A stretch of 45,496 bases of DNA from Candidatus Gracilibacteria bacterium CG12_big_fil_rev_8_21_14_0_65_38_15 (GCA_002771035.1 PCUR01000010.1:1-45496); one strand, 5' to 3'. Counted from the first letter of the stretch, positions 1 to 45,496 are shown. Numbers and translations: made by a program. The notes: generated by a model not told the origin, from the sequence alone.

Positions 1-20
1 GTTAAAATTCGCGACTGGAC

Positions 21-128
21 TTGCGTATTTTACTCGTAATTCTTTTCTACACAACCTGATTAAGTTTTACATATTACCAATATCTGATGAGTTCCGTACG
101 GAAGCGACTCATATATAAGCGGAAATAG
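21..128 (+). CDS. possible small membrane peptide (35 aa)
   Basis: A short frame can be read from a TTG at 21 to TAG at 126-128 with one UGA-Gly. It gives a hydrophobic stretch (LRILLVILFYTTGLSF) followed by a basic tail (RKRLIYKRK), the pattern of a single-span membrane peptide. It ends 8 nt before the next ORF. There is no ATG and no clear ribosome site, and another frame (2-118) is also open and could be the tail of a gene outside the window. Function unknown; existence doubtful. Confidence 0.22.
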
Positions 129-136
129 AGCATACG

Positions 137-340
137 ATGCAAAATACGATATTGCAAAACTGAGATTTTTTACTCTCAGGCTCTGAGCTGCTGGAACTGT
201 TTGTACGAATACTGCCGAGAATGTCCCAGCTCAATACTGATTACCATACGAATATGCCTGGGCAGGGAAAAAACGATGTTATTCGAATGATACAGGGGTA
301 CTATGACTTAGAACCTCTCCGAAAACAAATCCAGTCATAG
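137..340 (+). CDS. small hypothetical protein (67 aa)
   Basis: ATG at 137 to TAG at 338-340, with one UGA-Gly (ILQNGDF). The translation is protein-like, with an amphipathic stretch (SGSELLELFVRILPRMSQL) and a hydrophilic end. No family is recognised. The same DNA can form a stem (GAGCTG near 185 with CAGCTC near 228), so a structured RNA is a competing reading. The gene is invisible under the standard code because of the in-frame TGA. Confidence 0.42.
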
Positions 341-427
341 TGAATAAAAATCCGACAATTATCACTAATCCGCCATTTGTTTTGAGAACAGCCAATTAAA
401 TACTAATTATTCGTTAACTTTATCGCT

Positions 428-1294
428 ATGATGAAAACACTTATTTTGAAAATCAGAAACCATTTGGTAGGATTTTTGATAGGAGTATTCGTAACTACCG
501 CTGTAACAGTATTTGCAGCATCTAATCCATGATCTATCTGATCATTATTTACGGATATCGGTGGGGGGATCTATAAACTCATAGGAACCAATATTAAAGA
601 TGGAAGTATAACTCCTGCTCAGATAGGATTCAATTACGCGGGATCTACAAGCAAATGATGACCAGCAACTTCGGTAAATTTCAATGGAGGATTAACCGAT
701 TCATCATATCCAACTTTTAACTGAATAAGAGCGAATTCAAGTATTATTCTATGATGACCTATCTATTTTGCTGATGGAACTTCCCAATCAACTGCCGCAT
801 CATATGCGCCTCCGATTGTCGGAAGTTGGGTTAATGTCGTTAATCATTTGTATGATTGGGGGACAACATACAATAGTAATTTTTACAATGGTTACGTAAT
901 ATTAAATCCAACAAAAAAGCTCCTGGGTTTAAGAATAAGTTGAGGCTCGGATGATTGAGGTACTTGTATAGCATATATTAATTGATTTTTCTCAGCTGGA
1001 GTTACTCAAGCTGCATTTATAGACACTCTTAGTTTATTCTGAAATTTCAATGGTAGGTTTTATGACGGTAAAGCCTGATATTTCTTAACTAAAGAATTTA
1101 TATTCGAATCAATTTCTTCTTGAATAAATTTATGAGCCCAGAATAGTTATGGAAATAATAGTGCTTACAATAAATGATTCGTCTGAGGATATCTACCCGC
1201 GGGATCAGTACTCAATTATACACAATTTTATGTAAATGGACAAGGACCATGAGCAAATAATTGTGTAATCGACGCTCTATATTCGAAATATTAA
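428..1294 (+). CDS. exported hypothetical protein, very rich in UGA-Gly (288 aa)
   Basis: The frame runs from ATGATG at 428 to TAA at 1292-1294 and contains 17 UGA codons and no TAA or TAG. The N-terminus is a good signal peptide: basic KIRNH, then the hydrophobic core LVGFLIGVFVTTAVTVFA, with likely cleavage after VFA-A near residue 36. The mature part is rich in Gly, Asn, Ser and aromatic residues (TNIKDGS, NGRFYDGKAGY), typical of surface or pilin-like bacterial proteins, but no family is recognised. About 6% of codons are UGA, far more than in housekeeping genes here. Followed 20 nt later by another exported protein, so the two probably form a unit. Either ATG (428 or 431) could be the start. 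Confidence 0.85.
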
Positions 1295-1314
1295 TTATTT
1301 AACTTTCAAAAAAT

Positions 1315-1713
1315 ATGTCACTTTCAAAAAATATATTCGTGGTAAGTTTATTGATGTTTTTTATTTTCCAATGATCAGCTTTTGCCTTGAATGAAGAATG
1401 ATCGAGTGTAAGTCCCGTCTTTTCAGACGAAATGAAAGCTCAGATTGAACAAAATAAAATTTTGTTTGAAAAAAGCTTGCAACCGAAAACAACTACCAAA
1501 GGAGAACTGGTAATTACAACCGATGGAAATGAGACTATTTCTGGAACAACTGAACAGGAAAATCAAGTTCAAAAGGCTACGGAACCTGTAAAAGGAGATA
1601 CCAATAATAAAACTGATGGAAAAAATAATACTATCTGATTATGGCTCATTTCTATTTTTAATTCAGTATGTTTATTACTCTTACTTATCACAAGAAAAAC
1701 TCCAAAAAAATAA
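1315..1713 (+). CDS. hypothetical protein with signal peptide and C-terminal membrane anchor (132 aa)
   Basis: ATG at 1315 to TAA at 1711-1713, reading through UGA at three sites, the last at 1636-1638 just before the anchor. Residues 1-22 form a signal peptide (IFVVSLLMFFIFQGSAFA). The middle is hydrophilic and Thr/Lys/Glu-rich (KTTTKGELVITTDGNETIS). The end is hydrophobic (LWLISIFNSVCLLLLLI) and then basic RKTPKK, giving a type I-like topology: outside domain, one span, short cytoplasmic tail. No family recognised. It lies between an exported protein and a membrane-anchored Kazal protein, suggesting a small cell-surface cluster. Confidence 0.75.
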
Positions 1714-1747
1714 TCCAAAAATTTTGTCTCTTCTAACCTTTCCAAAT

Positions 1748-2554
1748 ATGAAAAAAAATAAATCTTCCTATGTGAAGAAAAGTTCTTCTTCTAACCATCT
1801 CCTTAATACGATGGCTATTATCGGGGTTATCGCTCTCGTGCTATTTTTTGTATTTTCTGGTGGGGACAAAACTCCGAAAATCACTCCGGAGACTACCGAA
1901 CAACGAACATCTGTTTGTTCCTCTGAGAGTTTTCCGGTCTGCGGAAAGGATGGAAAAACCTATACAAACAGCTGTACTGCAGAGAAAATCGCAGATGTCC
2001 GCGTGGCGTATGTAGGAGAATGTCGGGAAGAGAATACCGATTCTATTGAAATAATTCCCGTAGTTGACAACGGATCGGAAGTCGATAGCGGAATCGAAAA
2101 TTTCGGACCAATACCGAAATACATGACTGATCGGGAAGATATCGTTCCTGTGGAAATACCGTCCGTAGATACCGAAACGATGGTAGATCCTCTGATTGAA
2201 ATCGTCGATCCAACATTGATAATATATTTCAACAGTACTTTCCATTACGGTTTCAGTATGCCGAAGAATAGTTACTATCAGGCCTTTGGTGCACAAAACG
2301 GAGCAAACCATTCTGTCGGAATCGCGACAACTGATACGGACGTAGAATCACTTGCTACGAGTGAAGTGCGCGTATATTTCTATGCGAACAAGATTCTCGC
2401 AGAACTTTCTGGAGCAGAAAACGGATTCTCTACAGATCCAGTAACGGGAACTATTTATATCCTCTTGAATGAAAAAGATTCCGTTCGGATAGAATCGAAA
2501 AATCCCGAGAGTCCTATCGTTCAGACTCTCGTTCAAACAATTCACGGAGAATAA
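1748..2554 (+). CDS. membrane-anchored Kazal-type domain protein (268 aa)
   Basis: Residues 1-20 are basic and polar, 21-37 form one membrane span (TMAIIGVIALVLFFVF), and the rest should lie outside the membrane. Residues 56-92 match a Kazal serine-protease-inhibitor fold: C57, C65, C76 and C92 in the setting FPVCGKDGKTYTNSC and YVGEC. It has four of the six cysteines of classical Kazal domains, as in short bacterial versions. An acidic linker (95-190) leads to a C-terminal globular domain with aromatic beta-like motifs (FHYGFSMP). The ATG at 1748 is preferred over an in-frame ATG at 1616, which lies inside the previous gene. Role by family: binding or inhibiting extracellular serine proteases. 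Its target is unknown. Confidence 0.85.
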   Translation: MKKNKSSYVKKSSSSNHLLNTMAIIGVIALVLFFVFSGGDKTPKITPETTEQRTSVCSSESFPVCGKDGKTYTNSCTAEKIADVRVAYVGECREENTDSIEIIPVVDNGSEVDSGIENFGPIPKYMTDREDIVPVEIPSVDTETMVDPLIEIVDPTLIIYFNSTFHYGFSMPKNSYYQAFGAQNGANHSVGIATTDTDVESLATSEVRVYFYANKILAELSGAENGFSTDPVTGTIYILLNEKDSVRIESKNPESPIVQTLVQTIHGE

Positions 2555-2572
2555 AAATGACTTCTAGACAAT

Positions 2573-2601
2573 AAAAATCCCCGTAAAATCAGGGGATTTT
2601 T
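2573..2601. terminator. bidirectional intrinsic terminator
   Basis: Stem AAAAATCCCC (2573-2582) pairs with GGGGATTTTT (2592-2601). Both strands end in a T-run, and it sits between the convergent Kazal gene (ends 2554) and the minus-strand 1251-residue gene (ends 2657). Confidence 0.85.
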
Positions 2602-2656
2602 ATTGTCTGAAACTGGGAGATTTTATTTTTTCAATATAAATTTTCTTAATGCATTA

Positions 2657-5600
2657 TTAAGTCATTTTAGTAGCATTCGAAAAAGCATCAGCTCCACCTC
2701 CGAGATTCTTATAGAGTTCCGAATCGATATTAGCCACGAGAGCATTCATGAAATTTTCTTTTCCATCCAGTTTTCTATTTCTGTTAATCATTTGTTCGTT
2801 TTGAACCTGAGAACGAATTTCTCGCATGATTCTTTCTTTTGATTCTATTTCATAGTTTGCAACTACGTCTCTTTCTTTCTTTGTCAGTTTCTGAAGTCCA
2901 TTTTTCTCAAGATATCTTCTGATCGTTTCCTTCGATTCTTCATGAACTATCTTGGATACTTCCGATTCAAGTATTCAAATGTCTTTAATAGTAGATATTT
3001 TTCTTTTTAGAAAATTTCGTATCTGAGAAGAAGACACTTTATTTACTTCAAGTATTCCGTCAATTAAAAGTGATAATTCATTATTCCTAAGTTCCAGCAG
3101 AGTAGTACTCGTCTCGCTTCTAAGAATATCGAGAGATCATTTTCCTGCTTTTTCCGAAAGCATTGGTCATTCTACTGCCAATGTCGTAATCATAGCTATT
3201 GTTTCATCATTGGATGAAGCTACATTCGTGGTGGTAGCCGAATATTTCTCGATATTATGTTTCTTGGATTCATTCAGAATCTGATGGTTTTCCGATCGGA
3301 CAAATCATTGTGCCATGATGTCGTTCGATTGTGCAATCTCCGTATATCCTGTTTCTATGATAGCATTTCCCCTTCCGTCGGCAAGTCCTATTCTTTTTAC
3401 TCGTTGAACTCCTTCAGGATCCGAAAAATGTCTCTTTATAATTGTACCGTCTTTAAGTTTTTCTCCTATATCTCTCATCTCGAAAACCTTAAAAAGCTTT
3501 TTTTTATCATCATGGATCTGAACATCCACGTATTTTGGTTCAAGAATATATTCTCCTTTTAGATCGATAACCCCCATACGTTCTGGGTTATTCAAAGGAG
3601 AAACTCGTATGAATCCGTTATTGATATCAGGCGTATGGATATATGAAAAAGCTTCTTTCGATACTGTTCCTTTTTCCATATTTATAATCCTTGTTCCTCA
3701 GGAAATATCCTCAAAAAGAAGAAGTCATTTTTGCTTCGTATGACTGAATGCCGCATTCGTAACATCGATGTTATTTTTCTTGAGAAGAGTTATGGCGTTT
3801 GCCTCTATTTTCTTCATTATTTCAGGACTATTCATTTTATAGAGCTCATCGGTATGAGCTTTGATAGCACTGAGATTATCCCGATATCATTCGGTATGGA
3901 ATTCCATTTCTTGAATCTCTTTTTCTTTTTGAGAACGAATATTTCCCTTTCCATCAACAAGTTTTCAATCCTTATTTTTGTAAATAATATCTTTATTCTC
4001 ACGGATAATACTTCCGTCTTTCCTGAGAATGTTTCCTTTTTTATCGATAAGAAGCCATTTTCCGTTCGGAGTTTCTTTTATAGCTGCGACTCCGTCTTCG
4101 GTAAAGTCATCAACATAGTAAAATGGAGCTTTGAACCGCTTTCCTTCTTGATTGATAATATATTTTATTCATTGAGCTTTATCTACTCCGACAACCATAT
4201 TACATTGAATCTCCGTCATAAATGTATAGTAATGACTTTCTTTATTTTTCCCATTACTTTTCGGAGATTTTATTTGATAATATTCACCGTTGAATGTTCG
4301 ATATCCTCCATTTTCGAATCGTTGGATAGAACCGAAAGAAGCTTCTATTTGTCCTGAAATAATATCCCCATTTCTGTTTATGATACAATTCACCTCTTTC
4401 CCATCCACTACTTTTACCACTGCAGCTTTTCCATCTTTAAAATGACTCGCATAAGTATATTCTCTTGGAATTTTCTTTCTATCAATCGTATCTTTATCTA
4501 ACACTTTTTTTCCTTTCGCATCACGATATTCATACAGTATTTTTCCATCTTTTTCTATTTCCCGTACAGCGAGACCTTCTTCGAAACGAAGAGCTTGAAA
4601 TTCTTTCTTTGTAAGATTTCCTTTTTTTGTAAGAGTTTTATCAATGGAATCAAGAGTATCTCCAATATCCGATTTTATCTGGGAAAAAGAAAAACGGAGA
4701 CTTATAAGATTATCTATGAGCGCTTCTTTGCCAGGAAAAGAGACGGATTTGATGCTTTCGAGAGTACTATCTATCAATTCCTTTATTTCTTTGGCATGAG
4801 TTATTTTTGCAACCCCTCTCGCTCATGATGACATACTATCGCCTGTGAGCGTTCGGAGTTTCGTGATATTCACATCAATAACATCATACCCAGTAAGGAT
4901 TTTCTCATGAAGGAATTTTCGTGCTTCTTTGAAAGGAATATTATTTCCGACTTTTTCCATTCATTTCTTTGTTGTTTGTGTAGTTTTTTGTATGAATTTA
5001 TCCAATCCTTCCGCTTCCGGCATAACTCCTCCGTTTCTCTTGAGTTTATCTACGATTTTCCTAATTCATCCGTAATTTGGGATATCCTTGATATTTCTGG
5101 TTCATAGTCGTACTTCGTCGATTATTTCCTGTAGCGCTTTTCCTGTAAGTCATTCCCTGAAACGAACATGATCAACCGTATTTATAAAACCCTCCAAATC
5201 AGCCCAATTCTTTACTTCTCATATACTGGAAATAGTATTTTTCGGAATATTTGCTTCTGGTACTTTAAATTTGAGACGGAGTTTTCCTGATTTTACGAGA
5301 GCACTCATACCTTTCGCACCGATAATAGTTGCCATGATATTTCCGGCGATTTTACCGATTGCTTCGGCTTGTTGATCGGCTGGAAGATTGGAAAGCTTGC
5401 TGAATTCCTTATCAAACGCTTGGAGAAAATCCATCCAGAGCTTCTCGTAATTTGAATGATTTTCCTTCAGATAATCATAAAAACTTCCGATACTTGAATG
5501 TACTACATCGCGAATCTCCGGCTTCGTAGAGTAGAGAAAGAGGAAAACTACTGTTCCTGTAAAGGCTTCAAACGCTCATTCCGCCATTCATTTTATCGCG

Positions 5601-6412
5601 TAGGCTGCGTTTTTGATGGAATCAAGTTTCTTTTCTGTTATGAGATAACCAGTAAAAGACTGTACATCTTCCAATTTCTTTCAGAGGAGATTCTCCACTC
5701 GCTTCCCATAGAAATCAAGTTTTTTCTTCTCGTCTACGCTCAGTTCCTTTCCTGTAAAAGAAACAAGGAGATTTTTATAATCTTCCTCGATATTTTTTTG
5801 TATGGAATGTATATTGCCTTCATATATTTCCTTTCCTGATTCTCCTCAGAAAAAATCCACCGTTGCATCCGCTGCCATAAGGAAATCATTGATATTTTCC
5901 CTATAAGATGAGCTCATTTCCTGAATCTGCTGTTCGTACATAGAAAATCGTCTATTGGCTCGTTGTATTTTTTCATTAATTCCCATCTCTTTTTTCTCTG
6001 GAGAAGTTTTTAGATCAAGCGGATTTTTTGTGAGCGCATTATCCGCAAGTTTAAGTATTGTCTGAATATCACCAAAACTATCAACTTCTCTGCCATCCAC
6101 TACTGTATTAAGAACGAGAACTATTTGTTCATCATGCTTTGTAAAATACGCCTTATCTTTCGTCCCACCATTATTTCCCCCAAGTCCTGATTTCTGCAAG
6201 AGAGTATTTAGAATATTCACAGTATCTGTGTTTTTGATACTGTTATTATCAAAGGTATTTACTTTCTTAATCATCGCATCCAGATGTGAAACATTATGAT
6301 GGAATGATTTGAGGATTTCTCAGGAATTATGTTCCATTTGATTGTTTTTTTGACTTTCAGAATGGATTGTCTCTTCTTTCATAACATAGGATGAATTCTG
6401 TTCTTTTGACAT
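2657..6412 (-). CDS. very large hydrophilic protein with WG-like beta repeats (1251 aa)
   Basis: One frame is open from ATG at 6412 to tandem TAA stops at 2657-2659 (and 2654-2656), crossing about 20 in-frame UGA codons; I read it through without meeting another stop. No signal peptide or clear membrane span. Residues about 1-400 are helical and charged (IQRANRRFSMYEQQIQEM). The middle, roughly residues 545-1010, carries recurring units like those of WG-repeat (PF14903-type) proteins: GLAVREIEKDGKILYEY, GKAAVVKVVDGK, IINRNGDII, KWLLIDKKGNIL, MGVIDLKGEYILEPKY. The last 230 residues are helical and Lys/Glu-rich. WG repeats form beta-propeller or solenoid scaffolds of mostly unknown function. 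It is co-directional with the 90-residue gene 20 nt upstream and divergent from the 772-residue gene. Function unknown. Confidence 0.88.
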
Positions 6413-6432
6413 ATTTTTGTATTTAATAAACT

Positions 6433-6705
6433 TTAAAGATAGGCGATTTCAAGTTCTACTTTGTTCATCTCTTCTTCCCTCATTGTTGTTTCCTTGTTTT
6501 GTAGATAACTCTTTATCTGTGCATTGAGAATCTCGAGTTCCTTATTCACTTCGCCGAGAATCTCCTGTTCCAGAGGAGTGTACGTTTCTATAAAACAAAG
6601 CATATCGTCCTTCAATGCTCCGTGAACCTCCTCGTTTGACAAGGATTCTTTTATCTCCGGCGGGATGAGGATCGATTTCTCTATGTATTCTTTTATATGA
6701 GACAT
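6433..6705 (-). CDS. small acidic helical protein (90 aa), first gene of the minus-strand unit
   Basis: ATG at 6705, TAA at 6433-6435, no UGA. Almost all helix-forming: PPEIKESLSNEEVHGALKD and then a heptad-like stretch (LEQEILGEVNKELEILNAQI) that could be a coiled coil. No family recognised. It ends 20 nt before the start of the 1251-residue gene, so the two should be co-transcribed from the promoter at 6736-6764. A small partner or chaperone of the large protein is possible, but that is inference from position only. Confidence 0.75.
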   Translation of the reverse strand: MSHIKEYIEKSILIPPEIKESLSNEEVHGALKDDMLCFIETYTPLEQEILGEVNKELEILNAQIKSYLQNKETTMREEEMNKVELEIAYL

Positions 6706-6735
6706 ATCGTGTGGATAAAAGTAAGATTCGCTTTT

Positions 6736-6764
6736 ATCCTACCATTTTCTCCCATTTAAAGCAA
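6736..6764 (-). promoter_or_regulatory. promoter of the 90-aa/1251-aa unit, left half of a mirror pair
   Basis: On the minus strand TTGCTT (6764-6759), a 17-nt spacer and TAGGAT (6741-6736) lie 31 nt before the ATG at 6705. The -35 is embedded in the box TTTTTGCTTTAAATGGGA (6767-6750), which recurs inverted at 6849-6866 before the divergent gene. Confidence 0.6.
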
Positions 6765-6851
6765 AAACCTGGAAAAATAATGTATTGACATATTTTTTAA
6801 TGTTCTTTTAATAATCTTTTAAGAATCAATTTATAGAAAATGTTCCGTTTT

Positions 6852-6880
6852 TTGCTTTAAATAGGACTTTGTGTTATAGT
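6852..6880 (+). promoter_or_regulatory. promoter of the 772-aa gene, right half of a mirror pair
   Basis: TTGCTT (6852-6857), a 17-nt spacer and TATAGT (6875-6880) lie 34 nt before the ATG at 6915. The -35 lies in the box TTTTTGCTTTAAATAGGA (6849-6866), identical at 17 of 18 positions to the box of the opposite promoter. A second candidate is TTGACA at 6785-6790 with the AT-rich stretch near 6809-6815. Confidence 0.6.
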
Positions 6881-6914
6881 CGTAGATAGAAATTATCTTT
6901 TTATACAATATATT

Positions 6915-9233
6915 ATGTCGGACAATCTTACGAAAACGGTCAGTGATATCGATATACATGGCGATAAACTCCCGGATATTTCTCTCGGGGAACGAACTCT
7001 CAAGAACGTTCTTGCGGAGGATTTACAAACTCTCCATAAGAGAAAAACGGAATGAAAAATCACTGAGTCCGAGTATGATTGATATGTGATTACCGCTAAA
7101 TCGATCTTTGAAAAACAAGGCACTGAATTATCGGCAATAGAAAAAGAATATACGGAAGCGAAAATGAATATTTTCAGAAAATCGAATTCTTTACTGGAAG
7201 ATCTTTCTTTTCATGTATCCGAAATAGCCGACTATTGAGAGAAAAAAGGAACACGATTCTGAAAACTTGTCCGAAACGTTGCAACGGATGCTTTGGTTAT
7301 GAAAGAACAGTTTCTTTCAGAGAATTTACTTGCATGATATACAAGTGAAAAATGAAACTATACTCTTTCAGTAAAAGAATTTGAGTCAAAACTACAAACT
7401 GACGACATTAATCAGATTAATACCAAAGAATTTTCAAGCTATCTCCACTATCTTCTAAAAAAATGACAACTTAATAAAGATATAATCAAAAACAAGATGA
7501 GTCCTGAGAATTTACAAAAATTTCCAGATTTATGGAATGATAAGCTTTTCAAAACCTATACTTTTTTTGATGGTGGAAGAGAAGAAAATGATATTACGCT
7601 TACCAAGGAGATTAAGAATTTCTTTAGTGGTGATAAGAAAAAAATTAATAAACTTTTGTCCGAGATATTTTGTGAAATGCTTGGTAAAGACGAAATACAA
7701 ATCGCTCAAAGAATCTATAAAGATGCTCAAAAATCAAAATATTTATATTTTAAAGGATTTAAAAAAAGGGGAAATGAAATTGATAAAGAATCTCAGAGAT
7801 ATAATTATCTTATCGATAAAGCCTATGATGTTTTTGGAAACGGAACAGATAAAAAAGAATTTCATAAAAAATTTGATAAACTTTTAAAAAACTGATTCAG
7901 TGCTTATGAAGCAAGTTACGAGTTTATTGGTGGTAGCACTAATGTAGGAAAATTTCAGAAACTCATGAGAGATATATCCGATATAGAAAAAAAAGAAGCA
8001 CAAAATATCGGAAATCAAATCCAACAATATACCACAGAAAATCTTTTCAAATACGGAAAGAATTTCGATAAACTTCCATTTAATGAAAAATTGAAACTTG
8101 CCGAACGAAACAACGACCAAGAGCTTATCGATGCATTGAAAGAACAAAGCAAACATAAGATGGATTCCGAACGAGCAAGAACTCTTGAAACGAGCGATAC
8201 CGCAACGCTTACCGCATTAAATTATGCGAAAAATTGAAAATCTCTTGAAAAGATTAATAAAACACTCGATATAACTACAAAGATACGGAATACTGAGACC
8301 GGAATTAATATTTCCACCATTCAATCGATACCATGATTAAAAGACGTGACCGATATGTCTCAGGTATGGAAAGATCCTAAAAAAGTAGAATTACTTACTA
8401 CGTATCTCAAAAATAAACCACATCCGACAGAAGAAGAAAAGAATATTCTTGCACTGATTCCATTAAAAAAAGAACAGATGCGGGAATTTATTATGGCAAG
8501 CAAGAACATCTCGGAACGAGAATATGCCGATCTTAAGAAAACTGGAAAGATTCAAGATTTCGTTTTCGCAGAAAATTTGATTGGTTCCATTGAATCAAAT
8601 ATCACTTTGTCCCAACTTGACAAGAAGTTGGATATCGCGATTAACGATAAAGTTTTTACTTCTCTGGAAAAAGAGGAGAAATACGCCAATACTATGAAGA
8701 AAAACAATATCGAATCGATACTAACATCGCTTTCCGATAACGGAGAAAAAGTTTTTCTCCAGAAAATCGGTAACGATACTTGTTTCGTAACAAAAAACGA
8801 TGGAAAATATGTATTATCCATCAATGGAAAAACGGAAATCTGCTCAACTCAGGAAGAGGTAAATAATACAATCAATACCTATGATTTTTTTCATGATATG
8901 GGATTGAAATCTCTTATCCCCTTCATGAAACCATTTCTTGCAAGTGTTAAGAACACTAATTCTATTTGTCCAAAATTTGATATCCAAAAAGGAATTCTTC
9001 CATGAGAACAAAAAAATACTCTTCTTCGTGCTGTAGACACGATTTTCAATCTCGATATGAAAGAAAAGATAGTTGCAACAGGAACGGAAACTCTCGTTTC
9101 AAAATTTGAAGAACGACTCAATGCAATTGATCAAAAAGCGAGATTACGAGGAAAATGAATCCTAACAGCACAAGGAGGATTCTCTCGGGAACAACTCAAT
9201 CAAGTATTGATGATGAAAAAAGAAGTTCTCTAA
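6915..9233 (+). CDS. large hydrophilic helical protein of unknown function (772 aa)
   Basis: ATG at 6915 to TAA at 9231-9233 with 12 UGA-Gly codons and no other stop. The protein is highly charged and predicted mostly helical, with no signal peptide and no membrane span. Stretches such as KIRNTETGINIS, ILALIPLKKEQMREFIM and SREQLNQVLMMKKEVL look like helical bundles. Residues about 610-640 (VFLQKIGNDTCFVTKNDGK, YVLSINGKTEI) form a small beta-rich patch resembling the short repeats of the divergent 1251-residue protein. No family recognised. It shares a mirrored promoter box with the opposite unit, so co-expression is likely. Size and lack of membrane features suggest a cytoplasmic scaffold or an exported effector, but nothing in the sequence decides this. 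Confidence 0.85.
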
Positions 9234-9270
9234 AAATCCTTCATAAGCGGATAAGAATCTCTTAAAATCC

Positions 9271-9304
9271 AAATAATCGTCTTACATAAGGCGATTATTT
9301 TTTA
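9271..9304 (+). terminator. intrinsic terminator
   Basis: AATAATCG (9272-9279) pairs with CGATTATT (9292-9299), followed by a T-run, 38 nt after the stop of the 772-residue gene. Confidence 0.8.
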
Positions 9305-9382
9305 TATATATGGAAATATTATTACGATAATTTCCATATTTTCATATAATGCGGGGAATCTTATATATTTGACTCGCGAAAT

Positions 9383-9808
9383 ATGATTGCAAGCTCGGAA
9401 AGATATGCAAAAAAATCTAAAGAATCAGCGCTGAAACCCATCCGTTCAACAGTGATGTTTCAGGGAAAATACAAAGAAGAACTACAAAAAACCATGGATA
9501 TCGTCGAGAAAGCCATCGAAGATGAATCCTGAAAACATTTCATAGTGGATTCTATTCTCGGCGGGAACAATAACCTGAAGGTACGAATTGATGATCAGGA
9601 GCAAGGAGTGGAGAGAATCGTAAACTGTATGTTTCGTCACCATCATACCGACGAACGTTACGGAAATATAAAGATTGAACTTGTTACAACCTGACTCAAA
9701 ATCAAATCAAAACTCCATATTGTCGGGAAATTTCACATACTGGACCGGGATGTTATTAAAGAGAAAATATTGAAAGATATACTCATCTGTGTAAAAGAAA
9801 TCCGCTAA
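9383..9808 (+). CDS. hypothetical protein (141 aa)
   Basis: ATG at 9383 to TAA at 9806-9808, with UGA-Gly twice (DESGKHF and VTTGLKI). Alternating charged and hydrophobic residues suggest a compact alpha/beta cytoplasmic protein: a helical N-terminus (YKEELQKTMDIVEKAI), then strands (HFIVDSILGG, NIKIELVTTG, LHIVGKFHIL). No catalytic motif or family is recognised. It has a terminator on each side (9271-9304 and 9813-9840), so it appears to be a single-gene unit. It is split into three pieces under the standard code. Confidence 0.75.
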
Positions 9809-9812
9809 AATA

Positions 9813-9840
9813 CCGAAAAATTATTTTTCGGAGTGTTTTT
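9813..9840 (+). terminator. intrinsic terminator
   Basis: CCGAAAAA (9813-9820) pairs with TTTTTCGG (9824-9831), with a T-run at 9836-9840, right after the 141-residue gene. Confidence 0.75.
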
Positions 9841-9940
9841 ATCCACTTCGCTCCACATACTCCGTATCGATAAAAAAGTTGATTTTAAGAGCAGAATCCA
9901 TATAGTCAGTCATAATCTTTTACAATTAAAAATAATTTTT

Positions 9941-10933
9941 ATGTTCCATAAAAAACAGATTATTTCTCTTATATTTGTTGAAATTCTCACTTCTATTTCT
10001 CTCGTTCGAGCCGACGATATCTCAGATACAAAAACCGTTCTGACCAATGCGGTAACGAAACTCATCCAGACATATGAAGCTCGTATCCAAGCGCTAGAAA
10101 CGGAAAATACCACTTTGAAACAGGAACTTGCTTCCCTCAAAGGAACAAGTACAACTACAACCGGAACAGGAATAATTCCTTCTGTACCCCCATCCAATAC
10201 AACTCCCACGACAGCAACTGGAACAGATACTTATTCCCAAATTATAAACAAAATCAATTCGAATCTCTCAAGTATCCTCACGGAAAACAAACTTCCTGCG
10301 TATACGGCGATCGGACTTTTCGAGTTTATAAGTCCAAATGCTTTTTTCATATCTCTGGATGATGGAAATAATCCCTCATGAGTAACCGCTTTTAAAACGA
10401 AGATTCTCTATAAATACGATTCCGCTCTCAATTTCGTAAAAGCAGGAGTATTTGATCTCGATTATACAAATCAACGATACGTAACAATATTTGGAAGTAA
10501 TCCATATTCCACGGTAACTCGAACCCGTGTTAAGAATCCTAGCTATAGAGGGAAGCTTTTAGAATCTACAATTACTGCTTCTTTCCCTGTTAGTTCCGAG
10601 AATATTTCAACTCCTGTTGTTTCAAATACAAACACAGAAGTTACTTTCGCTCAAATCAAGACTGCTTATAGTAACAATAAGCTTCTCGATGCATTGAAGC
10701 TTTCCGATCAATATATTGTACAGAATCCAAGTTCTATCGAAGTTCTCCGTATTCGATATCGTAGTTATTATATGATTGGGAAATATGAAAATTCACTCGC
10801 AGAAATCAAAAAAATAGAAATTCTTCAAGGAACTGCTTTTGAAAAAACCATTGCCTGTGATGCGGCAGTTATCGGTAAAATCGCAAAGAAAACAGACGTG
10901 AGTAATTACTACGGTATCATTTGCAAGAAATAA
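9941..10933 (+). CDS. exported hypothetical protein with coiled coil and TPR-like C-terminus (330 aa)
   Basis: ATG at 9941 is chosen because it gives a signal peptide at once (KKQIISLIFVEILTSISLVRA, cleavage near residue 24); an in-frame ATG at 9833 would bury it. One UGA-Gly at 10379-10381. Residues 40-70 form a coiled coil (IQALETENTTLKQELASLK), followed by a Thr/Ser/Pro-rich linker. A beta-rich domain (about 100-225) contains YDSALNFVKAGVFDLDYTNQ. The C-terminal 90 residues look like tetratricopeptide helices (AYSNNKLLDALKLSDQYI, SSIEVLRIRYRSYYMIGKYE). The stop lies 9 nt before the response regulator, so it may be the sensed or controlled envelope partner of that two-component system. Family unknown. 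Confidence 0.82.
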
Positions 10934-10942
10934 AAATCTATT

Positions 10943-11626
10943 ATGACTCATATCCTTCTCATAGAAGACGATCCTGGAATCGTTAAATCCCTTTCTCTCT
11001 ATCTTGTTAAAAGCGACATAGAAATAAGTATCGCTCACGACGGAGAAGAGGCTCTGACGATTTTTAAAGACTCTTGAACCGCTTTCGATCTTATTATCCT
11101 CGATCTCAATCTCCCGAAACAAGACGGTTTTTCCGTATGCAAAGAGATACGTGAAACAAACACTGTGCCCATTATCATTCTCTCAGCACGAGATGGTGAG
11201 GATGATAAAGTGCGTGCTCTCGAACTCGGAGCTGATGATTATATATCGAAACCTTTTTCTCCCCGAGAACTCGTGGCTCGTATAGGAGCTATCCTAAAAC
11301 GTCTTGGGAAACAGACAGAAACAAACAAAGAAGGATTAATTCTTTCTTTTTGAACACTTTTGCTCGACAAATGAGAATATGTTCTAAAGATTTCCGGTGA
11401 TATTATTAAGGCAACAAAAACAGAATTTCTTATTCTTGCATATCTCGTGGAACACAAAGACCATATAGTCGAACGGGAAACATTCATGAAAGAGATTATC
11501 GGATATGATCATTATCTCTACGACCGAACCATCGATACGCATATGAAAAATCTGCGAAAGAAAATCTGAGATGCTGCCAATATAGAAACAATCCGATGAA
11601 TCGGATATAGAATTATCCAGAAATAA
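10943..11626 (+). CDS. OmpR-family response regulator (227 aa)
   Basis: Receiver domain at about 2-120: acidic pocket EDD near residue 8, phospho-acceptor D54 in [13 protein letters not shown], switch Ser in IIILSARDG and Lys in [13 protein letters not shown]. The C-terminal 100 residues are a winged-helix DNA-binding domain: [16 protein letters not shown], the recognition-helix region [17 protein letters not shown] and the hairpin IRGIGYRI. Five UGA-Gly codons, including the Gly of KKIG and of RGIGYR, both conserved in the family. The next gene is its kinase, 17 nt downstream. Expected to be phosphorylated by that kinase and to bind promoters; targets unknown. Confidence 0.95.
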
Positions 11627-11642
11627 CATTTACGGAACCCTC

Positions 11643-12983
11643 ATGAAATTTTCTGAAAAATTCCTCATTTACATATTCCTCGTTCTCACAATGACGATTG
11701 GAATAAATATTTTTTCGCTCAAATACTTTGCGACAGAATACTTTGCAGAATATCTTACAAGCATAAAACAAGAGGTTCCGGATATCAATTTTGACCTTAT
11801 TTCCATCTTCACAAAGACAAAGAATCTCGATGATGCAATCATAGAAGAATATAGAAAAACTTTGTCTGATCTCTCGGGAATTTCTACATCCTTGGAGAAT
11901 TTTTCAGCTAATCCGAGAACCTATGCTCCATCCGTCATTGATTCACTGCAAAAGATAGGAGTAAGCGAGAATTCAATCGAACAAGTGCTTTTCGTCAAAG
12001 CCATCGATTCTTTTTTCTCAGGAATGTTCAATTTTTCATTCCTTCACAACACTACACCAGAGGGGCAGTTTATATTGAAAGTCATTAAAGCAATGTCTCT
12101 TGTAAATATTTTTATAATCATATTTACTTTAATTATTTCATGGATTTGGATTCGTTTTTCTTTCCGTCCCATTCAGTTTATTATAGAAAATCTTTCCCAT
12201 ATCATTTCCCGAAAAGGATACAAACAGATTGAATATACTAAAAAGGATGAATTTGGAGCACTTATAAATACTATCAATGCTCTGAATAAGAATCTCTCCC
12301 ATCAACAAAAAATCCGATCGGATCTCCTATCGGACTTGAGTCACGAAATAAAAACACCCATTACTGCTATAAAATGCTATCTTGAAGGAATGGACGACGG
12401 TGTCATAGAGACGAGCCCAAAGACTTATATGCTTCTTCATAAAGAAATAAATCGTTTGATAGAGATTACAGGATCTATTATGGAGTATGAGAAGCTTGAA
12501 CAAATAAATAGAGAATCTCTGAATATTTCGCCAGTTAATTTCGAGGAAATCATAAAACATATACAAGAAGAATATCTTCCGCTTCTCGCGAAAGAACAAC
12601 AACAAATCATTTTGGTAAAAAACAGGATTCCTTTTATTCTCAATTTTGATGAAAGTAAATTTATCCAACTTCTCCATAATATCTTTTCGAATTTTATAAA
12701 ATATGCAGGAAATGGGAAAAGTCTCACTATAAAAAGCATGGAAAGAAATGGAAAAATCACTCTCATTTTCCGAGATGATGGAAACGGTATTCCGAAGAAA
12801 GAAATAATGTTTGTTCGAGAGAAATTCTATCAGGTGGATAAATCAAGAAGTTCTTCAAATGACCGAGGAATTGGAATAGGGCTTTCTATAATAGAAAAAA
12901 TTATTTCTCTTCATAAAGGAGTACTTTCCATCGAGAGCGATTCCGGAAAATGATTTTGTCTCAAGATGAGCTTCGTAAAGTAA
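11643..12983 (+). CDS. membrane sensor histidine kinase (446 aa)
   Basis: Two membrane spans, at about residues 8-28 and 158-180, enclose an extracytoplasmic helical sensor region of about 130 residues. A HAMP-like linker follows (FRPIQFIIENLSH). The dimerisation/phosphotransfer box is SDLSHEIKTPITAIK with H234. The ATPase domain has an N-box (LHNIFSNFIKYAG), G1 (FRDDGNGIP), an F-box-like REKFYQVD and G2 (RGIGIGLSI). One UGA-Gly close to the C-terminus (12951-12953) adds the last ten residues; under the standard code the protein would stop there. Co-transcribed with the response regulator upstream. The signal sensed is unknown. Confidence 0.95.
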
Positions 12984-13078
12984 AATCTCTTCACAAATTC
13001 TTCACCTTGACGATTTTGTTTTTTTAGAAAAAAGAATACATTGAAAGTCAAATATCTTATTCTCTCATACGTTTTCTC

Positions 13079-13591
13079 GTGCGTTTCTCTTTAAAGGCTC
13101 TTGTTCTTATAGTATCCATCGGATTTTCTATGGGTATTTTTACTCTAGTCCATGCCTCTAATCTCGAAACTTCTCAAGAATCGGTTTCAACTGGAAGTAT
13201 GTTTATCGTTCTCGGTACAAATACCAGTACAACTACAAGTGACTTGAATAGTGAAAATGAAGATACTTCTCTTAAACAAGAGACAGAGGAAGAAAGAAAA
13301 GACAAAGAAAAAACCATTAACGATATCAATACTTTTCTTATCGAATCATATAAGCTCAAGATCGATAGAATACTTGCAAATCTTAACATAAGCATAGAGC
13401 GTATTACCAACAACGATACTACGGCTCAAGCAAGACTTCTCGAAAAAATTCGAGGCGATGTCTCTTCGAAGATTGAAGTTATCAATTCTCGAAGTATTTC
13501 CGAGAACCGAAAAAAGATTCTTTCTTCCATATTTTCCTATATCCAAGAAAACTTGGATGCGAAGATTTCGAAGCTCGTACGACAAAAATAA
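13079..13591 (+). CDS. exported helical protein (170 aa)
   Basis: GTG at 13079 is preferred: an in-frame TAG lies upstream, and the first 26 residues form a signal peptide (FSLKALVLIVSIGFSMGIFTLVHA). After a Ser/Thr/Glu-rich linker (residues 30-75) comes a helical, probably coiled-coil region (KIDRILANLNISIERI to IQENLDAKISKLV). No UGA, no known family. It lies about 95 nt downstream of the kinase in the same direction and could belong to the regulon or operon. An alternative start is the ATG about 17 codons in, which would cut the signal peptide short. Confidence 0.72.
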   Translation: MRFSLKALVLIVSIGFSMGIFTLVHASNLETSQESVSTGSMFIVLGTNTSTTTSDLNSENEDTSLKQETEEERKDKEKTINDINTFLIESYKLKIDRILANLNISIERITNNDTTAQARLLEKIRGDVSSKIEVINSRSISENRKKILSSIFSYIQENLDAKISKLVRQK

Positions 13592-13598
13592 TCTCCTT

Positions 13599-13626
13599 TT
13601 GCTTTTTCCCTTCTTTTTACTATACT
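13599..13626 (+). promoter_or_regulatory. promoter of der
   Basis: TTGCTT (13599-13604), a 16-nt spacer and TATACT (13621-13626). The same -10 hexamer recurs in front of gltX, the pilin gene, the 24974 gene and the 30048 gene. Start of transcription expected near 13633, upstream of the hairpin at 13643. Confidence 0.55.
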
Positions 13627-13642
13627 CATCAACATATTAATT

Positions 13643-13668
13643 AAAAATGCTATATAATTAGCATTTTT
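13643..13668 (+). terminator. hairpin with T-run in the der leader (terminator or attenuator)
   Basis: AAAAATGCTA (13643-13652) pairs perfectly with TAGCATTTTT (13659-13668) and ends in a T-run. It lies between the predicted der promoter and the der ATG at 13689, so it is either the terminator of the preceding unit or a leader attenuator. Confidence 0.65.
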
Positions 13669-13688
13669 TAACTTTAGAACTCTCTTCT

Positions 13689-15398
13689 ATGATTGCACGA
13701 ATCACTATCGTCGGACGTCCGAATGTCGGAAAATCCAGTCTTTTCAATGTCCTTTCTGGACATAAAATCGCTATCGTTTCCGATATCGAAAATACTACTC
13801 GAGATATCGTTGAATATCAGATGCACGATGCAGAAAACCATATTTCCTATATACTTGCTGATTCGGGAGGTATCACCATCGGGAGCGATGATGAGATTCT
13901 TTCTGATATCCGAAATCGTGTACAAGAATCTATAACACGTTCTGATCTCATTCTTTTCGTACTTGAGTACGATAAGTTGACTGCTCTCGACGAAGAAATC
14001 GCGAAGCTTCTCCGACGCTCTGGAAAAAAAGTTATCGTCGTAGCAAATAAAGCGGATAATATCGAGCGAATGAATGAAGCGTATGCGCTCGCTGCTCTTG
14101 GGTTCGACGATTTCGTCATCACAAGTACAGCTCATGACCGAGGACTCGATATTCTCAAACTCGCCATGATTCATAATCTCAAAGAACAAGGGCTCAATTA
14201 CGAAGAAGCAATATATGACGACGGGATGCTCAAACTCGCTATTATCGGACGTCCGAATGTCGGAAAATCCAGTCTTATCAATGCTATCACCGGAACGAAT
14301 CGTGCAATGGTACGCGATATGCCAGGAACTACTCGTGACAGTATCGATTCCATCGTGGAATGGAACGGAGAAAAAATCGTCCTCATAGATACGGCTGGTA
14401 TCAGGCGTTCTGGGAAAATTGGAAGTGCGAATCTCGAACAATGGAGTGTTTTACGTTCAGAACAATCCATTTCTCGAGCTGACCTCGTTGCCATTGTTAT
14501 CGATGCAGATGAGGGAATCACTTCTCAAGATAAACACGTTGTGGAACGAGCGCTCGAAGAGAAAAAAGGAATCATTCTCGTATGTAACAAATGGGACAAG
14601 ATTCTCGCTCGTCCGACTGTTCAGACTCTCGAAGAACGAGAAGCACAACGCGCGGCAGACAAAGCACGTTCTGAGGAAGAAAAAGCACGAAAAGCTAAGG
14701 GTCGAGGAAATAAACTCCCTCCCCTACCAGAAACTCCTCTCAAACCGCACAATCGTGCTCCGGAAATGTCCACAACCGATGAACGATTCTCGGGTTCTAC
14801 TATTATGAACCGATATATCGAATATATAGGTCATGAGTTCGATTTTATTTCCTATGTAACTCCGGTATTTACTTCCGCGGTCGATGGAAAACGAGTTGAC
14901 ACTATTCTCGATATCGCTTTCAAGATTCGAGATGAACGGAATAAACGTGTAAAAACAGGAGTATTTAACGACTTCCTTTCCCAGATTATTTACCAACACG
15001 CACCAACTGGAAATAGAAAAGCTCACAAACCGAAAATCTATTACGGTTCTCAGGTAGATATAAATCCTCCAAAGTTTATGATATCGGTCAATAACGAAAG
15101 TCATTTTCATTTCTCGTACAAACGTTATATCGAGAATCGAATCCGTGAATTCTTCGGATTTTCTGGAACGCCTATCATCGTCGAGCTCAAAGGACGAGAA
15201 AGTATCTTCAAGAAATGAGGAGGACTTAAAGACGAGAGACTTAAAGACGATGCTGAGAGACATCACGAAGAACTCGAAAAGAATCGAGAAGAGGTGGAGA
15301 AGAAGAACGAACGAAAGTCTGCACCAAAGGGAGAGAAGCCAGAACGAAAAGGACGACGAACCAAGAAAGAGCGAATGGAAGAAAATAATGATGAATAA
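13689..15398 (+). CDS. der: ribosome biogenesis GTPase Der (EngA)
   Basis: Tandem GTPase domains. Domain 1 has GRPNVGKS at 8-15, a TTRD switch, DSGG and ANKAD. Domain 2 has GRPNVGKS at 187-194, MPGTTRD, DTAGIRR and CNKWDK. A C-terminal KH-like domain contains PPKFMISVNN and KRYIENRIREFF. Der acts in assembly of the large ribosomal subunit. Two oddities: about 60 charged residues (REAQRAADKARSEEEKARK) are inserted after the G4 motif of domain 2, and a basic tail of about 60 residues follows UGA-Gly at 15216-15218, making 569 residues against about 430-490 usually. Without UGA = Gly the tail would be lost. Confidence 0.97.
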
Positions 15399-15401
15399 TC
15401 T

Positions 15402-15450
15402 AAACTCCCCCTTATTTTCTCAATATAGAGGAGATTTATGGGGAGTTTTA
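15402..15450 (+). terminator. intrinsic terminator after der
   Basis: AAACTCCCC (15402-15410) pairs with GGGGAGTTT (15440-15448) across a long loop, followed by TTAT. Confidence 0.6.
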
Positions 15451-15467
15451 TATAACTTATAAGTTTT

Positions 15468-15722
15468 ATGTTTCCATCACTCTTGAATCCCACCGGAAAA
15501 ACCCATCTCCGGATAAAGGTCACAACCAAACAACCGAAGACGGAGTATATAAATACACTCGATGACGGAACTATCAAAATCCGACTCAAAGCCGTTCCAG
15601 AAAAAGGAAAGGCCAACGAGGAACTTATACGATTTCTCGCAAAAGAACTCTGAGTCAAAAAAGACACCATTGAAGTAATCTCTGGAGCAACCGACACAGT
15701 GAAATTAGTGAGAATAGGATAA
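15468..15722 (+). CDS. DUF167 (YggU/UPF0235) family protein (84 aa)
   Basis: The motif IKIRLKAVPEKGKANEELI followed by FLAKELG and the C-terminal strand DTVKLVRIG match the small alpha/beta DUF167 fold, whose biochemical role is not settled. The one UGA (15651-15653) supplies the conserved Gly just after the helix (KELGVKKDTIEVISG). Length is normal for the family (about 80-100). It follows der, from which it is separated by a hairpin. Confidence 0.9.
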
Positions 15723-15762
15723 TCAAAAAAACATCCGCCAAATTGGCGGATGTTTTTTTGAT
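15722..15762. terminator. strong bidirectional terminator
   Basis: A near-perfect palindrome: AACATCCGCC pairs with GGCGGATGTT around a short AAATT loop, flanked by A7 and T7 runs. It lies between the convergent DUF167 and RNase J genes and serves both strands. Confidence 0.85.
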
Positions 15763-15789
15763 TACTGAGAAATTATTTTCTCTTATATT

Positions 15790-15909
15790 GAAATATGAAA
15801 GAACGATAATATTCGTGCGAAAACTACGAACCGTAGCGAGGCGTACGACTGTACGATGAGCGAGGAAGCGTACAGTTTGAACACGAAGATTGAAGTTATT
15901 TCATATTTC
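15790..15909. repeat. palindromic intergenic element, family A copy 1
   Basis: Outer arms GAAATATGAAA (15790-15800) and TTTCATATTTC (15899-15909) are complementary. The core has CGTAGCGAGGCGTACGACTG and ATGAGCGAGGAAGCG, shared with copies at 19581, 20285 and 32672. It ends 3 nt from the RNase J stop. Confidence 0.8.
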
Positions 15910-15912
15910 CTT

Positions 15913-17985
15913 TTAATGAACTAATACCATAACGAGGGGTTCCTTGGCAAGTTCATCGAAAACCGTATCTCCGATTTTCTTGGCGATATGCTTTTTGAGT
16001 GCTTCCACATCCTGAAACTTCGTGATATCTCCATTGAGAATAGTATCGAGGAGTTGAATGAGACGTTTTTCGAGATGAGGAAATTCCGATATTTTCGGAA
16101 TTCCAACATTGTCAAATTGATAAAGGTATTCTCCTCCTTTTTTCGCGATACTCACAACCATTGCTCCTCCTGTCGAAAGTTGGAAACGATCATGAAGCAC
16201 ATCTTCTTTCGTATATCCGATCATATTTCCATCAACCGTTACGAGCCGATGTGGAGCATACATATTGGTGAGTTTGTAGGAATCTTTGGTGAATTCGAAT
16301 ATCTGACCATTTTTTCCGATAAGAACATGGTTCTCATCATATCCGAGGTCATAAGCATTCTGTGCATTTCCATGGAGCATAAATGGGAATCCGTAAATCG
16401 GAACATATACTTCCGGACGGATAAGGGAAATCATTTTCTTAGTATCTTCTTCTTGGGCATGTCCTCCAGCATGTATCCGAGATTCCTTGTATTGACAAAT
16501 TCGAGGTCCTTGAGCCATAATAATATCAAAGAGTCCTTGAACCGAACGTTCATTTCCCGGAATAACCGAAGAACTAAATACGACCGTATCCGTCGGTTTC
16601 AAAGTTGTATCATGCGATTCTCCTGTTGCTATACGCATAAGAGCAGCATAACGTTCTCCTTGCGCTCCAGTACAGCATATTGTCACCTGATCATCAGGAA
16701 GTTTATCGGCTTCCGCCATAGTGATGAGCGTTCCTGGTTGTGGACGGGCATAACCGAGCTTGAGAGCGATGTCCATATAATTATTCATCCCACGTCCGAG
16801 AAGTACAACCTTTCGTCCAAACTTCTCTGAAGTTGCGATAATAAGAATTATACGATCAATAATCGATGAAAATGTCGCAGTAATAACTCGTGCTTTCGCC
16901 CCGACAAAAATATCATCGATAGATCCGACTACTTCCGATTCGGAAATGGAAGATCCTGATAAATGGGCATTTGTCGAATCTGACAAGAGTGCTCGTACTC
17001 CACGATCTCCAAAATTCTCCAGAAGTTCATAGTCTGTAGAAGGACGATGAGGAAGTGGTTGCTTGTCAAATTTCCAGTCCCCAGTATGAATAAATCGCCC
17101 CACCGGAGTATCAATACAGAGTCCGACACTATCGGGTATAGAGTGGTCTACTGTAAATGGAGTAACTGTGAAATTATCACTCAGTACGACCGATTTATTT
17201 CGATGATATTCTTGTATATTCGTTAGTTGATAATCAATTTCTGATTGCTTCATCTTGATAAGCTCATACGCCATCGGAGTAGCATAGAGTGGAACATTCT
17301 TTCCAAGTTGTCGCATAATATATGGAATACCTCCGATATGATCGATATGTCCATGAGTAATAAGAACCGCTACGATTTTCTTCCCATGCACATACGTGAG
17401 ATCGGGAATACTACTGGAAACACCGTGCTGATACTGATCGGGAAATTGAAGCCCCATATCAACAATAATAATTTCATTTCCATATTCAAATCCCATACAG
17501 TTGAGACCAACTTGTTCCAATCCTCCAAAAGGAATGATACGAAGAGTTTCCTTTTCAATAGGCTTCGGTCGAAGTTCTATAGGATTGTTCTTTTTTCGAA
17601 TCGCCTGTTTCGGAGTGGAAAATGGAAATGATTTTTTATTTCTTCTATTTGCTGGGAAAAGATAACTCACTCATGGAAGGATTCCTTCATTTGACTGATT
17701 TTGTCGCATAGAACCGAAGAATTTCTTTGGTGGAAGTCCTGTACCGGGATGATGCGGTTTTCTATTACCCTCAGGACGAGCAGTATGTTCTCCTGGTTTT
17801 GAATTACGATGATGTGATTTGTGTCCTTCATTCGCGTGAGGAACAGAACTTTTTCCATGTCCGGAATGCGTATTTGTTCGACGTTTATCGAAGTGGGAAA
17901 TATTACGTTCTCCTTGTGGTTTCTGAGTTCCTTCCTGTGGGATATTATTATTGTCTCCGTCTTGTGACGGTAGTGTATGTGGCAT
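15913..17985 (-). CDS. rnj: ribonuclease J with long basic N-terminal extension (690 aa)
   Basis: Metallo-beta-lactamase/beta-CASP ribonuclease for 5'-exonucleolytic and endonucleolytic RNA decay. The catalytic zinc motif is ITHGHIDHIGG; also visible are the opening IIPFGGLEQVGLN, VDMGLQFPD, the beta-CASP segment ATFSSIIDRI and HAGGHAQEED. The ATG at 17985 gives an extension of about 105 residues rich in His, Lys, Gly, Asn and Pro (HANEGHKSHHRNSKPGEH), probably disordered and RNA-binding. The extension joins the core through UGA-Gly at 17673-17671, so a standard-code caller would start at the GTG at 17670. The frame stays open to about 18120, so the start could lie further upstream. Confidence 0.92.
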
Positions 17986-18333
17986 ATGTATATTGATTAA
18001 AATAACTGAATAAAAGCATGTTCTTGCTTCTTTGTATAAAGAAAACTCCTGCAAGAGAGTAATCCTTTTTGGGTATTCGTATTTATTGTATTTTGAGGGA
18101 TATATCCTTGCTTTCGGCAACAGAAAAAAGGTCGATTCCGACGAAAAACAAAAAAATATTGAAAACTAATGAACAGCTTATAAAACCCAAGTAGGCGCTA
18201 CAAAGCTACTAATTAATGTAATTTCTCTAATATGTGGAAATGTATTTGCCTCTGCAAAGGTCATACATAACTAATTTGAGAAGTTAGTATATAGGAAAAT
18301 GACGAAAATACAAATTATTTTTGCGAAAATAGC
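17986..18333. other. intergenic region without a confident gene
   Basis: Between the RNase J start and the yigZ stop. The RNase J frame is open back to about 18120 but offers only weak starts. Short stems occur (AGTAG/CTACT near 18190-18212 and ACTAA/TTAGT near 18269-18288). It may hold the RNase J promoter and leader; I see no further gene. Confidence 0.5.
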
Positions 18334-18765
18334 TTACATCATCTCTATCCCCATCCGTGCGACATCCACGACATTTTTGTAGCGGTCGGTTTGCAAGTAT
18401 ACACCGCCGAAATGACGACTCACGACGAGAATCGCCTGTTCGATATTTTCTCTCTTGAGCTCTCGGAGAATACACTGTCCAGCGCCTGTTTCTCCATCAT
18501 CTCACTTCCCTTCTACGAGCACTCACTCCGGAGAGCGTATCCGAAAAGCATAGCTACAATGATCGGCAGTATCAAAAGGTTTTGTGGAACGAATATGTTT
18601 CATAAATGTTTTTATATCCTCTTTTCACTGCACTTGCGTGAAACCGTATCCGTACTTGGAACCTCTGTCCACAAGTACCTCGCTCGCGAGAATATTCTCA
18701 CTCTTTGGAGTAATAATATCGTCGAATCCGAGGGAAATCTGGGGTTTTATAACAGGAGAAGTCAT
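18334..18765 (-). CDS. IMPACT/YigZ (UPF0029) family protein (143 aa)
   Basis: Recognised after reading three UGA codons as Gly. Family marks are DTADHCSYAFRIRSPEG, the block EGKGDDGETGAGQCILRELK and the strand ILVVSRHFGGVYLQTDRY. Two of the recoded codons sit in the conserved loops SPEG and GKGDDGE, good independent support for UGA = Gly. ATG at 18765, TAA at 18334-18336. IMPACT-domain proteins are linked to translation control in eukaryotes, while the bacterial role is poorly known. It has only the N-terminal domain; the usual C-terminal ferredoxin-like domain of YigZ is absent. Confidence 0.9.
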
Positions 18766-18790
18766 ATGATTTTACAGAGAAAATAAGTTA

Positions 18791-18885
18791 TATTTTTTAA
18801 TATTTCTTCTCTCTTCCTGCGGGACTCGCTATAGGGATGCTCAAACATAGTCCTCGGTTGCGGTCGAAGAAATATTTAAAAAATA
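18791..18885. repeat. palindromic intergenic element, family C
   Basis: Arms TATTTTTTAATATTTCTTC (18791-18809) and GAAGAAATATTTAAAAAATA (18866-18885) pair almost fully. The core differs from family A, but its reverse complement has a similar frame: GACC, then CGAGG, a loop, GCGAG and CAGGAAG. Confidence 0.7.
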
Positions 18886-18906
18886 AGAGAAAAAATAAAG
18901 CATACA

Positions 18907-19548
18907 TTATTTTTTTCGCCGTTTCAGAAACCACCATATTCCAAATAATAGAACAAAAACTATAACGAAATACACAGCAAAACTCGTGTACTTTTCAGCC
19001 TCGACTCCGAGGTATGCGTAGAGAAGTATAAGCCACATCTCTCAGAGAATAGCTGCCAAGAAAAACGGTATGAATCTGTATTTTATAAATCCTGCCGCAT
19101 AGTAAAGTAGATCGACAGGAGTAAATGGAAACATACAGCTGAAAAAGATTATTTTCACTCCGTTTTTCTCTATCTGTTTCTTGTATTTATTAATAACTGG
19201 CAGATTTTTTTTGGAATCTTTTACATCTTCTCGGAAAATATATCCTATGGCGTACGTTTCCGCGATTCCGATTCCGACTCCAATTATACTCACAATAGCG
19301 GTCAGGAGAAAATCCTGTAATATAACTCCAGAAAGGATAATAATAACTGTAGATGGTACAAAAAAATAATTTCGAAAAGTATAAAGAATAAAGATAATTC
19401 CGAGTTTTTCGTAAATATTTACATCCAAAGAAACAAAAAAAGCTTTCAGATCAAATCCTGTCGCATACAGATATAAACTCGTAACAATCCCGACTGTAAA
19501 GAGAAGAATGATGACTGTCGTGAAAATGAGCTTACGAGTATGGGTCAT
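18907..19548 (-). CDS. VTT-domain (TVP38/DedA-like) membrane protein (213 aa)
   Basis: Integral membrane protein with about five spans: LIFTTVIILLFTVGIVTSLY, GIIFILYTFRNYFFVP, a re-entrant glycine-rich segment (IVSIIGVGIGIAETYAIGY), IIFFSCMFPFTPVDLLYYAAG and FAVYFVIVFVLLFGIWWF near the C-terminus. The order matches SNARE-associated/VTT proteins (family of DedA and TMEM64), some of which move undecaprenyl phosphate or phospholipids across the membrane. UGA-Gly at 19042-19044 joins the last 45 residues, including the final span. The transported lipid is unknown. Confidence 0.88.
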
Positions 19549-19580
19549 GAAATGGAATAGAAGTTAAGAACTTAATTTCT

Positions 19581-19700
19581 GAGATATTTCAAACACGAAG
19601 TAATTTGAATGAAAAACAAGACCCGGAGCGAGGCGTACCAATGTACAATGAGCAAGGAAGTGAAGTTTTGAATTCAAAGAACGAGCGTTTCAGATATCTC
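19581..19700. repeat. palindromic intergenic element, family A copy 2
   Basis: Arms GAGATATTTCAAAC (19581-19594) and GTTTCAGATATCTC (19687-19700). Core GACCCGGAGCGAGGCGTACC and AATGAGCAAGGAAGTG. The right arm ends 2 nt before the TAG of the methyltransferase gene. Confidence 0.8.
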
Positions 19701-19702
19701 CA

Positions 19703-20242
19703 CTATTTCTTACAAATATATATAAAAGCTGGTGGGAGATTCAGAAATGTAAATTTATAACGCACTTTCGGAAAAATATGATGAATTTCTTTCTTGTTCT
19801 GGAGAAAATACTGGAATTGAATGTATTTTCCATTTTCTTTGAGAATATGTTTTGCGCTTTCGAGTATCTTGAATACGACCAATGTTTTCATAAGTCCAAA
19901 CGGAAGAGAACTGAGAATGTAATCAATACTTCCTTTATCGAAGAATCTGATTGATTCCTCTGCTCCGAGCGGATAAACCACTATTCTATTCTCATTTTTA
20001 TACTTGGATTGAAGTTTTTTTATAAAAGAAGGGTCAATCTCGAAAATACTTATTCGGGAACCTTGGGTTATTTTTTGGAGAAGAGCATCCGTAAAGGTCC
20101 CATCCCCTGCTCAAAACTCCACGATATGGATATCGTGTGTCAAATCCATAGGACTGATCATTTTTTTGTACAAAAATCGGGAAGACGGGCTAATAGCCCC
20201 AACTGTGCGATAATTGTTAAAAACACTCTTCAAAAAAGTCAT
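19703..20242 (-). CDS. class I SAM-dependent methyltransferase, phospholipid N-methyltransferase-like (179 aa)
   Basis: Motif I is VEFGAGDGTFTDALL, with its first Gly coded by UGA; the acidic post-motif is ISIFEIDPSF and motif IV-like is YILSSLPFGL. The N-terminal GAISPSSRFLYKKMI resembles the PSSR segment of phospholipid N-methyltransferases and rRNA-dimethylase-like relatives. ATG at 20242, TAG at 19703-19705. A standard-code caller would find only the C-terminal half from a GTG at 19981. Substrate is uncertain: phosphatidylethanolamine is one candidate by family, and other small-molecule or RNA substrates remain possible. Confidence 0.85.
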
Positions 20243-20284
20243 AAAATGAAAATATAATAAATAACTCTATATTCGGATTAAACT

Positions 20285-20407
20285 GGAAATCTTCTGAAAA
20301 ATAATGAAATTTTTGTGAAAACTGCGCACCGTAGTGAGCTGTACAACTATACAGAGAACGAGGAGTGTAAAGTTTGAACATAAAGTTCGTATTTTACAAA
20401 GATTTCC
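20285..20407. repeat. palindromic intergenic element, family A copy 3
   Basis: Arms GGAAATCTTCTGAAAAATA (20285-20303) and TATTTTACAAAGATTTCC (20390-20407). The core contains CACCGTAGTGAGCTGTACAA and AGAGAACGAGGAGTG. It ends against the gltX stop. Confidence 0.75.
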
Positions 20408-20408
20408 C

Positions 20409-22055
20409 TTATCTCTTTAGTCTTTTCTCCATCGTTTCTCGTCCAAGAACTCGCATCGTGTAGCAAAGATCGGGAGTTTTAGCAGAAGCGCAGAGAAGAA
20501 GACGGAGCATCATGGCGATATCCCCGACCCGTCCGATATACTCTCCCGTTTTCCATTCGTCTCCGGTTCGGGCGAACTTATGAGTATGGGCAATATTCTT
20601 CAGTTGTTCGAACCAAACGTCCCGATCCATGGTCGAATCGTACGCCTTCAAATAATCTTCTATGAAAGCTTTCTGGACTTCAGGAGTAACACACTCCGGA
20701 AGTGATGGAGCTGTATTTTTCAAAGATTCGAAAGTCTCTTCGTAGAAAAATTGGAGTTGTCCTCGAAGATCGGAAAATTTAGTAAATCGGCGTGGATCTT
20801 TTTCGGTGTGACGTTCGATATCGAGTGCTTTGTATGTCATCTCAGGATATTGTTCCATAAGACGCGCGAGTTCTTTATCGTATTTCTGAGCCCATTCGAG
20901 TCCTTGTGATTGAAGTTCCTCAGTTGAAAGTCTCGTCAAAACCGTATTGGCGATAGAATCCAGTTTCACGATATCGAAAAGCGCTCCAGAAAGCGGAAGT
21001 CGATCAATTACCAATGGATATGTCTTGTAGTTCACAGTCGGATTTTCGAGTCTCCAAGCCTCGTACTTGGAATCCATGATTCCGAGCATGTAATCGACAA
21101 GAGCTTCGACAGTATATCCTTGTTCGAAAAAGAATTCCACATTCGCTTCAGGATCTTTTCGTTTGCTGAGTTTGCGTTTTCCTCCTCCGTCGGCTTTCAG
21201 AAGCGGAGCGATATGGATATACTTTGGGGCTTGGAATCCGAGAGCTTCAGTGAGTTGGATATGGAGCGCAAAAGAAGGAATCCACTCCTCCGCACGAATA
21301 ACGTGAGTTGTTCGCATGAGATGATCATCTACCACATGAGCGAGATGATAGGTCGGAATCCCTGTTTGTTTCAGGAGAACAGTATCCATGAAATTGTCCT
21401 GCATTTCAATATCTCCACGGATTTCGTCATGGAGTTTCGCGCGTTTGTTTGGATTTCCATGAGCACGAAATCGAAGAACATATTTTTTCCCGGCAGAAAG
21501 AGCTTCTGTTACTTCCTCAAGAGTCGCAACTCTCCAAGGAGAATAAGAACCATAGATTCCGAGTGGTTGTTTTGCGAGAGTTTGTTCTTCACGAATCGCA
21601 ACGGATTCTGACTCGGAAAGAAAACATGGATATGCCATCCCTCGAGCCACGAGCTCTTTGACGTACGTCTGGTAGATAGAACCTCGTTTCGATTGAGTGT
21701 ATGGTCCATACGAACCTACATCCGCACCATCCTTGCCAATCGGACCCTCATCGATGGTGATGCCGAATTTCGCAAGCCCTTCGGTGATCATGTAAACCCC
21801 ATTTTCAATTTCACGCTTATCATCCGTATCTTCAACTCGGAGATAGAATATTCCGCTGTTCAAATGAGCGATACGTTCCGAAAGAAGCGAAGTATACACT
21901 CCCCCGATATGCAGAAACCCTGTTGGACTCGGTCCGAAACGGGTTACTGTCGAAACACTTCGTGCCGGATAGAGAAGCTCGAGAGATTCTGACGTATGGG
22001 CAATACTCGGAAAAAGGAGATTCGCGAGAGCAAGATGAGGATGAGAGTGAGACAT
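20409..22055 (-). CDS. gltX: glutamyl-tRNA synthetase (548 aa)
   Basis: Class I synthetase charging tRNA with glutamate. It has the HIGH-type motif FGPSPTGFLHIGG near residue 40, LRVEDTDDKRE, HVVDDHLMRTTHVIRAEEW and the KMSKS-type loop KRKLSKRKD. The C-terminal 180 residues are the anticodon-binding domain. The ATG at 22055 (MSHSHPHLALANLLF) is chosen because an open stretch further upstream looks like leader sequence and covers the likely promoter. No UGA codon at all. In bacteria lacking GlnRS such an enzyme may also make Glu-tRNA-Gln, but nothing here decides that. Confidence 0.96.
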   Translation of the reverse strand: MSHSHPHLALANLLFPSIAHTSESLELLYPARSVSTVTRFGPSPTGFLHIGGVYTSLLSERIAHLNSGIFYLRVEDTDDKREIENGVYMITEGLAKFGITIDEGPIGKDGADVGSYGPYTQSKRGSIYQTYVKELVARGMAYPCFLSESESVAIREEQTLAKQPLGIYGSYSPWRVATLEEVTEALSAGKKYVLRFRAHGNPNKRAKLHDEIRGDIEMQDNFMDTVLLKQTGIPTYHLAHVVDDHLMRTTHVIRAEEWIPSFALHIQLTEALGFQAPKYIHIAPLLKADGGGKRKLSKRKDPEANVEFFFEQGYTVEALVDYMLGIMDSKYEAWRLENPTVNYKTYPLVIDRLPLSGALFDIVKLDSIANTVLTRLSTEELQSQGLEWAQKYDKELARLMEQYPEMTYKALDIERHTEKDPRRFTKFSDLRGQLQFFYEETFESLKNTAPSLPECVTPEVQKAFIEDYLKAYDSTMDRDVWFEQLKNIAHTHKFARTGDEWKTGEYIGRVGDIAMMLRLLLCASAKTPDLCYTMRVLGRETMEKRLKR

Positions 22056-22100
22056 AGCGGATATATTCTTTATGTGAAAGGGGAAATATAAATTGGCGGT

Positions 22101-22128
22101 AGTATAGGTATTCAGGAGAAAAAAGCAA
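22101..22128 (-). promoter_or_regulatory. promoter of gltX
   Basis: On the minus strand TTGCTT (22128-22123), a 16-nt spacer and TATACT (22106-22101), 46 nt before the ATG at 22055. Confidence 0.6.
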
Positions 22129-22143
22129 CATAAAGTAACGAGC

Positions 22144-22170
22144 TTGACTTTTATAGAAAAACCATATGAT
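22144..22170 (+). promoter_or_regulatory. candidate promoter of the structured transcript
   Basis: TTGACT (22144-22149), a 15-nt spacer and TATGAT (22165-22170). The stretch TTGACTTTTATA is repeated exactly in the promoter at 22581, which supports it; the spacer is short. Confidence 0.4.
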
Positions 22171-22174
22171 ATCG

Positions 22175-22562
22175 ACACTTGTTTCAAAATAATTCAAGGA
22201 AAGATAATTGTTTTCAACAATCAGGAGAAAAAAATGAAACGCATTTTGATAATATCTGGTTTCGTACTTATAAGGAATCGATCGATTCCAGAAACCCCAT
22301 TTCTCATAGGGTTGGTAATACAAGAGAATCAGAAAACGTATCCGAGGCGATCGTTTTACAACCAGACATCATGGACTCCACAAATACGGGCGCACCATCA
22401 AATCCCGACAAGGACGTTCATTCCTCGTGGGGTCTGCCGGGATCTCCATGGCCGTCTGGAAAATACAAGATCTTCTCGCTCCCGTCTCACAAAACGAAAC
22501 GGGAGTCGATAAGGCTTAATTTTTATCCCCCAAGAGCTTTAGTTCTTTGGGGGGTTATTTTT
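22175..22562 (+). ncRNA. candidate structured non-coding RNA of about 390 nt
   Basis: The gap between gltX and the next gene holds a promoter-like site (22144), several stems and a strong terminator at 22527. Stems include the perfect palindrome GGAATCGATCGATTCC near 22274, CTCCCGT/ACGGGAG around 22480-22506 and ACCC/GGGT near 22297. No frame gives a convincing protein: the best starts at 22234 after an AGGAG site (MKRILIISGFVLI, 92 codons) but soon becomes Arg/Ser/Thr-rich with atypical codons and no UGA. I could not match the core signatures of RNase P RNA, tmRNA, SRP RNA or 6S RNA. A short protein gene remains an alternative. Confidence 0.4.
22527..22560 (+). terminator. intrinsic terminator
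   Basis: CCCCCAAGA (22527-22535) pairs with TCTTTGGGGG (22544-22553), followed by TTATTTTTT. Confidence 0.85.
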
Positions 22563-22580
22563 TCCGACATATCTACTTGT

Positions 22581-22610
22581 TTGACTTTTATAAAAAAAGT
22601 ATATTATACT
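22581..22610 (+). promoter_or_regulatory. promoter of the 67-aa gene
   Basis: TTGACT (22581-22586), an 18-nt spacer and TATACT (22605-22610), 55 nt before the ATG at 22665. Confidence 0.65.
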
Positions 22611-22664
22611 TCTAATTATCAAAAGTAAATTCATTATTTTACACTCTTAATTACATAAATACCT

Positions 22665-22868
22665 ATGTTATTAAAAAATAAGGAGGATGTCCGTAAGGAA
22701 GAAGAGAAAAATGAAAAAAGAAGGAGAGTGAATCTCGAGCTTCGTCTTATTGAACAAAAACAAAAAGACTTTGATCTTGCATTTGGAGAAGAAAGAAAAG
22801 CCGATTGTTTTCAAATACTCAATATCATGGATGATGCACTCACTCGTATCAATAATATATTGAGATAA
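22665..22868 (+). CDS. small charged helical protein (67 aa)
   Basis: ATG at 22665, TAA at 22866-22868, no UGA. A highly basic/acidic N-terminal half (KEDVRKEEEKNEKRRRV), then LELRLIEQKQKDFDLAF and a hydrophobic end (ILNIMDDALTRINNIL). Probably one long helix or helical hairpin. It lies between its own promoter (22581) and a similar-sized gene 65 nt downstream. Function unknown. Confidence 0.65.
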   Translation: MLLKNKEDVRKEEEKNEKRRRVNLELRLIEQKQKDFDLAFGEERKADCFQILNIMDDALTRINNILR

Positions 22869-22933
22869 TTCATCATATACTTTCGTAAAATACGAAATAC
22901 CCTTTCGATTTTTATTTTTCATAAATTATTATT

Positions 22934-23134
22934 ATGATATCCGAACAAGCGAATGCTTATATAAATTGACAACTCTGAAAATTCAGAGTTGAAAAAGAAA
23001 ATCTTTCTCGTGCAATTATAAACGATAACAATACTGAAGCTCTGAGAATAAGTCACACAATGAGCCAACTACTTATCCATGTCAGATCCTCTATAAGAGA
23101 AAATATGATAGATAATAGGAATCCTCGCAGATAA
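22934..23134 (+). CDS. small hypothetical protein (66 aa), seen only with UGA = Gly
   Basis: ATG at 22934 to TAA at 23132-23134, with two UGA-Gly early on (YINGQLGKFRVE). The rest is helical and polar (NLSRAIINDNNTEALRI, MSQLLIHVRSSIRENMI). It resembles its upstream neighbour in size and in ending with a short Asp/Asn-Ile-Arg helix, and may be a distant paralogue or partner. It ends 19 nt before the ZIP transporter gene, so co-transcription is likely. Confidence 0.65.
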
Positions 23135-23153
23135 TATATATAAACTCTTTTTT

Positions 23154-23894
23154 ATGCATTTATTCTTCCCTCTTGTTATCCTTTTTTTTATCTCCGCAAC
23201 AGGGATGATTCTCTATGCTTTCAAAAAAATAAATCAAACAGTATTAAATCTCTTTATAGCGCTCGGGGCAGGTTCTATGTTAGCGGTTTCGCTTGTGCAT
23301 ATCCTCGCGGAGTCACTCGAATCGAGTGACCTTGCTATCTATGCATTTATGGGAGGCTTTCTTGTTATCTATCTGATTGAGGAACTTCTTACCAATCATA
23401 AGCATGATCATAAGCATGAGGATCATACTCATGAAGATCCACATGAACATTACAACCATGTGGCGTTCGTAGCAGGAATTGCAATCTTTATCCATACTCT
23501 TTTCGATGGGCTTGGAATCCGTGCTGGATTCGGAATATCTACAACTCTTGGATACAGTGTACTGTTTTGAGTAGCTATCCATCAGATTCCTGTCTCTTTG
23601 TCACTCGCAGCTCTTTTTCGGGAATCGAAATTCCAGAAAAAAACCCAGATTTGAGCTCTTGTATTTTTTGCTCTCGCAGCTCCGATTGGATTTTATATCT
23701 CCGATATGATTCTCGCTCATACGAACGAAACAATGACTGCTCTTACCATTGCATTCGCTGGAGGTTCCCTATTATATGTTTCTGCTTCTGACCTCCTTCC
23801 GGTCGTACATAGCCAATCAAAGTACAAATATCTGACCATATTCTGTTTCGTCATCGGAGTCATAGGAATGAGTGCGGTGAAATTATGGGAGTAG
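23154..23894 (+). CDS. ZIP-family metal transporter (246 aa)
   Basis: Polytopic protein with about eight spans. A His-rich cytoplasmic loop lies between spans 3 and 4 (HKHDHKHEDHTHEDPHEHYNH, about residues 82-102), the usual metal-sensing loop. The metal-binding helices are recognisable: FIHTLFDGLGIRAGFG (span 4) and VAIHQIPVSLSLAAL (span 5), with the HxxxD and HxxPxxxxL patterns of ZIP/GufA proteins. Two UGA-Gly, one at the start of span 5 (23568-23570). Expected to move zinc or another divalent metal into the cytoplasm. TAG stop. Confidence 0.93.
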
Positions 23895-23900
23895 CAAAAC

Positions 23901-23929
23901 AAAATCCCCTGCTTATCAGGGGATTTTTT
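23901..23929 (+). terminator. intrinsic terminator after the ZIP gene
   Basis: AATCCCCT pairs with AGGGGATT around GCTTATC, followed by a T-run. It separates the plus-strand ZIP gene from the minus-strand tRNA. Confidence 0.85.
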
Positions 23930-23938
23930 AGTTTTCAA

Positions 23939-24026
23939 TGGCGGAGAGAGGGAGATTCGAACTCCCGGTGGGTTGCCCCACACACCCTTTCCAAGGGTGC
24001 GCACTAGGCCACTATGCGACCTCTCC
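23939..24026 (-). tRNA. tRNA-Ser (anticodon GGA)
   Basis: 88 nt with encoded CCA. The acceptor GGAGAGG pairs with TCTCTCC (one G-T), followed by discriminator G and CCA. The anticodon stem CACCC/GGGTG encloses the loop TTGGAAA. A long class II variable arm (TGTGGGGCAACCCAC region) and the T-arm GGGAG-TTCGAAT-CTCCC are clear. It reads UCC and UCU. Downstream of its 5' end lies palindromic element B1. Confidence 0.95.
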
Positions 24027-24049
24027 ATTATGTATTATTTTTGAGTGAA

Positions 24050-24159
24050 AATGTTTTCTGATTTTATTTCGGAATCAAGCGAGGTCGTGTTCGAATCCCA
24101 GTCCGCCTAGGCGGACGGTTAAGTTCCGCAGCTTGTGGAGAAAAAAATCAGAAAACATT
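24050..24159. repeat. palindromic element, family B copy 1, with tRNA T-arm-like core
   Basis: Arms AATGTTTTCTGATTTT (24050-24065) and AAAATCAGAAAACATT (24144-24159) are exact complements. The core reads GAGGTCGTGTTCGAATCCCA and then the perfect palindrome GTCCGCCTAGGCGGAC (24101-24116). The same core lies inverted at 34621-34670, differing at one position over about 40. Confidence 0.85.
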
Positions 24160-24250
24160 ATCGATTTACATACTTTACAAAAATCATTCACCAAAATCAA
24201 GTAGCGACAGTATATATTTTTCGGGAGAAATGCAAGTTTTTATGAAAATT

Positions 24251-24835
24251 TTACGCAGCAAGCTTTTCTTTCTTGGATTCTTTTGGAATCAAATCTGGAA
24301 TTTTCATTTTGCAGAAATCCAAAAATCTTATCGCTTTTTCATCCGCAGTGATGTTATCAGTGCAAGAGAAACGGTAATCGTAGCTCATCTCATAAAACGA
24401 TTCTCGGTAAGCTAATACTTCCTCGAGAGTCATTGGACTTTTCCCGTTCATCCCAATGATACGATCCGCTTTCATACGATGAAGTCTCGCTACGATAATA
24501 GAAACGGGTACGTCAATATAGATGGATTTCCCTGTTTCTCGAAGATGGTTCATAGCTTCCTGACGGAGTGGAACGCTTCCAGAACAAGATATAATCATCC
24601 CTTGTGGTTTTATAGACTGAACAATTTCGGATTCAAGGTCCAAAAAAGCATCTTCCCCGATTTCCTGTATAATATCGCTCACCTTCTTTTTTGTGGAATA
24701 TTCGATATGATCATCGATATCCAATAGAGGAAGTTTCGTCATATTATGAAGCCGTTTTCCAATGGAACTTTTCCCACTTCACGGCATTCCTATAAGGACA
24801 ATATTTTCATGGTTCTCTAAAACAAAAGGATTCAT
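24251..24835 (-). CDS. shikimate kinase-like P-loop kinase (194 aa)
   Basis: Near the N-terminus is a complete Walker A, GMPGSGKSSIGKRL, whose second Gly is UGA (24781-24779); without recoding the gene would start after its own P-loop. It continues with LPLLDIDDHIEYSTKK (D-x-D substrate segment), IIQEIGEDAFLDLESEIV and IISCSGSVPLR in place of the usual GGG loop. This is the layout of AroK-type kinases, which phosphorylate shikimate. No other aromatic-pathway gene is nearby, so a related small-molecule or nucleoside kinase is also possible. The promoter is at 24868-24895. Confidence 0.82.
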
Positions 24836-24867
24836 ATTTTCTATAAAAACAGATAAATTCGTTTCTG

Positions 24868-24895
24868 AATATAAGTATATAATTATATTTGTCAA
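24868..24895 (-). promoter_or_regulatory. promoter of the shikimate kinase-like gene
   Basis: Minus strand: TTGACA (24895-24890), a 16-nt spacer and TATATT (24873-24868), 33 nt before the ATG. Confidence 0.6.
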
Positions 24896-24908
24896 AGAAA
24901 TGTAAAAA

Positions 24909-24936
24909 TTGCGAAAAAATGAAAATAAGATATACT
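24909..24936 (+). promoter_or_regulatory. promoter of the 24974 small-gene unit
   Basis: TTGCGA (24909-24914), a 16-nt spacer and TATACT (24931-24936), 38 nt before the ATG at 24974; divergent from the promoter at 24868. Confidence 0.5.
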
Positions 24937-24973
24937 CGGAAAACCATAAGCAATATATCCTAATATCTGCCCT

Positions 24974-25255
24974 ATGACTGAAACTCCAAAGTCGTTAGAA
25001 CAAAGTTCAGGAAAACCAAAAAATTCCACAGAACATGCAACTGATGCTATCAAAAACATACAATCTCTCGCTGGAAATATTGATATCGACAAGGCTTTCC
25101 CTCGAATGAAGGAACTTATGAATACTCAAGATAACGAGAAAACATTTTCGAAGATTTCAGAAATGTCTCAAATCTGCAAAGGACAAAACGGTGCGGTAGA
25201 CAGAAAGAAGATGACGAATCTTTGTGCTGTAATCGATCAGGAAGCACGTTCATAA
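24974..25255 (+). CDS. small hydrophilic protein (93 aa)
   Basis: ATG at 24974 to TAA at 25253-25255, no UGA. A polar, probably disordered N-terminus (TETPKSLEQSSGKPKNSTEH) is followed by helices (DAIKNIQSLAGNIDIDKAF, MKELMNTQDNEKTFSKI) and two cysteines (QICKG, TNLCAVI). No family recognised. First of three small genes in a row that lead into the flavoprotein gene. Confidence 0.65.
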   Translation: MTETPKSLEQSSGKPKNSTEHATDAIKNIQSLAGNIDIDKAFPRMKELMNTQDNEKTFSKISEMSQICKGQNGAVDRKKMTNLCAVIDQEARS

Positions 25256-25278
25256 TTTTCCTTCTTTTCCAATAAACT

Positions 25279-25653
25279 ATGGACAACTACAAATTTACCT
25301 CATTTCTCGCACAAACAAGTCTCAGTACTGGAGAAAAATATAATTTGACTATTATTTTCAATACTCTCACGGACGACCGAAAAATCGAGATTATCGAGAA
25401 TTGGAAAAAATATTATGACAAAATTCTCTCCGTACACACTTCTGCAGAAGAGGAAAAACAAGAAAATATACGAATTACTTTCGCGAAAATCAATAGTCTT
25501 ATAGACGAGGCTCTTTTGCGCGATGAGGCAAGAAAAAGAGAAGAAACAAAACAAGAAAAACAGAAAGAGGAGGAAAGAAAAATGACCGAAACATACGATA
25601 TGCAACGTCGTCTGGAACAACTTCGAAATATCGGACGTCCTCCTGGAGGATAA
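25279..25653 (+). CDS. small protein with charged coiled-coil tail (124 aa)
   Basis: ATG at 25279, 23 nt after the previous gene. Residues 1-60 look globular (YKFTSFLAQTSLSTGEKYNL, IIENWKKYYDKILSV). Residues 75-110 are a Glu/Lys-rich helix (RKREETKQEKQKEEERK), likely a single long helix or coiled coil. It ends RNIGRPPGG. No UGA, no family recognised. Confidence 0.65.
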   Translation: MDNYKFTSFLAQTSLSTGEKYNLTIIFNTLTDDRKIEIIENWKKYYDKILSVHTSAEEEKQENIRITFAKINSLIDEALLRDEARKREETKQEKQKEEERKMTETYDMQRRLEQLRNIGRPPGG

Positions 25654-25680
25654 TCCATTTTATATAAAAATAATATTTTT

Positions 25681-25908
25681 ATGACTCACTACGAAAATAT
25701 ACCAAATTGGCAACTTTTTAAGATTAAATTCGAGCCGACTTCCGAATTTATCGAACAGATAGAATCTCGTTTCAATGCACTTAAAAACATTTCCGAATAT
25801 GAAGTCATAGCGAAACATATCAATGTTCAGATTGGACTCTTGAATCTCCGAGATCGTGAAATGAGCCAAGAAGTTATGAAAGAATTTGGAGATATTTTTA
25901 AAAATTAA
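25681..25908 (+). CDS. small hypothetical protein (75 aa)
   Basis: ATG at 25681, TAA at 25906-25908. Compact alpha/beta-looking sequence (WQLFKIKFEPTSEFIEQIE, YEVIAKHINVQIGLLNLRD). The stop is 8 nt before the flavoprotein ATG, suggesting tight co-transcription. Function unknown. Confidence 0.65.
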   Translation: MTHYENIPNWQLFKIKFEPTSEFIEQIESRFNALKNISEYEVIAKHINVQIGLLNLRDREMSQEVMKEFGDIFKN

Positions 25909-25916
25909 ATTTCATT

Positions 25917-27026
25917 ATGTACGACATAGTTATTATCGGTTGAGGTGCTGCCGGACTTTTCTGCTCGCTTTCCGCTCCGAAAAACCTCCGAAAAATCATC
26001 CTCGAAAAGAACAGTTCCCTTGGAAAAAAAGTCATACTCTCCTGATGAGAGCGTTGTAATGTGACCAATATCGATATAACGCCCGAGGACGATTACTTTG
26101 GAGAAAATATCAAAGCGATTCATAGTCTCCTCTCGAAATTTTCGAACTATGATATGATCGATTGGGTGGAGAAACATGGAATTACAACTTGCGTAGAGGA
26201 TCGTGGACGAGTCATACTCGAAAGCGGTAAATCCAAGGATCTTCTCGATCTTCTCGTACGCGAATCGACCAAAAATGGTACAGAAATTCGAACGAGATTT
26301 GATATCACAAAGATAGAAAAAACGAATGATATTTTCCGTGTTCATGGAAATGACGGAAGTATCGTGGAAGGAAAGAATCTTATCATAGCAACGGGCGGGA
26401 AAAGCTTCTCACAAGTCGGAACCGACGGATTTGGATATATGATTGCCAAACAATTTGGTATCGAGATAGTTGATCCCTATCGCGGACTCTGTGGAATGGT
26501 GACAAAGGAGGATTTATCAGGACTTTCTGGAAGCACTCTCGACCTCACTCTTTCACTTTTTGACGGAAAAAAACTCCTCTACGATGAAAAAGGTTCTTTC
26601 CTCTTCACTCACACGGGACTTTCGGGACCTATTGTTTTCAATGCTGTCATCGCAGTTGGTGAACACCTTCGAAAACTCGGCATCAAAGAGTCACAACAAA
26701 AAAGTTATTTTAATGAAAACATCACTATAAAACTCACTTTCAATGAGGAAAGTATGACCAAGAAAGTAAAAAGTTTTTTTGAGCTTGATGAAACGAAAAA
26801 CGAAGTAATATTTCATTTGTCCGATCTTAAATCTTGGGAAGAAGCTAAAGTTACCGGTGGTGGAATAAAGTTATCGGAACTCACTAATGTTTTTGAATCC
26901 AAGAAAATCGAGCATCTCTATTTTATCGGAGAAGTACTCGACTTGACGGGAAAAACCGGAGGATTCAATCTCCAACAGGCATGGGCAACTGGATATGTTT
27001 GCGGAAAAGGATTTGGAGAAAATTAA
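25917..27026 (+). CDS. HI0933/BaiN-type FAD-dependent flavoprotein (369 aa)
   Basis: The Rossmann start YDIVIIGGGAAGLFCSL uses UGA at 25941-25943 for the second Gly of the dinucleotide-binding motif. The family signature KKVILSGGERCNVTN uses two adjacent UGA codons (26043-26048) for GG. Further marks are NLIIATGGKSFSQVGTDG (second FAD contact), GLSGPIVFN and the C-terminal VTGGGIKLSEL and GGFNLQQAWATG. Members are oxidoreductases of poorly defined substrate, with BaiN proposed to act on bile-acid double bonds. Slightly short for the family (about 390-420). Its stop overlaps that of the convergent EAL gene by 4 nt. Confidence 0.95.
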
Positions 27027-27904
27027 AAATCAGAACCACAATCAAAGTAATATCATTGAAAAGAAACGTTTTCAACATGGGAATGAGCGAGTAAATTCCG
27101 GAAAAACAGAAACATTCCTTCGTCTTCTATCTTCTCGACCACTATATCGATTCCGGGGTGTTTCGCTTTAATATTTTCGATATTTTTAAGAAAATCTGAT
27201 ACAGTCCATTCAGTATTGGTCTTATTATAAAGACCTTTCATATATTCCCCATCGATTTTCACTGTATCAATTTCTACTAGATTCTCGATACAGAGCGCGT
27301 TATGATTTCCGAGCGGATGAAAATCATCTACTGCGATTTTATATCCTCTTTTTCGAAGCTCGAAAAGGGTTTTATTAAAACTATCATAATCGTCTATTTT
27401 TTCCGTTTCCAGTACTTCAAATATGATTTGCGAAGGATTTATAAGATAAAAATCATAAAGTCTATCGACTTCCTGGATAAAAGACGCGTTGAGCGTCGAC
27501 GGATTTACGTTAATAGAACAAGGAATGGAGGGTTTTCTATAAAAAATCTGCTCAAATGCTTTATCGACAACAAGTTGATCAAAAATATTATCAAGTCCGT
27601 TCGCTTCTATAATTGGACAAAAAGTAGAAGGAAATAATGTTTTCCCATCAACACTTTCCAGTCGAGCAAGAAGTTCTGTTTTTTTCAGATTTCCTGCTTC
27701 ATCAAAAATCCCTTGCGAGATAAAATGAAACATATTTTTTTTCAGACATTCATACACTTCTTTTTTTGTATCAGTATGCAAAGTATGTGCTATGAAATCT
27801 TTTGTAACCGAAATAATTTTCATGAAATTATTCTCTACTTCATTTGAAATTCACGGTATTGTATCTCGTACATCATCCGCAACAAGAGTTCATATATTTG
27901 TCAT
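27023..27904 (-). CDS. EAL-domain protein, probable c-di-GMP phosphodiesterase (293 aa)
   Basis: The EAL signature is present as EVLE in IIFEVLETEK. Other active-site blocks are INVNPSTL, VDDFHPLG, VKIDGEYMKG, VVEKIEDEG and the terminal QGYYFD, whose Gly is UGA (27055-27053). The key acidic, Asn, Lys and Gln positions look intact, so hydrolysis of c-di-GMP is plausible. Reading UGA as Gly moves the start to the ATG at 27904 (two more UGA in the first 20 residues). It also extends the C-terminus ten residues past UGA to TAA at 27023. No membrane span or sensor domain, and no GGDEF partner in the window. Confidence 0.9.
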
Positions 27905-28059
27905 ATATTTCTATATTAAATAATAATATTAATGTACTATACAATTAAGTATTAAAATTTAATTAAATTAAAAAAGTTTTTTAAAAACACAGTCGAAAAC
28001 TTTCTTGCATTTTCAGTAAAAACCCATAATCTCCGTATATATATTCAAGTCCCAAAAAA

Positions 28060-29073
28060 ATGCTTTCTTTCCCTTTTTTATCACTTCTCGACTGGTCGAA
28101 AATACATGGTCGCCACTCGCTTCCTTGGAGAACATATTTTCATCTTTCAGAGAGAGATCTCGGCTATCATGTCTGGCTCTCGGAAATACTACTCCAACAA
28201 ACACAGGTGGAACGAGTTATCGGATATTATAACAATATTTTGAAGGTTTTTCCGACAATCGAAGCGCTCGCAAATACTTCTTATGAGGAATTCTTTCCAT
28301 ACTATCAATGACTCGGATACTATTCTCGAGCCCGCAATATGCTCAAAACCGCGAAAATAATCACCGAGGAATACCAGTGAATATTTCCGAATAATACCGA
28401 TGAACTTAAAAAACTTCCTGGAGTTGGACCGTATACTGCAGCTGCCATTCGGGCTTTTGTGTATAATGAAAAAGTTCTCAGTTTCGATACGAATCTCGAG
28501 AAAATATTTTCGAGATTCTATCATGGAAGCCGTTTCCAAAAGCTTTCCAAAGAAGAAAAAACTCTCATCGAAAAAGATTTCCAAGGCACAGGAATCTCTG
28601 GACGTGAGATAAATGCCGCTTTTATGGATTTCGGATCGCTTGTTTCGTTCAATATTAAACCATCGGATGAGAGCGGATGGGAAAAAATCTCAAAAAATTA
28701 TCCATTGGACGATTGTTTCTGGCTCAAAACACAATGAGTGCTCGAAGTACAAGAAAAAAAGAAAAAAAGAGTATTCCCCACTAAAGATGCGAGTATTAAA
28801 GTAGTGCTCCACGAAAATCATCGAATCTATTATTCCTCTGTAGAATGAGACTATCAACCATTTATTCTCCCACCAACCGAGGACAATGTCCGTCAAAGAG
28901 TACAAGAATATTTTCGTGATTCCTATAATCTAGAAGTTTCTGTTCGTCCCATTCATGACAAGTATTTCGAAAATGACCGCCCATTTATCATCTGCAACGC
29001 CCAAGTACAAAAAGGACTCCCATCATTTCGGAAATACCAAAAAGAAAATGGATTTTTCGTGAAAATTCTATAA
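28060..29073 (+). CDS. mutY: A/G-specific adenine glycosylase MutY lacking the iron-sulfur cysteines (337 aa)
   Basis: Removes adenine mispaired with 8-oxoguanine. The catalytic Glu lies in LSEILLQQTQVERVIGYY, the helix-hairpin-helix is LKKLPGVGPYTAAAIRAF and the catalytic Asp is in VLSFDTNLEKIFSRFY. The glycosylase part ends INAAFMDFGSLVSFNIKP, where normal MutY has the four-cysteine 4Fe-4S loop. Here that loop has no Cys pattern (only one Cys, in LDDCFW). A Nudix-like C-terminal region (IKVVLHENHRIYYSS) follows. Four UGA-Gly codons, the first at 28309-28311. Clusterless MutY enzymes are known in some other bacteria. Confidence 0.93.
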
Positions 29074-29098
29074 ACTCAATTAGAGAAGATTCCGAATC

Positions 29099-29161
29099 AA
29101 GTTCGGGATGACAGTATTAGATGTTCAAGATGACGGTATTTAGGAGCTCGAAATGACAAAG
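29099..29161 (+). repeat. degenerate tandem repeat, three units of about 22 nt
   Basis: Units begin AGTTCGGGATGACAGTATT, TGTTCAAGATGACGGTATT and AGCTCGAAATGACAAAGT. It lies between mutY and the DedA gene. Confidence 0.6.
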
Positions 29162-29196
29162 TACTTTATTATTCAAATCACCAAATCTCTATAATT

Positions 29197-29985
29197 ATGC
29201 AACACAAACTCATTCGTAAGATTTTCCATATTCTTTTTCAGATTCTCAATATTATCTTTGTCGGTATTATATTGACACTCACGGCGATTGCTATATTCAA
29301 GCCTTCACTCATCGAGCAGTTTATAGGGTGGATGGAGAAACAAATTCATCTTCTTGGAAATTGGAATTATTTTATTGCCTTTACAAGTAGCATTATTGAA
29401 TCGTTTCCCGTTATTGGAGTACTCGTTCCTGGTCAACAGATTATGCTCATAGTCGGAGGATTTTTCGGGAAACTCTGATTCTTGCAACTCGGATATATGA
29501 TTATGTTCGCCATTATCGGAGCACTTATAGGAAATGCTATCGGATACTTTCTCGGGAAGTGGTATGGAACAAGCTTTCTCGAACGATACGGAGATTGGTT
29601 CGGACTTGGAAGAACGGAGCTTAAGTATTTGAAAAAACAGATCGAGAAAAATGGAGCATGGTTTATTATTTTTGGAAAATTCCATAACTTCACTCGTGCT
29701 TTTATCCCGTTTATCGCAGGATCTATGGGTATGCAGACAGGGAAATTCTGGATGTATAATATTATAGGATCAATTCTCTGGGCAACAACTATCATAACTC
29801 TTGGAGTAACTTTTGTTACATATTATAAAACGATTCTTTCGTATTTCTCTTATTTCCTTGGGGGAATAATGGTGAGTGCCATCGTGTATGTATATTTTTT
29901 CAAACGAGAAGCCTTTATGACCTACATAAAGGAAAAAGAAAAAGAAATAGAAGACAAAGCAAGAGAAAAAATGGAGAGAAAATAA
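29197..29985 (+). CDS. DedA-family membrane protein (262 aa)
   Basis: Membrane protein with the DedA/SNARE-associated fold: an N-terminal span (ILNIIFVGIILTLTAIAIF), re-entrant segment 1 with IESFPVIGVLVPGQQ, then YMIMFAIIGALIGNAIGYFLG. The motif GKFHNFTRAFIPFIAGSMG corresponds to the conserved F/H-x-R-x(3)-P-x(3)-G loop. A last span (YFLGGIMVSAIVYVYFF) precedes a charged tail. UGA-Gly at 29476-29478 joins the two halves. DedA proteins recycle undecaprenyl phosphate or move phospholipids; the next gene uses such a lipid carrier, which fits. Confidence 0.93.
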
Positions 29986-29989
29986 AAAA

Positions 29990-30017
29990 GTGACAGAATG
30001 AAACTTTTCTCTATACT
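29990..30017 (+). promoter_or_regulatory. promoter of the glycosyltransferase gene
   Basis: GTGACA (29990-29995), a 16-nt spacer and TATACT (30012-30017), 31 nt before the ATG at 30048 and just past the dedA stop. Confidence 0.5.
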
Positions 30018-30047
30018 CTCCGGGTATAAAAATAATCACCAAAAGCT

Positions 30048-31223
30048 ATGAATTTTCTCTCAACCCTCCCCTTCTTTACACAATTCAGTCTTTTTTTAGT
30101 AATCTCCCTCGTCTCTTCATTCATTATTTTCCATGTTGGAAAATATCTTTTCCTGCATTTCGGACTCCTTGATAATCCGGCACCGTATGGGCATAAAAGA
30201 AAGCCGGTACCATTCGGTATCGGGAGTGTTCTTTATCTCAATTTTTTGTTTCTTTCGGCATTTCTCTATCCGATTTTGAGCGATATAAACCAGAGCCGAC
30301 TTTTTATTATCCTCGTACTTTGATGAATTGTTACGCTCGTGAGTTTCGTGGATGATCTCGACACGATTTATAAGTTTGATCGAGTAAGCAAAAGTGATAT
30401 CAAAAAAACAGCGGAAGAACTCGGGAATATGCGACGTTCTACTCCATTTTTTGTTCCTGCAAAAGTACGACTTATGATGCAAATCGGAGTCGGAGCAATC
30501 ATCGGAATCACGAGCATTAAAATCGGATATATTTCAAATATATTTGGGTGAGTTCTCTATCTCGACCAGTATTATGTTATTCTCGGATCATTTCAGATTT
30601 ATCTCATCCCTCTCATCTTCACTATCATATGGTATGTGGTGGTATTTAATTCTGTTAATTGGTCAGATGGAGTTCCGGGCCTCACTTCTGGTCTTTCGTT
30701 CGTCACGCTTCTCGTGATGACCGTTCTTACTATCAAACTCTATCTCATAGACCCTTCTTCTCCGTCGCAGGGCAATTCTGTTTTCGTCCTCTTTTGTCTC
30801 GCGATATTTATCCCCTCGGTTCTTATCGGTTGGCTCTACAATATTCGCCCGCAGGTTCTCCTCGGAGAGTCGGGCACGATGTTTACGGCATTTATGATCG
30901 CGACACTCGCCATCATAGCCGGAGGAAAAATCGCTACGGTTGCCACGGTTCTCGGAGTCTATCTCATCGATGCTTTCTATGTTATTCTTATGCGACTCTA
31001 TAATAAGAAAAATCCACTTGCTGGAGATCGTATCCATCATCTCCATTATCGGCTTCTGAATATGGGGTTGAGTGAGAATTTCGTCCGATATTTCGTCTAC
31101 TCTCTCGCGTTTCTCTTTGGTATGGCGGCAATCTTCCTCGATAAGGTCGGAAAGGTTATACTTTTCTTCGTTCTTATCATAATAGTTGTGTTTATAACAA
31201 AGATTCTCTCATTGAAAAAATAA
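30048..31223 (+). CDS. MraY/WecA-family phospho-sugar transferase (391 aa)
   Basis: Polytopic membrane enzyme (about 10-11 spans) that moves a sugar-1-phosphate from a UDP-sugar to undecaprenyl phosphate. Visible motifs: KRKPVPFGIGSV (cytoplasmic loop 1), SFVDDLDTIYKF (DDxD metal/catalytic loop), FNSVNWSDGVPGLTSG (N-x-x-N-x-x-D-G-x-x-G) and AGDRIHHLHYRLLNMG (the HHH loop of WecA-type enzymes). Three UGA-Gly, two of them adjacent at about 30321-30326 before the DDxD helix. The loop favours a WecA/TagO-type surface-polysaccharide role over MraY, but the sugar is unknown. Confidence 0.92.
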
Positions 31224-31261
31224 TATTACACGATAAAAATAAAAAAAGTCTGTTTTTTTTA

Positions 31262-31290
31262 TTTACTTTTTAAAAAACATTGTATATACT
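31262..31290 (+). promoter_or_regulatory. promoter of the pilin-like gene
   Basis: TTTACT (31262-31267), a 17-nt spacer and TATACT (31285-31290), 35 nt before the ATG. Confidence 0.6.
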
Positions 31291-31325
31291 ATCTTTTGTT
31301 ACTTTATTAACTTTCTTTTTTTCCT

Positions 31326-31925
31326 ATGTTTACACTCAAGAACAGTACTCGTGGTTTTACACTTATAGAACTCCTCGTAGTTATTACTATTATCGGTATC
31401 CTTGCAACTGGTGCCACTACGGTATATACCAGTCAGATTCAGAAAGCTCGTGATACAACGAGAATTAGTGATATTAAAGCATTACAATCAGGTATTGAAC
31501 AAGCTTACCAAGATGCTTCAGTATATCCTGCTATGGGAGTAGCATTCTCTGGAGTAGCAGTTTATACTCCGAAATTTCCTAAGGATCCTAAAACTGGACA
31601 ATCTACAGCTAATACATCTCTCGATTATGCTTATATGGCTTGACCAGATGCGAATGCTATAGTTGGACAACAATATGAGCTCTCTACTGGTTTTGAAAAT
31701 GTCGGAACCACGACCAGTAAATGAGGTACAGATGGAGGAGGTGATGTATATAGATTTGAGGCCTGAATTAATACCGTTTCCAATGGGACAGGTCTTAAAG
31801 GAAAACAAGTTCTTACATCTTGGGCTTCTACTCCAACAAGTGCCCCAGCCAACTGATGTGTTGTTCCTCCTGCTGTTACTGTTGGTGCCTGTACAGTTGC
31901 TAATAGCGTAATGGTTATACGTTAA
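31326..31925 (+). CDS. type IV pilin-like protein (199 aa)
   Basis: Class III prepilin signal: short basic leader, then G-FTLIELLVVITIIGIL with the cleavage site before F and the conserved Glu at +5. The hydrophobic N-terminal helix (residues 10-32) is followed by a helical spine (QKARDTTRISDIKALQSGI) and a Gly/Ser/Thr-rich globular head ending CVVPPAVTVGACTV with a possible disulfide loop. Four UGA-Gly codons, all in the head; under the standard code only the first 105 residues would be seen. Strong promoter and own terminator, so probably a single, well-expressed gene. Role by family: pilus subunit or pseudopilin for attachment or DNA uptake. Confidence 0.92.
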
Positions 31926-31942
31926 TTATGTTAATATATATT

Positions 31943-31979
31943 TAAATAAAATCCCACCTCCAAGTGGGATTTTATTTTT
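31943..31979 (+). terminator. intrinsic terminator after the pilin gene
   Basis: AAAATCCCAC pairs with GTGGGATTTT around CTCCAA, extended by AAAT/ATTT and followed by a T-run. Confidence 0.9.
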
Positions 31980-32038
31980 GCCAAAAAGAGAGTTCCGATT
32001 ATACTACCTCCATATAATTTTTAATTTGATTCTTTTTC

Positions 32039-32626
32039 ATGTTTTCTCATCTCTCCGGGACTATCCTTACCATCGAAGATGGAAAAGTCGATCTTATCAT
32101 AACAGGAACCGGTCTCGGATTCGAGATTCTCGTCCCTGTCCGAACACTCGCGAATGTCACAGTTGGAGAAGCAAAAAGCCTCTATATCCACCACTATATC
32201 ACCGATGTTTCCGAAGTACTCTTCGGGTTCGAAACCCGCGAAGAAAAAGCTCTGTTCCGCAAGCTTCTGAAAGTCAGCGGAGTCGGAGGAAAAACCGCAC
32301 TCGCTATGCTTTCGCTCGGAACCCATCTCCTCATAAAAGCCATCGACGAAGGTGATGAAAAATTCCTCTCCTCCCTCCCAGGCATCGGGAAGAAAATGGC
32401 ACTCAAAATCATCGTCGAACTCAAGCACAAAGTCAGTATCGATGATATTACCGAACAGACTCCGCAAACCCCACTCCGCAAACCCGGAAATGTCGAGATT
32501 ACCGATTCACTCCTCTCCATGGGATACGACCGTAAAACAGTCGACCGAATTGTCGATTCTATCCCAGATACACTCATAGGACTTCAGGACAGGATGGTAT
32601 ATTGTATTAAAATGCTCGCGAAATAA
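32039..32626 (+). CDS. ruvA: Holliday junction helicase subunit RuvA (195 aa)
   Basis: Binds four-way DNA junctions and carries the RuvB motor. An OB-fold N-terminal domain (residues 1-64, IEDGKVDLIITGTGLGFEI) is followed by two helix-hairpin-helix motifs (KVSGVGGKTALAML and LPGIGKKMALKI) and domain III (SLLSMGYDRKTVDRIV), which contacts RuvB. Length is normal. No UGA codon. ruvB and ruvC are not in the window. Family A element copy 4 begins 46 nt downstream. Confidence 0.97.
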   Translation: MFSHLSGTILTIEDGKVDLIITGTGLGFEILVPVRTLANVTVGEAKSLYIHHYITDVSEVLFGFETREEKALFRKLLKVSGVGGKTALAMLSLGTHLLIKAIDEGDEKFLSSLPGIGKKMALKIIVELKHKVSIDDITEQTPQTPLRKPGNVEITDSLLSMGYDRKTVDRIVDSIPDTLIGLQDRMVYCIKMLAK

Positions 32627-32650
32627 TTTTAATTTTTAAATTTAGTTTTT

Positions 32651-33904
32651 TTGCTAAAAAATAAATTTTTTAGAGACTCTCAAAAACGAAGTAATTCGAG
32701 TGCAAATCGAGACCCGGAGTGAACCGTACGACTGTACGGAGAACGAGGAAGCAGAGATTTAAACTCGAAGAACGAGTTTTTCAGAGCCTCTCCGCACTTT
32801 TCTCTTTTTACCGCTACAGGAGCATATAACCTCGGGGATGAACTCATTCTCCTTCAGGAATATACCTACCTCAAAAATCGCTATCCTCAGGCGACTTTTT
32901 CAGTTTTCACCTATGATGAGGAAAGTTCTCTCCTTCCCGAGGATTCATGTATAAAATACATCTCATACTTTCCGCACTATTTTAAAAAAAGACCTTTACA
33001 AAATATCTGATATTTCCTACAAACCGTACTCACAATTCGAAAATCAGACATGATTATCATTGGTGGTGGTGGGCTTTTGTACGACAATGAGGAAGGACAG
33101 GATTTCAATAAACTCCTGCGTCAATGGAAGTTCCGGGTATGACTCGCGAAATTTTTTCATAAACCCATAATCTACTGGTCGCTCGGAATCCATCTGAAAG
33201 AGGAAAATAAGAGGAAAATACTCCCTCTTTTTACTGGTGAAAATATATTTATTTCCTTGCGAGATGCTGAAAGTAAAAAAACTCTCGAATCTATAGGGAT
33301 AAAAAGTATTCTTCTGCCTGATCCTGTTCTTTCTTATGACCCGGAAATCCCGAAGCTTCTCATAAAACAGCGACCAAAAATCGGACTCTCATTCCGTTCC
33401 GGTTTCCTTCAAGATGAACTCGAAAATATCGAGAAAATTATCGCTTTTCTGATGGCTCACGGGTATGAACCAATTCTACTCAATCATTCATTCCATAAAG
33501 ATAATCTCTCTACAAATGATAATATTTTTCTCTCGAATCTTGAGGAAAAATACCAACTTCGGTCCACTAAAAATATAAAGGAAACTCTCGAAATTTACAA
33601 AGAGCTCGAATTCGTTGTCGGAATGCGGCTCCATAGTCTTATCCTTTCGCTCGTTCATGCGATTCCATTTTTTGCTATAAGTTACGGGAAGAAAACAGAT
33701 GAATTCGTACGAAGTCTGAATTATGAATACTCTCTTGCTGCGCGGATGTTCGATATAGAGATTTTCAAAAAGCAATTTATGAAACTCGAGGAAGAGAAAA
33801 ACGAGCAGAAATTTGCTTTAAGCGCGAAAAATGATATACTGAAACGCGAAATATATTTTACCACTAATAATTTTTTCAATGGACTGGAAAGCATTAAAAG
33901 ATAA
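32651..33904 (+). CDS. polysaccharide pyruvyl transferase-like protein, start uncertain (up to 417 aa)
   Basis: The conserved core begins at about 32795: HFSLFTATGAYNLGDELIL resembles the N-terminal G-x-x-N-x-GDE of CsaB/WcaK pyruvyl transferases. It continues with SDMIIIGGGGLLYD, IIYWSLGIH, IFISLRDAESKKTLE, KIGLSFRSG and FVVGMRLHSLILSLVHAIPF, all typical of the family, which adds ketal-pyruvate to surface sugars. Two UGA-Gly in the core. No ATG, GTG or TTG lies between the core and palindromic element A4. The nearest possible starts are CTG 32732 (inside the element) and TTG 32651 (used here), with an open frame through the element. The natural start may have been displaced by the element. 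Confidence 0.75.
32672..32792. repeat. palindromic intergenic element, family A copy 4
   Basis: Arms GAGACTCTCAAAAACGAAG at the left and ACGAGTTTTTCAGAGCCTCTC at the right (ends 32792) fold back, followed inward by ATTCGAG pairing with CTCGAA. The core is GACCCGGAGTGAACCGTACG and GGAGAACGAGGAAGCAG. It runs directly into the 5' end of the pyruvyl transferase-like gene. Confidence 0.8.
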
Positions 33905-34334
33905 AGCGACAACAATGGCAAAGAAATGATTCGAAACAAGTAAGGAATTTGCCGAGAAAACTGGAGCACAGAGCTACGATAAACTCAAAGAAAGCAAATT
34001 TACTCTGAAAGATGTCGCTTCTTATGAGAAGCTTAATTCAGAGAAACGATATGCTATTTTCTGTCTCCGAGACGGGGATATTTTTACAAAATTCTTTCTC
34101 CCTATTCTCCCTATTTTAGTCACTAAAGCATGGGTTGAATCAGGTTCTGTTCGTATTATCATAGAAGAGTGAAGTGAAGAACTCAGAAAAACTCTTGAGA
34201 TAGATACTATTCCTTCCGTAATAGTAAAGATGAATGATGGAACTATCAAAAAGATAACTGTTGATGAGGAAATTCGTGCATTTATCAAAAATTTCTCATT
34301 TTACGAGAAAAAAGAAGAGGAACTAAAAGAATAA
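33879..34334 (+). CDS. thioredoxin-like-fold protein without CxxC (151 aa)
   Basis: ATG at 33879 overlaps the previous gene by 26 nt, so the two are translationally linked. Two UGA-Gly (MAKKGFE, IEEGSEE). After a helical, basic N-terminus (about 45 residues) comes RYAIFCLRDGD, VRIIIEEG, LEIDTIPSVIVKMNDGTI and a last helix, an order of strands and helices like thioredoxin, including the cis-Pro-like TIPS. No CxxC motif, so no redox role is claimed. The family assignment is inference from pattern only. Confidence 0.7.
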
Positions 34335-34352
34335 TCTTTAATTTAAAATATC

Positions 34353-34565
34353 ATGGATACTAAGTTTATTTTGGACATCGTCTTGATAACTTTTTCCGTT
34401 ATCGTCGGAACACTCCTTTCTCTTGTACTTTACCGAGCTTTTATCATTCTTGGAAGAGTAGAGAAGACTATGGAATTTATCGATCATGTCCGAGAAATGC
34501 TCGAGATGTGGGAACGGATTCCTTTTGAACTCCTAAAGAAATTGACGAGTTTCTTGTCAAAATAA
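34353..34565 (+). CDS. small single-span membrane protein (70 aa)
   Basis: ATG at 34353, 18 nt after the previous stop. One membrane span near the N-terminus (ILDIVLITFSVIVGTLLSLVL), then an amphipathic cytoplasmic helix (REMLEMWERIPFELLKKL). No UGA, no family recognised. Last gene of the ruvA-side unit. Confidence 0.65.
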   Translation: MDTKFILDIVLITFSVIVGTLLSLVLYRAFIILGRVEKTMEFIDHVREMLEMWERIPFELLKKLTSFLSK

Positions 34566-34576
34566 GGCATTAGGCA

Positions 34577-34696
34577 TGGTGTTTTATGGTTTCTTGAATT
34601 CTTCAGTATCTGTGGAACTCAACCGTCCGCCTAGGCGGACTGGGATTCGGACACGACCTCGATACTTCCGAAAAACAAGAAGCCAAAAAAATACCA
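34577..34696. repeat. palindromic element, family B copy 2 (inverted relative to copy 1)
   Basis: Arms TGGTGTTTTATGGTTTCTTG (34577-34596) and CAAGAAGCCAAAAAAATACC (34676-34695) pair imperfectly. The core contains GTCCGCCTAGGCGGAC (34625-34640) and TGGGATTCGGACACGACCTC, the reverse complement of the core at 24084-24104. The right arm supplies half of the miaA terminator stem. Confidence 0.85.
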
Positions 34697-34717
34697 GTCT
34701 CTAATCGAGGCTGGTAT
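34684..34717 (-). terminator. intrinsic terminator of miaA, stop codon inside the loop
   Basis: Minus strand: ATACCAG (34717-34711), a loop containing the TAG stop (34703-34701), CTGGTAT (34697-34691) and seven T. Confidence 0.75.
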
Positions 34718-35606
34718 TATATTTTCTGAACCATGTCAATTGTCTCTTGGCATAATTTCTATTCCCCTGTTGTATCTTTGCTTTGCATTCATCCAGTGTG
34801 GATTTTCCGTCCAGATATTCGATAACTTCCTTGTATCCGATAGTACTGAGTCATTTACAGTCCGGATTATATCCTTTCTCGAGAATACTCTTCACTTCAT
34901 CTATGAGTCCAAGTTGGAACATCTGTTCTATACGGGCGTTGATTCTCTCATAGAGCTTTTCACGATTTCCATCGTACGGAGTCAGGAATAATACATCGAA
35001 GAGTGGGTCTTTTTTCACTCGAAGTTCCGATTTGGATTTGCCAGTTTCCCTCCATACTTCTAGGGCTCGAATCACTGCATGATGACTGTTCGGATGAATT
35101 GTCTCAGCATATTCCTTATCTTGAGTGGCGAGCATATCCCACAGGTATTGGTTTCACTTCTCCTGACGAAGAAGTTCAAGTGAATCGCGATATTCCCAAT
35201 CGGGTTCTCGGGGTGGGATATCAAAATGAAAAGCAACGGAATCGAGGTATAGTCCGGTTCCTCCACAGAGTATAGGAACTTTTTCACGGCTATGAATATC
35301 GGAAATAATCGGAAATATTTCTTTTTGATACGCTCCGACCGAATATTCTTCGTCAGGGTTTCGGATATCGAGCATATAGTGTTTGATTCACTGCATTTCT
35401 TTCGGAGTAACTTTCCCAGTTCCTATGTCCATATATCGGTAAATCTGTCGGGAATCCGCACTGATTATCTCGGTATCCGAATATTTCGCAAGTTCTATAG
35501 AAAGGGCCGTTTTCCCGCAAGCGGTCGGCCCATAAATAATGACGATTTTTGGAAGTACAGAATGGTTTTCGAGAAACTTCCGAACTTTCTCCAAGTGTAT
35601 TTGCAT
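34701..35606 (-). CDS. miaA: tRNA dimethylallyltransferase MiaA (301 aa)
   Basis: Adds a dimethylallyl group to A37 of tRNAs that read UNN codons. P-loop [17 protein letters not shown], substrate-binding [16 protein letters not shown], the switch [17 protein letters not shown], the catalytic segment [19 protein letters not shown] and the C-terminal [18 protein letters not shown]. Three UGA-Gly codons, including one in [10 protein letters not shown]. The start is the ATG at 35606, which leaves a 15-residue N-terminal helix before the first strand. TAG stop lies inside the terminator loop. Without recoding the gene falls into four pieces. Confidence 0.96.
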
Positions 35607-35687
35607 TTTTACGCTTTTTTCATATAGTACAGTCGTTTTCTTAGGGTTGATAGTATGGATTTTTGAGAGAAAAGCAATAGTACATTC

Positions 35688-35762
35688 GTCCCCGTAGTTC
35701 AGTGGATAGAACAGGGCACTCCTAAGGCTCAGACACTGGTTCGATTCCAGTCGAGGACACCA
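35688..35762 (+). tRNA. tRNA-Arg (anticodon CCU)
   Basis: 75 nt with encoded CCA. The acceptor GTCCCCG pairs with CGAGGAC with one mismatch (C5-A68). D-arm GTTC/GAAC, anticodon loop CTCCTAA giving CCU, T-arm ACTGG-TTCGATT-CCAGT. The lowest anticodon-stem pair (A31-G39) is also non-canonical. It reads AGG. Confidence 0.88.
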
Positions 35763-35830
35763 ATTATAAGTTACTAGAGAATAGTTACTAGTTGCTAGTT
35801 ATACCAAATATAAATGATCAATAACAAAAA

Positions 35831-35940
35831 CGAGTTTTTAGGGGTAAAACTGCTTGAGAGCGATGATAAACAGTTTATTTGTTGCCACCCGACGAGTTTT
35901 TTACCACTAAAGACTTTTGGTACTTTTGGTCACAAAAGTA
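35831..35940 (+). repeat. intergenic repeat, family D copy 1
   Basis: About 110 nt. Shares AACTGCTTGAGAGCGATGAT, ATAAACAGTTTATTT, TTGCCACCCGACGAGTTTTT and TTTTGGTACTTTTGG with the copy at 38050, same orientation. AGTTTTTAGGGGTAAAAC pairs with GTTTTTTACCACTAAAGAC. It lies between tRNA-Arg and yidC. Confidence 0.85.
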
Positions 35941-35992
35941 TGATAAAAATCATTTTCAAAAAAAATTAAATTTAAATTCTAATTTCCTATCA

Positions 35993-37195
35993 ATGAACAC
36001 TCGTCTCCTTAATTTCCTCCTTATTTTTTTCATCACTCTTCTCGCACTTAACTTGATTCTTCCGAATCCGGAACAGAAGATAACTCCGAAGAATGAAGTC
36101 ATTCTTCATGTCGGAACTGCGTATGTGAGTCCAGATATCCCGGTTGTAGAAGTGGAAAATACGACAACTTCGGGTATCACTATCGATACTTGTCGTGATT
36201 TTTCCATAAAAAAAGATCATAATCTTCTCACAAATCCGCCGAAAGAATTCTGTAAAACAGTTACAATTCCAGCGGGAGCAAAAGAAAAACTCGATCTCTC
36301 CCCTCTTTATAAACTTTTCCAGACACCGGGGAAATACGAATTCAGTCTGACATCCAATGGAAAAATCTCCTACGCCGATACGATTGGTGATACTCCGGGA
36401 TTTTTCCGTTCTCTCTTCCGAAATCTTTTCTATGCGCCGATTTACAATCTTTTCGCATTTCTCATATCCACACTCCCAGGATACAGTTTCGGACTTGCAA
36501 TCATCCTTGTAACTATCTTTATTCGAATCATTCTCCTTGTTCCTCAGCATCATATCCTCGCGAATGGAAAGAAAATGCAGGCGATTCAACCGAAAATCAA
36601 AGAACTTCAGGCGAAATACAAAGGTGATCAGGCGAAAATCGGTATGGAACTTATGAATCTTTATAAGGAAGAGCAAGTGAATCCGCTTGGTTCTTGTCTC
36701 CCTCTTCTTATTCAAATGCCGCTTCTTATCGTCCTTTATTGGGTAGTGTTGGAAATTACTCTTCTTTCCAATTATTATTATCTCTATGCACCACTTACAA
36801 ATTTTGATATTTCCCGAATCGATACGGTATTTTTTGGAGTTCATCTCCTCTCTATCGGTGGTGTAGCCGGGGCGATTCTCGCTCTTACTGTCGGAGTTGC
36901 CCAATGGTTCCAAATCAAACTCTCGCTTCCAAAAGAAGAAGATATCAAAAAACTTGAAAAAATGGAGAAAAAGATTATCGAGAAAAAAGATGGAAAATAT
37001 ACAGAAACGGAGCCGTCTCTTATGCCTGACCCAAGTGTTATGAATAAATTTATGCTCTGGGGAATGCCTATCATGATTGCCGGATCCACATTCTTCTTCC
37101 CTGCAGGAGTCGGAATCTACTGGCTTATCGGAACACTCTTTATGCTCGTACAACAAATCGTGGTCAATAAAATGAGCGATGCAAAGAAAAAATAA
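35993..37195 (+). CDS. yidC: membrane protein insertase YidC (400 aa)
   Basis: Inserts and folds inner-membrane proteins with or without SecYEG. The N-terminal span (LLNFLLIFFITLLALNLIL) precedes a shortened outside domain (about 25-145, versus about 300 residues in proteobacteria). The conserved insertase core has GLAIILVTIFIRIILLVPQHH, a cytoplasmic coiled hairpin (MQAIQPKIKELQAKYKGD), NPLGSCLPLLIQMPLLIVLYW with the groove Arg in IFIRII, and late spans ending FFFPAGVGIYWLIGTLFMLVQQ. The ATG at 35993 is chosen; open frame upstream runs through repeat D1. A charged insert (KKLEKMEKKIIEKKDGKY) lies between late spans. No UGA. Confidence 0.95.
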   Translation: MNTRLLNFLLIFFITLLALNLILPNPEQKITPKNEVILHVGTAYVSPDIPVVEVENTTTSGITIDTCRDFSIKKDHNLLTNPPKEFCKTVTIPAGAKEKLDLSPLYKLFQTPGKYEFSLTSNGKISYADTIGDTPGFFRSLFRNLFYAPIYNLFAFLISTLPGYSFGLAIILVTIFIRIILLVPQHHILANGKKMQAIQPKIKELQAKYKGDQAKIGMELMNLYKEEQVNPLGSCLPLLIQMPLLIVLYWVVLEITLLSNYYYLYAPLTNFDISRIDTVFFGVHLLSIGGVAGAILALTVGVAQWFQIKLSLPKEEDIKKLEKMEKKIIEKKDGKYTETEPSLMPDPSVMNKFMLWGMPIMIAGSTFFFPAGVGIYWLIGTLFMLVQQIVVNKMSDAKKK

Positions 37196-37206
37196 TATTC
37201 GGTTAT

Positions 37207-37238
37207 AAAAAAATCCCACTCTCAAGTGGGATTTTTTA
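37207..37238. terminator. bidirectional terminator shared by yidC and the UPF0489 gene
   Basis: AAAAAATCCCACT pairs with AGTGGGATTTTTT around CTCA. The stop TAA of the minus-strand gene (37238-37236) lies in the T-run arm. Confidence 0.88.
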
Positions 37239-38024
37239 GTTTCTATCAAAATCAAATACTTTTCCGAGCATTTCAATCGCTCGATTCTGGTCTATGAAAA
37301 ACGGGCTCGTCGCAACGGTAATGAGACTCGCTTGACGAGCAAAGTGGAGGATAATCCGTTTCTTGTCCTCGAATGGGATATAATCCAATTCTGGAGCAAA
37401 GAAATCCAAATCCAGATTCAAAATAATCGATTCTCCTTCTCATTTCAAATACGAAGCATATTTTCCCATTCCTATAGTATCCTCTATTCGGAGGACCTTT
37501 CCGATTATTCATTCTCGAAGAGCTGGTTGGATGTAGTTTCCGACGTTGCAGGAAAAATTGGTAAAACGAAAAACTTGTTCTAAATCGATAAACCCTCCTT
37601 GCCCCCCTTGTCAGGGGGGAATTAAACTCTTTTGTCCCCCTGATAAGGGGGAATTAAAGGGGGTTATATTATTTTCATTTTCCCAGAGATCTGAATGTTC
37701 ATCGATATGTACGAGCGTATTTCCTGTCCCAATTATTCCATTTTTCTGAGCCTCGTACCAGAAATAAAGCGCGTGATTATGATTATCGAAAACTATCATG
37801 GGAATTCCGTTCCATTTCATCCGGACAAAATTCCGAAGTCCTTTACAGGATTGGAGTATTCTATTTTCATCCATATCCTCGAACACGATTTCATTACCAA
37901 TTTTGATGTCAGAAAAATCCCCCTCTATTACCGATGGAACATAGAGGGATTTATTGGAGCGGTTCTCATATGAAAAAGCGTTGTTTCCGACCGACTCGGT
38001 GATATGAAAGGGTTTTTTATACAT
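37236..38024 (-). CDS. UPF0489-family protein with in-frame repeat insertion (262 aa)
   Basis: The family core is clear: IPMIVFDNHNHALYFWYE, NTLVHIDEHSDLW (His/Asp metal-type cluster) and then EQVFRFTNFSCNVGNYIQPA and ILNLDLDFFAPELD. This is the arginase-like arrangement of UPF0489 (C5orf22) proteins, whose substrate is unknown. Between SDLWENEN and the FTNF block lies a low-complexity stretch (NSPLSGGQKSLIPPGQGG) encoded by repeat E (37594-37672), which keeps the frame only because its TGA at 37611-37613 is read as Gly. Two more UGA-Gly codons (ALREGII, LKGEGES). ATG at 38024. Confidence 0.88.
37594..37672. repeat. repeat E: C/G-run palindromic repeat inserted inside a coding region
   Basis: Two diverged units, CCCCCCTTGTCAGGGGGGAA and TCCCCCTGATAAGGGGGAAT, each followed by TTAAA. 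Each unit is palindromic. The base make-up (C and G runs) is unlike the surrounding gene. Confidence 0.85.
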
Positions 38025-38049
38025 AGAAAAATAATGATTATCTAGAAAT

Positions 38050-38158
38050 GGGTTTTCAGGGGGAAAACTGCTTGAGAGCGACGATAAACAGTTTATTTAT
38101 TGCCACCCGACGAGTTTTTTCCCCTTGAAAGCTTTTGGTACTTTTGGCTGCAAAAGTA
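38050..38158 (+). repeat. intergenic repeat, family D copy 2
   Basis: Near-identical centre to the copy at 35831 (AACTGCTTGAGAGCGACGAT, TTGCCACCCGACGAGTTTTT, CTTTTGGTACTTTTGG). The flanking arms changed together: GGGGGAAAAC here faces GTTTTTTCCCC, where copy 1 has GGGGTAAAAC facing TTTTTTACC. Confidence 0.85.
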
Positions 38159-38317
38159 TAAAGAAGTATTTATTGAGGGATTCCTCCACTACGGTCGGAA
38201 TGATAAAGAATGAAGTTATTTTATATTTCCTGAGATAGTCAATACCTGTTCTTTTGCCAGAAAGTTTGCAAGTATGATAAGATGAAATGGTCATTTATCA
38301 AATAAAAAACAAAACTC

Positions 38318-39496
38318 GTGAAAAACAGTATCATATATATCACTATTCTCGTTTCTGCTATAATCTCTCCAGTATTCGCGGATGAGACAGCACTTACATC
38401 ATCTCCTCAGAAATTTATCGTCACAGCATACTATTCTCCTCTTCCGAACCAGAGTTTCTATCTCAAAGGAAGTTATGAGGCAGATATACGACTCAATGGA
38501 AATGGAACGCACGGTGCGAGCGGAAAAGCCGTATATGAAGGGATGCTTGCTGGACCGAAGACCTATGCATTCGGAACCAAAGTATACCTTGAAGGACTCG
38601 GGATCGGAACTGTCGATGACCGAGGAGGTGCTATTGTATCGGCTGGATCGCGCGGATATGATGCGGATCGGCTCGATATCTGGATGGGACAAGGTGAAGA
38701 AGGTCTTCGTCGTGCTCTTTCTTGGGGAAAACGAAGTGTTATGGGTAATATTATTCCAAAAGAAGAAGTTCCAGCAGATGCTTCTCTCGATATTTCAAAA
38801 GTAAAAATAGTAAAAATCTCTACGAAACTCCAAAATATTTCCTCTAAAGTTTCTGTTCCAGAGAAAAAAGAACCCGATATTTTCAACACTTCTGTAGGAA
38901 AATATACCAATCCCGAGAAAATTAAAGAACTTCAAACTATTCTCTCTCAACTTTCGTACTATATAGGAGATATAGATGGAAAATATTCACGATCCCTCAT
39001 AGATGCTATCTACGATTTTCAGATCAAGAATGAGATTATCTCCTCTCGAGAGAATCTTGGTGCTGGATACTATGGGGTCAAAACACGAGCAAAACTCCAG
39101 GAAGTCTATACGCTCTCTATCGAAAATGAGAAAAAACGCATGATAGAAGAAGCTCGTCTTATTGCTATTAAGGTAGAACAGGAAAAAAAGATAGCGGCAC
39201 AGAAACAAGAAGTAACTCTCTTCGTACAAAACCTCGGAACTCCAGAGATGAATGATATCGGGGTACATGTTCGTAAACTACAACAAAGTTTGAAATCCCT
39301 CGGTTACTTCACTCAGAAAGATACTGCTATATTCGGGAAACAAACCCATGCAGCTCTCGTTGCATATCAGACAGACAAGGATATATCCGAAGAGGAATTC
39401 GGTCATCTTGGGAAAGCAACAAAAGAAGCTCTTCAAAAAGATCTTTTTGCTCTCAAGAATAAGGCAAATAATGGACTTGCCTGGAATGGAAAGTAA
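38318..39496 (+). CDS. exported 3D-domain protein with two peptidoglycan-binding modules (392 aa)
   Basis: Signal peptide at residues 1-21 (IIYITILVSAIISPVFA). A 3D (Asp-Asp-Asp, double-psi barrel) domain at about 30-145: VTAYYSPLPNQ, YAFGTKVYLEGLGIGTVDDR, DADRLDIWMGQGEEG and ALSWGKR, with the metal/catalytic Asp residues D108 or D109 and D128 region present. Two PG-binding-1 modules follow (LQTILSQLSYYIGDIDGKYS and LQQSLKSLGYFTQKDTAIFG), joined by a charged helix. Such proteins bind or trim peptidoglycan outside the membrane. GTG start at 38318 places the signal peptide first. No UGA. Confidence 0.92.
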   Translation: MKNSIIYITILVSAIISPVFADETALTSSPQKFIVTAYYSPLPNQSFYLKGSYEADIRLNGNGTHGASGKAVYEGMLAGPKTYAFGTKVYLEGLGIGTVDDRGGAIVSAGSRGYDADRLDIWMGQGEEGLRRALSWGKRSVMGNIIPKEEVPADASLDISKVKIVKISTKLQNISSKVSVPEKKEPDIFNTSVGKYTNPEKIKELQTILSQLSYYIGDIDGKYSRSLIDAIYDFQIKNEIISSRENLGAGYYGVKTRAKLQEVYTLSIENEKKRMIEEARLIAIKVEQEKKIAAQKQEVTLFVQNLGTPEMNDIGVHVRKLQQSLKSLGYFTQKDTAIFGKQTHAALVAYQTDKDISEEEFGHLGKATKEALQKDLFALKNKANNGLAWNGK

Positions 39497-39512
39497 AAAT
39501 TTTGGATTACTT

Positions 39513-39543
39513 AAAAATACTCCCGACCCTGGGAGTATTTTTT
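39513..39543 (+). terminator. intrinsic terminator
   Basis: AAAATACTCCC pairs with GGGAGTATTTT around GACCCT, followed by a T-run. Confidence 0.88.
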
Positions 39544-39606
39544 CGGTTTGAACAATTTCTTTTTTTCCCTATACTTCAAGGAAAATATTTCTCCATGATA
39601 TAAACT

Positions 39607-40764
39607 ATGACTCCCCTCCAACAAGCCTGCTCCGACATCATCCATAAAAATCTCGATTATACGAACGAGCAAATCTACTTTCTCTATGATACAGAATCTC
39701 CGCTTGCGGTGCTGCTTTCGGATGCGTATAAAGCAATTCTCCCAAAAGGTGCTATCGTGAGGGAGTTTAAGAAGCCACCACAACCTCTCTATCGTGGAGG
39801 TTTTCTGAATCCAGAAAATCCACATATCGCAGAGCAGACCCGTGTCATTACTTCCCATAATCTCGCGGAAAACATCCGCGTGGGACTTGATCATCACGAG
39901 GTAATCAAGACGACTACTGCCGAGGAGACTGATCCACAGATAGAGTCTATCAAAACAGAACTTCTCTCGTTGCCGAAGGGTTCTATCGCCATCCTCGTGC
40001 AATCCGCGAACTTTCGACTCTCGACGTTTCGAATACGCCTCGAGCTCTTCAATATCGGCGTGCATGTCGTAGAACATAATCATCTTGCCTACATTAAAAA
40101 GGAGGAATTCGATACTTTCATCGATTGTCTTCAGTATCGCACTCCAGAATATGTCCGCTCACTGGAGGTTTTCACGAAGCTCTTTGCCGAGGCAAAAGAA
40201 ACGAAACTCCTCTCCACTGACGGTTCCGAGCTCATTTTCGGAAAAGTCGACCGAGTTCTCGGAAATACCGGTGATTACTCTCAGGCAGAGCATAAATGAG
40301 GAACACTCCCTGTTGGAGAAGTGCTCACCGAGGCACTCGAGCTCTCGAGTGTTCACGGAAAATGTTTCATCGATACCTATCCCGGCGATGATTTCGGCAT
40401 CCGTATCTGCGAGCCGTTTGAGCTCACGATCGAGAATGGGCGAGTTCTCCCATCCGATCACTTCCCTGCCGAGTTCCAGAGACTCTACAATATGATTCGC
40501 GACAACGAAAACGGCGAAGTGCTCGTACGCGAGCTCGGACTCGGACTCAATCCCGCCCCATCAACCGAAACTCCCCTCTCTGACATCAATTTCCACGAGC
40601 GTAAAATAGGAATTCATCTCTCCATCGGAAAGAAGCACGGACTCTACGGAAAAAAACTCCCAAAAACCGAAGTTCAACGCTTCCATATCGATATTTTCCT
40701 CGCACTGGAGAGTATGTATGTCGGCGATGTGAAAGTGTTTGAGGATGGTGGATGGATGGTGTAG
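39607..40764 (+). CDS. M29-like (aminopeptidase T/AmpS) metallopeptidase (385 aa)
   Basis: The order of motifs fits thermophilic M29 aminopeptidases: an N-terminal alpha/beta domain (IYFLYDTESPLAVLLSDAYK, PKGSIAILVQSANFRL), then the second-domain signature GGTLPVGEVLTEALELSSV, ENGRVLPSD, VLVRELGLGLNP (metal Glu) and ERKIGIHLSIGKKHG (metal His) with FHIDIFLALE near the end. UGA-Gly at 40297-40299 is the first Gly of GGTLPVGEV, joining both halves. The family removes N-terminal residues from peptides in the cytoplasm. A Pro/Gly stretch (KKPPQPLYRGGFLNP, about residue 57) looks like an old in-frame repeat insertion. TAG stop. Confidence 0.85.
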
Positions 40765-40793
40765 GAAATACTTATATCCTTAAATTTACTACT

Positions 40794-41885
40794 ATGGATG
40801 AGAAAATATCATCAATAAAGAAAAATACTGGACTGGTGGCAAGTTGGATATTTGGTAGCTTCTTTGCTTTTTTAGGAATAGGTTCTATTTTTTCCGAACC
40901 AATTCCGGGAATTATTATGTTGATAATGGCAGTAACCCTTCTTCCTGTTTGTAATAAATTTGCTATGGAGAAATGGAATTTTCATCTCTCTGCCAAAAGA
41001 AAGTCCTTAATTATAATTATTGGTTTCATTTTATTCTCCGCAACAGTTCCAGAGTCAAAAACTCCTGCAGTCCAAACAAGTGTTTCATCTAAAGAAGTCC
41101 AAACATCTTCCGGCAATGATATATTGGTGCAAAATAAACAAGAAGAAGGAGAAATAGTGAAGAACGATATTAAAATACCAATAATCCCAAAAGAAGAGAT
41201 TAAAACAATATCTGCCTCTACACCAATTCCAACTCAGGAAGAATATCTTCTTGTGACCAAGGTTGTTGATGGTGACACTATCGAGGTTATGATAAATGGT
41301 AAAAACGAAAAATTGAGATTACTTGGAGTCGACACTCCAGAGACGGTTGATCCACGAAAATCAGTTGAATGTTTCGGAAAAGAATCCTCGAATAAAGCAA
41401 ATGAGGTGTTACTAAATAAAAAAGTAAAACTTGTAAGTGATGAGACCCAAGGTGACAAAGATAAATACGGACGTTTGCTTCGTTATGTTTATAGAGAAGA
41501 TGGTGTTTTTTATAATAAATGGATTATTGAAAATGGGTATGCCCATGAATATACCTATAACAAACCCTATAAATTTCAGACAGAATTTAAACAAGCAGAG
41601 AAAACCGCCAGAGAAAATCAATTAGGATTATGGTCGCCAGAGATATGCAATATACCAATAATGCAAGAAGTTCCAGTTACTACAATTAATACTACTACGA
41701 GCAATCAGCAAGTAACAGGCGGGCATATTTTTTACACTTCAAGGCATTATAAATCCGTACTGTATTACTGTGATACCGACCTTACTTGGCAAAGTTTATC
41801 AAAAAGCTATCTTGAGTCCTACACGAGCACAACCGCTCTATTACAAAAATATCCAACTAAGACTTTACACGAACCTTGTAAGTAA
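40794..41885 (+). CDS. membrane-anchored thermonuclease (SNase) domain protein (363 aa)
   Basis: The N-terminal 90 residues have two or three membrane spans (GLVASWIFGSFFAFLGIG, IPGIIMLIMAVTLLPV, SLIIIIGFILFSATV), followed by a polar linker. The nuclease domain (about 155-280) matches staphylococcal nuclease: VVDGDTIEVMINGK, LRLLGVDTPETVDPRKS (Arg35/Asp40/Glu43 equivalents), DKYGRLLRYVYRED (Arg87 equivalent) and AEKTARENQLGLWSPE. A C-terminal tail with HIFYTSRHYKSVLYYCDTD resembles a small binding domain. It contains no UGA and uses TTA/TTG and AGA more than its neighbours, so recent acquisition is possible. The ATG at 40794 is chosen; one further upstream (40752) overlaps the previous gene. 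Confidence 0.9.
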   Translation: MDEKISSIKKNTGLVASWIFGSFFAFLGIGSIFSEPIPGIIMLIMAVTLLPVCNKFAMEKWNFHLSAKRKSLIIIIGFILFSATVPESKTPAVQTSVSSKEVQTSSGNDILVQNKQEEGEIVKNDIKIPIIPKEEIKTISASTPIPTQEEYLLVTKVVDGDTIEVMINGKNEKLRLLGVDTPETVDPRKSVECFGKESSNKANEVLLNKKVKLVSDETQGDKDKYGRLLRYVYREDGVFYNKWIIENGYAHEYTYNKPYKFQTEFKQAEKTARENQLGLWSPEICNIPIMQEVPVTTINTTTSNQQVTGGHIFYTSRHYKSVLYYCDTDLTWQSLSKSYLESYTSTTALLQKYPTKTLHEPCK

Positions 41886-41890
41886 ACATT

Positions 41891-41912
41891 AAAGAGCCCT
41901 CACGGGCTCTTT
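41891..41912. terminator. intrinsic terminator between convergent genes
   Basis: AAAGAGCCC pairs with GGGCTCTTT around TCAC, between the nuclease gene (+) and the antiporter gene (-). Confidence 0.85.
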
Positions 41913-41919
41913 ATGCTTC

Positions 41920-44079
41920 TTACTCATAAATCTTCTCTTCAATCTCTTCCTTGAACCGTATATAGAGTTTCGGGGAGATAATCTCTTTTTGGAAAAGATC
42001 TTCTACGATGATTTCCTGTTGTTTCAGGAGCGATTTATTCGCGAGACGGGAGTCAAACTCGACGAGCAGAAGCTTATTTGCCTTGAAAAGCTCATTATAT
42101 TCTTTCTGTGCATTCTCACGAAAGCTCGTGTAGAGCTCCTGAATTTCGCGGAACTCCTTGCGTCCGGCGATGAAGTCGACTGCTTCGAAAGTTATAAGTC
42201 CTTTGAGGGCACTATCGGTCATAACAAGTCGCGATCGAACTCGCATAAATCGAGAAAAAATCGGATTCACATCACGGTGGAGCCAAGTGGAAACCACTTC
42301 CGTGAGACGTTCGAAAAGATTGATATTTTCCCCTTCTCCTTCTGTTTTTATTTGTGGGAGTCCTATCTCGACACGATGAATCTGAGACTCATTTTTACGC
42401 AAGAGCACTTTGAACTCATGTTCCGATATCTCGTTGTACATATAGAGTTTCTTGAGAGAGAATTTTTCTATACCGAGCGCATGAAGCGTGATAACACGTT
42501 TGATGAGTCCTGCTATCTTGTCTCATTTCTGTTTCATAAGCTCGTCGAGTTCCAGACGTACTGTTTCGAGTTCCAGACGTACTGTTTCGAGTTCATGAGT
42601 ATACTTCTCATGGAGCAAGATATATTCTTCCTGAATGATGAATCCTCGCTCTTTGAGACTACCTATTTTTGCCAGCACTTCGAGGAGCATAATCATCTTC
42701 CCTTCCACATGTTCCACTTCCTCTATCTCGTGGAGTTTATCGATATGAAAGTATTTCATAAATGGAATAATGGTCGTCGCTTTAATAAAAGTCGTGAAGA
42801 CGATACATCCGACTGTGAGTGCAAGCACAAAGTCTCGAATGGAGAATGGAAAATCCCAACCAGTGATAGTAAGTGACTCTGGAATAAGGAGTACCATAAT
42901 AATAGCAAGCGCTCCGCGGAGACTTCCCCACGAGAGCATATGGAGCCACGAAAGTGGGATTTGTTCCTCTTTCCGAGTCCAGTTAAGCGGAACGATAACT
43001 CCATAGACACTTATAGCACGAGCGATAACAACCGCAATAATCGCGATAGCAACCGGGATAATCATAACGTTCCAATCGATTCCCAGAGAAACAATCATAA
43101 TACCGACGAGGATAAACACGAGCGAATTGGAGATAAAAGCAAAGAATCCCCAGAATTGTTCCATAGTTTCCTCGACTTTCGGACTGATTTTGTATCGTCC
43201 ATAGTTCCCGACCACGAGTGCCGCAAGAGTTGTCGCGATAACTCCAGAAACTGGGAAAAGGAAGTGATTAAGTACTTCCGCGAGGATAAAAGTCGTATGT
43301 GCGAGGATGAGCGTCAGAGTAATCTCGAGAAATTCATTGTTCTTAATCTTCTCGATAATCTTGGAGAATACTACTCCGATAAACGAACCAAAAAGCATCC
43401 CGACGAGAATCATAAGCAGAAACGAAATAATACCGGTTACGATAAGTCCGGTCGTATCCGTTCCGAGAAAATGACTCGCGAATACACTATAGAGATTTCC
43501 ATGTCCATCGGAATGAAACCCTGCCACAGACTGAATATATGCGAGGATAACAAGAAAAAGTGCAAATGCCGTTCCGTCATTGAAGAGTGATTCTCTTTCA
43601 AATATAAGGGTCAATCGGCGAGGGGCTCCAAGTTCCTTAAAAAGTGCAAGAACCGCTACTGGATCAGTCGCAGAGATAAGCGTACCAAAAAGAAGTGCCA
43701 CGAGAAATGGGATATGATACCCGAAAAGAAGCGCTCCATAGTGGATAAATGCGGCAATGAGAAACGCAGAAACGATGAGCGAAACGATCGCGAGAAGCGA
43801 AATAGATCTCGCCGAACGAAGCATTTCCTTATATTTTATATTGTACGCAGATTCAAAGAGGAGAATCGGGAGAAATACATAGAGAAGAATCTCTGGAGTC
43901 AGATGAAAATCATCCAAAAACGAGAAAATCGGAAACTGCGAAAGGAGCGCTATAAGGATACCAACTCCCACGAGCGAAACAGTATACGGAAAATTAAATC
44001 GTTTTGAAAGGAGGTACACTCCTGTTGAAATCATAAGAAGTGTTATGAGCGAAAGAGCAACGAGCAGAAAGCTATTCAT
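41920..44079 (-). CDS. Na+/H+ antiporter, CPA1/NhaP type, with long cytoplasmic domain (719 aa)
   Basis: About 12 membrane spans in residues 1-430, with the CPA1 ion-binding motif TLISATDPVAVLALFKELG and the following FERESLFNDGTAFALFL (ND motif). SLRGALAIIMVLLIPES is the conserved late-helix Arg segment. Exchanges sodium or potassium for protons. A helical cytoplasmic domain (about 450-719) follows; UGA-Gly at 42525-42523 joins it to the transporter, so a standard-code call would cut 200 residues into a separate ORF. The linker holds an exact 7-residue tandem duplication (ETVRLEL twice). Confidence 0.93.
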
Positions 44080-44162
44080 ACAGAGAAAATAAGAAGTAAG
44101 CGAGCATCATATTCTTTTTTATAAAAAATCAAGTTTCGATGAATTTTATTCCTTTGAAAACC

Positions 44163-44190
44163 AAAAAACCCTTCTGAACTTAAGAGGGTG
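44163..44190 (-). terminator. hairpin with T-run in the antiporter leader
   Basis: Minus strand: ACCCTCTT pairs with AGAAGGGT, followed by six T, about 85 nt before the antiporter ATG at 44079. It could be a leader attenuator or block antisense transcription. Confidence 0.45.
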
Positions 44191-44212
44191 GACGGTATCA
44201 ATCTCTCATTTA

Positions 44213-44241
44213 TTGCCTTTTAATAAGAAAACTGGCATACT
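44213..44241 (+). promoter_or_regulatory. promoter of the 405-aa gene
   Basis: TTGCCT (44213-44218), a 17-nt spacer and CATACT (44236-44241). The stretch TTGCCTTTTAATAAGA resembles the box of the 6750/6849 promoters. Confidence 0.45.
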
Positions 44242-44270
44242 GGAGACATATTATCATTTATAGATAAACA

Positions 44271-45488
44271 ATGTCTTTCCCGCTTGCGACAATCTTTCAC
44301 GGAAATACTGGATACCTCAATCAGGAGACAACTCTTCCTGCGTGTGTCGTAGAAGAACCAATATATAAAAATCCTCTTCTGGACAGTCATCCGGAACTTT
44401 TTCAGGAAGTACGGGAATTACTTCGTGTCATCATTCATCCAAATGCCATAGATATACAGAAAGAAACAGCGCGGCATATGGCGAAAATATTGGAATCCCC
44501 GTACGAATGCGGACGGGTTCTGGAATCTCCGAACCGGATTCTCGTTGATGGAATCGCTTATACTTTGAACGTCAAATGAGTCGGAACAACCCGGTTTTAT
44601 CGTGAAACCCAGGCAAACAATCCTTGGCATCGTATCGGTTTGGATCCTGAAGTAAAAAAAGCTCTGAATTCTCGGACTTTTCATGAAGATCGCTGAGTTT
44701 TTCATAAAGCTGATGCTCTTATGAATATGGAATGATTCCATCGATTGCAGGCATTCGGTGTAGAAACGGAAATCCCTCTCGCTATCTATGAACTCACCTC
44801 CCTTCCCGACAAGAACGGTGAGATGCAATCCATAGAGAAACTAAAGAAAAAATGACATCTCCATAAAGAAATAGAACCAGTGCTCTATATTCGGATGAGT
44901 CAAACGAATTTCCGTTTCCTTGATCCTATTGTCATGAACGAGACCGAAAAATTCCGTCCGTTCGCAAAGCCTCTTTTTCAATATGCCCTGACGGAATACA
45001 GAAACCGAACAAATAATCAGAATGCTACTCTACAGGAATTCACCGAATCAGTGATTAAAAAAATAATTTCCCAGGAAATACATCTTACCATGAACGGTAT
45101 CTATCATGGAGGAGAAACATGGCAGGATTTTGGAAGAAACCTAAGTCTTTTCGGAGAGATTCTTGATTTGGACGATGTTACAAGCCGTTCAAAACCCGAG
45201 ACGAAAGGATTGTATTATTTTGAAGAGTTTCTAGGAAGAAAAATTGATTTGCTTGTTAGTAATATACGGCAATTTATCAATGCACTCATAGAAGCCGATG
45301 AACAGATTAATATACCGTCTATCGCACAGATTTTCATTGATACTATTTATGATACTTGTCTGAAAAATGCCGAAAAAGTGAATTTACAAGAAGAAGAATT
45401 CTATAAAAAAATCGAGATAAGCCTAAAATGTGTTGGTACAAATCCTTTGCTTTCAGCTACTGTATCTGATAGACTTGGCAACACTTAG
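44271..45488 (+). CDS. hypothetical protein, weakly kinase/SelO-like (405 aa)
   Basis: ATG at 44271 to TAA at 45486-45488 with four UGA-Gly codons, the first at 44577-44579. Cytoplasmic, with no signal or membrane span. Alpha/beta start with RILVDGIAYTLNVKGVGTTR, which could be a nucleotide-binding strand-turn; then KADALMNMEGFHRLQAFGVE and EIPLAIYELTSLPD; then a helical half with LTMNGIYHGGETWQDFGRNL and SLFGEILDLDDVT. The last two blocks recall the catalytic HG/N and D-x-D loops of SelO or HipA-like kinase folds, but the match is weak and I do not assign a function. Terminal residues 350-405 are helical. Confidence 0.8.
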
Positions 45489-45496
45489 TTTCTAAT

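Follow-up and report, generated by a model that had tools for sequence, protein, structure and literature searches.

The stretch of Candidatus Gracilibacteria DNA considered here raises the question of what kind of sequence keeps its core from copy to copy while its outer arms change and still pair with each other. In the window, meaning the whole stretch of 45,496 nucleotides that was analysed, there are exactly four palindromes with a common core and locus-specific, complementary outer arms, as the initial annotation had claimed. They are 120-123 bp long and are the only copies that a covariance model detects there (model starts 15783, 19574, 20279 and 32665), and the core motif is matched 3 times where 0.20 matches are expected. 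E1 (15790..15909, +) belongs to subtype 3, GAAAGAACGATAAT, with the 5' arm GAAATATGAAA and the 3' arm TTTCATATTTC, the end of which is separated by 3 nt from the stop codon (TTA, 15913-15915) of an antisense gene at 15913-18120. E2 (19581..19700, +; subtype 2; arms GAGATATTTC / GATATCTC) lies 2 nt off the stop (CTA, 19703-19705) of the antisense gene 19703-20242, and E3 (20285..20407, +; subtype 1; arms GGAAATCTT / AAGATTTCC) 1 nt off the stop (TTA, 20409-20411) of the antisense gene 20409-22307. E4 (32672..32791, +; subtype 2; arms AGAGACTCT / AGAGCCTCT) spans the start of a polysaccharide pyruvyl transferase gene, where the ATG of the relatives reads CCG and the start is lost. The claim that three copies abut a stop codon and the fourth a gene start therefore holds, with E1-E3 ending 0-3 nt from the stop of an antisense gene and E4 lying across the pyruvyl transferase start. 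An open frame (code 25; 32651..33904, +) includes E4 and continues into the polysaccharide pyruvyl transferase (PF04230, E 4.8e-42), and E4 would be translated only if a start codon upstream of or within it is used. Directly before E1, a perfect 22-bp inverted repeat with T-runs at 15720-15764 of the window resembles a bidirectional terminator.

The family is far larger than these four copies. A genome-wide covariance-model search, which the initial annotation had named as a check, finds 69 copies in the own genome (1.01 Mb in 74 contigs, with genes whose frames are open if TGA stands for glycine, table 25), so that the family has at least 69 members there; a simple core pattern alone gives 40 matches in the whole genome and its reversed control none. 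Three subtypes can be distinguished. A different 5' end, TATAAGGTCCGGTGACATGTGAA, replaces the usual 5' arm in three copies of the own genome (L023, L037 and C35:9986), maybe because a second repeat has been joined, and in two of these the match starts further out, at CTCGATAAATCTTT. No longer, autonomous version in which the core is split was seen in the own genome, where all 42 matches to the left half of the core lie inside known copies. All six genus-mates carry the element, with 10 to at least 53 copies, while within the family its occurrence is patchy and in the order it is seldom present, and weaker, related cores occur elsewhere in the phylum. A strict pattern run over 84,980 species matched 49 stretches, and among these matches the element is confined to CPR-type genomes: the hosts are Gracilibacteria, Saccharibacteria, Berkelbacteria, Uhrbacteria, Yanofskybacteria and Patescibacteria, the remainder being listed as "uncultured bacterium Loclat_bin-20132" and "bacterium Bin_17_1".

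Nearly all copies form one long rod, which consists of the outer arm P1, the helices P2 (AAAAATG/CATTTT type), P3 and P4, and two short helices between purine-rich internal loops (ACCGGAGYGAA / AGARYGAGGAA), closed by the tip CCGTAC..GTACGG. The sequence of the tip is conserved and the helices covary. Among 36 copies, double changes are seen at 27 of the 40 pairs; with 106 distinct copies, drawn from related genomes as well as the own one, 92.3% of the cells pair and both sides have changed at 34/40 pairs, giving 722 double-change cells as opposed to 219 after shuffling and 77-122 after sliding of the partner. G.T outnumbers A.C by 144 to 44 in the core helices and by 63 to 43 in the outer arm. 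As G.T pairs well and A.C badly, the folded strand would be the one carrying GAGCGAGGAAG, which points to a single folded strand, either as RNA or as single-stranded DNA. The earlier suggestion that the fold is selected is thus supported by the strong covariation and by the excess of G.T over A.C in the core helices. Rfam covariance models reach the gathering score in the window for tRNAs only, and none matches the element in five further sources at E<=0.1, so that a known Rfam RNA family was rejected.

Copies whose cores are 92-98% identical differ in their outer arms, which remain complementary within each copy. This is illustrated by two copies less than 1 kb apart on one contig (C9:11316 and C9:10539), whose cores are 98% identical while their arms are AATATCTCTC / CAGAGATATT and GATAGTACTC / CAGTGCTAT, respectively. 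Near-identical cores with different arms imply that the arms belong to the site and are not inherited with the core, and they also rule out stepwise compensatory drift as the source of the arms. A Saccharibacteria genome shows the same picture with four copies whose cores are near-identical and whose arms, 16-20 bp long, are all different. Between orthologous copies the arms are near-identical, and one such pair (L208/L216) shows a compensated change from C-G to T-A. The site orthologous to E1 is filled in the own genome as well as in the related genomes G003, G005 and G006, with three subtypes in all and differing arms, and the outermost GAA/TTC is common to the different subtypes. The arms may originate from a template switch that copies one flank at insertion, from a choice of GAA..TTC sites, or from both. 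A rather unlikely alternative, which concerns the origin of the arms only, is that they are the halves of palindromes or terminator stems which were already present before insertion. Single sites fit this idea, which the initial annotation had raised as insertion into existing terminator stems: the E3 site reads GGAAAATTCC in G003, the RimO site in G002 has GAAATTTC, the PheT site in G005 is GAGAATTTTTC, and the GAA/TTC shared by different subtypes at E1 can be read in the same way. As a rule, however, it is unsupported, since the comparison of empty sites in relatives, run as had been suggested, places the empty junctions at a mean palindrome percentile of 0.47 relative to their surroundings (35 comparisons at 14 sites, with automatically set arm limits that miss by some bases in a few places). 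Empty sites are thus no more palindromic than the background, and pre-existing stems are not a general source of arms; the long and different arms in Saccharibacteria, one of them in a copy inside ileS, also speak against it. In a distant Patescibacteria genome (G107), a tRNA-like gene is immediately preceded by a copy (L233) whose arms, GAACTGGCGCCTAG, are 14 bp long.

Comparison of related genomes shows that the element moves, as orthologous empty sites exist for E2-E4 and for copies inside genes. The E2 site is empty in G006 and G002 and the E3 site in G006 and in G003, the latter reading GGAAAATTCCC there, in each case with intact flanking genes; at the E4 site, which is empty in G006, G003 and G001, both genes abut and are intact. 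At the ksgA site the own genome and G006 share the same copy, G005 has another subtype and G003 none. While the genes of genus-mates are about 70-85% identical to those of the own genome, element copies at unrelated places reach up to 95%. The reading that we prefer, with a probability of roughly 0.8, is that the palindromes are a mobile but non-autonomous element, about 120 bp in size, which folds as a single strand, has arms set per site, and is found at stop codons or in frame in genes. One observation that counts against a mobile element is that at orthologous sites the element is 93-97% identical and the flanks only 76-90% (the exception being one pair in the DinG-like gene, 79%), since a purely neutral insert would not outconserve its flanks; the slower change at most orthologous sites could reflect constraint, gene conversion or recent reinsertion. 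Because the relatives are only about 80% identical, the exact sequences before insertion are beyond the reach of empty-site comparisons. At the site in the beta-lactamase-fold gene, the "empty" G006 locus (L191) has ATCAGGAATTTCTTGAAAAT, which is similar to the first 20 nt of the element in the own genome and is possibly the scar of a lost copy. Extra AT-rich or foreign DNA of 27-45 nt, missing from the relatives, lies 5' of the element in MurB (L033), MiaB (L008) and RadA (L040) and at E2 and E4, and that in MiaB is similar to another palindromic repeat of G004. The strict pattern matched nothing in viral_contigs, where viral carriers of the element were sought.

The placement of the non-coding copies follows a sharp rule. 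This was examined on 81 copies, 55 from the own genome and 26 from relatives, with an antisense gene being counted if it was at least 100 aa long. Such a gene ends near the 3' side of 57 of the 81 copies, and in 52 of these 57 its stop codon falls within a 7-nt window at the 3' arm, while the distances to sense stop codons on the 5' side are broadly spread. The stop codon at E2 is also present at the empty site in G006 and is therefore the gene's own. Such an oriented and sharp placement is not obviously expected from random insertion followed by selection, and this again counts against a mobile element. It would suit a functional 3'-UTR element instead, i.e. a hairpin after the stop codon which ends transcription or protects the mRNA and of which the copies inside genes are by-products. 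The location of 52/81 non-coding copies exactly at a stop codon, the covariation and the slower change relative to the flanks would all be explained in this way. The element would, however, be antisense in the adjoining mRNA, whereas the excess of G.T over A.C favours the other strand; no consistent T-run was seen by eye beside either arm on either strand; congeners without E2-E4 keep their genes intact; and at least 13 copies lie within genes. A 3'-UTR function as the primary explanation is therefore improbable. For a mobile element, the same rule would mean that copies between genes survive where their 3' end comes within 0-3 nt of an antisense gene's stop codon.

Known systems with a folded strand offer another comparison. 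The attC sites of integrons are folded single strands with variable arms and a fixed orientation beside a stop codon, and in them the outer boxes are conserved and the centre is variable. The folded strand, the variable arm sequence and the fixed, stop-adjacent orientation are also found in the CPR element, but here the tip and core are conserved and the outer pairs vary, which is the opposite of attC; moreover, there are no cassette arrays and the element is gained or lost without a gene. REP/RAYT and ERIC-type palindromes are likewise present in many copies, mostly downstream of genes, and form hairpins as RNA or single-stranded DNA (PMC3733652, PMC2229807). REPs are 20-40 bp long (PMC3733652) and have GTAG or CGTC tags and, in part, RAYT partners (PMC3733652, PMC2229807), in contrast to the 120 bp of the CPR element, to which Y1_Tnp is unlinked. 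The domain (PF01797) has 14 matches in G002 and one in the own genome and is absent from G001 and G003-G006. A Y1/IS200 transposase was rejected as the mover, being unlinked to copy number and absent from G005 with its at least 53 copies. Although a single folded strand, dispersed hairpins and a fixed orientation at the stop as in attC cassettes would fit a REP, an IS200/IS605-type element moved by a Y1 transposase or an attC-like site, the lack of Y1_Tnp in G005 and most of the copy-rich genomes, the variable arms in place of a variable tip and the small size of REPs make this very unlikely. The single Y1-type transposase-like protein of the own genome (G000:C58:24177-24512, L229) is encoded about 500 nt from the element inside murB. 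No transposase or donor for the element was found.

Thirteen copies lie in frame within conserved genes, with the frame open in 13/13 and Pfam domains on both sides. The genes concerned encode PheT, a DinG-like helicase, an RMKL methyltransferase, MurB, MurG (near the start), two MiaB/RimO-type methylthiotransferases, RadA, a beta-lactamase-fold protein, KsgA, a VWA/BatA protein, TilS and Dus. Twelve of these copies are in sense orientation, while that in RadA is antisense but still in frame. Protein alignments with congeners show clean insertions of about 35-50 aa with an alignable remainder, although for BatA, MiaB and MurG the site holds other inserts or a shifted copy in some congeners. 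The typical peptide reads TQKGSNSSANxxPEGxVRxYGEGGSGDLxSKNEFF. None of the 13 copies contains a TAA or TAG, and all have at least one in-frame TGA, which makes up 40/509 codons of the element as opposed to 33/5776 elsewhere; they are therefore readable only because TGA encodes glycine in this lineage. Accordingly, the sense frame is open in 57/68 copies with TGA as glycine and in 18/68 under the standard code. In KsgA, the insert is present in 3 of 29 aligned orthologs and absent from the other 26, and the structure model gives a pLDDT below 50 for the element peptide (residues 121-149) and above 90 for the rest of the fold. The inserted element would be an extra loop of 40-50 aa, which is probably disordered, and the conservation of the frame suggests that copies inside genes are translated without splicing. 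A small intron or bypassed insert, removed from the RNA or skipped by ribosomes, is extremely unlikely despite the strong RNA-like fold and the sense orientation in 12/13 genes, as an intron would not need the open frame free of TAA and TAG that is kept in 13/13 copies, one in-frame copy is antisense, and no clear case of a gene interrupted out of frame was found in a non-exhaustive survey of the other copies of the own genome.

Copies within genes also occur beyond the genus. Loclat_bin-20132 has in-frame copies in RsmB/F-type and UvrD-type proteins, and in the same genome a UvrD-type helicase has, close to its start, two in-frame cores in tandem with a spacing of 87 nt (L266). In Saccharibacteria, read with the standard code, one antisense copy is in frame within ileS, and another antisense copy is found where a T4SS coupling-protein gene ends. 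Palindromic repeats unrelated to the element (NPLLKGEG..LLGEGSGVR type and CCCCTCTCC type) are in frame where the own genome has the element, namely in KsgA and MiaB of G004 (L289, L187) and in BatA of G002, G003 and G005 (L199-L201). The positions in KsgA, MiaB and BatA are insertion-tolerant loops common to different repeats. Y-T-A as a bare sequence target was rejected, as it adjoins the 3' arm in only about 5 of the 13 gene-internal copies, as judged by eye.

In kind, the CPR element is closest to the Rickettsia palindromic elements (RPE; Ogata 2000 and 2002). According to two later accounts, RPE are mobile palindromes of about 100-150 bp which occur in non-coding DNA and also in frame in conserved genes that are unrelated to each other, to whose products they add a peptide, and their target duplication is listed as unknown (PMC2229807, PMC10969869). 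RPE and their Wolbachia equivalents resemble the CPR element in size, copy number, mobility and in-frame habit, whereas the latter differs in its CPR hosts, a sense frame that needs TGA as glycine, arms set per site, a 3' end fixed at stops and antisense in-frame copies in a standard-code relative. No relation in sequence was apparent from a search of NCBIfam, in which five element peptides matched no RPE or other family at E up to 1 (the library may not model every RPE family). An archaeal palindromic element is likewise readable as protein, its host being archaeal. In the open library that was searched for palindromic repeats in Gracilibacteria, Absconditabacteria, CPR and Saccharibacteria, no report of such elements was found.

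For a mobile element of this kind, the following course of events can be proposed. One strand folds into the long rod and would be recognised by an enzyme as a folded single strand; copies insert at new places, with the complementary outermost arm probably being made or chosen at insertion. Copies inside genes would survive by keeping the frame and being translated as a 40-50 aa loop, the sense frame being open only because the lineage reads TGA as glycine. A wider and more tentative possibility is that this is a CPR-wide element with a new insertion mode, in which a folded strand is placed in fixed orientation exactly at stops, or in frame in genes, and host sequence is copied into complementary arms; the change of TGA from stop to glycine would then have opened the sense frame in this lineage. 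Any model of transposition must account both for the placement at stop codons and for complementary arms that are specific to each site. Until now, palindromic selfish elements that are translated were a curiosity of Rickettsia and Wolbachia, and elements of this kind are here found in essential, highly conserved proteins of reduced CPR genomes, where such inserts can mislead gene models and trees. Since sense copies depend on the recoded TGA to be tolerated, the change in the genetic code can be linked to the load of mobile DNA.
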